Assembly: GCA_964023275.1 (NCBI GenBank)
Contig: OZ029922.1
Span: 3,161,034-3,225,033 of the forward strand
Length of the DNA: 64,000 nucleotides
Source: Norana najaformis
Taxonomy: Eukaryota > Annelida > Clitellata > Crassiclitellata > Hormogastridae
Direction of reading: 5' to 3'
Shown here: in pieces, positions 1 through 64,000 of the stretch
Position numbering within the stretch: the first letter of the stretch is position 1
Layout: every line of letters begins with the position of its first letter
The notes under the pieces: generated by a model
The model's input: only the letters and a program-made list of their open reading frames with translations
What the model was told of the DNA's origin: nothing
The model's database searches: none
Position numbers and translations under genes: made by a program

Positions 1-3000
1 TTTAGTAATAATAATGATAATAATAATTATTATTATTACACTTACATTACATTTACCTGAGGTAAAAATAATAATAATAAGATGATTTTTGGAGCAGTGC
101 TATACTTGGGATCTTCATAAAACTATTCTGCTGGTTTTAAGATTCAGAGTAATGTTATGGTTATGGCTCGGATTGGATCGATAGATGGCTGCCTAATCTA
201 AAATGCTTCTATGGCTGATCTGATATGCTTCTATAGCGCCATTAGCATTATATATAGATTCTCCTTCATGGTGACCAACTGCAGCAGTTTCAGTGCTTGG
301 GGTCTTTAGCTGAAACTGTTCAGCTGGTTTTGGTTAATGTAATCTATACTAATCTGAGAATAGCTCCTGCTGTTCCAGTATCATAATACACATTGCTTCT
401 TATCATCTCTAGCTTGTTTTCTGGTCTCTGGGGCTTTGTGGATCTTAGCCGGTTCTATCCAGTTGACTGTCATTCTGAAAAGTGGTTATGCTTAGAAGTA
501 ACCTTGATGTATGTATGAATGTATCACTAAATTTGTAAAGTACCTTTTAAGGAACTCACAAAGTTGCTACAGCCCGACTTGACATGACAATGACTTGACA
601 TGACAATGACTTGACATGACAATGACTTGACATGACGGTGACTTGACATGACAGTGACTTGACATGACAGTGACTTGACATGACAGTGACTTGACATGAC
701 AATGACTTGACGTGACATGACATTGCACATGACTTGATGCCATGTGCAGTACAATAAAAGTTTTAAAAGTTTTCAGGTAAGATTAAATTAAGCACAAAGT
801 ATGAGGTGATAGCATTTACTTTGAGAAGATTCTGTTTACTTTAAGTGTACTCCAAGTGTATACAGTGCATGGCTAACTCACTGACAACTTGAATTAAATA
901 AATGTAAAAATTACACAGAATTATCAATGGTCCTTTAGTTTTCTCTGAACTGGGAACAAGTTAAAAAATGAACTTGCTGGAGCTTAACTTTAAATTAAAA
1001 CAACCCTAGTTCATAATATATTCTGTGATGCTGACGACATCAGACAGAGCTTTTGAGAAGCCAACGGCAGGTTGCACCTTGGACTTACAGACACACACTT
1101 TTTAAAAGTTTTCAGTGTGACTCTCTAAGTTGATTTTGTGTAGATATTGTTACCTCGTGGCTTGTACTTGTCATGATGAAGGAGTAAAACTACAACTGAA
1201 GATTTGTTAGTCCCAAGGAAGCATTTAAAGGAGGTTTTAGTGTAGTTTTCTGTCTGACTTTCCTTCTGCTCAGTCAGATTTAAACACAGTGGTCTTGTCA
1301 ATTGTCCTGCATTGGTGTTGGGCTTCTGTTTGTTGTTGGCTTGCGTTCTTTTTGCCTGCTATCTACTTCCGTATAAGCATCATGACAGTGGTCTGTACAT
1401 GCAGCTAAGCGGGAACGGAGTTTTGCATTTAGTTGCAGTTCTATAGAAGTCCATATTTTAGAGATGCTGATTATATTGAACTGATCTAACCGACATTTTC
1501 CTTGAGGGAAACAGTTGTCGGAGGTTAAAGCTTTATGCACTCTTTGTTTATCAAGTTTTCGCCAAGCACACAAACTGTTCAATGGAGGGATTTGATCTGC
1601 CACCCGTCCTACCCCAGGGCTTTGTTTGCCTTGCCTACAGGGGTGAGTTATTGGTGCTACGAGTGAGGATTATTGACATGGGGCTTCATCGATAGGGCCA
1701 ACGGTTGCATTGTGTCTGTTAAGTGCTGGCTTCATTCCTGTCTCCAAGGGACCGTTTGACAAAGCAGCACCTGCCTGTGCTAATGAGCTGCTGATTTTGC
1801 CTTATGTGTCCGACTCTTGTCTACAGGCAGCAGAACCTATGAAGCGGAGGATTAACACGAGTCCTCTGGGCAACGTTTGTCCTGTTTACAATGCTTCTTA
1901 CTGCCCTTCTTTCCTTCCGGTTTCACAGGAACCTTCTGCCGATGTTTACTCTTCTGGCATTGGCAGAGGTAGAAGAGTTCAGCTGCAGTAATTGTGCCTG
2001 TGATTAAGTACGTTTTGATCAATCCTTCAAATTTTTGGATTGCCTTAGTTGTTTGTCTTTTTGACTGTCCCTCTTGGCTCCACCATTTCCAACAGGTTGT
2101 CATGCTGATGCTCTTTGCATTATGATTACAGCAGTATGGAGGTTGCTAGATTTTAGTAAGAGACACTGTATAAAGTTACCTGTAAAACACAATACATTTA
2201 TATTATAAAAATAAGCCTCCTGTCTCTTGCTGTCAGTTGGTTTTTTCATTTCACGAGCTTTTAGGGCCTTCAGGCATTTTTTAGAAAAGCATTGTACCAG
2301 TACAATGCAATGCGACCTGACCATCAATGGTTTTGCTGTAGACTTGGGATTAGCTATGTATAAATGTATTGTTACAGGTTGTCTAGAGATGTGGAAAAAT
2401 ATATCAGCTTTTGATCAAAATGGTTCATTTCTTAAGCTGTTAAGAAGTGTAACATGAGTTGCGTAGAAACAAGACACCGACCTCAGACAAAACCAGCGAA
2501 CGGTCTTTCGAGAAGAAAACACAATGTCCACCAACAGACGGTGAAGAAAAGCGGCTCAGAGAGAACCAAAACGGCTCAAAAGAACCGAGCAAGTCATCTC
2601 CACACGGGAAGACTTAAGCATGACTAGCCAAAAGAGACTGGGAAGCAACTGGTCATGCAGGACCAAAATCAAAATCCAGTCTGAGTCTAGCTTGAACACG
2701 ACACCTTTTATAAGGTCGACTTTCCCTCTAAAATGTACAGAAGGCATACAGCATACAACGACCCAACCAACTCTCTGGTTGAATATCCTATGCCCCCAAT
2801 GATGTGTAGAAATTTTGTGTACTGCATTATGTCAGTCCTATTTGTCCATGTGTGGGCCCTAAAAAGAGATATTTCTATGCTATACTATTGTACGGTTCCT
2901 CTGTATCAGTGGGGTTATGTTCTCAGGTGTAGATTAATCAGCCCTCCTATACCTCCTATCCTATACCTCCTTAGGTTCCTGTACACCATATGTAACTATA

Positions 3001-3103
3001 CATATGTATACATTATAAGTATGTGTGTATGTATGTAAACGTGTGTAAGCCTATATATTAACCTATTTTAATACAAACGTTTGATTTGAATAATAATTTG
3101 CAG
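1..3103. other. non-coding stretch, presumed Eph intron
   Basis: I see no exon here that matches the missing Eph ectodomain. It holds a (TAA)n run at the left edge, a degraded LINE tail near 170-260 (sharing the 'CTTCTATAGCGCC' motif found across the window), the 16-bp minisatellite listed separately, and AT-rich unique-looking sequence. Short ORFs on both strands lack splice context or recognisable domains. The preceding Eph exons probably lie left of the window, so this is best read as intron. That is inference. Confidence 0.5.
577..720. repeat. 16-bp minisatellite (ACTTGACATGACAATG unit)
   Basis: About nine tandem copies of a 16-bp unit built on TTGACATGAC, with AATGAC and GTGAC variants. 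An apparent minus-strand ORF with repeated Ser/His/Val residues is only this repeat being translated. Confidence 0.9.
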
Positions 3104-6100
3104 GTGAGAGGAAGAACGGCCAAAGGATGGGGTGACTTCAGCGATGTCATCTATGCAACCACAGCTCACATCTGTAAGGAATTCTCTCCCCTTCGATTCA
3201 GTTTAAAGAGACTAAGAATCATCATCATCATCAGCTTCATCGTCGTCATTACAGTAAACATCAACATTACTATTATATCGTGTCCAACCTGGACAAACAT
3301 GTTATTTATTATTATTTTTACCTAAGAAATGTGTAATCCCTCAGCAGAGGAAAACTTGTCCATGACTATTAAAGACATCAGGCTATTATTGTTACTTTTA
3401 TTATTATTATTATTATTGTTGTTATTATTAGTATTAGTATATTGTTGTTGTTCTAATTGCCTGATACTTTATCTCATGCACTGGGCATCCTTTCAAGTGT
3501 TGACACAATAATTAATGATAAATTATTAAGATGTGGAGATATTTGTAGCTAAATGATGGAGACAGCTGTCAGTTGCTTTATCTTTTTCTCTCATAACCAA
3601 TGCAAAATGCCATCTGTGTTGTATCCCCTTATCCTAATTTCTTCCAGTTGACGTTGGGCCTTGACTGATGCCGCAAGCCATCATCAACACCTGCAGCAGC
3701 AGCCCAGCAAGCTCAGTATCTCAGGCATGGCACAGGACCATTGAATGAATTCCCCCACTCTTGAAGAACCACCTGAAAGCTTTTAGTGCAAAGGGGCAGA
3801 TTAAGGGCATGCCTTCCAGATCTAAATATTCATGGCTTCCATCTCTCCCTCACCCTCTGCCACCCTCCCTTTCCTGCACCCCTCTTAATAATGTAAGGTA
3901 CAGTAAGATTTCTCAGTGATGCACAAAAATTACATTAGGTATACAAGGTTATTCACAGGTGCTGTATCAGTTCAAGTCTACAAGAGCCATGTTGTTTGGT
4001 CAGTTTTGGTGCCAGGTCAGAATCCGGGGGTGGGGTCATCAGGCTGGGGATGCAGCATGGTGCTATGGTGGAAATCGTTGGTGATGGTGGTCTTTGGATG
4101 GTGCAGGAGCTGAAGCAGGATAGGGTAGCTTAAAAAGTTCGGTTTTAAGGTGAGGTGATGGGGGCATCCGTAGGGCTTGTCAGTAGACTTCTATTTTTCA
4201 AACTACCCACAATTTTGAGGTGAATTCCTAAATCAGTAATATGCACATTTAACTGTTTTCCTCCGTACTTCTCTGTCTGGCACTACCAGAGTCAAGCTGT
4301 GGACATTTGTTTGGCAACAGTTTTTATATCGTCGAGTTATTCTCTGCAGCATCTTCCTTTTCTTGTTTTGCTTTTTGTAATTCCCAACAGCACGCTTTTG
4401 ATCGTTCAGTCATTATTGATCCTGCTTCTCTGACCAAAGAGACCTGGTCCCCATCCGTCTGCTGACCACTGGTATTAGGTTGTTTTTTGTGGTCAGCATC
4501 CTACTTCTTACGACTCCATTACAGAAGCAAATTACATGTACTGTTTGACTGATCTCGTTGTTGTGCCTTTCGTGGTTGCCAGTGTTATGCTTTTGATCAT
4601 TCTGTCGTTATTCATCCTAGATAACATATGATCAAAGAGACCTGGTTTCTGTCTGACGATGATCAGTTGTGTTAGGTCATCTTTTATTATGTTCAGCCGT
4701 CTTCTTACTTTGATATTTGTGATTTTAACTCATTTGTTGTGTATTTATCGACAAATGCAATTAATAACGGACAAAGGCAGTGGATTGCAAATGCAATTGC
4801 AGTGGATTTATAGGTCATATCCTATTCAAAGCTAGTAATCGGTTTAGCTTGATATAGATAGCAAACATGAGACCTTGTGAAGGTCATCAGTTTTTAAAAT
4901 CCAATTGTACAGAAAAGAGAAGTTGTTGTTAGACTGCAGCTTGTACTTCGAACAAAAGACCCTTATACCTCCCTAAAACACCATAGCACTCTTCGTACAC
5001 GGGGACCTGAAATGGTGTAGCGCCAATTCAGACGAGTAGTGGTGGGAAGGATCTTGCCCGATTAATTCAGTGCTATGAAAAAACGTGTACACATACATTT
5101 ATTTTTTAAGAACCTCTCAAAAAGTTGCCACAACATGGCTGTGTGGGTTCCAGAGCATGGACTCATCTTGCTTGATGGAACTTAAACTGACGCAGTTGTG
5201 CAAAGCATTTCCAATCAGCCTCTGTTTTCCCAGCTGACATATCCCATGAACTGAACACTGCTGCTGCACCAGTTCAGTTACTGCTAATCACGGATGCTAA
5301 ATCATAATGTTGACGTGATGAATAGCTGAGCGATTTATTAATGATCCCTCTATGTCTCGTTCGTTCGTTCGTTCGTTAGTCCGCCGACTGGTGGAGTCGT
5401 GGTCAGTGAAATGCGTGGAACTTTGAACATCTGGTGCAACGGTTGTTTAGCCATGCTGATCAAAACAACACTTGATGCAATTCAGTTTTTAATTCTTCTG
5501 CCCCAACAGTCCATCAGGCACATTCATTTAATGCTACTGCTGCTGATGATGATGTAGTGGTGATGATGATGATCTTGGTGATAATGACTTGTGTGAGCTG
5601 AACTATACGCTTTAATTTTTCTGGAGTTTTTTGTTAAATGCCAAGGAACCATAATGGGTAATGATAATAATAGTTATGGTTATTTTGATTGCTAATTTGC
5701 AAGGTGCTCTACTGAAACCATTGCTTGCAAGATTTGCTTTGAAGTGTAACTTGATGATCTGCAAGATTTGCTATGAAGTGTAACTTGATGATCTCTGTTT
5801 TCTTTCCAGCTCATCTCCATGACGACAGTCCGGTTGGCATCATTGTTGGTTCGGCAGTCGGAGTTATCGTCTGTCTGTTGATCGTTGTTGTCATGGTGAC
5901 AATGTTTGTTAGAAAGTAAGAAGATATTTGTTTCTTTCTGCAGTTCTATGTTGCAGCTCATCCAAATTCTTTCATTGTTTAAGGTTCATTTCAGTGCAAA
6001 CTTTGTTTTAATTGCTGTCCCACGTGTGTGGTATGCCCGTCCAGCATCTAGGCAGGAGGATGTTCATGCTTTCAAAAACATTTGAAACTCTGTTGATATA

Positions 6101-9100
6101 ATGTAATGCTGAACATTTGTAATGATATTTAACATTGTAAGCACCCTAGAAATAGCTTGCTTCTTAAAATGCTATGTATGTGTATATGTTGCAGTTATAA
6201 CAGTTAACTGTCGAGAATGTAGCTCACTACATAAAAATTGTCATTATTACATTTACAGTTACAATTCTGAATTATGAATGTAATCGCGTTTATGTAGTTT
6301 CTGAAAGGCAATATAAATGTCTGTAGATGTAAGTAAGTAGGTCCATGGATAGATGATGTTTAGCTGATGTCATCCTAATATTGCACTCTGAAAATACCAG
6401 TTTTCATAATTCATTCTGCAGGTGCGGACCATAAATTCGGGACCAGCTGTACTCACTCTCATTAAGTGGTAGACACTTTTTCAAGTGGGAGTGAGTCATT
6501 CTTGTCCTGGGCCGGCGGAAATATATCTCCGCGCCGAATTAGCGCTGTACGGGCTCTGGGAAATTGATCGGTCGTGAATTATAGATATTTTGTCCGATGC
6601 CAGTGAGGACGGATCGTTTCCTGCTCCTCCGTGTGCGATTAGATTTGACTAATTTGATTGGCAGTTCAAGGGTCAGCCGTGAGATCTTTCAGTGATGAGC
6701 TCTGCTGAAAAAATATTTGGCCTAATCTGTTCGAGGAGCCTGGCCGCCCGCCGCTCGCGCAGACGGCTCGCGCAGACGTGGTGTCGGCGTTAAGGTTTTA
6801 TGGATGAAAGACACGAGTTGGGCTGGATGAGTCAAGTTGTTTTCCAGACAAATGACTCGGCGTTTTGATGAACTGTCGACACTATGATGTGCTGACGATG
6901 GGCTTAATGGCTTTTGCTGGCTATTACCCCCCCCCCGTTGTGTTTGGTTTCTGGTTTGTTATCAGTTAATGCTTCCAAAGCAGCTTCCCAAAGCACGGGT
7001 GGCACAAAGTAATACGCATTTGCAATACGTTACGTATGTGTCATATGTTATATATGTGACGGTTTGTTGCCTGCCTAGGGTTGCCAACCCCAACCCTACC
7101 TTTTCCCCAGGAGTCTCCCGAAATTGGCTTTGGAAGCATTTTGCTCCTACATCTATTGGATGTAGGTTTTGCTGAAATATATACTGATCAAATAATAAAT
7201 TTTATTTTGTTGTGTTCTTTGTTATGCAGATGTCGATCAGAAAACAGAGCAAAAGCTGTTCTCCACACTTACAAGCCAAACGCAGGTCGACTAAATTAAT
7301 TTAATGAGTCTACTTTTACTAATTATTATTGTTATTATCATTATACTTATTGTTGTTTGTGTTACATTTATTTTAGCTTTTTAACTCAAAGTAGAAATGA
7401 TCCCTCAGGATGTAACAGTATGAGGAAAACAATGTTTATTCAGTATAATTTAAAAATTACTTATCCTGGCTGTAATTCTAATCTTAAGCTCCACATTTCT
7501 TTAGTATGCTTCGAACATGCATTCTAGACTGCCAATCCAAAGGTCTTAAGTTATTTGCCAGAGCAGAAAGATTATTCAGAATACACCATCTCATTTTTGA
7601 CATTTCTTCACAACTGATTTTATCTTGTGGCAATATATAAATTATAGACGTAATAAAAATTATAAAATAATTATTATGTGTTATTAAGAAAGACCAAGAC
7701 TGAGCTGGATGGAGAATATGAGTGAAGACAGAGCAAGACTTGGACTAAACATGAGAAAAACACTTGATTGGACACATGAATGAAAAGAATTAAGGTTGTT
7801 TATTCGCCCCCATTGCAGCCAAATTGCTGGCCTCTGGAACTGGTAGCAATCTTCTTCCTCTGAATACACATACTTTTCCTAGAGACAGCACAAGAAGCAA
7901 TTTAAACTCACATTAAATTACATTTTCTTAGATCTGCTAGATAGATCTGTTTATCCTTTCTCTCCCCCTCTCAGTATTCCGCAGGCGCCTGAGACTGTAC
8001 TGTTCAACAGTGATTTTACTTTTTTGGGTGGGAAGCACCTCTGTTGAGTTTATCCTCTAAGAAGCGCTTTATAAATCTCAAATTACAATTACAGTTATCA
8101 TCCTGATGAGGGTCTAAAAGTCACTGTAGAAATAGCGAGACGCATAGATCAGACCTGCGTGATGATGACTGTTTCAGGTAAACATCAGTTGCCTTGAGTT
8201 AATGTTTCACTGTTTGTGACTGATGTTTCAGCTATGATTCCACTGTTCAGTCCACCTGGAACCATACGCACGTACATTGATCCTCACACATACGAAGACC
8301 CTCATCAGGCGGTCAGAGAGTTCACCAAAGAGATCGATGTTTCCTGCATCACGATCGAATCTGTGATTGGTGGAGGTATTATCACTGGCTTTCGTTAATT
8401 CCAAAACCAACTCAAGAGATACAGAGAGTACACCTATATTAATAAACTGTTATGTAGCATAACTAATTATATCTATGATTTTTATATTATAATTTGCATA
8501 TTTTTTTATATGAATATATTTGCATATCTAATCTAATCTGATCTAATGGTAGGACTTTTATAGCGCCATTCTTCAACGACTTCTATAACTCACTAGGCAT
8601 AATTGATGGCACTCCAAAACAGATTTACATATCAGTCATGTATTTACATTGAGCTTATATTTGAATATATTTATGATGTTATATATATATTATTAGTCAT
8701 AAAGTCTATGAGTCATATACAGCTAACAGCTATGTGCGTTTAAGAAACGGTTACCACAAATATACTCTGGTAATATATAGAATTTTTTGACAAATGCTTA
8801 TAAAATGTGCTGAACAACCTGTGTAGCATTTGCTATCATTTAAAATTGGTTATTGAATATTTGCAAGATGTCTGTTAAAGGTTGCTCATTTTGAGTGATT
8901 GTATTATTCTGATTTGAAAATTCCAGAATAAAAATTAATTTTATGCAGTCATTGACTTTAGGTGAGTTTGGTGATGTCTGCAAAGGTCGACTGAAGACGG
9001 CCAATCGTGGTGAACTGGTTGTTGCAATAAAAACCCTGAAACCTGGGGCATCTGATAAGAACCGCCTTGACTTTCTTACCGAGGCGAGCATCATGGGACA

Positions 9101-12100
9101 GTTTGACGACCCAAACGTGATCTGTCTTGAAGGCGTCGTTACAAAGTGGAATCCAATCATGATTGTCACCGAGTTCATGGAAAACGGATCCTTAGATATA
9201 TTTCTTCGGGTAGAGCACTCTTGGAATTCTGCTTGTGGAAATTTGAAGGAATTAGTTTAATACAGTGTACTAGCAGCAGCTTGTTAGTTTGGCAAAATGA
9301 CTCTTCTGGAGAAAGTCCCTTATTGTTCTGCGTGGCTACAGGCCATGAAAGGAATTGCCAAAAACTGTCTGTAATTTTAAGAACTTTACCATGGCATACA
9401 ATCTTTTCTAGGCAACGTTATTTATTCTCTGATCGTTCACAATCACGTAAAGAAATGGCCAGACCACACACACCTCAAAAGCTATTATGCAGATTATTCT
9501 ATATTTATGTAGCTCCATCATGTAATGTCTGAGCTTCATTTGATGGCAATGGCCAACTATGTGTTAAGGATTTACTATGGGTCCTTAGACAGAGACTGTC
9601 TTTTTGAGGTTTGAATCCATGCTGCCTGTGTTAAGAGGCAAGCACCGAACCACTTGACCACAACAGAGTTAGAAGAGAAAGTGCAGTTTAATTTGCCCTA
9701 CACTGATGTTATTAGTATTATTATTATTATTATTTATTATTATTATTATCATCATCATAGTCATTATCTATGTGTTTATTAAGTGCCACTGTCTATTGAC
9801 TGAGCAGCAGTCGATGGTGCCGAGCCATTTTGCATGAAGATCCCTGTACAGTAAGCATCCCAAGGGAGGCTTGAACCTGTACTCTGAGCTCACAATTTTA
9901 ATAGATGAGCGCTCAAACCAGTCAAACATGTCTGGAATAAGCATCCAGTATTTTGTTGTAAGGTCAGGTCAAGTCACATCAATCACTGCCTCCTGCAACA
10001 GCAGCAGCAGCAGCACTCAGAGTTTAATGATATTTCACCTGATGGGCAAAGATGGTGGTTGCAGTTTAACAACCGGACAGACTTTCCCACTGATTGGTCG
10101 TGTAGCTTGAAATGAATTGTCAATTTGCTTGACATACCAGGTTTTAAATATGAAACTTATTACTTTTTCATGGTAAAAATCTTAGAAAAACAGTTGAAGG
10201 CTTAGACTGGTTTCAAGTTTACCATCTGAAGAGTCACATCTTTCTGCTCAGTTAATGCCTTGGAGAGGTTCTTAAAAGGCGCTATATAAATAGCCAAGTA
10301 TGTACCTGCATCTTTTGGCCTTGTTTGAAATTTTAGAGCAATGATGGATTGTTCACGGTTATTCAGTTGTTGGGAATGATTCGTGGAATTGCGTCTGGAA
10401 TGCGATACCTTTCCGAGATGGGTTATGTACATAGAGTAAGTAAGGACTGAACCTATTATTCGTACTTCTTAGGGTAAATCATATTTTATGTGACCAAGTA
10501 ACACTGCTCATATTTCAGGCCATGTCAGAAGGTGTAGAGGGTTTTTAGTTTTCTAGACCCCTGTTGGGCCTCAAATTTTGTACAGTTAATTTGGCATTCA
10601 GTTTGTTCCCAAAATTACATATAACCAGGGCAAGGAGCTTCAAAATCTGGAAATGGTCAAGGCCCCTGCAATCTGTGCAAGAGCTTGCTCAGAGCCTGAG
10701 TGTATTGTGGACCATATCAGATGAGCGAACGAATGAGTCAGCAAGTAGTTTTGTGTTAAAAGTATTGCTCACTTTGAATTAGCTTTGAGTGATGAATGCC
10801 ATTGGTATGCTTGTTGGAATGATGAAACCAGGTGTCTTCTACTGTAGAGGCAGTTGAGAACTTAAAAGCAATTGTAATGAGGAAAACACAGTTGTTATGG
10901 CTTTATCAAGGTTCAGTGGCAATGGGAAAATTTATGAGTGTATCCAAGCAAAGCTTTAGGGATGGAAGCACTTCATGTTACCAATCACCCTTGTCGTATT
11001 TTATGACTTTAGCTAGAAACTCTGACCCACTGCCTTTTGGGATGAGAAAGGGAGATGCCCTTAAAGTGTTCTGATGGCACTCTGTACCCTAGTTTCTTAG
11101 TATGGATGCCAGGTGTGGGTAGTTGATACTTGCGTTGACATTGAAGTTATTGCTATACAATTTGCATGGCTGTCCTGTGTGGTCCATTTTAACCAATGAT
11201 GTCTTTAAGCTGTTGACCACTCTGCTCAGGTGTAGCTTTGAAAGTAATTCTTTAATTTTAAATTGAAAAAGCACGCGTAAGAATTGAGCTGGTGCTGTAC
11301 AAGATGTGTGTATGTATGTATATATGTTTGTATGATGTATGTATGTATGTATGTTTGTAATGTATCTGAACATTTATATAGTGCTTTATATGTCTGGGTC
11401 ATTTATTTAGTGGATCAGGTAGTGTGATATGGGGTGTTTATGGCTACCTCATGCAATTTTTTAAACACACTTGTTCAGCTCAGTTAGATAGTCATGTATG
11501 CAGGGCTTTTGAGAGATACTTGTAAATAGTTCTATATTAAATGTACTGTATATACATACATACATACATACATACACACACCTACATACATGCATACATT
11601 CATACAGTTCATTAAACTCCTTGGATGTTTCTACCAAAATATTCTTCAACCCCCAGTGACATCTCAAAGTGCTTTGCATAATGCATATCACCATTGAGAC
11701 CTTGTGAATCTCGTCTCGTTCTGTCCAAAGCACTTTGATTTTGGAACGCAGTTTTGCTTAGTAGCAGTCACCTGAGGAATATCCTTGTAGGTTATGATAA
11801 CAGTGCTATAGGAGTTTCCAGATTAGAATAGATGGAAAGGTCCTTGACGGGCACTAACTGTATTAAGTGTCTTTGGGGATGTGCAGTAATCTAGTGGTTA
11901 GTGTGCTAGACTGTCCACCCAGAGTTCAGGGTTCAGTTCCCTTGCAGGGAAAAAGATGTTTAGAAATTTCTCCTCCACTAGCACTTCCTAGGGAACTCAG
12001 CTGTAAAATGAGTGCACTGACTGCACACTGTTGGTGAGATGATCACGCAGAGAGGAAGAGGATTGGTCACTTGCCCTAATGTGACGTGGCTAAGAAAATA

Positions 12101-14993
12101 AAGGTGCTAAAGGTTCATACCTATGGCTGTCTGTAAGTGGCTTCACACACATGCATACGTACCACTGAGGATTGTTGTTGGAAGACGCATGTAAGGGATA
12201 CACATACATGTATACATGTAACATATGATTGATTACATTACATGGGAAACATTTATTACTTCACCTTACCTGGTGTTCAGTTTTTGTATGGTCTTTTGTT
12301 TGTTTAGGATTTGGCTGCTCGTAACATCTTAATCAACTCACAGCTGGTCTGCAAAGTCGCGGACTTTGGTCTGTCGAGGGAAATGGATAGCTTTTCACAT
12401 GAAAGTGACGGTGCATATACGATGAAGGTTAGTGTATCTTTTATTACTCAGCTCAGCGTACTTTTTTCTGTTCAGCTTAAATTAAAAATTTTATTTGAAA
12501 GGCATCTGTGAGTGCAGCACCACTGCCATTGTCTTCAGAAGTTAAGAATTAAATTTTTATTTTAAAGGTGTCTGTGAGTGAAGCACAACTGTCATTGTCT
12601 TCAGAAATTGGCCTTGAAAACTTGGATGAGGCATGATTTTCCAGAATCCACTGAATTTCCTATTTCTTGATGGATCTTTCTTATCTTGGGTAAAAGTTAA
12701 GATAGAAGTTAAATGAAAGTTCTGTCTTAAAACATCTGTGATCTCTTCTGTGGGTGGCATCGACCCACTGGCTATATATCGGTATGTTGAACAGCACCTG
12801 AATAATTGGTTTAAATAAATAAAAATTGAATTAAGTAAATAGATAAATTTTAGATGACATGTATGTATGTATCTGGCTATTTACATAGAGCCATTTAAAA
12901 ACTTTGCAACAGACCAGATTATACATATGATCATGTCTATTGGCAGTCACTGCAGGATGGAAAATAATTGGTTTAAATAACAAGTAAATAGTGAAATGCA
13001 CAAATAAAATAACATTGAAATGCATGTGTGAAAATTAATTTTTAATTTCGAATTAAAATTAAATTAAATGATGTGTATGATATGTTCTGTTGCCTTAGTG
13101 ACAGGATACTAGAAACCAGCATCTAAGGATATACAACACTGAAATAATCTGTTCAAATAAACTAACTAAAAATTAAAATAAGGAAATAGAAAAATTAAAT
13201 GATAATAATACCTTTAATATAAAATTAAAATAAGGAAATAAAAAAATTAAATGACGTGCATCTGTTCTGTTGACAGGGTGGCAAGATACCAGTACGTTGG
13301 ACCGCTCCGGAAGCGATTTCCTACCACAAGTTCACATCTGCATCAGACGTCTGGAGTTACGGAGTGGTCGTCTGGGAAGTGATGGCTTATGGTGAACGCC
13401 CCTACTGGAACTGGTCCAACCAGGACGTCATCAGTGCAATCGACCGTGACTTCCGACTTCCTCCACCGATGGTGCTTAGCCGCTGCTCCTTGTATACTAC
13501 TAGTTGCCATGTTTATGCAGTTGTTGCATTTTTTTAGATCAGTATTAGTGTCTGAATGGCACCACATCATTGGCGCAGCTGGGTGGAACCGAGTTCACCA
13601 CTCGAGAAAGAGATTAGTAGCACTTGTATTTATGTATGTGTTTGTACGTATATGTGTGTGTGTGTGTCTGTATGTATATTTGTCTGTATATATCTATGTA
13701 TCTGTTTATGTATATATGTGTGCTTTTATGTATTTATGTATATACTGGGTATGATGTGTTTGTCTATGTATCGATGTGTGTATGTATATATGTATCTGTG
13801 TGTTTGTATGTATGTATTATGTGTGTATCTATGTAGAGATTTATGTATATACATATGTATTTATGTATATACTGGGTATATGTTTGTATATGTATGTGTG
13901 GCCAACTGTTTGTTCCAACTTACCAAAAAAGACATAATTTTCAAGTCTTTTCACATGCTGGTCCACATCTATGGAATTCAGTACCACCAGCTTTGAGGGA
14001 CAAGTGTGAGTACAGACAGAAAGGCAGGCAGATAGGTAGATTGAAACAGCGAGATGGAATTTTATTTGTGCTTATAAAAACGATTTCCTGTAATTCAGCG
14101 TGGGTTCTTGCAAATGTTCAGTAAATTGATTTGATTTAATTACAGCCTTATTGATTTTGTTCACCATAGGACTGTCCAGAGGGCATTTATCAGCTGATGT
14201 TAGATTGTTGGCAGAAGGAGCGGTCACAACGGCCGAAATTCACAACCATTGTCCAAGCTCTTGACCGACTCATTCGAACCCCGGAACTTCTGCGACAAAT
14301 AGCCATTCCGAGGTAGGGGCGGCCTGCCACTTTGCAGGTATCATTATGACGTCCCATTTTTTCTGTCGGCTTGCAATAGCATGACAACAGCAATCACACA
14401 ACAGGACAACATTTCTTGTGCTTGACAACACGTTTTTGTTGTTACTTATGTGCCAGGATTTGAACTCCAGATGTTGAGTTTATTAGGCAAACACATTAGC
14501 AGTCTGCCACCATATTACATTACTTCTCGTTATATTACATTAAATCTGCACTCACGCTCTTGTAATGTATACGTTAAGTGTCTAGACACATGCGTACTAC
14601 ACTGTGTAAAATGAAATCACCCCACGTAACTTTACATGATATTGTAACATTACAATACAATGATATTATAACATTACAATACACTGGATGTAACATTATG
14701 CCGATGCTTGTAGGCAGAATGATTTCTTGGACGGCATAAATGTCCGCCTCTCGGTGGATTTCGATGAATCGGTCAACGACTGGTTGCGAGACATCAAAAT
14801 GGATCGCTATGCAAGTGACTTTCACGCGGCCGGAATCATGTCGCTCGAAGAGGTTGCCAGGTTATCACTGAAGGACCTCGTTGACATTGGAATTCTCCTC
14901 ATCGGTCACCAGAAGAAGATCCTCAACGCGGTTCAGCTGCTGCGCACCAGTTTCCACGCAAATCTTTCCAATGGAAACCTTCTGCAAACATGA
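3104..14993 (+). CDS. Eph: Eph receptor tyrosine kinase, 3' half (10 exons)
   Basis: Exons: 3104-3173, 5810-5915, 7230-7285, 8232-8375, 8962-9209, 10337-10435, 12308-12427, 13277-13471, 14170-14312, 14714-14993. All have AG/GT borders and join in one frame (486 residues plus stop). In order: end of the second FN3 ([12 protein letters not shown]); TM helix (5810-5915); juxtamembrane with both regulatory tyrosines ([12 protein letters not shown]); kinase glycine loop split over an intron (GGGEFGDV), VAIK lysine, HRDLAARN catalytic loop split at HR/D, DFG, WTAPEA and DVWSYG; C-lobe; and a SAM domain with HQKKIL ending at TGA. Eph proteins bind membrane-anchored ephrins at cell contacts and signal in axon guidance and tissue boundaries. 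The kinase keeps all key catalytic residues, so it looks active. The C-terminus (NLLQT) is not the usual VxV-type PDZ ligand. The ectodomain lies outside the window. EphA versus EphB cannot be assigned. Confidence 0.97.
5346..5376. repeat. (CGTT)n microsatellite
   Basis: Short run of perfect CGTT units in the Eph intron before the transmembrane exon. Confidence 0.8.
6013..6100 (+). mobile_element. LINE reverse-transcriptase C-terminal remnant
   Basis: Plus-strand translation gives [22 protein letters not shown], interrupted only by drift. It resembles the ending of CR1/L2-type ORF2 proteins (AxPxxWNSLPxxxR...FK). It is a small fossil inside the Eph intron after the TM exon. Confidence 0.5.
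6415..6930. promoter_or_regulatory. CpG/GC-rich intronic block, candidate enhancer
   Basis: This roughly 500-bp island stands out from the AT-rich intron: CpG-dense, low in repeats, with GCGCAGACG duplicated a few bases apart near 6760-6778 and TAAT-type sites around 6650-6660. It encodes no recognisable peptide and lies between the TM and juxtamembrane exons. A regulatory role is inferred from composition only. Confidence 0.3.
8535..8635 (-). mobile_element. LINE 3'-tail fragment (CTTCTATAGCGCC family)
   Basis: Begins with TAATCTGATCTAATG-like pentamers, then 'TTTTATAGCGCCATT' and 'GCATAATTGATGGCACTCC'. The same order occurs at the 3' end of the long minus-strand LINE at 34,750, which sets the orientation. 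It lies in the Eph intron after the juxtamembrane exon. Confidence 0.6.
9690..9900 (-). mobile_element. LINE 3'-tail fragment with (ATT)n/(ATC)n tail
   Basis: A long (TTA)n/(TCA)n run followed by 'AAGTGCCACTGTCTATTGACTG' and 'CGATGGTGCC', the same layout as the other TATAGCGCC tails but diverged. A tRNA-like stretch on the minus strand (about 9605-9665) lies next to it. Confidence 0.5.
10255..10312 (-). mobile_element. retroposon tail fragment (GGCTATTTATATAGC family)
   Basis: Reverse-strand copy of a second dispersed tail whose consensus reads about GTATGTACCTGGCTATTTA followed by TATAGCACCTTTTAAGAACC. Other copies lie near 12,855, 15,670, 52,130, 53,345 and 57,470. It lies 25 bp upstream of an Eph kinase exon. 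Confidence 0.5.
11884..12115 (+). mobile_element. tRNA-derived SINE
   Basis: Internal pol III promoter: box A-like 'TAATCTAGTGGTTAG' and box B 'GGGTTCAGTTCCC' about 35 bp apart. A body follows with 'AACTCAGCTGTAAAATGAGT' and an A-rich end. The tRNA-like head plus body is shared with copies at 42,995, 56,262 and 62,972. Confidence 0.75.
12475..12612. repeat. tandem duplication of about 78 bp in Eph intron
   Basis: Two adjacent imperfect copies, each ending 'CATTGTCTTCAGAA', directly after the DFG-containing exon. Non-coding. Confidence 0.75.
13620..13910. repeat. (TGTA)n-rich simple repeat
   Basis: About 290 bp of TGTA/TGTG repeats in the Eph intron after the [13 protein letters not shown] exon. 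All the Tyr/Cys/Val-rich ORFs here are translations of this repeat. Confidence 0.85.
13930..14012 (+). mobile_element. LINE reverse-transcriptase C-terminal remnant
   Basis: Translates as [18 protein letters not shown], a good match to the conserved end of CR1/L2/jockey-type ORF2 proteins (A-GP-LWNSLP-LR). It is only about 25 codons long, sits against the TGTA repeat, and is no part of the Eph coding sequence. Confidence 0.7.
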
Positions 14994-16200
14994 ACCACTG
15001 GCCAGGAAGACAGTGCAGCCATCGACAATCAGCTTCTTACGTAAATCCGAAGAATCACATGAACAGAGCTCTCGGCCGCCATGACTGCTGGAAAAACAGT
15101 GACATGCTCGAAAAATATGTGATTCAGCATTTGGTTGCTTTTCTTCCATCTGTTGAGCCAGTTTCTAAATTTAACAACTGAACTTGGACAAGAATTAATT
15201 AAGGGAAGGCAAGGTGATTAATTATTCATGACAGGCCTCTGACGACAGTAGTTATGAGTTCAGACGTTGAAGGATCTTTCAGAGGTGTACTATTTTGTAC
15301 GGGTTATATGTCGTGACAACATATTGTCAGTTTCAACATTTATACCAGGATTTGAATGTAGGGTGCAAAGGCAAAAGTCTGGCACCTTAGCAATCAGCTA
15401 GATCTTAGATTTTTTGATTGACTAGTCAATTCTCATTTGCTGTGTTAGCTAGAAAAGAGCAATCAATACAAATCATGGAAAAATACTTTTTTGACAATCA
15501 AGGTTTTTGTTCTTGTATCAGTATTTTATTTTTCATACAAAAGGCAGTTCTTATTTTGATCTTGTGACACGTATTGACTCGTAAAATCTGTGTGGCAACT
15601 TTATTTTCCGACAGGAGAGCTTCTGCAGGACACGATGAGAATTTTGTGGTGGTCCAAGTGAAGTTTCAGATGTATGTACCTGGGCTTTTATGTTGCACCT
15701 TTATAGGAACCTCTCAAAAGTATTGAAATGTTAAGTAATGTAATTAAGGTTTTAATATCATGATTGTTTAAGATTTGCCATGTAAAGTAACTGTCAAATT
15801 TCTGTGAAACTTGCAAAGTCATCATATGAAATGATCTGAAAAAACACCTGAATGCAGCAGAACATGGGAGGAGTGGTGGCTGTACATGGCAGACCTTTGT
15901 CCCCAAATGAACCCTTGGACCCCAGATGCCCTCTGAACTTGACCTGTCCACTTCTTCAGAGTTTAACCTGCTGTTGGAATTTTTTGTGAACTGAACAATG
16001 TTTTGTCCTCTCCTTGTAGCTCCTGGCCTCTACTTACACCCAGCCATGTCAGAAAACCAAGGGTTGCTAGTCTACAGGAAACAATACGCTTTGGAAAAGG
16101 CAGGATTTCAGTGCTAGAGAAATTTTATATAGCTATCTTAGCAATGTAGCATACCCTTGCTCAATTATGGCATGTTACAGCATACTATAAACTGGCAGGT
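14994..16200. other. Eph 3' flank, probable 3' UTR and intergenic
   Basis: No gene recognised. No canonical AATAAA was found close to the Eph stop. A GGCTATTTATATAGC-family tail lies at about 15,670-15,720 (GTATGTACCTGGGC..., AACCTCTCAAAAG). Confidence 0.4.
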
Positions 16201-16264
16201 AATAATATTAATAATAATAATAATCCTACCTGAGAGATCAGTCTTACTATGAGTAAAATATAAT

Positions 16265-16470
16265 GTGATTTGAAACTTCTGTAGTGCCAGTGTATAATGT
16301 ACAAGGTGTCAACCAATGGCAAACCAAAGTTTGCTGCAGTTAGGTCAATATCGAGAAATGAAAGAATTATAAATAATAATGAAGTACAGATTTTTTAACT
16401 GAGCAGTTAATGTGTGTACTGACATTGCGTGCGTAACAAGTGCTTTAAATAAAGAAATAAATAAAAATAA
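16265..16470 (-). mobile_element. LINE 3'-tail fragment
   Basis: Contains 'TAGTGCCAGTGTATAATG' and 'GTGTCAACCAATGGCAAACC', and ends in an AAATAAA-rich run after 'GTACTGACATTGCGTGCG'. The copy at 20,275-20,430 has the same order and the same ending. Confidence 0.55.
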
Positions 16471-17395
16471 ATAAATTTGAAAGCCAGCACAGAGCAGTGA
16501 AACTCGTGAAATTGAATTATATTTAGTTGTTATGGTTAATATTTTACTTTAGAAATGTAATTACTCATAAACTCTTTCAAGATTATTGTATTTCTTACTA
16601 AATGTTAGTATTGTTAATAAGCAAACCTATCGTTGGCGTCAGTTGCCTTATATCAGAAAATCACGATCTCTCGCAGAAGTTGAGCAACCATTTGTACAGA
16701 TCTGGAAAGAACTGAGATTTTATCTGACTGACTTTCACCTCATTTTAACCGTGCCTCACGTGGCTCTGACTTTGCTGTTTTAAGTGGACGATATTGCTGA
16801 ATGATATTTGATGAATGCAATGCCAGGATTATGCATTATTATTATAGACAGAGTAACGTTGAATTTTTGTAAAGCAAGTTGATTGTAAAATGAAATTCTA
16901 ATATGGAAACATCAGTGGGGCCTTTGTAGTGAGAAGCAGTGTTCTCGGTTTTTAACCAGTTTTAAACGATGCTTGTTAGAAGATGCGCATTCTTATGGCA
17001 GGCATTGTTCAATGGTTATTGTTGTGTGAAAGGGTAACTGATTGGTTTGAGCGCTCGCTTTGTAATGTGAAGTGTGTAGGTTCAAGTCTCCCCTGAGACG
17101 ATTAAATGCTTGCTTATACGCCTCCATAGAAGCTTCTTAGAAGCATGGTCCAGAAGTAGAAGGATCGTTTGAATGAGGTACAAACACAACCACAGCCGTC
17201 CACAAGAGAACCACCCTCTTTAATCACCCAACCCTGAATTGATGGAGGACTGAGTTGGACGAAATGGCCTGATAGGAGGCATTTGTTGACTTCTCCAGTT
17301 GCCTCGACATGTTCTTTTGTTTTGATTGATTTATTATTATTTATGCATATATTGTTTGTGAATTGAAACAGAATTATTGGTTGATATATGGCATG
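16471..17395. other. intergenic; tRNA-like fragment near 17,035
   Basis: No gene recognised. At 17,035-17,100 a degraded tRNA-like block reads 'GATTGGTTTGAGCGCTCGC' followed by box B-like 'GGTTCAAGTCTCC', a likely SINE head similar to one near 51,690. Confidence 0.4.
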
Positions 17396-17399
17396 CTGC

Positions 17400-17900
17400 T
17401 TTCAGCAATAATAATAATTAGCAACTTCTATAGCGCCGTTGTCTAGTGCATAAGGCATCAGCCGATGGAGTATCAAAACCAAGCAGTAATTAGATCAATA
17501 CTCTGTAGACCAGTCTGCAGAAGAGAGGAAGGCTTAGTGGATAAGCCACACCAGCAGTAACCATCAGAAGCGTAGACTGTGGTCCTGACATCAGAGACTG
17601 TTTGGCCAAAGCATCGGCCACGTCTGTGGCATTCTTTACGTACGCGAAATTGAATTGTCCATATCACGTGATGCGCTGGGACTGAAACCCCAGACTTGGA
17701 AGGTAAAGGCAGATCCATTAGCCACTGTGCCAATCAGTTAATGCACCCAGAAAATGAATTTAAGTCTAATCTAATGACTTCTGTAGTGCTGTTATTGTAA
17801 TGCCCAGGGCATCAATTGATGGTTGTTTCGAGTGAAATCATATTCAAAATCATGATCCATTGGAGAAGCCAGGTTGAATTCCTGTAGGTCAAAGAAACCA
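17400..17900 (-). mobile_element. nested LINE/SINE tails
   Basis: Two TATAGCGCC-type tails (17,400-17,500, with (TAA)n and 'CTTCTATAGCGCCGTTGTC'; 17,765-17,830, 'CTAATGACTTCTGTAGTGC') surround a minus-strand tRNA-like block (about 17,640-17,710) with box A 'TGGCACAGTGG' and box B 'GGGTTTCAGTCCC'. Confidence 0.55.
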
Positions 17901-18647
17901 GAAGTTGGGCCAAAGTGGGTAAGCAAGTTGAAACGGACAAGTCTTAAGCTGAGACCTGATTGACATGAAAGAACTGACGGCGCAAACAGAACTTGGCAGC
18001 GAATTCCAAAGCCATGGACCAGCAACTGAGAATGCTAAAATTCATCACTGTTGGTTGAACTACTGCAGTCTTTGAATGTTTAGATACCAGTGCCCCTTCA
18101 AAAAGTTTTCATAGTATGATCATTATTATTATTACTATTATTATTTTATTTATCATTATTACTTATTGAAAGTGGAATAAGGAATGGTTAGCAAAAAGCA
18201 AATTACTTTTTTAAGAAAAGAGCTGACGAAAGACGACTTTCAGTGCCTGCAGAAACTGGGTACATGAGATTGGAAGCGTGCCCTAAACACCCTTTCAGCT
18301 GTTCTGATCTCTGAAATGTAAAAATGTTAAATAAAACCCATATGTTTTCCATATGTTTTCTATGCATTAACGAAAGACATGTAAACTTTACTTGACTGTA
18401 AATGTCTAGCTGTTTCATCGTTATAAATATCAGTAAGAAGCTTCTTAGGCTTTAAATGCTTTACTGCTGAAGCTTTAACATGTACATGTAGAAGTAACAA
18501 GTAGAAGTCTTCATCGTGTCAACTGTAGCTTTTAGCTGTTTGTTGAAATGTTTTTCTGAAAAAATCCAAGGTGTTAAACTGCTTTACTCTGTCATTCAGT
18601 GGGGCTTTCATTGTTTAATAGTGAGCTGGTTTACTGTGGTCTTGATT

Positions 18648-18825
18648 AGTGTACTTGACTTGTGAAGTTGGTATACCTGACATTAGTATATTTGACTTAT
18701 CAAGTTGGTAATCTGGACATTAGTATATTTGACTTGCCAAGTTGGTATACTTTACATTAGTATACTTCTTTTGTCATGCTGGTATAATTGATATTAGTAT
18801 ACTTGACTTGCCAAGTGTACTAATA
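18648..18825. repeat. 37-38 bp tandem repeat, about 4.5 copies
   Basis: Units read about ATTAGTATACTTGACTTG then (C/T)CAAGTTGGTATAC. Several contain the near-palindrome ACTTGNCAAGT. Intergenic, non-coding. Confidence 0.8.
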
Positions 18826-20270
18826 ATTAAATAGTTAATTAATAATTGATTACTTGACTTGTCAGATATGTTAATGATGACACCTTAAAGACACTGGAAC
18901 CTCATTGCCACAAGCATATTTTAATGCAAATGCTGACTAACACAGTTGGGGAAGTGGTTGAAGAAGTTTATTCAACATTAGAGCATGTCTTGTTACAATG
19001 CAAGCTTGTTACTGGAAAATTAACTTGACGTGGCCCCAAAGGAGTTTCTAAGGAGTTTCTAGGGTATCATAAGAGAAACAGTTGCCATTAACTGGAAAAG
19101 ATGAGCCAGCAAATGATATATGAATGTCTGCACGTATCTAGAGTTCTAGACACTTAACATAGCACCTTTTATGAATCTTTCAAAAAGCATTTTAAATGCA
19201 ATGTCATGACATTTTCATCTTTTCTGTAATGTTAAGCTGTTACTAATGAATTTTTATATGTAATGGCTGAACATGAAAACAGTCACCTACCTTAGTTTCT
19301 ACCATGACTTCAATAGGGTATTTAACAGCGAGCATTTTGCTATGATCCGCTGGCCAGAGACCAAAGTTGTAAAGATGATCTACCCTTTTGCCTTCACTTC
19401 CATGGATATTTGTACAACATAAGACTGCAACACTTTCTTGTTCAAGCTACTGTATGTGCTTATTTGACTTCAGAAGTCCATGGACAGACTGCAGTGCGAG
19501 CCAGTGCTTAATGCACAATTGCTTAGCGCCATTGATTGGTGCTTAGCCATTAGATAGTGGCGCTTAATAAATGTGGAAAAAATAATGAGCTGAAGAATCA
19601 TATCTGTGCAAAACCGAACAGAATGTTGTGCCTTTCGTGTGAAGGGCCATAGGAATGGGAAACATCTATTTCACAGGATGGCATCAAAGTATTTTAATTT
19701 TGTTATTTCGCCTAGATAGTTGCTAGAATTAGTGACTTTTGCAACCATGTACATAGAGACATACTCAATTCATATTGTCTGAGTTACACACGAGATGCTG
19801 ACTGATTAAACTGTTTTATAATGTTTGAGTCTTGTACAAATTCATGAAACTGCCAAACAGCGTTTTCTCTTTCGCCTTGATATTGATATATTCGCAATAA
19901 TGGGCTTTTCTGGAGTGATGATGTATTATAACACTGAACTATAGCTGGTGCCCTGTCTTTGGATTGGTGTGGTTGTGTTTATGTTTCCGTGTTCGGTGAG
20001 AATGTTTCAGAGTTCAGTAAGAATGCTCTAAAATCACTTTCTTGTGGCAGCACAGCAGAATATACAGGAAGAGTCATTTAGACAGATAAGAAAAAGCAAG
20101 AGTAACGTAACAAAAGGATGTAGTGGAGAAGTTAGTGCCCAGCATGGAAAAGCAACAAGAAAGAGAAAAGAGTGGAACAGTTTCTGCTGAAAATATTTTG
20201 AGCTTTGCCCTGGGACCATGCTTCTAGAGAGGCATGTAAACAAGTGTGTTACCTATACCTTTTCAGTGTA
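18826..20270. other. intergenic, no feature recognised
   Basis: AT-rich sequence without recognisable coding potential. A weak GGCTATTTA-family tail is near 19,140-19,190 (AACATAGCACCTTTTATGAA). Confidence 0.4.
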
Positions 20271-20274
20271 ATCT

Positions 20275-20430
20275 GTGTAATGTAACTTCTATAGTGCCAC
20301 TATCATGATGCACCAGACGTTGATAGTCACTGCTAACTGAAACTGATAGGCAGGATGTAATCTTGCAATCAGTCCAGTAAGATTCTGGTGTACTGACATT
20401 GTGTGCTTTATAAGTGTTTTAATAAATAAC
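20275..20430 (-). mobile_element. LINE 3'-tail fragment
   Basis: Starts 'GTAATGTAACTTCTATAGTG' with a diverged ATCATGATGCACCAG block, and ends 'TGTACTGACATTGTGTGC' plus AATAAATAA, parallel to 16,265-16,470. Confidence 0.55.
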
Positions 20431-20734
20431 ATAAATAGAAAATCCAATTATAGTTATTATTATTATTACTGTTGTTATATTAGAATAGCAGTCTGTAGTG
20501 TATCCTCACATAGGCATAATTGTAATTGTAATTGTAATCTGACATTTATAAAGCGCCACTTCAAGAATAGACTCATCAGAAGCGCTCCCGACCCGAACCA
20601 GTGAGACCACTGGCAAATAATACAGACTTAGTATGGTAACAGTCAATACTTCGTCAGTTGTAGCATAAAAGGCAGCAAAGAGCAGTTCCTTAATCTAACT
20701 GTTCTAACATCAAGAGGCAGCCATGGCTATTAGT

Positions 20735-20905
20735 CCTATCCCTCACCAAATGATCTCGCCATCGACAGTGTACATTACAGACGAGTTCGCTAGGCGGCGC
20801 AAGGGGAGCAGAGAAATTTCTGCCTCTGGAGGGGATTTGAACCCTCGGCCTTTCGACGGACAGTCATCAAGTTAACCACTCGACTATCGCGCACGCCGAA
20901 AGGCA
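20735..20905 (-). mobile_element. tRNA-derived SINE head
   Basis: On the minus strand: GGCGTGCGCGATAGTCGAGT, box A 'TAGTCGAGTGG', and box B 'GGGTTCAAATCCCC'. The T stem does not pair cleanly, so this reads as a tRNA-derived retroposon, not a functional tRNA gene. Confidence 0.6.
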
Positions 20906-21690
20906 GTGAAACAGACTAAAACATTTTATTTATGGAGACCAAAACGAGACCGACCGTGTATTAACTAAAGAAACTAAAGATTTAAGTTCTTAAAATCTGT
21001 TCTGTAAGCGGCTCTTAATTCTTTAATAATCAGAACAGGGCGTAGCGTCTGAGGCAGCTGACCATTGGCTGCGCGAGTCGAATATTCTTAACGACTTTTC
21101 GCCGAAGACAGTCTTGTGTTATGGAAACGACGGACGTTCGTGCACGTAGCTCAACCGGCCAAAGATACAATAATGGAAGACGACAAGATCCGGAGAAACC
21201 GGTGAGCAAACGATGTCTTCAGTCAGCCTACGATTACTACCAAGGTAGGAAACGCTAGTTCTACCTTGATCAAAAACGCTAATACGATTACGGGATCATC
21301 GGAGGGAGACTAGTCTTAATTACGGTCGATAACAAATCTAGCGTTAAGTATCATATCAGTTAAGCGTTGGATGCTGGTACAGGTAATGTAACAGTAACGT
21401 ACACGGTTTTATATAGCGGTCGTATGGCCTCAACCCTACTCATTTCAGATAGTCTAGTACTGAAACAATAAAATAAAATTTCGCGTCCAATGCAGAAAAG
21501 TGTACTTTTTAAAGTACTATGCTCAATACAAGCAAAAAGGTGACAGGCGTGATTAAAATATAATTCTTTTATTTAATTAAAAATAAATGCAACAGCCATT
21601 CACCGTTATCTAAAATGCAGTAACCATCGATAGGATTGATAACAGTTTAAATGCATGGTTAAAAACTGCGAAATCAAGAGAGCAAAATGA
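20906..21690. other. CpG-richer intergenic block
   Basis: Higher CpG content than its surroundings. A short open stretch beginning ATGGAAGACGACAAGATCCG (21,173) runs into a GGTGAGC donor-like site, so it could be a first exon, but no downstream partner exon could be identified. The string 'CTACTCATTT' after a TATAGCG motif near 21,410-21,450 is shared with 32,500-32,545, suggesting another dispersed repeat. Confidence 0.3.
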
Positions 21691-21870
21691 ACAGCTGAAA
21701 CAACCATAGCCATATTCAAAGAAGCACTGACTGACAAAGCCTTAAATCTTGACCTGGAACCAAACCCCTTTTGCCTATCGATTTTGTTTTGACTGAGCGC
21801 CTGTGAATAAGCTGGTTCTCGCGACGTGGCTTTCATTGGGCACTGTAGAAATCTCGAGATTACGATAAAT
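21690..21870 (+). mobile_element. LINE 3' end fragment (TCTCGAGATTACG family)
   Basis: One of six copies in 21-32 kb of a tail containing 'GCCTATCGATTTTGTTTTGA', 'GAGCGCCTGTGAATAAGCTG' and 'CTGTAGAAATCTCGAGATTA'. Longer copies carry the end of an RT ORF upstream, which sets the orientation. Confidence 0.7.
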
Positions 21871-22414
21871 TAGATTTATGTAACAGGCTTGTCTTTTTTC
21901 AAGTCTTCTTTCCAACATCAATGTGACAAAGATGACAGGTATCTGGAGAGGTACTTAAGAGGTCCATAGATTCATTAATAATAATAATTATTATTATAAT
22001 AATAATAATAAATATAATTATTATAATAGACGATTTATAGAGCAGTGTCTAATTAGTTCCCAGAATTAAAATTAACAAATAGCAGGTTTTAAAACGTCGT
22101 ATGTTTGACCGATACATGAACAGCAGTGGTAGTGGACCTGACCCTGTAAATTCGTTAATATGTACAGTTGCTTTAGAAACACGTGTATATAAGAACCACT
22201 TAATATATATTCTATTATTTTCTATGAACTGCATCTTAGATATTCAGATATCTGCTACACAGTCCATAAAAGGAGGATTTTCGATGCAAGCAAAAGACAG
22301 TCTCTTCCTGTAATTACTGAACATCACAGACCTATTAATTTACATATTTACTTAACATTTTACTTGTGCAAATAAAACTGCATCAGACTAAGCATTATAT
22401 TGGCCAAAATCTGA

Positions 22415-22475
22415 TCTACACTAATCTAATAACTTATATTGTCGTAATGCACACAACTGATGGTCACTGGAAGTG
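22415..22475 (-). mobile_element. short LINE tail remnant
   Basis: CTACACTAATCTAATAACTT followed by 'GTCGTAATGCACACAACTGA', a diverged copy of the TATAGCGCC tail, about 300 bp beyond the RNFT stop codon. Confidence 0.5.
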
Positions 22476-22764
22476 TAACTATTAAAAAATTGTAATCCGT
22501 GGAAGGAGCCTGGTAACCTATCTTTCCTTCCTCCTTTAAACTTGTGGCAGGATTTGCAGAAATGTATGCATAACTTTTGACTAATTCCGTCTTCAGAAAT
22601 TCTCTGTTGTGGCCAGTATTGGTGTTATTTACAACCGCTACGAACTATCACTTCAATTAAACTGCTGACAGCAGAGTTTAAGTGAAAAAACAAGAAACAG
22701 TGCATTATGGTAAGCTAAAAAACTCTGGGCAAGTGTGACATGGTGCTGGCACATCTCAAGTGGA

Positions 22765-25700
22765 TCACCAGACCTGAAGGCTGCCAGACGTGACTCCGTC
22801 ACGCCACTGTGGGTGGTCGATGATGTTCGCTCGACACATGGGACATGTACGTTCCTGGTTGAACCACTTGGAGATGCACTCCTCACAGAAGATGTGCTAC
22901 AGTGGGAAACAGAACAGTTGACAAGGATTAACTGTAGATCTGTTTAGTTTGAAACGAAAAGATAATGTAACAATATGGTGTAATGTAAGCAGACATTTAT
23001 ATTGCACCACTAAAAGGAACTACTCAGCAGCAGTAATGCGTTATAATGCTGCATTAAAGTAAGTAATGCATCTGTTAACAACCCACGATTAAGACATGTT
23101 ATTAAGAAGCTCATTACAAATTACATTATGTAATTACAAGCTGCGTTATGTTGAGGTAATTTCCTAAAGCCAAACTAAATTTGTGATCCATGTTCCTGAC
23201 TGAATTATAGAAGAATTCAGCTGATAAAAAGCATACAGTATTCAAGTCTAACAGAAATATAAAATGAAAGGAGTAAGCGTTAAGTGAAAAGGCTTGGATA
23301 GATAAAAACCAAAACATATTAGCAAAAGGGTATATGAACCCTCAGATATTTAGCTTATCATAATGCACTGCTAATTGAAAAGATTAGAAAAAGTGCTAAT
23401 TGTAAAGGTTAGAAAAGGTGCTAACTGAAAAGGCTGGAAAAGGTGCTAATTGAGAAGGCCAGAGAAGGTGTTAAGCCGTCATTACAGTTTTGCTGTATAG
23501 TAAAACATAACAGCCTGACTAAAGGTAAAGCCCTGACAATGCTTGCACTTACCTTGCAGCTCAAAATTACTGGATCTTGGAATTTATCTAGACACATTGG
23601 ACATGAGTTATCGTACGACTGTAACTGCGTCTGATTTGGCATGTTGCCGTAACTCTAAAACCACAGAACAGCACAACTTTATTTACTTATAATTACTTTC
23701 TTATGTTTGCAAAGCACCTACATAAAGAAATCAGTTGCACAGAAGATAAAACAAAGTGCTCTGGTTGGTGACAGGAAAGAATGATGATGATGATGATGAT
23801 GATGATGAAAACATAAAACTTTGAAACATGACAGGAACCTCACAGTTAAGTAAATCTTATCATCATTCAGAAAATCTTATCAGCATTTCTAATTATGTTA
23901 TATTTGGAAGGTATTGTCCATTAAACAAATACCTGGGAAATGAACAATAACTGGGAAATAAATAACTACTAGGAAAAAACAATCACTGGGGAAAAAAACA
24001 ATCACTGGGGAATAAATAATCAGTGGGAAATAAACAATCACTGGGAAATAGACCATTGGTAGTTAAACAGTAACTGGGAAATAAATAACTACTAGGAAAT
24101 AAACAATCACTGGGAAATAGACCATTGGTAGTTAAACAGTAACTGGGAAATAAATAACTACTAGGAAATAAACAATCACTGGGAAATAGCAATAAGAAGG
24201 AAATAAAGAAAAGGACATCCCAGTACTTATGCTATTGAACTTACCAAATCTGCCGTAAATTTTCCTAGACCTTTCCTTAATTCCCTGAACCTCCCAAGAA
24301 GATCAGCACCCTGCAAAGAAAATGCATCGTGTTGGCTTTCAATTCACTTGCAAGGTTGCTTCAAATTATTGCATTATCGTGCAGCAACAGTGTTGTGCGT
24401 GGATCTGAATATGTGACTGCCTAAGAAAATCCTCACAAAATTGAAAAAAATTGAAAATTGGCTCAGTATTACTTTGGATTCAACTGAAAGTGCTGAATGT
24501 TTTGGTGAACACTGCATGTTTCTATTGTAAACAGAAAAAAAGTTACCACTACTCAATGTGTACATCTACGTGCAAAAGTTCCTAAAAATTGCAATATAAC
24601 CTAAAAGTTAGATGCTTGGTGTAAATTACAAAATTTAGGCAGAGATCAAGCACACAACCACACACACACATTTAAAACCATTTAAGAAAACAATCAAGAG
24701 AACTTCTCTGTACCTTACACACTATGTACAAAACGAGAACCAGGATCGAAAACCATTTGCCTCCGTGTGAGTCGTCCTTCAGGAAAAACACCCACGGCAT
24801 TATGGGTACAAGACTACGGTAGAACTGGCTCAAGATCTCCACCAACAAGTAAAACTTTCCCTGAAAATCAAAACATAACATAAGATGACAAACTGTAACA
24901 TAACACAATACATCATTGCAAAATATAACCTATAGTATAACATAACTAGTGCCTTTAAAGTGGTTCAGAAGACTTTAGTCCGTGTCTAAGAATAGATGAT
25001 GAGAAATTCTGAATTACTTTTTCCAAATACCCTGCACTCTTGCTTTAACACAGGATTTGGATCCAAGGCAAGTACCCCATTATGGTTATATCGATGCTTT
25101 ATGGCTTTATACCATTGAATACTGGTAAGTCTTAAATTGGGACCAAAATGATGTAACAGACTGAGCAGAACGAACAGATGCAGAACGATCAGGTAAGGCA
25201 AGATCAGGTAAAGTGAGTTAAGTTTGACAGCATAAGGTAAGGGCAGGTTTGTCTTCTACCTTTTTCCGGAAAGGCAGAACTTGTCTTGGCATGGCGGTTA
25301 TCAGAGCCTTGAGCAAGATGGTCAGATACTTGATGATGAAATCCGTTGTTCCAACAACCCAGAGTAGATTCCACAAAGTCATGTCCCCGACTTCGGGAAT
25401 GCAAAAGTAAAGGCTGTACAGAAACAGAAAAACAGAACAAGAAACTCAGAAAACATGCACAAAAACATTACCAATCTTGGGAAAACAAAATACGCTTCTG
25501 TTGGGAAATTTTACAAAAACACGCTGATTTTCAGACTTAACATCTGTAAACTTAAGCACACTGCTACTATTGTAAAAAAAGGTATAGATAGCACACTTAT
25601 TTGCACACCTTTACAGAAACTTCTCAGAAGTAAGGTCCCAGACTTCATGAGCTGCAATAGCTTCCCAGCATCTATTCATGAGATCGAGACTTTTCACAGT

Positions 25701-28431
25701 TTCAAAAACGCCAGAAATTGCATTTATTCCTTAACTCTATTGGGACCTGTGCATACCACTGACAAGGTCATGCACCACAAAAGTAGCTCAGTACATAAGC
25801 TGTCATTTTTCATTTTTTACAATCACATTTACAATCCATCAGATGCTACAGACACCTCAAAAGCTGCTAAAGCCACTGCAGGCATTTAAATAAGTCATCA
25901 TCATTATTATACCTTCTGTACAACTTCTGGTCATCAAAGACATAATAGACGAAGAGAATATTAGCGGCAAGGAATCCTACTATCCAAACGAGGTTGCCCA
26001 TGTAGTCAAGGCTGTTATGCACATCCTAAGACAGATGGAAACAAACAATGAACTTTAAGACAGTCATTTTTATAATTTAGTTACTAAATTATGACATACC
26101 CATTTCAAGAGCAGTTCTTAGAGGCTCAATACAGTTGCACGATCCTTTGACTCAAGCGTAAATATCACAAAGCCATCTGAAAACTTGTTATGCACCACAG
26201 CTTGACTTCTGATCTCCCTGACCCATCGGTTTCAACCAGGCTTCTCCACTGGATTACGATTGCTTACTACAGTTTTACTTGAAGCGACCATCAATTGATG
26301 CCTTTTGCATTTATGATAATGGTGCTACAGGGGTCATTAGGTTAGATTAAACTAGATTACCATTGTTTGGAGGCTTAATTACAAATTGTCAGTGTAACAT
26401 GATGCACAGTCACCCAACCCCAGACCAAGAGAAAGGCTACAACTTTTAGCCAAGAAGCCTAAGGTGACTATTAAAAGAATATCACGTCAGTTGTACAACG
26501 CAACATTTTAAAAATCCTCAGTTACAACAGATTACAGTACAACAGATTACAGTACAGCAGCTTACACTGCCGAACCCAATTTGCAACACCATGACTACAA
26601 CTTTCCTTTATCCCACCAAGATCTACAACAACATCTAGTGTTTAATCCATCTCGTAAGCAGCATATCCTTTGAAATCAAGAGTAATTCTAAAAAAAATTG
26701 AAAATCTTACTTACTCGTTGCATGATCAGCTTGCGAAGGCTTGAATTGGCATGGAAGAATGTACCATACATGGCAACAAAAATTAGAATTCCTGAAAGAC
26801 ATAAGAATTAGGAAGACATAGAAAAATAATTTTAAAATAAACAAAACACTGTCGTATTTTATACCAAAAAGATGAGATAATTACATCTACAGGAATTATT
26901 CTACACCAAACTGCTCGGTATGACAGATAATTAGCTGGAAAACAAGTGTAAAATTCTATAATATAGAAAATACCATCTACAAGATAGCAATCCGAACCCA
27001 ATTTGCGATACCATGACTACAACTTTCAGTAATCCCACCAAGATCTAGGGCAACATTTAGTGTTTAATCTATCTTGTAGGCAGTTGTACTCTTATATAAA
27101 CTCTGAAAGCAATGTATGGAAATTAATCTATGTAATATTTACTAATTACTATATCAGGTTTAGTTTTTAACAAATCCACTCATCTTACCTAACCTAATTT
27201 TAATTAATTAATTTTATTTTAATAAATTACTAATTTATGATGTTTTCATATTTAAAAATCCCCTCCATCTTACCTAACCTAATTTTAATTTATTAATCTA
27301 ATTTTAATTAATTGCTAATTCATGATGTTTTTGTACTTAAAAAATTCACTTCTTACCCAGCCTATGATCATACATAATCTTTGCAAAAACGAGGATAATA
27401 AACGGCAGAGTTCCTTCAAGCAGCTTGATCAAGTCCTTCACAGATGACAGCGACCCGGGATGGGGAGGTTCTGGGCTAGCACCTGCTTCAGTGGGAACTG
27501 GTCCAGAGGCTGGCTGACCAAGGATTGCTGCTCCAAGACCACTGGCACCACCTCCACTGCCAGGATTTTCAACATTAATCACAAAGGGCTGCAATAAAAC
27601 ATGCTACAGATTAGTACTGAGTTTGCTCAAAGCTGATTAATACTTAATTTAATTAAAGCTGTCTGCTGGCCTGACTCTCGGATCTTGACTTGGAACTGAA
27701 CCCTTCCTGCCTGTCAATTTTGTTTTGACCAAGCACCTGTGAATATGCTGGTTCCTGTGACTTAGCTTTCATTGGGAGCTGTAGAAATCTTCAGCTTATG
27801 ATTACAAAAGCCTATTTCTGTTTGTTAGATTACAGGGTGGTCCCGTTTATGTGCGAACCTGCTTAACGCGCCTTTATGACATGGCTTCCAACTATAACTA
27901 TTCAACATGCAAGATGCGTACAATCAATGAAAGACTGCACAGCTATAAATTGTTTCCAGGTGCAAGTTTGGGCCCCTTTTGTAAGTATCATCATAATAAT
28001 TGCAAAATTAATAATAAGATTCATAAGAATAAAAATAACATATAACATCCAAGACATTGCCAATATGCAGTCAAGAGATGTGCAATAAAAGATCTCAGGA
28101 AACAATGTCACCTGCAATGACTTACCTGAGCACCATCCATCACTGCAGCGGCAAGAGGCACCGGAATCTGAAACTGCATGTTGACTCGAGAGACTCCTGC
28201 AGGCTGGCCAAATGCAGGATGGCCATGGTTCTGGCCATTTATGTGGCTGTGGCCATGGCCAGATGCATGACTGTGTCCTCGAACAGCACTTAAAGCCGCC
28301 GGCGTGAATTGTGGCAATAAACTTGGAGGTCTTGAATTCCTGTTAAGATCATTCAAAGTCTCAGGTGCTGACGTCATCCCTTGTGACTCTGTTGTTGAAA
28401 ATAAGTTGTTTCGAACTGGACGATTCCACAT
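22765..28431 (-). CDS. RNFT: RNFT-type RING finger transmembrane E3 ligase (9 exons)
   Basis: Exons 5' to 3' on the minus strand: 28431-28126, 27588-27357, 26791-26715, 26025-25913, 25413-25260, 24860-24714, 24310-24245, 23654-23553, 22896-22765. All have AG/GT borders, join in one frame and total 442 residues, the size of vertebrate RNFT1/RNFT2. The N-terminus is cytosol-type and His/Gly-rich (HSHASGHGHSH). Hydrophobic helices follow (LPFIILVFAKIMY, GILIFVAMYGTF, LVWIVGFLAANILFVYYV, LLWVVGTTDFIIKYLTILL, WFSILVLVLYIVC). A C-terminal RING is split over the last two exons (CPMC...SCK / HIFCEECISKW, then RTCPMC). The family are membrane E3 ubiquitin ligases; RNFT1 is linked to ER-associated degradation. 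All RING ligands appear present. The reading frame stays open above the chosen Met to a possible acceptor (TTTTAG) just upstream, so an additional upstream exon is possible. Confidence 0.94.
23782..23808. repeat. (GAT)n microsatellite
   Basis: Perfect GAT/ATG triplet run in the RNFT intron between the exons encoding KFTADL and the first RING half. Confidence 0.85.
23935..24200. repeat. nested minisatellite in RNFT intron
   Basis: Short units of about 19-20 bp (AATAAACAATCACTGGGAA and variants with CTACTAGG) are organised into a higher-order unit of about 75 bp that includes 'GACCATTGGTAGTTAAACAG'. The minus-strand Leu-Phe-Pro-Ser ORF is its translation. Confidence 0.85.
25590..25775 (+). mobile_element. 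LINE RT C-terminal remnant
   Basis: Plus-strand reading contains SFPASIHEIETFHSFKNA, the typical 'lPxxIrxidsfdtFKxxLK' ending of CR1/L2-like ORF2. It lies inside the RNFT intron between the exons at 25,413 and 25,913, antisense to the gene. Confidence 0.55.
26160..26365 (+). mobile_element. LINE 3' end fragment
   Basis: Reads 'GAAGCGACCATCAATTGATG' then 'CATTTATGATAATGGTGCTA' and ends in ATTAGGTTAGATTAAACTAG, the complement of the TATAGCGCC tail with its ATTAG-type terminal repeats. It is in an RNFT intron, opposite to the gene. Confidence 0.65.
26571..26661. repeat. direct repeat copy A flanking RNFT exon 3
   Basis: About 90 bp starting 'CGAACCCAATTTGCAACACC', with 'CCCACCAAGATCTA' and 'TAGTGTTTAATC'. 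Copy B is at 26,993-27,083. The pair brackets the RNFT exon at 26,715-26,791. Confidence 0.8.
26993..27083. repeat. direct repeat copy B flanking RNFT exon 3
   Basis: Second copy of the 90-bp direct repeat (see 26,571), about 85-90% identical by eye, same orientation. Confidence 0.8.
27176..27357. repeat. tandem duplication including RNFT exon-2 splice donor
   Basis: Two AT-rich copies of about 89 bp lie immediately downstream, on the gene strand, of the RNFT exon ending at 27,357. On the minus strand each carries an AGGTAAGAT-type sequence, so the true donor (GGTAAGAAG) is followed by two decoys near 27,278 and 27,189. Confidence 0.7.
27655..27815 (+). mobile_element. LINE 3' end fragment (TCTCGAGATTACG family)
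   Basis: Shares 'GGATCTTGACTTGGAACTGA', 'TATGCTGGTTCCTGTGAC' and 'GAGCTGTAGAAATCT' with the copies at 21,690, 28,540 and 31,545. It is in the first RNFT intron. Confidence 0.65.
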
Positions 28432-28539
28432 ACCCCAAGTAGGACGAGACTAAAACATCACCATTTGCACCAGACTCCAATCATAATTATGACAATTATC
28501 TTATCCATCAGATGAACTCACCAACACTTCACCTCTTGC

Positions 28540-28815
28540 AATTTCTGCACAGGTCTTTCACAGGTCTCAAAACTGAAAACAATCCTCTTCCACAAATCCT
28601 ATCCTGATTCTTCCTCTTCTCCCTAATCTCACTTTCCAGTTCAATTCCAAACAACAGTCTGCCTGCCGATTGTCTGCCTGCCTGACTCTTGACCTGGAAC
28701 CGAACCCTTCCAGCCTATCGATTTTGTTTTAACTGAGCGCCTGTGAATAAGCTGGTTCCCGCGACTTAGCTTTTGTTGGGCGCTGTAGAAGTCTCGAGTT
28801 TACGATTTTGATTTT
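28540..28815 (+). mobile_element. longer LINE 3' end fragment
   Basis: A longer family member: the upstream part, 'CCACAAATCCTATCCTGATT' and CT-rich codons, matches the RT C-terminus (LLFQKSYPDSSSS) seen in the 29.5-kb copy. The common tail with 'GAGCGCCTGTGAATAAGCTG' follows. Confidence 0.65.
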
Positions 28816-29365
28816 ACGATTTCTTCGTATCGGATCAACCCACCCTCTGCCTCGATTCAGGTGTGCCGTCGATCGATCCCTTGTAAATGAGATAATTGGT
28901 GTTGTAGCTAAGACGGTCTGTCACTTACAGCATCAACAAGGTGTCAACATAGTAACTATTATGAAATACAGGCCAGGTTCACTTCCTTTTGGTCAAAAGC
29001 AGGACTACATTTAGATCTTCAAATTCGATCAGTCCAGGTAAAAATCTGCCAGCCGATCGATGAGTTCTGTGCATCAAACGTGTCTTTAAAATAAAAATAA
29101 GTTATAAATTTAAATATGCTTAATATAATAAAACAGAAATCCTTAAAACTACCAACTTTCGAAACATCATACTTGTGTGCAATGTTTTCGTTTACTGGTT
29201 CAATGCTTAGTGCTTAGTTACTTGTACACTGTGCTTAGTTTAATACTCACATTTACAAGCCAAACTCTGTAAGCGCTTGATGCATTCTGCCACATGCTGA
29301 CCAATCGCTTAGCCGTGTAAGCATTTGCTGCTGAATAGCTTGAATCAAGGATTATATATGTACAA
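28816..29365. other. intergenic, upstream of RNFT
   Basis: No gene recognised. It contains a short, partly conserved tail on the left and otherwise AT-rich sequence. The RNFT promoter or 5' UTR exon could lie in or near this interval, but no clear site is visible. Confidence 0.3.
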
Positions 29366-29374
29366 GAAGTCGAA

Positions 29375-29705
29375 GTAATCGTAATCGTAATCTCGAGATT
29401 TCTACAGCGCTCAACGAAAGCTAAGTCGCGGGAACCAGCTTATTCACAGGCGCTCAGTCAAAACAAAATCGATAGGCAAAAGGGTCAAGATCCAGGAGTC
29501 AGGCAGTCAGACAGTCGGACGGCTACGGTGGATGCTGTTTGAAATTGAAGCGAGAAGAGAGATAAGGGGAAGAGGAAGAATCAGGATAAGATTTCTGGAA
29601 AAGAAGTGTTTTCAGTCTTGAGTGAAAGACCTGCGCAGAAACCGAAAGAGGTGAAGTGTTGGTGAGTTCGTATGATTGACCAGACAACTGTCGCAGTTGT
29701 GTATC
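29375..29705 (-). mobile_element. LINE 3' end fragment with RT C-terminus
   Basis: Reverse-oriented copy: a (GTAATC)n run, then 'TCTCGAGATTTCTACAGCGC', then a minus-strand reading ending in RLKTLLFQKSYPDSSSS, the conserved end of CR1/L2-type ORF2. It shows that the dispersed tail is a LINE 3' UTR. Confidence 0.75.
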
Positions 29706-29724
29706 TCGGACACACACGATAATC

Positions 29725-30135
29725 TTAATCTAATCTTGAAACTTGTGGCGCCATTGTATTAGTGCACTGGCATCGATCGATGGCACTCCAAAACGAATTC
29801 TCAATCCAGTTCAAAGGGTGAGTCTGATGAGACAGAAAGGCAGACGTCGTTGAACCTAACAGTGGAGGATTAGCATGCTTAAACAATATAATCTATGGTC
29901 TAATTACTTCTATAGCGCCACTATTGTAATTATTATTTTTGCATTTATTAAACGCCACTATATAATTACTAAGCATCAATCGATAGTGCTGAGCAAATGC
30001 GAATGAAACACATACTATGACAAGAGCCAAGGCTATTAATATGAGGAAAAGGTGCCCAAAGGCTCACGGTCCCTAAACAGTAACCAATTCAGAGAAGGAT
30101 CAAACCCAAACTCTCCACGTTACAAGACAAGCATT
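29725..30135 (-). mobile_element. two LINE tails plus tRNA-like fragment
   Basis: TATAGCGCC-family tails at 29,725-29,860 ('GGCGCCATTGTATTAGTGCA') and 29,895-30,000 ('CTTCTATAGCGCCACTATTG'). A minus-strand tRNA-like block follows near 30,075-30,135 (TAGCTGATTGGTTAG and GGGTTTGATCC). Confidence 0.6.
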
Positions 30136-30399
30136 CTAACCAATCAGCTAGCAGACGGCTGTGCCGTGTTCACTATATTATAATGCTCAAGGCATCAGTC
30201 AGTGGTCACTGCTAAAAAAACCTATATGCAAACCGCATTCCAGGGTGAAGATGGAGATCAAAGAAGACACGGGAAGAGTCAACGGAGGAAACACGTCCAG
30301 TTTTATGACATAAGAAAGTTTGCAAAGCTTGGGTCGTTATTGGTCAAACTTGATTTAACTCAAAAATTGCCAGCACTCAGCATAGATGTAGTCAACTTG

Positions 30400-30640
30400 C
30401 AAGCATTTCAGGACTTCCCTTCTGTTACATTCCTATTCCACAGATCCTATCCTGATTCCCCTTCGTCCTCTTATCCCTCTTTCCACTCCAATCCCAAACA
30501 TCACACACCATAGCTGACTCTTGGATCTTGACCTCAAACCAAACACTTTTGCCTATCAATTTTGTTTTAACTGAGAATAAGCTGGTCTCCGTTACATGGC
30601 TTTCGTTAGGCGCTGTAGAAATCTCGGGAGTATGATTACG
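30400..30640 (+). mobile_element. LINE 3' end fragment (TCTCGAGATTACG family)
   Basis: Encodes a degraded FLFHRSYPDSPSSSYPSF, equivalent to the FQKSYPDSSSS motif at 29.5 kb, then the common tail ('GCCTATCAATTTTGTTTTAA', 'CTGTAGAAATCTCGGG'). Confidence 0.7.
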
Positions 30641-30750
30641 ATATTACATTCATTGCAAAGAACGGTCAAAAATGGTTGTAACCTGTTTTCCTCTTATCTC
30701 ACAAACCTAATATCAGAAAACTTTGGAAGATTCTCAGTCAGCTACTCCAT

Positions 30751-31130
30751 ATGAAAACATCATGCCCACTAGCCACAACCTCCTTACTGTCTGCTCTGGC
30801 CAATGCTTTCATTAACCTCCTTGGTGACAAAATGGTTTTTTGTCTCCTCAATTTTTGTCACTCTCAGTTCCTTACTCCTACAACTTACATTTACAATGAA
30901 ATTCAGTCACTTGCTTTCTCTTCTCCTAACAAACAGTGTGTCCTAAATGCAATTCCATCTCAAATTCTCAAAAGCTGCTTGGCTGTGCTTGGTAACAACA
31001 TTTTGACATTAATCAATCTGTCATTCACTTGGATTACCTTCCCATCATATTCACCCAAGCTGAGGAAACCATGTCTGGATGTTGTCAAAATACAGGCCGA
31101 TATCGAACTTGAATTTTATTTTTAAACTTC
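30751..31130 (+). mobile_element. LINE ORF2 internal remnant (pre-RT region)
   Basis: Open 124-codon stretch with SPNKQCVLNAIPSQILKSCL, then an LTLINLSFTWITFPSY segment and KKPCLD-like residues. This is the segment just before RT motif 0 in CR1/L2-type LINEs and aligns by eye with SLLDTIPSSYLKQCFDVLDP of the 36-kb element. The region that should read NYRPISNLNF is degraded. It is a fossil fragment, not a host gene. Confidence 0.7.
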
Positions 31131-32207
31131 TTGGGCATTTGATAAATGGAAATACTGTAATACACAAAAGTATGGTCAATACACTGAGATTATAATTAGT
31201 TCATGCTTTTGATCAACAGGGAATGTTTCTAGTAACTGTATATTACCAAACAGTTAAAACTAGCATTCTGGAAAAATGTACAAGTCTTGGAAAACACAGA
31301 CCATAACAAGAAACAAGAGCCAAGGCTATTAATATGAGGAAAAGATGCAGCATGCAGTTGTCACGAAAGATGAACAAATTCAGTCACTGTGTAAATATAA
31401 AAATAGCTATAGTTACTTTATTGCATTACTGCAGTCATACTCCTGTATACTAAACCAGATTAATCCAATGGAATTTGTTTGTATGTTTCACCATTGGAAT
31501 TATTTCTATTGTTAAACATCAGTGTTCGGTATTACTGTTAAAGTAATCATGCTGTCTCTCTGCCTGACTTTTGGATCTTGACCTGGAACTGAATCCTTTT
31601 GCCTATCGATTTTGCTTTGACTGATTGCCTGTGAACAAGCTGGTCCCTATGACGTGGCTTTTGCTGGGCGCTGTAAAACTTCTCGGGATTACGATTAATA
31701 TTATTTGCTAAAAGCCTCTTTCAACATGGCTTCTCAAAGGCATGGTCCTAAGCCTGATACATATTTTAGCTGAAGTGCAAGCACAACAACAGCAATCCTT
31801 ATAGCTCATTTTTTAAAAGGTGAACCCCAAACATAGATGTGAAAGGCAAACACATAACATGTCTGCCACATCCAGTGTTGCATGCAATGTCCAATGTCAG
31901 ATGTGGACAACTGTCTTGCATTGATAAGATTACCTACATACACTATCGAGTGTAAGATGTTAAACAAGAAAATACATAAGTATAAACATATTTGCAAGGG
32001 CTACTTAGGTTACAAATAGTTATAATAATACAGTTATCTTCATATCTGCAAGGGTTACTTAGGTTAATAGTTAGAGTCAGGATAGACATGATCAAAATGA
32101 CTGCTACATAAATGTATAAGTAGATGAATTAATGATTAATCAAAGAAACTTTGGTGATAAACTTCATAAGTTTTGTCTGGAAAATGTGATTAAATGTGTA
32201 GTCCAAG
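31131..32207. other. intergenic with LINE tail at 31,545-31,690
   Basis: Contains a sixth TCTCGAGATTACG-family tail (31,545-31,690: 'GCCTATCGATTTTGCTTTGA', 'GGGCGCTGTAAAACTTCTCG'). The rest is AT-rich sequence with no gene recognised. It includes the presumed 3' UTR of the tautomerase gene on its right side. Confidence 0.5.
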
Positions 32208-33831
32208 TCATTTCAGGCTTTTGTAAATCAAGTGTCCGGCATCTTCAGGCTGCAGTGGGTGAAGCAAGAGTACAATTCTAAAAACAAAAACATTTTACAT
32301 TAACTATGTAACTAATTAATTAATCTTTTAATTAATTAAACTTTTACTACTGCTATTGAGTAAATTTGCATTTGAAGTACTTCTACAAACTCGCAAAAGC
32401 ATTTCTATTAGAATTCTTTTAATACTATGGCCACCAAAAACATTTTCAAAAGCTGACGGATATAGACAAAGTTATGATAAATATAAATGTACATGTTTTC
32501 CTATAGCGACTGTATAGCTTCGACCCTACTCATTTTTCAACGAATTTATCAGATGCACCATCGCTGCCCGTTCGAATGGGTGTCACACCATTTAAGGCCC
32601 CTGTGTACAGGCCATGCTACCCCGAGATTTAAATCTCTGAAATATTGCCACTATGGGTATGCAAAACGGCATCCTCATATGCACAAAGGCTTCTTGATGT
32701 ACACTTTAACCAGTATATAGCTAACCAGGCCAGTGCTAAGTAGTTAACAAAGGCATTCTCATTTTGCAGACTTAACTAAGTTGTCCTTAGGCTTAATCTG
32801 CATAGTTATAGATATGACCATCAGTTCCACTTTCTAGGTCCCAAACTTGTCCTCTCAGATGACAAGGGGACCTCAGAATTTCAGCCACTGTAGGGCAATA
32901 AATCTCAATCCAGCCCTATTGACTGTACCTGTCTTCTGGAATGGTTTTCAGTTCCTTTGTGACATACTCAAAGATGTCCTGTGTGTACTTCTTGTTGCGC
33001 TGAGTGTCAAATACTCCAATGGACCAGATATCTATGACGACTGATGGACCTTCATTTCCGCCTCTGCATACACGAACATTTGTTGCAACTGTAAGAGAGA
33101 TTGTCTGAAAAAAAGACACAGACAGGTAGCACATGAAAAGTACAAGCACAGCAGCTGCATGTAAATGTAATGTACATGTAAATAGAATCTCTGAAATATC
33201 TCAGTGCCTCACAAAGGCCTCGTCAGAGATGCACTTGTCCTCTGGTGCTTTATTAAATCAAGCCCACAAAAGCCAGGGTGTTGGATTAGTTTTAGTGCCA
33301 GGTCAGGATCCTGGGGGGTCAAGACGTCAGATCAAAAAGGCAAGTTACATATACCCCTATTAAACATCAGGTAACTACCTCAACTGGGAAACCACTCTGG
33401 TGGGACTCCTCCACTGCAGGATTTCTCATATACTAAAAATTACCCCCCAAAGTAATACTGCCTGCTGGATTTATAAGGTAAAGGGTGCTTATCCCCTATG
33501 TTCACATTATTCATAAATATGACTCAAAATCCTGAAAACTGTAGAGACTTGCTAGTTTCAGTAGTATTACCTGTTCTGGTTTGACAAGGGATTCTGAAAT
33601 GACTTTGGACAGCCCTTTGAGAAAGTCTTTCGGGACTTGTTCGTCGGTTAAGTTGGTGGTTATCTGACAAACCGGGCGATTACGAACACAGACGATCAAC
33701 GGCTGAGCTACTACGGCCTGGTCTGTAAGCCAACTAGGCTTCCGCCTCACCTCCGGACCCCTTAGCAACTGACCATGACGACCCAGGCCCAGTCTACCTG
33801 CGTTCACAGCTAATCGCCGAACAAAGCTCAT
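32208..33831 (-). CDS. MIF/D-dopachrome tautomerase family protein with N-terminal extension
   Basis: Three exons on the minus strand: 33831-33571, 33104-32929, 32277-32208 (TGA), 168 residues in one frame. Residues from 53 onward match the MIF/D-DT fold (PVCQITTNLT; LVKPEQ with the conserved lysine; NEGPSVVIDIWSIG; RNKKYTQDIFEYVTKEL; RIVLLLHPLQP). Both introns lie at the classical MIF positions (after KPxQ and at the Arg opening the last strand). MIF proteins are small trimeric tautomerases and cytokines whose catalytic base is the N-terminal Pro after Met removal. Here that Pro is residue 53, after an Arg-rich leader (MSFVRRLAVNAGRLGLGRHG) that resembles a mitochondrial presequence. Activity would need cleavage before the Pro. 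The MIF CxxC motif is absent. Secretion, mitochondrial import or a non-enzymatic role are all possible. Confidence 0.88.
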
Positions 33832-33839
33832 GTTGTAAA

Positions 33840-34745
33840 TTGAAAGGCCGCTACAAACTATTAATGATGGCCTTAATCGTTAGTAACCCAAGGCCGGGCA
33901 GTATTTTTATTCCTAGCTTCCGCAGTCCAGGGTCGTCGGTCAAAGTATAACACGTCTTGGTTTTCATCTAACTCCCTTTATGTAGCACTAGTCATACGAC
34001 CGATTTCACTTCACACCGACCATCAATTGCTACCGAACAAGAGTATAGATATTTCCAGTTTAGATCAGTTTGTTTTAAGATGATAGACATAACAAATTTA
34101 TAGCAAATTTTGACAGTATGATTTTGATGCCACATTAGTTATCCCGTTGATACCATTTTGTCTCAGTCGATTTGTGATATGCATCAGCTTCTATTCCTTG
34201 GGCTGAATTTGTATTGTCTCAATTTCAACTTTAGAATTGTTCAGAATTTGTAAACTTACCTGTTAAGCTGACCAACAATACATTAAATTTAACAAAGCCA
34301 ATAAATGCTGCAATTGGTTGTGAACAAGCGAATACGTATCATTTGTATCTAAATGGCTTACTCAGCCATACTAGCTTAGGCTGACGAAAAATTACAGTTG
34401 ACGATTAAGATTGTTTTCGGTAACTCCGGCTGTTTGCGGCACGTAGGGCTATTTGTGAAACTAGGCGATTGTGCGTGACGCACAGCTTCCTGCGAGCAAC
34501 AGGCTTCTATCCGGGTATTTAGTGAATTTTATTTGTGAATTTTTGGTCTGGATGACTTTGTTTAGGAAAAATTGTGCTTTAATACACGAATTTCTTTTCA
34601 TCTCTTGATTTATTCTGTACAAATATAAAAGAATTTTGACGGACGTCTGAAAGCAACAAAATTTCAGCGTTATTCAACGTAAGGTAACTTGTTACAGTCG
34701 TTTTTGTTGTTGTTCGGCCGCAAATTAAGTTCTACCGTTGATCGA
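33840..34745. other. upstream region of tautomerase gene, intergenic
   Basis: No ORF recognised. It presumably contains the tautomerase promoter. A TGACGCAC-type site lies near 34,476, but it is far from the start and cannot be tied to this gene. Confidence 0.3.
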
Positions 34746-34749
34746 ACAT

Positions 34750-36905
34750 GGTAATAATAATAATTAGCAACTTCTAATGCGCCAGTGTCTAATGCACAAG
34801 GCATCAACCGATGGCACACCAAAACCAAGCCACAATGAGGTCGATATCCAGCAACCGAAAAAGCTCGTTTACCAAGAACAGTTCTAGCCCAAGGTATGAC
34901 CAGAGAAAGACAATCAGATGACCTTGCAGAATAATGGTAAGTCTGGGGAATAAGGATTGATTTCAAGTATTGCGGTTGGTCATAGTTCAGTGTTTTATAA
35001 ACTGTAAGTCCTAATTTGAAACAAATCTTTTGCTGAACAGGAAGCCAATGTAAAGATTTAAGCACAGGGGTTATATGCTCATATTTAGAAGTATTTGTTA
35101 TGGCTCTAGCCAAGGAGTTCTGAACTCTTTGGAGTTTCTGCATGTTTGATTTAGTGATACCAACAAGAATGGAGTTACAATAGTCAAGACAACTGGAGAC
35201 CAATGCGTTAGCTAAGGATATTCTGGAAGACGTGGGGACATAATGCCTAATTCTGCGTATGTCTCGAATATACATATATGATGACTTACAAATACCATTT
35301 ACATAGTTTGTGAGGGACATGGTTGAATAGAAAACAACACCCACGTCACGAGCAGTATCAGTCATCTCAATGAGTGAATCACCCAGTTTTACAGATTTAA
35401 GCCATTCGAATTTCTTAAGTTGCTGAGGAGTGCCAAGCAGTAGAAATTCAGTTTTCGAGGGGTTAAGGAGAAGTTTATTTGCTGCCATCCAAGACTGCAG
35501 CTCTTCAAAGGCATCAGACAACAGCTGCACAAACGAGTGACAAGTCAAACTGTCAAATGATATGTAGATTTGGGTGTCATCAGCATAGAAATGATATCCC
35601 AGTGAATGATTGTCTAGCAGAGTACCTAGAGGTGTGGTGTATAATGTAAACAAAAGAGGACCAAGTACAGAACCCTGCAGAACGCCACAAGTCAACGAGG
35701 CACTAGCTGAATAATGTCCATTTAAATATACAGATTGAGTGCGAGGGCTGAGGTAAGTAGCAAACCAGTATAGGGCAGGACCAGAAACTCCAAACCAATG
35801 TTGAAGACGATGTAAAAGGAGAGAGTGGTCGACAGTATCAAAGGCAGCAGACAAATCAAGGAGAACAAGTGCAGTCACCTTACCCTTATCCATGGAGCAA
35901 GCAGGGCAGATTCTGTTGAATGAAATTTACGGTATGCAGACTGAAATGGAGAAATTAGTGGGTTGGAAGAAAGGTGAGCTTGCATACAATTCAAAACTAC
36001 CCGTTCAAGAATTTTAGATATAAAATTCAAAGTTGAGATGGGTCTGTAATTAGACACTTGGATCGAGAGAAGGTTTCTTTAGCAGAGGATGAACTATGGC
36101 ATGAGCAAAACCAGAAGGAAAGGATCCCTCAAGCAATGAGAAATTGATAATTGATGTAATGGTTGGATCAAGTACATCAAAACATTGTTTTAGGTAAGAA
36201 CTGGGAATGGTGTCTAGGAGAGAGAGAGGTTTTGTCAGGTGAAGAAAATATGAATCTGCGGACCTCCGCAAGAGTTGTTGGCAGAAAGTAATCCAAGACT
36301 GGAGGAGAAGAACTAGGAAGAAGAAATTTATCACATAACAAATAACCATTAAATTTCAGCCTTATACCAGAAATCTTATCAGCAAATAAGGTCAAAAATT
36401 TACTGGCTAGCTCTTGGGTAGCACAGAACACGCCAAAAGATGAATTTAATTTCTCTCTGTGTAGTAATTTATTCAAAGCCATCCACAGAGTTTTTGGAGA
36501 TGTAGAACTTTCGGCAATTAAATTAAATATTCTGATTTTGCTGAACAAACAAGTTTGCGCACAAGTTTACACTGTTGCTTAAACCTACTGAGGGAAGTCG
36601 AGAGTGGCGCCACCAACGCTCTAACTGACTTCTGTGATGCTTAGCATCGGAAATGGCAGAGTTGAACCAAGGCTGGGGTATGCGCTCTACTACTCTTTTA
36701 GTTCTAAAAGGAATTTGTCTGTCAAGAAGCTCAGATAAAGTAGACTGGAACTGCATAGCCAGTTCATTAGCAGTTTGTGCAGGAGATAACCACAATGGAG
36801 ATGTTAAGATATCATGCTTCAGCTTATTTATAAATTCCAGACGATGTTATTTATATTTAATTCTCATCAACTTTTATGCATTAGTAATTGTACTTGAATT
36901 ATTTG
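34750..36905 (-). mobile_element. CR1/L2-like non-LTR retrotransposon, 5'-truncated and frameshifted
   Basis: Minus-strand reading: a pre-RT region (36,800-36,050; WFNSAISDAKHHRSQLERWW and TIPSSYLKQCFDVLDP), RT motif 0-2 (36,057-35,875; SNYRPISTLNFISKILE), then a 407-codon open stretch (35,893-34,670) with RT motif A (LDLSAAFDTVDH), motif B (GVLQGSVLGP), catalytic YADDTQ, and thumb and C-terminal conserved blocks. At least four frame changes break the ORF. The endonuclease domain is missing on the 5' side. The 3' end (34,750) reads (ATT)n followed by the TATAGCGCC-type tail seen scattered all over the window, so this looks like a relative of the source family. It reverse-transcribed its own RNA when active; this copy is dead. 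Confidence 0.9.
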
Positions 36906-38346
36906 ACACGCTGTGTGTTAGTGTCGCAAATTCATCGTTGCTTTACATGATTTAATGGTTGCAATGCAGCTCCAGTGACCATCATAGTGACCATGATCCT
37001 GAGGCCGAGAGCGGCGAGAATAATGGCGGCTAGCAGAGACGGGATTGACACGTATGTTGTTTGGGCTGCTGGAACTTACTATTGTCATCCCAGTTTGCTG
37101 ATTGTTTAGTTATTATTCATCTTTGCATAGCACCCGCCTGAGCTTATTCTCATAGCGTGATCATGTTTTGTCATGCATGTGGTAATCGTTCCATCAAAGC
37201 AATCAGAAGAGTTTGAGTGTAAGTTGTACTGTGTAAAATTCAAAATGGAGCTAATGTTTTATCATATCCCATCGTGAAGGGACATGCTTGCAGTTTAGGG
37301 GACCGGCCTATTTTGGGCGTCGCATGCTGACAGTGTAAGCAGTGCTTTAATTTGGGTGTGAGTTTGACCTTGTGGCCTGGGCTATTAATCGTTTGTATGT
37401 TGCAGTTTTAGTGCTGCCATCAACATGAATCTGTTTGAGTTACACAAAATTTGCAAAGATTAACTAAGTGTTTTGAAATATTTACAAACGCTAGGAATTA
37501 TACATAGTTTTGTAAACTGTGTACAGTCCCAACAGCCATTTAGCTTAATTAAGGAGTTGTCGAAATCCAGCGGGTAGCCTATTTATATATCTTGTGACAC
37601 ATTTCTGAACGCTTTCCCTGATAAGTTTTTCTTTCTTTTTTCTAATTTGTTTTTTTCTTAAAATGTTGACAACATATGTTTTGTTTATGAAACCTTACAC
37701 ACGTGTCCTTATTTGAATGATTGACTTAAGCCACACCTATACGACGACGTCATGCGGATAGCATAACGACCAAAAGTGCAAGTATGCCTGTGAAGCTGCT
37801 TTTTTGTCTATACAAAAATTATTCTATTTCAGGAGGAGATGACTGAAGTTTATGTGATTAAATACCTTTAAAAATATCTTAGATATCATTTGCTTTAGAA
37901 TGCCAAATTTAATAATTACTAAAATACACAGAAAATTTATTTATAAATATTTACATGCTAGTCCGCTGCTTCTGTTCCATTTTATGAGCAAAGAACTTGA
38001 TCAAGTGTTTTGCTGTGAAATCAGGTTGTTGGTAAATAAGTAAAATTGAAAAATAAGTACAACCAGTCACTTTTATTGACAGTCTTAATTACACAAGAAC
38101 ATTTACATGTATTTTGTTTGATAAACTAAATCGGGAGACTATTTGCTCAAGATTTCTTACATCTGTGTCTCACTGATGTTATTAACTGTTGTTGAAATAA
38201 AAGTTAAAGATTACACCTGTTAAGTTTGTTTTCTCTTTCTTCACATTCTGATGTTTGATGAGAAAATTTAAGATGCTTGGTACCACATGTAGTTTAAAGA
38301 GATTTTTTGTTGATTGTTGTAACTGCAGTTTTTTTTTACATTACAG
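36906..38346. other. upstream region of the zinc-finger locus
   Basis: No confident coding exon. Two short candidates: ATGGCGGCTAGCAGAGACGG at 37,023, running into an AC/GTATGT donor at 37,052 (phase 2), and ATG at 37,163 reading MFCHACGNRSIKAIRR before a weak GTTTGA. Only the second would join the exon at 38,347 in frame. The GC-rich patch around 36,995-37,060 may be the promoter and first exon. Confidence 0.35.
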
Positions 38347-39363
38347 ATACAGTGTGCAAGAGTTTATGATTATTTTTCAGGTTTAAAGGAAGAAATGCTT
38401 CTGAAAGCCGACCAGCAGCGTGTGACAGCCTTGTTAACTGAAACCGTCACTCTGCTGTGCAAGAACGGCCTACACTTCAAGTCCCAGTTCAAAATTGAGG
38501 GTTTGATTGGTATAACACTTGACCAGGAAGACATTTTCTTGGTTAACATCAATGAAACTGTTGCTGTAGAGGGACCCGTTCAAGAGAACGAAAATGCGAA
38601 CAGTCCGCCTCCGATCGACGGGAGGCCCACCGCGTCGAAAAAGCGCCGGCAGAGACACACACCAATTGAAAGTATGCAAGGCGTGACCTCGGATTCCTCG
38701 TTGCCTTGTACCAAACCTGCGTCTGTGACGACCCCTAAAGAATCATTTGTTTCTGCACATCTTGACAATAGTTCAACATCTGACCGCCGTTCCTGCTCAC
38801 CTGTGCAGCCTGGCTCGGTTAAAAGCCAGTCAGAAGATGTGGGGTTGGCTAGGCCCGGTTCGCCTCGAACATCCTTGCCGGGTAAAGCTTCGGAGACGAA
38901 TGTTTCTGATCGTATCATGTCGTTCTGTGATGTTCCCATAAAATTAGACTATGCGCTCGGCTCACAAGACTCGACCGGCAATACTTCAGACAGTCGTCGT
39001 GTCAGCGAACCAACATCCAAACGACCTCGCCGCCATATGCCCAGCCAGGCATCAGATGCCTCGCTAGTGCAGGAGCAGAACAGTGTAGAACCGGCTAGCT
39101 TCGACATGCCATCTGGCTCGAGTGCATGCAAAATGGAGCCTTCAGATATCATTGAAATTAAGGAAGAGTCGCTTTCAGATGATGAAATGAAAGAATCCAT
39201 AGCCGGTTACTCGTCCTACGCTGAATACAGCGCTGCAGCAGCTGCAACGTACAGCAACAGTGACTTAGACGCAAGCCAGATGTATGGAGAAACATCTGGC
39301 TTTCAGGCAGATACGATGTTCCAGGGTGATATGCAGCCGAACGTGGCTTCACGATCACATGAG
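38347..39363 (+). CDS. shared 5' exon of alternative-terminal-exon zinc-finger locus
   Basis: Acceptor TTTTTTTTACATTACAG; the exon opens in phase 0 (IQCARVYDYFSGLKEEML), the first in-frame ATG is at 38,395, and it ends CAT GAG before GTGAGC, again phase 0. From the ATG (323 residues): residues 1-58 are a compact predicted alpha/beta region (RVTALLTETVTLLCKNGLHF, IEGLIGITLDQEDIFLVNIN) that I do not recognise; it is not a BTB domain by eye. Then come basic NLS-like KKRRQRH (82-88), a Ser/Pro-rich linker, a second basic patch KRPRRH (209-214), a SUMO-type IKEE in an acidic stretch (255-265), and an Ala/Tyr-rich end. Without splicing it runs only eight codons to a stop. Role inferred: nuclear regulator whose DNA-binding tail is chosen from the downstream exons. 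Confidence 0.8.
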
Positions 39364-39965
39364 GTGAGCTTCCTTTCAAATTCTTAATTCATTTATCAAA
39401 TTGTTCAGTGTTCCTGCATTCCTAGAAGTTACACTTGCACATACTCACTCAGAATTGTTTCAAAAAGCTTCTCTTTGTTTGAGATTCAAACTATTACAAC
39501 TTTCAACATTGTCATTTTAGTCTTAAGTATAACCCAGCTTATAATTCCTTTTTGGAGCAAATACTTCAAAATTTTCAAATGTTTCCAAAGCATACTAACT
39601 TCCACTGATTGGTTGATTTGTACTAAGTTTATTCAGAATTGTTCAGATTGATATGTGCACATAAAAAATTCACAGAATGATGAAAAAAGTTAGTTGAACA
39701 AATTTACTTTAGCTGAACAAATTTACTTTCATAATTATCGTACTTGAAACTAGGAATTTGCTATTTGGAAATCATTCATGGCATTTAGCGCAAGGCAAAA
39801 ACACATTTTGTGTGAGTTGTAACTTCAAGGAATGTATTTAGGGCTGGTTGTACTCTTGGGAATCAAACTAAATGCCCAGGAAGATATGGGTTAATGGTTC
39901 TAGACATGTAGTTACTCTGCCATTAGTTGAGGGGAGGCTTTGCTCATTGCGAGGCTGCAGTGGAT

Positions 39966-41048
39966 CAGTACGTGACGTTTTGGTGCCGCTGTTTTGGCTC
40001 CGGCCGTTTTGGTACGACGATAGGGCTGACTTACGTGCTAACATAAGGTAATGAAACCAGTACAGTACGTTAGTGCGCAAGGCATTACTCCACAAGTGAC
40101 ACTAATCCGAGTGACGCTAATCTGCATAGCAAATTCATTATAAAGCACTGCTCGGCGTTGCTTATATATTCTGTTGAGAAAGTTCATTCCAACTTACTGC
40201 TTTGCTCTGCTCGCAAAGATTTTAAAATAACATTCGTGCAAGACGCAGCAAGAGCATATTAAATTATATGAAAAGTTACATATATAAAGTATGATAAATA
40301 TATCACGTATCATTCTGTGACACCTTTAAAATGGAAACTGTGCAGTCGAAGCGTGGCAAGGAAAAGCTTATGCACGAAGGATACCTCTACGTGTTTGATA
40401 AGTTCAGTGCAGACCATTCCAAGAAGTTCTGGCGATGTGAGCTGAAGAATGCATGCAAGGCCCGTCTACACACGACTGCAGATACTGATCGAGTTCTGGT
40501 GCAGATAAACCAGCACAGTCACGGAAGTGATGCGGCGAGTTAAGTGCAGAAAATACATCAATGCAGATCTCAGAATCAGGACAACTGTTGAGAGTTACAA
40601 CGAACGAAACATCATTGAGCACCTTAGAGGACTATCGCATAATTTTTTGATGGACTTGTGAACTGATGGACTGTACAGTTTACCAAAACGTAACACATTG
40701 AACAATATTCATTTAACATTCCTTGACAACTTTGATATACTACATTTATTTTAAAATGTATTAATGCTCTGATATGCTACGTTTATTTCAAAATGTATTA
40801 AAACTTTGATATACTGCGTTTATTTCTAAATGCATTAAAACAAAGTAACAAAGATAGCGCGTTTACGGCATCGAACAATACAACTTTGCATTAAAAAAAC
40901 AAACATTTATTGTCAACTGTTATGTACTATGTTTACTATGCTGACTGAGAAATGCATTTATCTTTATAAGCGCCAAAACAGACACATCCAACACGGTGGC
41001 GCCAAAACTTCCCACGCCAAAATGGCAGCGCCAAAACGTCATGCTTCA
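39966..41048 (+). mobile_element. MULE-like DNA transposon with FLYWCH ORF, in the first large intron
   Basis: Imperfect terminal inverted repeats begin TGACGTTTTGG(C/T)GC on both ends (left about 39,972; right complement about 41,040), each with further internal TTTTGGCGCC-type repeats. A 9-bp target-site duplication GCAGTGGAT lies at 39,957-39,965 and 41,049-41,057. FLYWCH fingers and 8-11 bp duplications are typical of Mutator-like elements. No DDE transposase is visible in 1.08 kb, so this is a deleted, non-autonomous copy. Confidence 0.7.
40331..40543 (+). pseudogene. FLYWCH zinc-finger ORF of the MULE-like element
   Basis: The 70-codon ORF reads METVQSKRGKEKLMHEGYLY, then FWRC, CKARLHT and NQHSHGSDA. 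This is the C2H2 FLYWCH finger with its Gly-Tyr, Trp-Arg-Cys and His-x-His landmarks. The frame breaks directly after the finger; the +1 frame continues with AARV-like residues and INADLRIRTTVESYNERNII, the helical region expected next. So it is a decayed fragment of a larger protein. A GTGCAG before codon 6 happens to give a phase-0 acceptor-like site. Confidence 0.7.
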
Positions 41049-41059
41049 GCAGTGGATTG

Positions 41060-42060
41060 AGATTACTCTGCATTTATTTAAGGTTTTGCTCATTGCGAGT
41101 CTGCAATAGATTGTGATGCAGCAAATTTATTTGCTTAAGTCAGGAGTTGTTTTAGTACAACCATATGCCAAATACATTTCCATGGAAAACCTAGGAAATA
41201 CAATAGTTCTGGGTCTGAGTTCTTTGGAATTAACAGAGACTTGATATGAAAGTACACAAACCTTTTCACGATGCTGCCAGATAAAGTTTAATAGAGCTTG
41301 GCTTTTGGAACCTGCATCATAATGAGGTATTTTTACAGCAAGTTTGCAATTTGTGGCAGAATTAAATTTGAGATATATGTTCCCATCTGCACTTCATCAG
41401 AATACCTGTTTTAATGAAGCGTGTAATACAGAGACCCCAGAGAAATAAACTTCAGTTAGGCTTCCAAATCTGACAAGATAAAATTCAGCATCTGCGCTAA
41501 AAAGTAGTACTGATTAGCAATCAGACTGTGGCTTAATTGAAGTAAGGCCCTAGCTTAAGGAAAGTGTGGGTTAATTTTTTCTGGATTTCTTATCAGCTGC
41601 TGTGGTTTTGATTAGTACTAGTGCAACCAGCCCTTAGTTTAGCAGAGAGTTAGCTTCTCTCGGTGTAGTTGAAGTATCGCTTTCATTGAATAATACTAAA
41701 GCTACAGTTCAACAGGATGTAGGAAATTGTGAGCTGTAAGGTTCTAAATAGAAAAATAAATGTGGGTTTAATGTTTCAGCTGAACTGTAGAACTGCATTT
41801 GACGGTGTGTGCAAAACCCTAATAGCTCTAGGTTCATAAACACATTGTATACCGGCAGTCACGTCGAATGTCAACGGGAAGTTATATTTTCGTGTCAAGA
41901 CTTGTTTGTGATAACTCCCCAAAGAGTCAGAATGTCTTTGAGATTTGATTGACCAGAGTCGATTGATGTTCTGTGCATTATTACAGGGTGCAGTAGGTAT
42001 TTTAGAGTTGATTGATTAGGTGATAGGAGAATTAGGTAGATTCTTATAATTATTGTAAAA
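41060..42060. other. intron, no feature recognised
   Basis: AT-rich intron. The first 50 bp (ACTCTGC..., TTTGCTCATTGCGAG) duplicate the sequence left of the MULE-like element (39,911-39,965). Confidence 0.4.
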
Positions 42061-42068
42061 GCAGTCAT

Positions 42069-42380
42069 GATGACGGAGTTTTAGTCCAAGATGATAGGCA
42101 TCTTTGGGCAGCAAGTTCTTACAAATGTTGTCAAACCAATGGAGATGAAATGGAGCTACGGCCTGAGCTGACAGGAAGCTGTGGTCCAACAAGTTCCTTC
42201 AAATGTTACACAACGAACCGTGATGAGCTGCTACGATCCGAGATGATGGAAAGCTTTGGTTGTGCAAGTTCTTTTAAACGTTACGAGGCCACTCGAATTG
42301 ATGCAGAACTTTGGCCCGACATGACGAAGAGATGTGGTCCAGGCAAGTTCTTTTGAATTTTGTGAAACCAGTCACAGTGA
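42069..42380. repeat. 75-78 bp tandem repeat, four copies, open in frame
   Basis: Copies start near 42,069, 42,144, 42,222 and 42,300 and share GAAGCTNTGGT and 'GCAAGTTCTTTNAAANGTTA'. The 78-bp period is a multiple of three, so a 26-residue repeat is readable (SSFKCYTT / SSFKRYEA). Lacking clear splice sites, it is kept as a minisatellite within the intron. Confidence 0.7.
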
Positions 42381-42994
42381 ATTTCTACTGTTAAATCTGG
42401 GCTTCTAGCTGAATTTATTCTTAGCTTAAAGTCAACAAATTGTGGCTTTTGTGACGTCAGCAGATGATGGCTAATGAGTTGTTGGCAATGAGGGCACTTT
42501 TCTGATGTTGGGACCTGTGTACCTTTGAAGTTTATGAAGCTGGATGTACCTGTACTGTTTGTATAGCATCCTTATGCCTTCCTCTGCATCCAAATAGGAA
42601 AAGAACAGTTTAGGATTTACAGTACTCCACAGTGGTGGAAGGCATTGCTATATGGAGTTCTGATTGCTGTGCTAGTCTGGTTCTAGTGCTGAGGAAGAGT
42701 TTCACATGCACATGTATGCAGTTTGTATAATAAAAGTTGGCTTTTGATGTTTAGACACTGGGTGATGAACTGATGTGATGGACTAGCCATCTGGGTGGGA
42801 AATGTTCTTGAGTTTTTCCTAATAAAGCAAGACGCAAAACATACATTTAGTGAATCCATGTAAAAACTATTTTTTTTGCGTGGCTTTATTTTGCCAAACA
42901 GGTATTTCATGAGTCAGATTTATGGCTATTGACAGTCTGTGTTGAATTTCTTGTATGTTGTTATTTTTTGTTTTGCCATGAGCTATAGAGAGTT

Positions 42995-43175
42995 CTGTAG
43001 TGCAGTGATTAGCATGCTGGACTGTCATTCCATAAGTTGAGGTTCAGATCCTCACAAGAACAGAACAATATCTAAAGATTTTTGTTCCACTGATGTCCTC
43101 TAGTGATTTCGGGTATAAGTACGTTGACTGTGCTCTACAGGTAGGAGAATAAGGTGATGAAAGAGATCATTGGCC
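42995..43175 (+). mobile_element. tRNA-derived SINE
   Basis: Box A-like 'TAGTGCAGTGATTAGCATGC' and box B 'GAGGTTCAGATCCTC', then a body with 'CGGGTATAAGTACGTTGACT' and a purine-rich end; same family as 11,884. Confidence 0.7.
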
Positions 43176-45082
43176 AGGTGTACTTCTATTTATCTATCCT
43201 TTGTGAAATTTAAGAACTTCCATATTATTTTTATTAGATTGTTTATGCATGTTGCTATATCTGTATATGAATAATTATATCTCATTTTGAAAACTCACAA
43301 GTGACAATATATTTGGGGTCTTTTTGGTAATAAGTATGCTGTAGAGGTTATTTGATGTTGGTTTAGGCTTTTTATTAAAGCAACAAATGTTGGCTGATAG
43401 GTGGATTTTGACAAAGATTCTTATGCATAGTGTTAATTTGGACCAGCTCATCTGCTAAGCAGTTCAGCTACATAATCTCACAACACTTTCCTTTTGGCAC
43501 ATCAGAAGAGGCTACCGGCATGGTTTTGTGAAAGGCAGGCTACAGTTCTTGTTTGTTAGCTTTCCATTGGCTGTTGAACTCAGTGCAGTTCTGTGATGTA
43601 CACTGAATAAACTTTGACCTTGTCTGGTAGCCTGAACAACAGGGGCAAAAAACCATTGTACCTTTTAATATAACATGTGCTTCTGTGATCATCGTCTTGT
43701 AACAAATGCGTCTTCTCTGCTGTCCGACTGTCATATTATCTGACTGTTATATTATCTGACGTTGACTTGGGTTGAGTTAATGTCAGCACTTTGTATGATA
43801 TATTTACAGACAAGGAGGATTTTTTCAGTTAAGAGTAAATTTGCAGACTCTGTAGCCACGTATCATCGTCTGTAGTTTGGCACAAAAACCTGTTCACACT
43901 GATACTTGGCAGTTTGCAGTGGAATCGTTTATACAGCAGATGGTTATCTTAGAATAAGCTGTGGTGCCTTCTTGTTCTACAGTGGGCCTGCTTTGCCACT
44001 TATCTGGTTCATGTTTTGACTGTGTGAATGTGCAAAATTAGAATATGGTTCCATTGGAGAGGGGTAGTTCTACAGGTTTATGAAAGTGGAGAATACATAT
44101 GTAGAGGATGGTGGTTTTATCACTTAATGAAGTTGGGGATTATTTATGTATTGGAGAAATTACAATTGGTGAGCAGTGTCTGATATTGATGTGTAATGAA
44201 TTTGCATGCTGCTGGTCCCTATTTTCTGAGAGTTGTATGATTCACTGTAATTTTTCTGATTGAGCAATGTCAGTTGCTACTCAGAACCATCTAGTCCATT
44301 TCACACTATTAAGGATAGATTCTGAATGTCCCTGGACGTTAGGCATTGCATTTTAAAAAGTTGTAAAAGCAGCCTTTGAATTGGATTGACTGTTCTGCTG
44401 AAGTTGCAAAATATAACGAGTTGCTGATCACATTGTCAGAATAATTTGTAATTCCTCCTTTATGCAGAGTAGTTTAGAGACTTTTACTTTGGTAAACAAA
44501 CTTTCTCTTGAGGTTAGGATTTGAAATCCAGTTCTTTTGCAAGAGTATTTCTTGGTCTTAGTCACTCTACCAACTTTTGGACAAATCAGATATGTTGAAG
44601 CAAGTTTGTACATTGCACCGATCCGATAGAAGAACATCATCGAAGATTGATTTCTTTTAAGGATGGCTTGTTTTTTGTAATACAGTTCAGTTACCTGAGC
44701 TTGCAGCACTTTCTCCGCAGGTTATCGCAAAAAGCGACCTGAGTGAGTTCGTAGAAGGGAAGCCGCAGTTGTCCAGCGAAGAGAAGAGATCTTGGCATTA
44801 GGAAGCAGTTTAACAATCCAGCTGACCTAAATGAAAGCAAAAAGTGATTACAGGGATATGATATTTGTGCTTTGACATTCTAGACCTGTTCAGTTTTCTG
44901 AGGCTGTCTTTTTGTGAATGAGCTTGCTTTATTTGGGATAAGATATAAAGTCAGAGGATAGGCAGAGGTTAATTAGCAAGGTCTTGCCAGGGCACAGAGA
45001 GCAGCTGTAGATGATTTGATGGGTTTTCTCTTCATCATCACCATGTGTGCCGCTAAATCCTTCTTAATGCGTTCTGTTACAG
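43176..45082. other. intron before the first zinc-finger exon
   Basis: No exon recognised. A diverged minus-strand tRNA-like block lies near 44,515-44,580. The last 60 bp carry the TGCCGCTAAATCCTTCTTAA acceptor-proximal motif shared with other finger exons. Confidence 0.5.
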
Positions 45083-45385
45083 GCACAAGCAAATACGTGG
45101 TGTGTGGAGGGCGGCAGTGCTTTTAGAGTAAATCAGTGCAGTCAGTGTGGAAAACACTTTTCAACAAGTGCCAACCTGAAGGCCCATATTAATTTGGTGC
45201 ACTGCAAAAATTATCGACACTCTTGTCCAATCTGTGGGAAGAAAGTTCAGAAACGGAGTCATCTGAATGGACATATGGCAAATAGCCACAACATGCCTAA
45301 GCGATTCAAGTGTGACATATGTCTGAAAGAATTTGGATACAGGCATCACCTCACAAGACACACAAGTCACGTGCATTGCCGATGA
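45083..45385 (+). CDS. alternative terminal zinc-finger exon 1 (3 C2H2)
   Basis: Acceptor TTCTTAATGCGTTCTGTTAC-AG, phase 0, 100 residues then TGA. It begins AQANTWCVEGGSAFRVNQ. Three C2H2 fingers follow: CSQCGKHFS...H-x4-H, CPICGKKVQ...H-x4-H and CDICLKEFG...H-x4-H. The linker before the last finger is HNMPKRF, the signature shared by the array. It would join in frame to the shared exon at 39,363 and supply the DNA-binding tail. No canonical AATAAA was found before the next exon; a TATAAA variant is near 45,688. Confidence 0.88.
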   Translation, partial: AQANTWCVEGGSAFRVNQCSQCGKHFSTSANLKAHINLVHCKNYRHSCPICGKKVQKRSHLNGHMANSHNMPKRFKCDICLKEFGYRHHLTRHTSHVHCR

Positions 45386-46084
45386 ACAACATTTTACTTG
45401 TGCTTGTAATGTGCTGTTGCTCTGTACAGATGTACAGATTGGAAAACTGGCAGTACAGACCTTCACAAGGTTCCCAAAAGGAGTTGTACAATTGTCCAGT
45501 AGAGACTTGAAATCAATGTAATACTTTCAAGAGTTTATTGTATGGATATCGACCTGCTTCTCATGTTACCTAGTAGTTAACTTCACTTCAGTCAGGTGTA
45601 TAATGTGTAAATAGAGTCATGCATTCAAAGGGTGGTAGAGAATTTTATGTGACAAATCAGGTCTGTTGTTACCAGTAGAGATCTATAAACATGTGTTACA
45701 GTTTCATCGAGACTTCTGCTTCACAAGCATTAGCTATACCAAAGTTCTTGTTCATGCTTTGGAGTTCGAAACCAGCTAAAGTAGTAACAAAAAATAATCC
45801 AATTTCTTAAAACTCCGTTTGACTTCGTAGATCTAAAAGCTGCTGGGTTATTTCATGTCTGAGGAATTTTAACTTGAAATTCATTTCCTTTGTTTTGGCA
45901 CAATTTCCTGGTGCCATTCTGAAAGTTTAAAATTCCATAAACAGTCTATTATGTACACTTTGCACCACTGATTTAAAATGCCTTGGTGGAGGGGCTTCTG
46001 ATTGTTGGGTATAGACAGGATGTGATGTTTATTCAGAGTCCATGGGATAGGTGGCTAAATACTTCTTAATGAATTTTATTACAG

Positions 46085-46396
46085 GCACCAACAGCAGATG
46101 CTGTGGCGATGCTGGACTGTTATGGTGGTACTCGTAGAATTTCACGGAAGAATTACTCGAGAGGCTTCGAACGAGAGTTCTGTGGGATCCGTCAGAGGCG
46201 TCCGTACATTTGCCCAAGCTGTGGCAAGAATTTGCAGAGAATAGGAGACCTTCAGGCACACATGGCTGTATGGCATAACTTAGCTGACAAGCATAAGTGT
46301 CGCTACTGTTCGAAGGAGTATGGGCACAAAAAACACCTGAAACGACACATGATTCTCAAGCATCAGCTCAGTCCAGATATGTCCGTATATATATAA
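46085..46396 (+). CDS. alternative terminal zinc-finger exon 2 (2 C2H2)
   Basis: Acceptor CTTCTTAATGAATTTTATTA-CAG, phase 0, 103 residues ending at TAA. It begins APTADAVAMLDCYGG, then a basic linker, then two fingers: CPSCGKNLQ...H-x3-H and CRYCSKEYG...H-x4-H, linked by HNLADKH. The first finger of the usual three is degenerate. It is the closest paralogue of exon 3 (shared DLQAHMAVWHNLA and GHKKHLKRH). AATAAA lies at 46,481, about 85 bp after the stop, supporting a true 3'-terminal exon. Confidence 0.87.
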   Translation, partial: APTADAVAMLDCYGGTRRISRKNYSRGFEREFCGIRQRRPYICPSCGKNLQRIGDLQAHMAVWHNLADKHKCRYCSKEYGHKKHLKRHMILKHQLSPDMSVYI

Positions 46397-47535
46397 TCAT
46401 CCAGGCTGCAGAGTGATCAACTGTGAGGAATTACGATAACTGTTTGATCCGCTGTTCTAACTTGTACAAGCATTTTTTAAAATAAAAATCCCACTGAAAG
46501 CTCAGACATCTTTTCTGGATTCTGCATTGACCATGCAGTAATAACAGCTGTGATGTATAGGGCTCATCCACATGATACGTATTGTAGTTGTTCATAGTGG
46601 ACATCTAAAAGAAATAATGATTAGGAGACAGTTTAAATAACAAAATCCATTGTATAAAAATGCATGCAGGAAAAGAAATATATATATGTATATCTGGACT
46701 TCATGTGTTGCCTTTTAAGAACCTCCCAAAGACAATTTTTACTAAACTAAGTACACTACATGAAAGTAAACTTTTGAGAACAACAGGCTTGTACAAATCA
46801 CATGACACTTGCAGAGATTATGATATGGCTTCACAAGCATGAAGTGGCAAGGCAGCAAATTTTGTCATCAGCTGTTGCATTAGCCACTGGTCCAACTATT
46901 TTGTGAAAGTGAGTGAGGTACTGAAAAAGCCTTGCTGTTCTGCCTGTCCATGTCAGACAGTTGTGTGAGCTGCAATTCAGAGTTCCTTGCAAAGACTATT
47001 TGTAATGATAATTGGTTACCAAACAATGAAAACTCTTGGTGCGACCTCTGTGGCCAATTGCAGAACAAAATCAGTGATGTCCTGGTGTAGATGGTGTACA
47101 ACTCCTAACTAGGGCTTGTGCAAGCTTGTGAGGTTGGAGCAACACATGTGGCATACAAGGGCAGTCCAGTAAGTAGATTAATGGCAGACTTTAGCAGTGG
47201 AGTTTGTCTATGCTGGGAAGACGGAGTATTCAGCAGTGTATTCTGTTAACAAAAAACAAGTGATTGTCACAATAAATAATAAAATTTACATCCAAGAGAG
47301 ATAGAAGTTTGAACTGCATATGCATGTACTTTTTGGCTGCCGCTTTTACTGATGCCTTCTTGAACATCTAATTGCAAGCTATATGTGACAGTCGTTTTGG
47401 TTCAAAAGCATGCCATCTCTACCTTACGTTGTAGCTTAGTGGTACGTAGCATGGTACATAGTAGACAAAATGTGCTGTTTATTCAGAACTCTGTGGTATA
47501 GGTGGTTAAATGCTTCTTAATGGATTTTATTACAG

Positions 47536-47811
47536 GCGACCACTGCAGATGGTGCACATAGACTTTCTTGGAACGTATACTCGGGAGGCTCCCTTGTCGA
47601 TCCCCGTGCGATCCGTTCGGCGGGTCGGTACATTTGTCCAATATGTGCCAAGATGCTGTACAAATCCAGTGACCTACAGGCGCACATGGCTGTCTGGCAT
47701 AACTTAGCTGAGAAGCAACAATGTCCATTCTGTTCCAAGCAATACGGGCACAAAAAACATCTGAAGCGACATATACTTCAGAAGCATCATCAAGTCGCAT
47801 GTCAGAATTGA
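47536..47811 (+). CDS. alternative terminal zinc-finger exon 3 (2 C2H2), no ATG
   Basis: Acceptor CTTCTTAATGGATTTTATTA-CAG, phase 0, reading ATTADGAHRLSWNVYSGG, then two fingers (CPICAKMLY...H-x3-H; CPFCSKQYG...H-x4-H) and TGA: 91 residues. There is no initiator Met before the fingers, so an ATG-based ORF search misses it; other frames give only spurious short ORFs. It is a recent duplicate of exon 2, including about 60 bp of upstream intron. AATAAA is at 48,058. The lack of a start codon strongly favours use only as a spliced tail. Confidence 0.86.
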   Translation, partial: ATTADGAHRLSWNVYSGGSLVDPRAIRSAGRYICPICAKMLYKSSDLQAHMAVWHNLAEKQQCPFCSKQYGHKKHLKRHILQKHHQVACQN

Positions 47812-48510
47812 CTTGCTATGACTGATTGATGGATTTTGAGCGCCACTGACTGATATGCTGCATGTCAGAGCACACTGTCAGTGTTACTTGACGAGGTGTA
47901 ACGATGATAGACTGTAGGTTTTACGCTGTTTCTCAATATTTGAGCGAGATGCCGTTATAAGTGTATGTGTGCATGTAGCAGTGTATACTGTTACGTAAAT
48001 GTAGCTGCATGGAAGCATGTTGTTTTGCACTGAATATATTATCACAATGACAATCTAAATAAAATGAAATATTTAAATTGTATAGGTCTTTTGGAAATGT
48101 TTTTGTCAAGACAGTATTGCTTTAGGCCGTTCATCTCAGAAGCTTCATATAGACTGTTTGAAATGGTTGCCAATTGGTCTTGTAATACACAGAACGCAGG
48201 TTCCAGTCTTCTAAGATGATACCCTTACATCTGAATTGAAGCTAAAGTGATGCAGGTGATGATGTTTTGAAGTATATGGTCAAGGAAATGGGTCTGTTAA
48301 TGATTTGTGCCAAAGAGAGAGCTGAGCAGCTGAGAGCTGAAAATATGAGGCATTGTTGTGTAGATGAATAACTAGCATTATAGTTCGTGCAAAGGAGTAG
48401 CTCCGCTTTCCTTGAATCCGTTGCTGACGTTGGTGCTTGTAGTGAAAATTGTCTTGCTGTTTGGTCCAGGCTGCGAACAGTGATGTTTGCCTTTTGCTTC
48501 TGTCTTACAG

Positions 48511-48846
48511 ACTCTTCTGTGCCCTGCTACACCGCTGAATTCCAGCAGGCAACGGAAAACCACCTCGGCGCCATATGTCGAGTGCTTAGAGTGTGGAAAA
48601 CGGTTCACTGGTGATTACATGGTGTACACGCTGCGCAGACACGAGGCCACGCTACATCGCGGGGAATTTCCGCACAAATGCCCCGTCTGTGGCAAGGGCA
48701 TGCAGGGTATTGAGGACCTTCGTAGTCACATGGTCTCCAAGCATAAGATGCCGTCAGACTATAGATGTGAGATATGTAATGAAGATTTTGGCAAGAAGAG
48801 AACCCTCCAGCTCCATATGATGACCAAACATCCTATCCCTTCATAG
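48511..48846 (+). CDS. alternative terminal zinc-finger exon 4 (3 C2H2)
   Basis: Acceptor CTTCTGTCTTACAG, phase 0, beginning TLLCPATPLNSSRQRK; 111 residues to TAG. Fingers: CLECGKRFT with a longer Cys-His loop (DYMVYTLRRHEATLH), CPVCGKGMQ...H-x3-H and CEICNEDFG...H-x4-H, with KHKMPSDY before the last. AATAAA is at 49,024, about 180 bp after the stop. The open frame upstream of the acceptor is chance. Confidence 0.87.
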   Translation, partial: TLLCPATPLNSSRQRKTTSAPYVECLECGKRFTGDYMVYTLRRHEATLHRGEFPHKCPVCGKGMQGIEDLRSHMVSKHKMPSDYRCEICNEDFGKKRTLQLHMMTKHPIPS

Positions 48847-49954
48847 TTTATTTGAAACATTGGACAAAACTCAGGCCTTTGGTGATAGGCTTTGTTTAAA
48901 ACTATTTAAATGGATTACAGAAACATCTTTAATCTTTAAATGGATTACAAAAACATCTTTCAATGTTTCAATTTTATTGTGAAACTAAATTTTTTACTGT
49001 TTGTGTTAATCTATTTGTGTTAAAATAAAATCATGAACTTTGGTTAAATCTGATGTCTTGCAATTCCTCAACCTTTGCTTAAATTTTGCATCATAGTGCT
49101 CATCAGCGTGTTTTGTGTGCATACATATGCGTGCTTGTATCAGGAGATTTACCTACTGATTTTTAAGGCACTGTTTGTAAATGTAATGTTTGTGATGCTG
49201 GACTCCTAACAGCAAACATACCAAGATTAAAAGATTAATAGAATATATCATTCATGCAGGGCAGAATCTGGCATGTTGTTTGTCAATTGTTGTTTTGCTT
49301 TTGTTTTAAGGCTGTCCTCTAGTGGAAAATGTACACATCAGAGTTGTAGTATCATGAATATTTATATGATGAAATTATGTGAGTTTAAATTAATGTGGCA
49401 TATTTGGTGTTTTGGTTCGGAGCTGATACATCTTAGAGATATTTAGTCATCTGATTGTCCACATTTGAAAGGTATTCAATCATGATTGATATTCTTACAT
49501 GTTTGACATGAAACAGTTACCAGTGTGATATTTGGATTGGACCTGTCGTGGTTTAGTACCCATGCGTATTGGTATACGATTGTACCGGACAAAATAATTG
49601 AAAAATGAAAACTGTGGAGGCTAATTAGTTGATAAAGAAAATTTGGAATATGTATATTTGTACATGGGTAGTATATTTATAAAATATGTAAGAATGTTTG
49701 CCAATGGTGATTAAGAGTAAAGGGGCATTGGAGTGGCCAAGAAATTTGTGATGTAAAGAGTTTGATGTCTGTTGATTTGATTTTATAACTTCTATTCACC
49801 ATTGTATCAGTGAGTGATTTTGCTAAAACAGTCCATTGAAGGAGACCTTCTTTGAGTGGCTTGAACAAGCACATCCTTTGGGCAGAATAGCAGAGCTGAG
49901 AAACAGCAGTGGAGGCGCTATGGCTAAATCGGATCTTGATGGATTTTATTGCAG

Positions 49955-50278
49955 AAGCAAGTGGACTTGATGTCAGTGTATCCTCAAGGTGGTGGCAATG
50001 TGGCTGGTAATGCTCTGCGTTGCTTCGATTGTGGCAAAACCTTTTCGACTGCGAGCGTTGTGAAGGCGCACATTAAAAAAGTCCACCGGAAGGAGTTCCC
50101 GTACATCTGCCCGATCTGCGGCAAAGGTGTGGCAGGAATCACGGACCTTGATGGTCACATGGCCAGCAGACATAACTTGCCGAAACTGTACCAGTGTTCA
50201 TTCTGCATGAAGGAGTATGCCTATAAAAACAAGTTGAAGATTCACTTGCGTCAGAAACATGGGAGTGAGCTTACATAG
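49955..50278 (+). CDS. alternative terminal zinc-finger exon 5 (3 C2H2)
   Basis: Acceptor CTTGATGGATTTTATTGCAG, phase 0, beginning KQVDLMSVYPQGGGN; 107 residues to TAG. Fingers CFDCGKTFS...H-x4-H, CPICGKGVA...H-x3-H and CSFCMKEYA...H-x4-H, linked by RHNLPKLY. The acceptor region belongs to the group shared with exons 1-3 (GATGGATTTTATT). First AATAAA is at 50,808, so the 3' UTR would be about 530 bp. Confidence 0.87.
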   Translation, partial: KQVDLMSVYPQGGGNVAGNALRCFDCGKTFSTASVVKAHIKKVHRKEFPYICPICGKGVAGITDLDGHMASRHNLPKLYQCSFCMKEYAYKNKLKIHLRQKHGSELT

Positions 50279-52406
50279 AACCTTTCAGTAAAGGCTAAGA
50301 ACTGTTAATAAGACTGAAAATAAGGTTTAAGAACCTTTGAACCTTTTAAACTTGTGGAGTTGAAGATGCATATTGACTCTCAGAAATCAGTGGCTTATTT
50401 TATGTGAAAGTAGCAAGTCATTGAGGAGGTCCTAATTTTCTTGTTTTCCTTTTGAGCTTGGAGGCACAAATGCCACATGCCATGATGAACTTGCACTTAC
50501 ATATGGGCCTGCACCTTAAGAGAAGTCCTAAAATGTACTGTGTAAATGTCAGGGTACTGAAACACATGCCATGCTGCTTGGAACTGTACAGAAAAACTTG
50601 CACAATTGGCAGGTTATAATTGGTGATCACTGTGTGACAAAACTTTCTTGCTGCACATGAGATGGGTCACTGTGTTACACTGATTTCAAGATAGTTATTT
50701 TTAACAAAGGATTGACTTATGAAAATACATGATATCATCAGTGATTACAGAAACTTGAGCATAATTTGAGAAGATATCACTGTAGCTTTGGTGTGGCAAA
50801 TGTTAAGAATAAATTTGTACAAAATGAAAACCTTGTGTATGTTGCATGCAAGGAGCAATGTTGGTTGGTATTGATGTTTTGGTTCAAATTCATACTTTAG
50901 GCAGGTTTCTGGACAGTTTGCAAGTTCTTGTTCAGACATTAATTCTACTTGATGACACATTTTCTGTGTAAGAGATTCTGATAGAAAGTTTTTGGTCGTG
51001 ATTTGGAAAGTTATCTTTAAAAACAAAGTTTCCAAGTGATGCATGGACATTTTTACAGCAGCGCACAGATTTTATAGGTATGTCACCAAAGTCAGTTATT
51101 CCAAACTTGAATCAGCAAGTTCATGTTTTAAATTAAAGGTGAATTAATAAATAATTTAAGGTGACTTAAATTTGTTATCTCTGTCCTGACTGCAATACAT
51201 TCGTGTGCATGAACAGAAGTTATAGTCACAGTATTTACTCAAACCATAATTCAGCCCAAATAAGGTTTGTCACCCATGACCACGTGGACAGCACAAGTGA
51301 AAAGGATCTGGAACAACTCGTGTTGGGCTGCACCTTACATGGAAAAAGGTTCTGATTGTAAGGTGAGGCACCCCATTGTGGATATGGCTATTCCCCAAGA
51401 GAGAGTGGGTTGTGTGATGGTATGATGGGTAGAATGTTGCACTTTCAACCTAGGGTAAGCTGGACTATACCTGAAAGGTTCAGCAGCTCTGTGGTACATG
51501 GGGTGGCAAGTTGTTTCGACATACTGACTTACTGATGATGAAACGTGAATTTTCTTGAGGGTAGTAGGTCCTGTGCTATCACTTGATCGATGGATACCAG
51601 TCCCATTTGAGCTATACGAATAATCGATTGATAGCTGGATAGGCTTAGATTGCAGGCAGTGTGGCTTGGTAGCATTATGTGGCATAGTAGCTGATTAGGT
51701 GAATCTTGCCTTGTAATGTAGAGTGTTTGGGTTCAAGCCTTCCCTGCACCTTTCACTGTATGATGACTTTGGGCAGGCTGCATGTGCTTTGTGATGTCTG
51801 TGTGTTTGTTGCTAGTGACTGTGATGGATATAAATTATCCTGATGTTAACTAGCATATCCTGCACAGAGCGTGAAAATATCTTTTCTGATTTGCCCTGTG
51901 GCTCCTTCCCTTACCCTGTCCCCTCTCCTCTTGATCCGTCCCTCAGTTTTTCCCTGATTCTACCCTGATCCACTGTCGGTCCATCACGGCAGCTGACATT
52001 CCTGACTGCCTTCCCAATCCACCTCCCGGATCATACTTTGTTCTCTTTTATTCAGCATACAGGGCTGACATTATTTGTCACCTGTACTAAATAGACTAGA
52101 TCACAGCAGATCTGAACATCTATGTATGCATGTATGTACCTGGCTATTTATATAGCACCTTTCAAGAACCTCGCAAGGGTGCTAGAACCTCACGGGTGCT
52201 GTATCGGTAATAGTAATCGTAATTACACATTTATATAGCACCTCTTCAAGAAAACTGGAGATGTGCTGCCAACCATCTTTGATAATGGATAGTTATACTG
52301 ATGATTAATGATAATAAATGGACAGACACAGGTGGATAGTTTGAGGGGTAGATCATCGTCGAGTGATTTGAGAGGCCCTAAAGGCTGGTTGATCTCTGTC
52401 TTGTAG
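50279..52406. other. inter-exon region with retroposon debris
   Basis: No finger exon seen. tRNA-like sequence at about 51,685-51,735 (GATTAGGTGAATC; GGGTTCAAGCCTTCC), CT-rich retroposon-like tract 51,890-52,060, and two tail fragments at 52,125-52,260 (TGGCTATTTATATAGCACC, then (GTAAT)n and 'ACATTTATATAGCACC') directly upstream of exon 6. Confidence 0.5.
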
Positions 52407-52766
52407 AGCCCTTTTCCATCTGCAACTGGAAAATGCAGGAGGCCGGCAGCAGCAGCTGCAGCAACACGCACCTATGTTCTACCAGTTGTTGATGGCAGTG
52501 GAGGATTTGTGGTGGGTCCAAAGGATGCGACGTCCTCGGCCGTCTTTCCCTACATGTGCTCCATCTGTGGCAAGGGTGTCTATAGCAAGGACAACCTGCG
52601 CTGCCACCTAGTCAGTCGTCATAACTTGCCCAAAACCTTCCAGTGTGGTGCCTGCCCTAGGAAGTTTGGATACAAAAGGGCTTTGAATAGACACATAGCA
52701 GCAGAACATCCGGACTATGACCGATGTAAACAAAGAGTGGCTGAATTCAATCAATTGAGGCCGTGA
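52407..52766 (+). CDS. alternative terminal zinc-finger exon 6 (2 C2H2)
   Basis: Acceptor GATCTCTGTCTTGTAG, phase 0, beginning SPFPSATGKCRRP, then a poly-Ala run, then YVLPVVDGSGGFVVGPK and two fingers: CSICGKGVY...H-x3-H and CGACPRKFG...H-x4-H, linked by RHNLPKTF; 119 residues to TGA. An ATG-based call starts too late (52,509) and loses the first 34 residues. Later AG sites nearby do not keep phase 0 with an open frame or lack a pyrimidine tract, which fixes this boundary. ATTAAA is at 53,059. Confidence 0.83.
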   Translation, partial: SPFPSATGKCRRPAAAAAATRTYVLPVVDGSGGFVVGPKDATSSAVFPYMCSICGKGVYSKDNLRCHLVSRHNLPKTFQCGACPRKFGYKRALNRHIAAEHPDYDRCKQRVAEFNQLRP

Positions 52767-53949
52767 TTGGAACATCTGAAGGTGTTCCTTGGTTGCTGCA
52801 ATATGCTTGGTGGTGGACAATGAAAATGCCCTAGTTTGAGTTGCCTGCTATGTTTGAGTCATTTTCTATGCTGTGGCAAAGATGTATGTCCAGATGGACT
52901 TATGAAACCCAGTTCTTTGTGTTAGTCATTATTTGTCTAAGGACTGTTGTTGATAAATTCACTCAGATGAACTGTTACCTTTGACATTTTCAGTTTATGT
53001 GAAGAGGAGATGCTATGTTCTGCAACTTGCCAGTGTTTGTGTTTCATTTGTGAGTTACATTAAACATAAATTTACAGTGATGTGCCTCTGATTGAACAAT
53101 CTCACTTGAGCCATAATAATCCTATGGTTTTGGGTTAGAGGTCTGGTTTATGGTTGGGGTTTTTCATGTGAAACAGTGACTTCTGAAGTAGCAATATTGT
53201 CAGTTTTGCATTTTTCTTGCTTACTAAATGAGCTGAACTCTGCTGATATCTAATTCACTAGCAGATAACAGTTTTTAGGAAATTGACTCTATCTTGGTAT
53301 TCTGGTATTTATTCTGGATCTGTTGTACTGTAATGTACATACTGTATGTGTGTGTTTGTTTGTATCTGGATATTTAAATAGTGCCTTTGTGGTAAACATA
53401 TCAAGTGCACTAAAACTATAGGTAATCTAAGAAGTACAATTTGCGCTGCTTCTCAAGTAGCCAGCTACTCCTGTTGCTGATTTACAAAATCATTTGTTCG
53501 ACTTGTGCAACTTCAACTTAATTGCTGAGATAGATGAGGTAGGTAAATATTAAAACTTTCATTCACATGAAGAGCTGAATTTCTATAAGCCACGCAGAAT
53601 GAATTCAAAGTCATATCTGCTTAGAGTAATCACTAGTGAGTCACGAATGCTTGCTGGCATAAGCTGTCTGATGTCAGAGCATGTTCACTGTCACCTGTTA
53701 CTGGATGGCTGTACCTAATTGCTATGGAAGAACTCTATGATGTCTGGCTGGTAACTCGGTTATGTAGTGTCAAAGCATGGCGTAATGTGAGGCTATAGAG
53801 TGCTTTATTTATGGCAGTTGATATCAGAGAGTGTTTGGGCAGTTGATATCAGAGAGTGTTTAGTGTCTGCTGTTTCCAGCCATTACTGTTTAGCATCGTT
53901 AAGTCGGAACGTTTGCGCTGAGAGAGATCTGTCTGCGCTTGTCTTGCAG
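52767..53949. other. inter-exon region
   Basis: 3' flank of exon 6 and intron. Retroposon tail at 53,340-53,400 (TTTGTTTGTATCTGGATATT). Perfect 24-bp tandem duplication of GCAGTTGATATCAGAGAGTG at about 53,815-53,860, 90 bp before the exon 7 acceptor. Confidence 0.45.
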
Positions 53950-54249
53950 ATCTCGAGGTCAAGAGTGTGCTTGTCTCAAAAATTGCACCAGTGCCCCGAC
54001 TGTAGGAAGGCGTTTCGCTGGGCTTCTGGTCTGACGCGCCATCGCAACATGGTTCATCGGAATCGTTATCCTTTCACCTGTTCCATCTGTGGCCATGGTG
54101 TTGAGCTACTACGCCAGCTGCAAAGTCATTTGGCCGCTAAGCATAACATAACCGAGGCGGTGTTTAAGTGTCACGTCTGCCTGTCTGAATTCCACGATAG
54201 GAGTCTGTACAGAAGTCACATGCTTGTCCATGAGACGTGTAGTGTTTAG
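53950..54249 (+). CDS. alternative terminal zinc-finger exon 7 (3 C2H2)
   Basis: Acceptor GCGCTTGTCTTGCAG, phase 0, beginning ISRSRVCLSQKLHQ; 99 residues to TAG. Fingers: CPDCRKAFRWASGL...H-x4-H, CSICGHGVELL...H-x3-H and CHVCLSEFH...H-x3-H. With exons 8 and 9 it forms a subfamily (C-G-H-G-V-E-L, CHVC, short charged tail). ATTAAA is at 54,427 and AATAAA at 55,000. The linker KHNITEAVFK is one residue longer than in its sisters. Confidence 0.87.
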   Translation: MSRSRVCLSQKLHQCPDCRKAFRWASGLTRHRNMVHRNRYPFTCSICGHGVELLRQLQSHLAAKHNITEAVFKCHVCLSEFHDRSLYRSHMLVHETCSV

Positions 54250-56859
54250 CATGTACAACGTTTTTTAATGCTTTTTGGATATATACCCAAAATGGAAATT
54301 GATTTATCAAGTAAGAATTTAGCAATCTTACTTGCTTTTCTAATATGCTAGGGCTTTTGTATCTTCTGACCTTTGGGAGCCATAGTTGGTAATGAAGTCG
54401 TGTTGTGTAGAGGTGTCGTGAAGCTAATTAAACTTATGGTCCACAGTCATTTTATTTTTTATTATTTGATTCGGCTGTTTGATGAACACCAAGTAACAAT
54501 ATAAGATGACAGGAATTGCCATATAATTGAATTTGGCATCAGTGTACGGACCCAAAGGGAACCAACCTTTACACTGTTAGGGCGCTGAGTTTTCACGAGC
54601 AATTTAATAACAGATGGCGACTTGTTACATATAAAAATTGCATTTAAACTAAGGTACATGCTGTGCGTGCTGGCTCACAGATGAGCAAAATGCAAAGAAG
54701 GTCATGCATGTGTATTGATCCTGGGCGTATTGTTTCAGTCAAATCTTATATTAGTGAGGAGTAAGCTAGCATTAGGATTGTATTTCTTCTAAGAACGTTG
54801 TAGTATTGTTACTTTTTGTTATGCAGTTCACATGTTTATAGTTTAAAGTTTAAACTAGTATAAGATTCATTCTTACAGCACTTCCTATTGATTTAGTTTG
54901 GACTGTACTAAGCAAAAACTATTGGCAAACATATGAGAAGAAATGAAGGAAAGTACTAAAGGTAGAAGTATTTATATTACAGTAGATGAGAGGATGATGA
55001 ATAAATAGCTGTCTTATGTATTTTTATTGAAAGTAAAGATATAAAAAACCAGGACTTGGTTGTGAAATTAAACAGCATGAGTGAACAGTTAGTCTCGAGA
55101 GTGACAAGAAGTTGCTTTCCCTTTTGGAGATAACGTGTGAGGTATTAAACTGGATTACAGAACTAATAGATACTTGTGACATGAAACCTGCTACTGATGA
55201 GAACTGTTATGACAGTTACTAATCTAAAATGCTGTACTGGGAGTATTATACATGCTGAATATGAAAATAATGGGTGTGTAGTTGTGTTTGCTCAAAGTGA
55301 TTTAAGAGCTACAAACACCGTTTTTGTTACTTGTGGTAGGGAGATGGTTGTAGATGGAAAGAGATTTCACTGTAGTGGTATTACCAGTAGTCAGAATTGG
55401 TTGAGAAAGTGACATTAACTGTTAATTTCTGAAGCATTTATATGCAAATGTCCCACTATTCATATGCAAGCCCAAGCACATTTTTTGTATTCAGGGTCAA
55501 ATATAGAATGTTATTGTGCTATATTTTTATCTTGGAATTTGAAACTTTGGAATATTTAGTGTCTTGCACAGTACAAAAGTTAGTAAATACTAATACTTGT
55601 ACTGATATGTCAGTTCAAAGTTGAAAGTGTTTTGTCATTTGCTTCTTACAGACCCCTTGATTGGTGGATTGTCCTCATTGGCAAGGAACACAGCAGTATT
55701 AATTTCATTTAATAAGCAGTTAAGTTAGCCTATGACTTGCATGCAAATTTGTAAATACAGTGTTTTCAAATATGTGGAAGAGATGTATCTTAATTCTTTT
55801 TAATGTGGTTTTATTTGGGAGATTAACATATCAGTAGCGTTGAGCTGAAATGACAAGTTATGTTGGAACACAATGGCCAAGTTTTATTAATATTTTTAAA
55901 GATATCAGTTGAATATACAGTGTTTATTACACTACACAGCAGGGTAGTATAAAAAGTAGGATGTGTGTGTCTGTCTGTTTGTTGGATCGTTGTTTGAAGC
56001 TCAAATTCCTTTTCTTCCTTCAGGAAATGCCTCAAAACTCACTAGTGCCCACTGTTTTTAAAAATTTAGATAACTGACCTGGTGACTGATGAGATCACCT
56101 GATAATTGCCTGGGAACACCTCAGATTCACATTTTTCTGTTTGACTTTGTGTGTGTTACAAATTTATTTAATATTAATAAAATAATATCTAAGTACACAA
56201 GGCTTGCAATGATAACTGCCAGCACTTAGTTGCATCCATGTCTGATGATTGATGCTAGTTTAATGGCTAGGTTGCTGGACTTTCAACCTTGAGGTTAGGG
56301 TTCAAATTCCTGCCAGCACAAACAGTTTTAAGAATTTTTGTCCACTAAAGGCAATTCAACTGTAAAATGAGTTGACTGCTTACTGTGGAGCAGAGTTGAA
56401 AACCAGATGCCAAAGGATTCCCTTCCATGCTTAACCTATTAAAATATTAAAGTCACTGACACTTATGCGCAACATGGTGGTTGGTCAGTGATCATGCGGT
56501 TGCAGTTTCGACTCCGTGTAACATGTTCCTCTGTCACCAAGCAGTATAATCTGGGAAGTGAAAGGCAAGACCCGCAATGCAATGGCACTGTGTTCAGGAC
56601 CTTGAGATTCATCCATTGCCGGCTCAAGGGCCAAAGAGTAGGAAATGAGCGCCTCTCCTACGTTCCTGATGGGACATGGGGGCTTTGCTTTACTTTTGAC
56701 ACTTTTACCATGGTCGCCCCATAGGATCAACATAAGGGACTTGTCTTGGTGGGTGATATGTAACATCACTATGGGTATAAGTGGCGGGTAGAAACGTGTT
56801 GTAGCTATACCTGAACTGTCGGCTGGTGGCTAAGAGGTCGGTCTGGCGTTGTCTTGCAG
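54250..56859. other. inter-exon region with one SINE
   Basis: 2.6 kb without a recognised finger exon; AT-rich. Contains the tRNA-SINE at 56,262-56,455 (separate entry) and a possible second tRNA-like fragment near 56,490-56,525 (GCGGTTGCAGTTTCGACTCC). Confidence 0.5.
56262..56455 (+). mobile_element. tRNA-derived SINE
   Basis: Box A-like 'TTTAATGGCTAGGTTGCTGG', box B 'AGGGTTCAAATTCCTG', body 'CAACTGTAAAATGAGTTGAC', and A-rich end with TTAAAATATTAAAG; same family as 11,884 and 62,972. Confidence 0.75.
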
Positions 56860-57156
56860 ATCTCAAGAGCGAAATGCCAAACATCTAAAAACTTACACCA
56901 GTGTCCCGACTGTAAGAAGGTTTTTCACTGGTCGTCCGGCCTCTCACGCCATCAGAACATGATTCATCGGCGTCGCTTTCCGTTCACTTGTTCGCTGTGC
57001 GGCCATGGCGTTGAACTGCTGCACGAGCTGCGCAGCCACATGGCTTCAAAGCATAACATGCCGAAAGATTATAAGTGTCACGTCTGTCAGCGCGAATTTA
57101 GCCACAGAAGAGTTTTCAAGCAACACTTGGTTGTTCATCATGGACTGACGCTATAA
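56860..57156 (+). CDS. alternative terminal zinc-finger exon 8 (3 C2H2)
   Basis: Acceptor GGCGTTGTCTTGCAG, phase 0, beginning ISRAKCQTSKNLHQ; 98 residues to TAA. Fingers CPDCKKVFHWSSGL...H-x4-H, CSLCGHGVELL...H-x3-H and CHVCQREFS...H-x3-H, with KHNMPKDY. Even the first residues (ISR) and acceptor match exon 7, indicating tandem duplication of the whole exon with its 3' splice site. No canonical poly(A) signal was found close to the stop. Confidence 0.87.
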   Translation: MSRAKCQTSKNLHQCPDCKKVFHWSSGLSRHQNMIHRRRFPFTCSLCGHGVELLHELRSHMASKHNMPKDYKCHVCQREFSHRRVFKQHLVVHHGLTL

Positions 57157-58315
57157 GGAGTCTTTGACTGGTTTTCGATTAGAAGTGTTTCTTCTGTTTT
57201 GGTGTTTCCAGATTTTTGACTTTTCTTTTGTAAATACGTTAAATATGATCTGTCCTTTGGTGTTATTTTTATGATTAATTTATTATTTCTCTACCCAAGG
57301 GATCAAATCCAAAGGGAAAGAAAAGATTTCTGATTATTGTGTTGTTTTTGTGGGCAGTTGTTGTGCGTCTAGATGCTGGAGACCCCAGAGACCGTTAGAT
57401 GGATACAAAGGCAGAAAAAGATATGATTTAATACTCGACAGGCATAGGAGACTAATTTAGTTTAGTTGGTATGTATGTATATATCTGAATGCTTATAAAG
57501 CACCTTTTAGGAACATTACCTGAAACACGGCCACCTAACAGATGTAAAAAGGTGCAACTTAAGCTGAGAATGTTTCTTAGGCTATTTTAACCGGTATTCG
57601 TTTTTGTTTATTATATATTGGCACTGATTTGTTGAAGCAGAAATTATAATTTGTCTGTGCAAATGAGGTAAAATCCTAATTTGCATTTTATTAATTATTG
57701 TTATTATTTGCACCAAGATAGTTACGTGTTACATTTGCACCAAGAAAGTTGAAGTTGCCACATCTAGCATTGAGACCAAAGCATATAAAATAAGCAGCGT
57801 CTTCTTCTGGAAAGTATGATTTTTCTGGATGACATCTTGTCTTTGTCTGGGTTCATTCACAGTTGCTGGTCCCTTGATCTGGAACTCTGTCCTCATCATT
57901 CTCACACTCTAATCATTCTTAACAGTTTTGAGGCTGTTGATGACAAAAGTCGACATTAGGGGTAATATTCATCCTACAGCCCTGATTAAAAAAAAATTAT
58001 TTAGCCTCGAAAGTATTACTCCATAGCAGTCACACTCTCACGGAGACTGTTTTGCTCTGAACTGAAAACTTGCCTCTTCCAGTTTAGTTATGGTTCTTAA
58101 CGTTTTCTGTTGCCTGGCTCTTATGTAAACTTCAGACGTGTAAGGAGGGCATTATAAAATTACATTGTATTGTATTGTAAACAGTTCGTTAAGATTTTTG
58201 TGTTGTTTTGTGGAGGGATATTGTTATCTGGTCGTTTTAAGCATAGAGCACAAGGTAGAACTTGCAGCGTCTGGTTGAGTTGTGCACCGATGAACAAAGT
58301 GCCGTTGTCTTGCAG
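57157..58315. other. inter-exon region with LINE 3' remnant
   Basis: A retroposon tail at 57,465-57,520 (TATATCTGAATGCTTATAAA), and a LINE ORF2 end at about 57,865-58,170 on the plus strand (readable FCSELKTCLFQFSYG), with a TTGTA-repeat tail. Confidence 0.55.
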
Positions 58316-58624
58316 AGCCGGCGCAGCTGGAGAGCAGGGTCGCACACAGCTGCGCACAAATTGTTCAAGTGTCCCGAGTGTGACAAGACTTTTCGGTGGA
58401 GTTCAGGCCTTTGGAAGCACCACAACATGATCCACAGACGACGGTTTCCCTACACGTGTGCGCTCTGCGGCCACGGCGTCGAACTGTCGCACCAGCTGCG
58501 TAGCCACATGGCTTCCAAGCACAATATGCCGAAAGATTTCAAATGCCACGTCTGCCAGCGCGAGTTCTGCCATAAGATCGTCTTCAAGGACCACATGCTC
58601 GTACACCACTCGATGAGCGTTTAA
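58316..58624 (+). CDS. alternative terminal zinc-finger exon 9 (3 C2H2)
   Basis: Acceptor GCCGTTGTCTTGCAG, phase 0, beginning SRRSWRAGSHTAAHK; 102 residues to TAA. Fingers CPECDKTFRWSSGL...H-x4-H, CALCGHGVELS...H-x3-H and CHVCQREFC...H-x3-H, with KHNMPKDF. Nearly identical to exon 8 in fingers 2 and 3, but higher in GC at third positions. AATAAA is at 58,727, 100 bp after the stop, so a compact terminal exon. Confidence 0.88.
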   Translation, partial: SRRSWRAGSHTAAHKLFKCPECDKTFRWSSGLWKHHNMIHRRRFPYTCALCGHGVELSHQLRSHMASKHNMPKDFKCHVCQREFCHKIVFKDHMLVHHSMSV

Positions 58625-58784
58625 GCGCTGGATGCAAAGCTCCTATGAAATCGGACGCTTGGTTTAGACGAATAATGTATTAACTTGAGTTGTGTTTGGC
58701 TTTTGTTCGCATCTTGTCACTGATGAAATAAACTGTCACTGAGAGTGTTTACATAGCATTTGGGTGTGTGAATAGGGTATTTGG

Positions 58785-59110
58785 GAGTGGAAGAGTGATG
58801 ATAAAGCTGAGAGTTAATGGTATTGGGTATGCGAGGGAGTGAAAAAGGATGAGACAGTAATCATGAGAGCATTTGTGTGTGAGAGGAAGGCAGAGAAGAA
58901 GTAAGAGTTTGGTTATGAAATGGAAATGAGACAGGAATAGAGTCACAGATAGTGATGGAGAGAGGCAGACAGACATCGAGAATGAAGTAAGAGTGTGTGT
59001 ATGTGAGAGACAAGGAGAGAAAGAGTGAGAGTCAGAGAGGAAAATAGAGTGAGAGAGACATACAGAGACATTGAGGCAGAGAGAGAGGCACTGTGAATGA
59101 GAGAGTCGAT
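58785..59110. repeat. polypurine GA-rich tract
   Basis: About 320 bp strongly enriched in GAGA on the plus strand, ending about 90 bp before the exon 10 acceptor. The long minus-strand Ser/Leu/His ORF across it is a product of the repeat. Confidence 0.85.
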
Positions 59111-59200
59111 AAGTCTGTTTAGGTGTGAAGGAACCAGTGAGTGGGTGCGTTGCTGTGATTGGGTCGAGTCTGAGACATGATCTCTTGTGCTGTGTTACAG

Positions 59201-59593
59201 AATCCACCAGCGCAGTTGTTGGGTGCCAGAGAGGACGAGTGCAAGGAATGTGGACTGCGCTTCGCAAACCCCGTCGCCCTCCAGGCGCACGTGATGCTTG
59301 ATCTCCACAAACAGCCGGGTTTCGTTTGCACCACGTGTGGCAAGGTCTTTGACCGTCAGAGAGGGCTGCGAGGTCACATGTCAAGCAAGCACGACGCCCC
59401 CAAAGACTTTGCTTGCCGGTTCTGCACAAAGGGCTTCAGCTATAAGAGGGGCCTGAAGAAGCACTTGTCTACGGCGCATAAGCGAAACTACGAATTCATG
59501 TGCTCAGTCTGCGGTTTTGGTGTGAACAGCGTGCAACAGTTTCGGGACCACATGGCAGAGCAACATGATGTTCGACGCAAGCCTTTGGTCTAG
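59201..59593 (+). CDS. alternative terminal zinc-finger exon 10 (4 C2H2)
   Basis: Acceptor GTGCTGTGTTACAG, phase 0, beginning NPPAQLLGAREDE; 130 residues to TAG. It has four fingers rather than three: CKECGLRFA...H-x4-H, CTTCGKVFD...H-x3-H, CRFCTKGFS...H-x4-H and CSVCGFGVN...H-x3-H, with KHDAPKDF before the third. The extra fourth finger repeats the middle-finger type (CGFGV), suggesting internal duplication. It is the most GC-rich exon. ATTAAA is at 59,696. Confidence 0.87.
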   Translation, partial: NPPAQLLGAREDECKECGLRFANPVALQAHVMLDLHKQPGFVCTTCGKVFDRQRGLRGHMSSKHDAPKDFACRFCTKGFSYKRGLKKHLSTAHKRNYEFMCSVCGFGVNSVQQFRDHMAEQHDVRRKPLV

Positions 59594-59611
59594 TTTAGAT
59601 GGCAGACCTTG

Positions 59612-59802
59612 TCAGACTTAAAATAAGTATGCCAGTATAGTTCGCTGGACCACATGCCATCGTGATATGTTGTTCCTCACGCGCCTTTGGATTAGATTAA
59701 ATGACTGGTCAAAATATTATGGACTAAAAGTAAGTATGCCAGTATAGTTTACATGAAGGACCATATGCCATTGTGACACAGTGTTCCTCACAAGCCTTGT
59801 AC
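59612..59802. repeat. imperfect direct repeat of about 80 bp after exon 10
   Basis: Copies at 59,614-59,690 and 59,720-59,801 share 'TAAGTATGCCAGTATAGTT', 'ACCA(C/T)ATGCCAT' and 'TGTTCCTCAC'. They lie in the presumed 3' UTR or flank. Confidence 0.8.
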
Positions 59803-59829
59803 CAGGAAAGTGCTGGCTCTTGGGCAGTC

Positions 59830-60095
59830 TCATTAGCTGGTGCAAAGCTTTGAAATTCCCTGCCTAGTTTGTTCTGTCAATTCTTTGATGCCATACTGAT
59901 CCATTCTACTAAACACTCGTCTCTTTCAACTTGCTAACCCACCGTAGCCTGGCTTCTGTTTTCTCTGACCCATTGGAATATGACCCGGCTTCTCTAATGG
60001 GTTATGATTTTTGATTGTGATATCACTTAAAGCGACCGTAAACGTATGCCTTGGCATTATGATAATGGCACTATAGAAGTGTTTAGATTAGAAAT
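59830..60095 (+). mobile_element. LINE 3' end fragment
   Basis: Readable NTRLFQLANPP (RT ORF end), then 'AAAGCGACCGTAAACGTATG', 'GCATTATGATAATGGCACTA' and a TTAGATTAG end, the plus-orientation counterpart of the TATAGCGCC tails. Confidence 0.7.
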
Positions 60096-60334
60096 CTATG
60101 GTTATCTCTTGGCAGAAGGTGAGACCTAGTGAAAAAGTGGGAGGTTTACTACCATTTAGCCTACCAACGTTAAGAACATGATTAGATAGCATGAATATGA
60201 CATAATTTGGAGCTCAGTTACACTTTGGAATTCATGTGCAGCTTCATGATGTACATGATTTGCATACTTGAGATCTTGACATCATTTTCTAATACCATTT
60301 GCATATTCATTTTGAATTCTCACGGCATAGTGTT

Positions 60335-60562
60335 TGCCTACAGCCACTTTGATGATGATGAGTTTTCTGCCCGAAGGCAAGTCCATTGGCTTTATGCCAC
60401 CCGGGGATGAGATGAGTGAGGTGGTTTCCTGTTGCCTTCCTCACAGACAACTATGGGTGAGCAACTTGTCCAAGGTCGCTACGCGGTGGCGTGAGGTAGA
60501 TTCGAACCCGCGACCCTCCGGTTACGAGGCATCGAACATACCATTACACCACCACGTCCCAC
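60335..60562 (-). mobile_element. tRNA-derived SINE (second family)
   Basis: On the minus strand the head reads GGGACGTGGTGGTGTAATGG, with box B 'GCGGGTTCGAATCTACC', a body with 'CGGGTGGCATAAAGCCAATG' and an (ATC)n end. The T-stem pairing is broken, so it is not a functional tRNA-Thr gene despite a CGT anticodon-like triplet. Confidence 0.7.
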
Positions 60563-60564
60563 TT

Positions 60565-62308
60565 TATGTGTAGCTTATGTTGCGCTTTGTGCAAATTACA
60601 CTGTAGTTTCTTATGGGGATGTTTCTTTTAGGATGTTTATGCTGAGTGGGATGACATGTGAGCAGTTACGGTGCTGCAGCTCATCATAATGATCTTGTTT
60701 CTTTTTTCTGTATGAGCAAAGTAACACAGAACTTGGTTTATACTGGAGGCAACAACTTGATGCTATTGTTTGATGGTGGTTTGTCTTGTTGAATAGGAAA
60801 TACTAATGGGAGTTTACATAAAAGTAATTTTTTGATAAAATAATTTCTTATTGTGTGCAAAAACAAGTCTTTTTGTGGAGGGATATTATGTCTGGTCTGA
60901 GTAAACTCTTGATGCAAGAATTTAAATGCAAGTTAACATGTACCTTAGATCATTGTGTATGTGATAACAATGTGCAGTCGTAAAAATATCTGGTGTGGAC
61001 TTTTAGCATGCGATACTCAAATGCATTTTTCCGCTGTTTACATTACCTTATTTTGGGAACCTACCCTTTCTATAAGTTTGATTACACTTCTGTATTTTTT
61101 CAGCTATTTGCAGGTTTTACCATTGTTAGTGCTGCTGCTCACCATGTACTATGTTGACTTCTTTGCTTGATTTCCAAGGCGGACGTTGGTTTCAGTCAGA
61201 TTTTACATTGTTCAAGTTTTCCTTGTGAGCTGCAAGCTATTTTTCACTTGCCAGTCCATCAGTTTAGCTGGCTAGCTATTTCATTTTCGTTGCATTTTAT
61301 GGCTGTTTTTTTTCAAGTTGAAATTGTCTAGCCCTGACAGTACATTTTTGTTCCTTGGATGGTGCGTATGGCGCAGTTCGTGTTCTGTTGTGTTGCAAAT
61401 ATTCAATTATTTGGATTTTGTGATAATAAATGTTAGAACTGGGATGCTGGATTTAATCTTAAATGCACACTGTAAATGCCAAATAATAATAATAAGATTA
61501 GATCACAGTGCGAAGCCTGTTATTAGATAACCATATCACATGCTTCAGTTGGATTTAAAACTATTATAGGGATTTCAGATATTGTTCTTATCATTTTGGT
61601 ATTCTGAGCAGTGTATTATTTTTCATCAACCATTTTCAGATGCTGCTGACGGCTGATTTTGCTACTATTAAAAGTTGTTGTGAAATCTTTTATAAGTCCA
61701 GAGGGATCGCAGGTACCTCAGGGAAAAATTTTAAAAAAGATACTACCTTGGGCAAAAAATAATATTATGAATTCATTTATCATCTGAAAGACTTGGCTCA
61801 TTTGTTCAAAAATGAATTTAATCATTGATTTAAGAAAATGAGTCTAAGCAGCTTGTGAATTGCTTAAATAAAATTGGACAATTTACTGAGCATTAGGATA
61901 TGCAGATTTTTCCAGACTGTTTATGAAAATGAAGTCACTAATACTAACACCAATGACTAGCTCTAGGAGCCGGTGTTCCTCTTGCTGGCTTTTAAGTTAT
62001 AGTATTGTTTGAAACTTATGTCATTTGCAAGAAAGGAGTCATTATCTTTGCAGAATTGGTTTCGTAGCAGCTGATGACAGAGGCAGCTGAGCATAATGAG
62101 CAACAGTCTTTTGGAATTGAGGTGTACTTGGTGGAGATCAGTCCTAGTAACTAAAACAATAGACTGAAGTGATGGAGGAAAGAACTGAAAGACAGGATGA
62201 AATTAGTAGTTGAAGAGAAAGATTCAGACAGATAGTTGAAGCATAGTATGAAGTAGTTTCAGAAACAACCAAAATAGCTAAGACTGTTTTTCTGGCGATC
62301 TCTTACAG
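60565..62308. other. inter-exon region, nothing recognised
   Basis: AT-rich, no finger exon, no clear retroposon. Confidence 0.45.
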
Positions 62309-62626
62309 AGTGTGTCTTACAATGAGCGAAGAGGAGGAGGAGGCAACAGAGGCCAGTCAGCATTCCTATGGCATCGAGCACATCAGCGTGGGTTATTCTG
62401 TCGCCTTTGTGGCAAGGTCCTCAGAGACGAGCCAGCTCTTCGCGGACACTTGTCAGCAAAACATGCGTTTCCGCGAGAATACAAATGCACGCTGTGCCAG
62501 AAGGAGTTCTGCTACAAGAGTGTCTATCAGAGACACCTAAGGCTTAACCACCACCAGACAAATGTTTTGACTTGTGCAGACAACCAATTCCCGCTGAGCG
62601 ATAGCTGCTTTGAACAATCACAGTGA
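62309..62626 (+). CDS. alternative terminal zinc-finger exon 11 (2 C2H2)
   Basis: Acceptor GGCGATCTCTTACAG, phase 0, beginning SVSYNERRGGGGNRG; 105 residues to TGA. Two fingers: CRLCGKVLR...H-x3-H and CTLCQKEFC...H-x4-H, with KHAFPREY between. A 30-residue tail (TCADNQFPLSDSCFEQSQ) follows the fingers, unlike most other exons. The N-terminal finger is lost. ATTAAA is at 62,892. Another frame over the same bases is open but gives no fingers. Confidence 0.86.
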   Translation, partial: SVSYNERRGGGGNRGQSAFLWHRAHQRGLFCRLCGKVLRDEPALRGHLSAKHAFPREYKCTLCQKEFCYKSVYQRHLRLNHHQTNVLTCADNQFPLSDSCFEQSQ

Positions 62627-62971
62627 AAGGAACTCACAAATGATACAGAAATCTTGCATAAATTGATCAAGAAATCACATGCAGAGTGATGAAGAATTCT
62701 GCACAAAATGGTGTTAAATTATGCAGAAGTCTTACATTAAGTGATACCAAATCAGACAAAACTTGATAAAGAATTGACGTGCAAATGTGATAATGAAATT
62801 CATTAGTGACGTGATAAATTGCTGTGTGAAATGATAGAGAATCTGTTTGCAAAGTTACAGGGCTGGTTATACAATATGATATACTTTGCCAATTAAATAG
62901 TTTTGTTGGAATACTTGTGTAGTATGTTTGTATACCATACCTGACAAGGTACCGGTAGATACATGGAGGGT

Positions 62972-63140
62972 TTAAGGGTGCATGATAGTCTATTGGTTAG
63001 CATGCAGGATTGGCAACCCAAGGTTGGGGTTCAAATCCGGCCAGGGTGGAAATTTGTTTAAAGATTTCAGCTCCGCTTTCACCCTCTAACGAACTCAGGT
63101 ATAATGTGTACATTAACTAACACAGATTGTAAAACTGATC
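62972..63140 (+). mobile_element. tRNA-derived SINE
   Basis: Box A 'GATAGTCTATTGGTTAGCAT', box B 'GGGGTTCAAATCCGG', body 'GAACTCAGGTATAATGTGTA'; same family as 11,884. Confidence 0.75.
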
Positions 63141-63534
63141 AGCAATTTAGCCAATGGCAATAGAGCTAAATGAACTAATGTATGTTGACATGAAGAACTG
63201 TTTTCATTTGTTAGATGGGTTTTACATGTGTGAGAGAGCCAGCCAGTGGTATCTTTCCAGCCATTTGAGTGGTGTCTTCGAAAGGTTCTTAGAAGATGCT
63301 CTAGAAATATTTACGTTTATTCAGATGTGAAATGGGATTCGGATGGGATTCGGCTGTTTTTCTCACAGTGCATTCTGGAACATACTGTCGTGCACCCTGA
63401 GATGTCATCTTCTCCTCTCTCTCTGCCTCTGCTTTGCCAGTGGTTGAAGGCCATTCTTTCTCGGGTGGTTGCCAGGTTTGGAGCGCCTCTGATGAGCTTT
63501 CTGGAGGAGGTGTTTACAAATGTGCACTCACAAG

Positions 63535-63880
63535 TACACAAATCTCTTACAGGGTTTTGGGTATCAAGTGAACTTGGATACATTAATACATACATTATTT
63601 AGATGTAAAAACTCAGATGCAGCTGTTTCTTTCCCACAATTTGTTACAGGGTTTTGGGAATCAAGTGAACTTAAGGTTCGTCAGTTCTTACAGTTATTGG
63701 GGTGTAACAGCTGGGATCTGACTGTTGCATTCTCACACTGTCTTGCAGAGTTTTGCATATTAGATATGCAAAGTTTTGCATATCTAGTGAACTAGGTACA
63801 TAAACACGTACATTTTTTCGGATGTAACATCTGGGATCTGACTGTGTCTTTCTCGCAATGTCTTACAGAGTTTTGGGTAT
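63535..63880 (+). repeat. tandemly duplicated 3' splice-site cassettes
   Basis: Four successive copies of a pyrimidine tract + AG + (A/G)GTTTTGG-like exon start, with AG at 63,552, 63,649, 63,748 and 63,868 (spacings 97, 99, 120). Copies 1, 2 and 4 also share 'ATCAAGTGAACTT'-type sequence. Only the last leads into the readable finger exon 12. Confidence 0.75.
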
Positions 63881-64000
63881 CGAGTGAACGTTGGAGGATT
63901 TAGAGACGAAGGAGGCAGAGAAGGTGGAAGTGGTGAGATGATGCAGTCCATGGAAGCAACCAGCTTACAGCGTCACTTGCCTAGCGTCTGCACGATCTGT
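63869..64000 (+). CDS. alternative terminal zinc-finger exon 12, cut by window end
   Basis: Acceptor TCGCAATGTCTTACAG, phase 0, beginning SFGYRVNVGGFRDEGGREGG, then SGEMMQSMEATSLQRHLPSV and CTIC, where the window stops. The closing Cys-x2-Cys is where the middle-type finger starts in other exons, so fingers very probably follow. The pre-finger part is Gly-rich as in exon 11. The stop and poly(A) site are outside the window, and further exons may follow. Confidence 0.72.

Follow-up and report, generated by a model that had tools for sequence, protein, structure and literature searches.

Description of the locus

The locus lies on the plus strand, between 38,347 and 64,000 of the window (the whole stretch of DNA analysed, 64,000 nucleotides), and may extend beyond its right-hand end. 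One long open exon is followed by twelve exons with C2H2 zinc fingers, designated E1 to E12. The features are listed below.

38,347–39,363, plus strand: shared N-terminal exon, 339 codons open, phase-0 donor GAG/GTGAGC
38,383–38,619, plus strand: putative N-terminal domain (modelled stretch), predicted helix plus beta-hairpin, low confidence (pLDDT 66)
45,083–45,385, plus strand: E1, 3 C2H2 fingers, terminal
46,085–46,396, plus strand: E2, 2 fingers, terminal
47,536–47,811, plus strand: E3, 2 fingers, terminal; nearest relative E2
48,511–48,846, plus strand: E4, 3 fingers, terminal; spacing of the first non-standard
49,955–50,278, plus strand: E5, 3 fingers, terminal
52,407–52,766, plus strand: E6, 2 fingers, terminal
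53,950–54,249, plus strand: E7, 3 fingers, terminal
56,860–57,156, plus strand: E8, 3 fingers, terminal
58,316–58,624, plus strand: E9, 3 fingers, terminal; nearest relative E8; weakest acceptor among the twelve
59,201–59,593, plus strand: E10, 4 fingers, terminal
62,309–62,626, plus strand: E11, 2 fingers, terminal
63,869–64,000, plus strand: E12, cut by the window end where the first finger begins (CTIC)

Judged from these features, this is probably a transcription-factor gene in which a single shared N-terminal exon precedes an array of alternative 3'-terminal exons, at least 12 in number.

Putative shared N-terminal exon

The open frame has no stop in 339 codons; the other two plus frames have 16 and 25. 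The first in-frame ATG is at 38,395, and the exon itself may alternatively begin at 38,381. The linker is rich in serine, proline and threonine; it also contains two basic clusters, KKRRQR and KRPRR, and the SUMO-type motifs IKLD and IKEE. The exon ends in phase 0 at GAG/GTGAGC (39,363), at the coordinates originally given; the donor scores 11.1 bits (generic matrix), as high as only 2 of 1,794 GT sites, itself counted, on the plus strand of 38.3–64 kb. Codon usage, trained on the finger exons, gives the open frame 0.070, above all 110 windows of 16–38 kb (maximum 0.041); four of the five other frames of the exon lie above it, at 0.14–0.20. A 354-codon open frame by chance alone is not impossible: in 200 simulated 64-kb strands of the same composition the longest frame had 362 codons and the maxima averaged 192.

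Pfam lists no family for the shared exon at E≤1 and none at E≤10 for the 62 amino acids from its ATG; a PDB sequence search with the exon gave no match. A fold search with the low-confidence N-terminal model returned 61 matches at E≤10 (best 50 of 61 listed), none at E≤0.001. Searches of viral and prokaryote contigs for the N-terminal domain gave 17 and 120 pattern matches, respectively; none was confirmed as a relative. The expectation that the N-terminal domain is not a recognisable BTB is borne out by Pfam for the shared exon and for the three plus frames of 15.2–38.3 kb. In the latter (15,200–38,346) no family reached E≤0.01, a result that a BTB split over small exons could escape; the same method recovered a FLYWCH domain within the intron.

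Finger exons

As first described, the eleven complete exons each carry two to four C2H2 fingers (3, 2, 2, 3, 3, 2, 3, 3, 3, 4 and 2) and their own stop. Nine of the eleven were scanned with Pfam; E3 and E9 match the C2H2 pattern. The strict pattern misses the first finger of E4 (48,511), and fingers of other spacing likewise escape it. Stop-free matches in a strict six-frame scan of the window are the finger exons and one isolated match at 25,400 (plus strand); the minus strand has no match to the strict pattern, which fingers of other spacing would escape.

For the acceptors, every AG was scored from the preceding in-frame stop to the first finger cysteine. In every exon the best-scoring acceptor is the one named earlier and lies in phase 0 (12 of 12; binomial P 1.9e-6). 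Eleven rank within the top 0.1–3.9% of AG sites, and that of E9 (58,316) within the top 8.7%. The phase first described is thereby upheld for all twelve plus-strand exons, whereas the description of their acceptors as strong was overstated for 58,316.

From the last finger to the stop, no donor scores above 5.7 bits, a level also seen in random 310-nt stretches (median 5.9), in agreement with the initial observation that no donor follows the fingers. A GT within finger 2 of E5 (49,955) scores 8.8 bits, slightly above the 90th percentile (8.1).

AATAAA or ATTAAA occurs ahead of the next acceptor in 10 of 11 exons, E1 (45,083) having none, compared with 9.3 of 11 at random positions (P 0.45). 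Within 300 nt it is found in 8 of 11, against 4.2 expected (P 0.023). Most exons thus have the downstream signal attributed to them, but with only mild enrichment it is weaker evidence than implied.

Introns and upstream region

The intron at 39,364–45,082 was scanned with Pfam in two of the three plus frames, the introns between cassettes by the C2H2 pattern alone. The only FLYWCH frame found, at 40,298–40,543, was rejected as part of the gene: it has its own ATG and is flanked on either side by inverted repeats, which suggests a transposon-like setting. A 106-aa repeat frame at 42,036, minisatellite-like and with no Pfam match at E≤0.001, was likewise rejected. ARAGORN reported no tRNA.

Duplication, divergence and constraint

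As judged by sequence comparison, the finger cassettes are old tandem duplicates with diverged or saturated synonymous sites and intact fingers. The tree of finger exons joins E2 and E3 at 98/97, the sole branch starred as well supported. E7 and E9 are grouped at 93/96, and E10 and E11 at 83/85, E11 being a long branch of unsure placement. DNA homology crosses the acceptor into the intron in three of eight homologous unit pairs, E1/E2 (to −31), E2/E3 (−73) and E7/E8 (−27); in the other five it is confined to the exon. These counts leave out the excerpt-overlap rows (100% identity), one E1–E3 row and the E8–E10 row, both on a neighbouring unit, and the E6–E8 repeat match. Of a separate tblastn comparison, the pairwise part was used. 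The array expanded through local tandem duplication, at least some of the units comprising the acceptor together with the terminal exon. The start of E12 is duplicated as decaying copies at 63,553, 63,650 and 63,749, so the array does generate dead copies.

CT[AG]A starts 29–32 nt before 9 of 12 finger exons, compared with 12.9% of 1,548 other AGs, and GCTAAR precedes 5 of 12, compared with 0.5%; since the exons are related, these counts are not independent. In its strict form, CT[AG]A[CT], the branch consensus shows no enrichment ahead of the finger exons (1 of 12).

Seven of 55 possible pairs were tested for dN/dS. Synonymous sites are saturated in three; the four readable pairs give 0.10, 0.19, 0.42 and 0.51, rough values because dS is high (1.6–2.2) in three of them. 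The contact quartet of finger A differs in 11 of 11 exons, that of finger B in 10 of 11. In finger A the contact positions show lower conservation than the remaining positions (P 0.011), in finger B they do not (P 0.30); both P values were computed from rounded identities. The anatomy, phases, paralogy and constraint of the locus are visible in the sequence.

Proposed expression and alternatives

A shared exon with interchangeable terminal zinc-finger exons is the simplest reading, given the matched phase, the stops, the few start codons and the lack of donors. From this arrangement we infer the splicing itself, its cis mechanism and a DNA-binding function. In each mRNA the phase-0 donor at 39,363 would be spliced to a single acceptor, likewise in phase 0, and the transcript would end at a poly(A) site past the chosen cassette. 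With one cassette per mRNA, each protein would consist of the common N-terminal domain, the linker and one set of two to four C2H2 fingers; the predicted output is at least 12 transcription-factor isoforms. The common domain and linker may serve partner binding and nuclear entry, and the finger sets the choice of DNA target. Cassette choice is probably made in cis, where splicing and cleavage behind a cassette would compete with transcription on to later cassettes.

Partly or wholly, the same architecture might instead arise through trans-splicing, the mode known from the Drosophila genes lola and mod(mdg4): cassettes with promoters of their own would yield transcripts that are then attached to the shared one. 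There is precedent in Drosophila mod(mdg4), whose cassettes are transcribed from independent promoters (PMC12692577), and the introns at this locus are long enough to accommodate promoters. A mod(mdg4) homologue is, however, cis-spliced in Daphnia, beetles and Hymenoptera (PMC4667647), so trans-splicing is no constant companion of such genes. Upstream homology spans just 27–73 nt in three unit pairs, no sign that a promoter was copied with the exon. Trans-splicing is considered unlikely here: cassettes and shared exon lie on one strand, so cis-splicing is enough and trans-splicing is not required.

In animals, C2H2 genes often occur in tandem clusters. The cassettes could be separate zinc-finger genes of such a cluster, each with an unrecognised small first exon, and the exon at 38,347 could belong to an unrelated adjacent gene. 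Of the 11 complete exons, 4 have an in-frame ATG ahead of their first finger and after the preceding stop, as this would allow, but the other 7 have none. About twelve unseen first exons would be needed, and phase 0 is kept throughout, matched to one strong donor; separate genes are therefore regarded as quite improbable.

Most cassettes could also be relics out of use, with one or two real isoforms. Dead copies of the E12 start do exist, and E2, E3, E6 and E11 contain two fingers each, compared with three in six of the seven other complete exons. Yet all 11 complete cassettes retain core fingers, stop and acceptor, intact despite strongly diverged or saturated synonymous sites in the seven pairs tested, which makes disuse of most of the array very improbable.

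A single polyfinger protein from serially spliced fingers was rejected in view of the in-frame stops and the lack of good donors after the fingers: each complete cassette stops soon after its fingers, so serial joining is impossible without a donor inside the cassettes.

Comparison with known systems

The alternative-exon reading resembles Drosophila lola in a common N-terminus with many alternative C-terminal C2H2 exons, here by exon sequence. In lola, 17 of 20 isoforms have differing zinc fingers (PMC11426971); at this locus the C-terminal fingers differ at exon level. The lola N-terminus carries a TTK-type BTB, whereas at the present locus none was detected, either in the shared exon or in the plus frames of 15,200–38,346. 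Isoforms of lola involve trans-splicing.

Drosophila mod(mdg4) combines one common 5' part with alternative 3' exons to produce about 30 isoforms, and its variable exons are tandemly duplicated within lineages (PMC4667647 and PMC12692577). The present locus is similar in its predicted common 5' part, predicted alternative 3' exons and tandem duplicates, and 12 of 12 candidate 3' exons are in the phase of the common donor (phase 0). The mod(mdg4) gene of flies and moths differs in its BTB N-terminus, FLYWCH tails, some opposite-strand exons and trans-splicing, the present locus having C2H2 tails on a single strand. No FLYWCH domain is listed by Pfam for the 9 of 12 cassettes scanned (E1, E2, E4–E8, E10 and E11), for five of the nine among the best 25 families. 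Opposite-strand variable exons are absent from the window by the strict C2H2 pattern.

Broad, tramtrack and fruitless likewise combine a shared N-terminal part with alternative finger exons; unlike this locus, they encode BTB proteins and have few alternative zinc-finger exons. Clustered protocadherins and chelicerate Dscam (tandem 5' cassettes) also join one constant part to one of many cassettes, but in a mirror-image layout with a 5' variable part and cell-surface proteins (in part PMC4835542).

The original comparison with lola and mod(mdg4) therefore holds in part: a shared exon and interchangeable terminal exons fit by sequence, without BTB, FLYWCH tails or opposite-strand finger exons in the scanned regions. 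The locus would work like these genes but does not appear to belong to their family. A non-BTB locus of the same layout was found in none of the open-access titles and abstract openings searched, a weak negative.

Significance

Loci in which a constant front part can receive many exchangeable DNA-binding ends are, to our knowledge, known mainly from insect BTB genes. The front part described here has no known-domain match, so the interchangeable-tail layout may be of separate origin. Tentatively, with doubt slightly outweighing confidence, the locus may be a further generator of interchangeable zinc-finger isoforms that evolved independently, possibly outside arthropods, with an undescribed helix plus beta-hairpin N-terminal domain replacing BTB; the duplicated cassettes would diversify DNA-contact residues and the fixed N-terminus would hold the partners constant. 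A non-BTB locus would provide a test of whether phase, terminal exons, use of one or both strands and splicing in cis or trans reflect necessity or history. If the gene is indeed non-BTB, the layout itself, rather than BTB, would be what evolution reuses.

Description of the locus

The locus is a real, well-preserved array of candidate alternative terminal zinc-finger exons (cassettes) behind a single shared exon. Twelve finger exons, all on the plus strand, are spread over 19 kb, the first beginning 5.7 kb 3' of the shared exon. The count of 12 is a lower bound, since E12 is cut at the window end. The simplest fitting gene would join the shared exon to a single cassette per transcript. Features and neighbours are as follows.

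8,913–14,990 (+): Eph-type receptor tyrosine kinase with SAM domain, neighbour
32,916–33,876 (−): MIF/D-dopachrome-tautomerase-like gene, neighbour
38,347–39,363 (+): shared exon (alternative start 38,381), 339 open codons, then donor GAG/GTGAGC
45,083; 46,085; 47,536; 48,511; 49,955; 52,407 (+): starts of finger exons E1–E6
53,950; 56,860; 58,316; 59,201; 62,309; 63,869 (+): starts of finger exons E7–E12

Description of the shared exon

Stops are absent from its own frame and number 16 and 25 in the remaining two plus-strand frames. The donor at 39,363 is strong, its score being matched or exceeded by 2 of 1,794 plus-strand GTs, itself included (38.3–64 kb). In codon usage the open frame exceeds 110 of 110 windows of 16–38 kb, yet falls below four of the five other frames of the exon.

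The first 62 residues, counted from the ATG at 38,395, resemble a compact domain. The linker that follows is 33% S/P/T and carries two basic clusters and SUMO-type motifs of presumed function. AlphaFold2, run on the single sequence, models 38,383–38,619 as a helix with a beta-hairpin (pLDDT 66); a fold search with this model returned no significant match, and a PDB sequence search of the N-terminus none. As originally predicted, the putative N-terminus holds no recognisable BTB: Pfam gave 0 matches, and no BTB was detected upstream in the three plus-strand frames from 15.2 kb up to the exon.

Description of the finger exons

Acceptors were chosen exon by exon as the best-scoring AG from the preceding in-frame stop to the first finger. 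The original prediction of phase-0 acceptors is borne out, the same site scoring best, in phase 0, in 12/12 (binomial P about 2e-6). Their described strength holds for 11 of 12 (top 3.9% of AG sites) and not for 58,316 (E9; top 8.7% only). Each of the 11 complete exons encodes 2–4 C2H2 fingers followed by its own stop, again as described. C2H2 families of Pfam are matched by 9/9 exons scanned; the two complete exons outside that scan are C2H2 by pattern match. With a strict C2H2 pattern the window has no minus-strand finger and, beyond the array, a single isolated stop-free match (25,400).

No good donor lies between last finger and stop in any of the 11 complete cassettes, in agreement with the predicted lack of donors. 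Upstream of the first finger, back to the previous stop, 7/11 lack an in-frame ATG and 4/11 have one. Poly(A) signals, originally described downstream of most, occur within 300 nt in 8/11 (4.2 expected, P 0.023); counted anywhere ahead of the next acceptor, 10/11 is no excess over chance (9.3). They favour terminal exons only a little.

The E12 acceptor and exon start are repeated every 97–120 nt within 63,541–63,891 (+), with starts at 63,553, 63,650, 63,749 and 63,869. Three of the four read [GS]FG[YN][QR]VN, and the 63,553 copy has an 80-codon open frame that encodes no finger.

Relatedness of the cassettes

Protein comparison gives clear similarity in most exon pairs. A two-finger core is common to 11/11 complete cassettes, and in most the linker resembles HNMPK or HNLPK. 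Adjacent cassettes tend to group closest in the tree: E2–E3 (98/97, sole starred branch), E7–E8–E9 (93/96), E10–E11 (83/85; E11 is a long branch). DNA homology extends past the acceptor into intronic sequence for three pairs of units, cassettes with flanking DNA (E1/E2, 31 nt; E2/E3, 73 nt; E7/E8, 27 nt), and is confined to the exon in five further pairs, including E8/E9.

In 9/12 exons a CT[AG]A begins 29–32 nt 5' of the exon, at roughly branch-point distance (12.9% of 1,548 other AG sites), and in 5/12 GCTAAR lies upstream (0.5% at other AG sites). Shared ancestry of the exons makes these counts non-independent. With the stricter CT[AG]A[CT] there is no enrichment (1/12).

Seven of 55 possible cassette pairs were tested for dN/dS. 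Values are 0.10 (E8/E9), 0.19 (E7/E8), 0.42 (E5/E6) and 0.51 (E2/E3), three of the four being rough because dS is 1.6–2.2; synonymous sites are saturated in the other three pairs. Copies of such age, if unused, would be expected to lack fingers; use of most cassettes is therefore probable.

Contact quartets (helix positions −1, 2, 3, 6) differ among exons, with 11 in 11 exons for finger A and 10 in 11 for finger B. Contact positions are less conserved than other non-ligand positions in finger A (P 0.011) and not in finger B (P 0.30). The variation fits a diversification of DNA targets, but the same would be expected of many paralogous C2H2 families.

Mobile elements and repeats

A 418-aa LINE-like reverse transcriptase frame lies upstream of the shared exon at 34,673–35,926 (−) (Pfam RVT_1, 2e-20). 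The large intron contains a FLYWCH zinc-finger frame with its own ATG at 40,298–40,543 (+) (Pfam 1.1e-18), flanked by inverted arms (39,973–40,012 and 41,002–41,041) and an outer inverted pair (39,840–39,867/41,607–41,634); the element is likely a transposon. A 38-nt unit, probably a minisatellite, occurs in four copies spaced 75–79 nt at 42,111–42,380 (+), most of them within a 106-aa open frame (42,036–42,356). A tRNA-like match at 42,992–43,062 (Rfam RF00005, 46.2 bits; no tRNA by ARAGORN) has similar heads at 56,253–56,290 and 62,983–63,020. The three are likely tRNA-derived SINEs.

Comparison with lola and mod(mdg4)

As described in portions of PMC11426971, PMC12692577 and PMC4667647, Drosophila lola and mod(mdg4) combine a common BTB part with many alternative 3' exons, with trans-splicing; tails are C2H2 fingers in lola and mostly FLYWCH in mod(mdg4), some exons of which are on the opposite strand. 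A portion of PMC11426971 reports TTK-type BTB domains as absent outside Arthropoda, including molluscs. Judged by exon layout, the Norana najaformis locus may work alike. It is not classed with lola or mod(mdg4) because its scanned parts, unlike either gene, hold no detected BTB and, unlike mod(mdg4), no FLYWCH tail or opposite-strand finger exon. Its new aspect is that it is a variant without a recognisable BTB. The tails of mod(mdg4) use this same FLYWCH domain; its presence on a probable mobile element within the large intron of a comparable locus is a curious coincidence and may illustrate a route by which such tails arrive.
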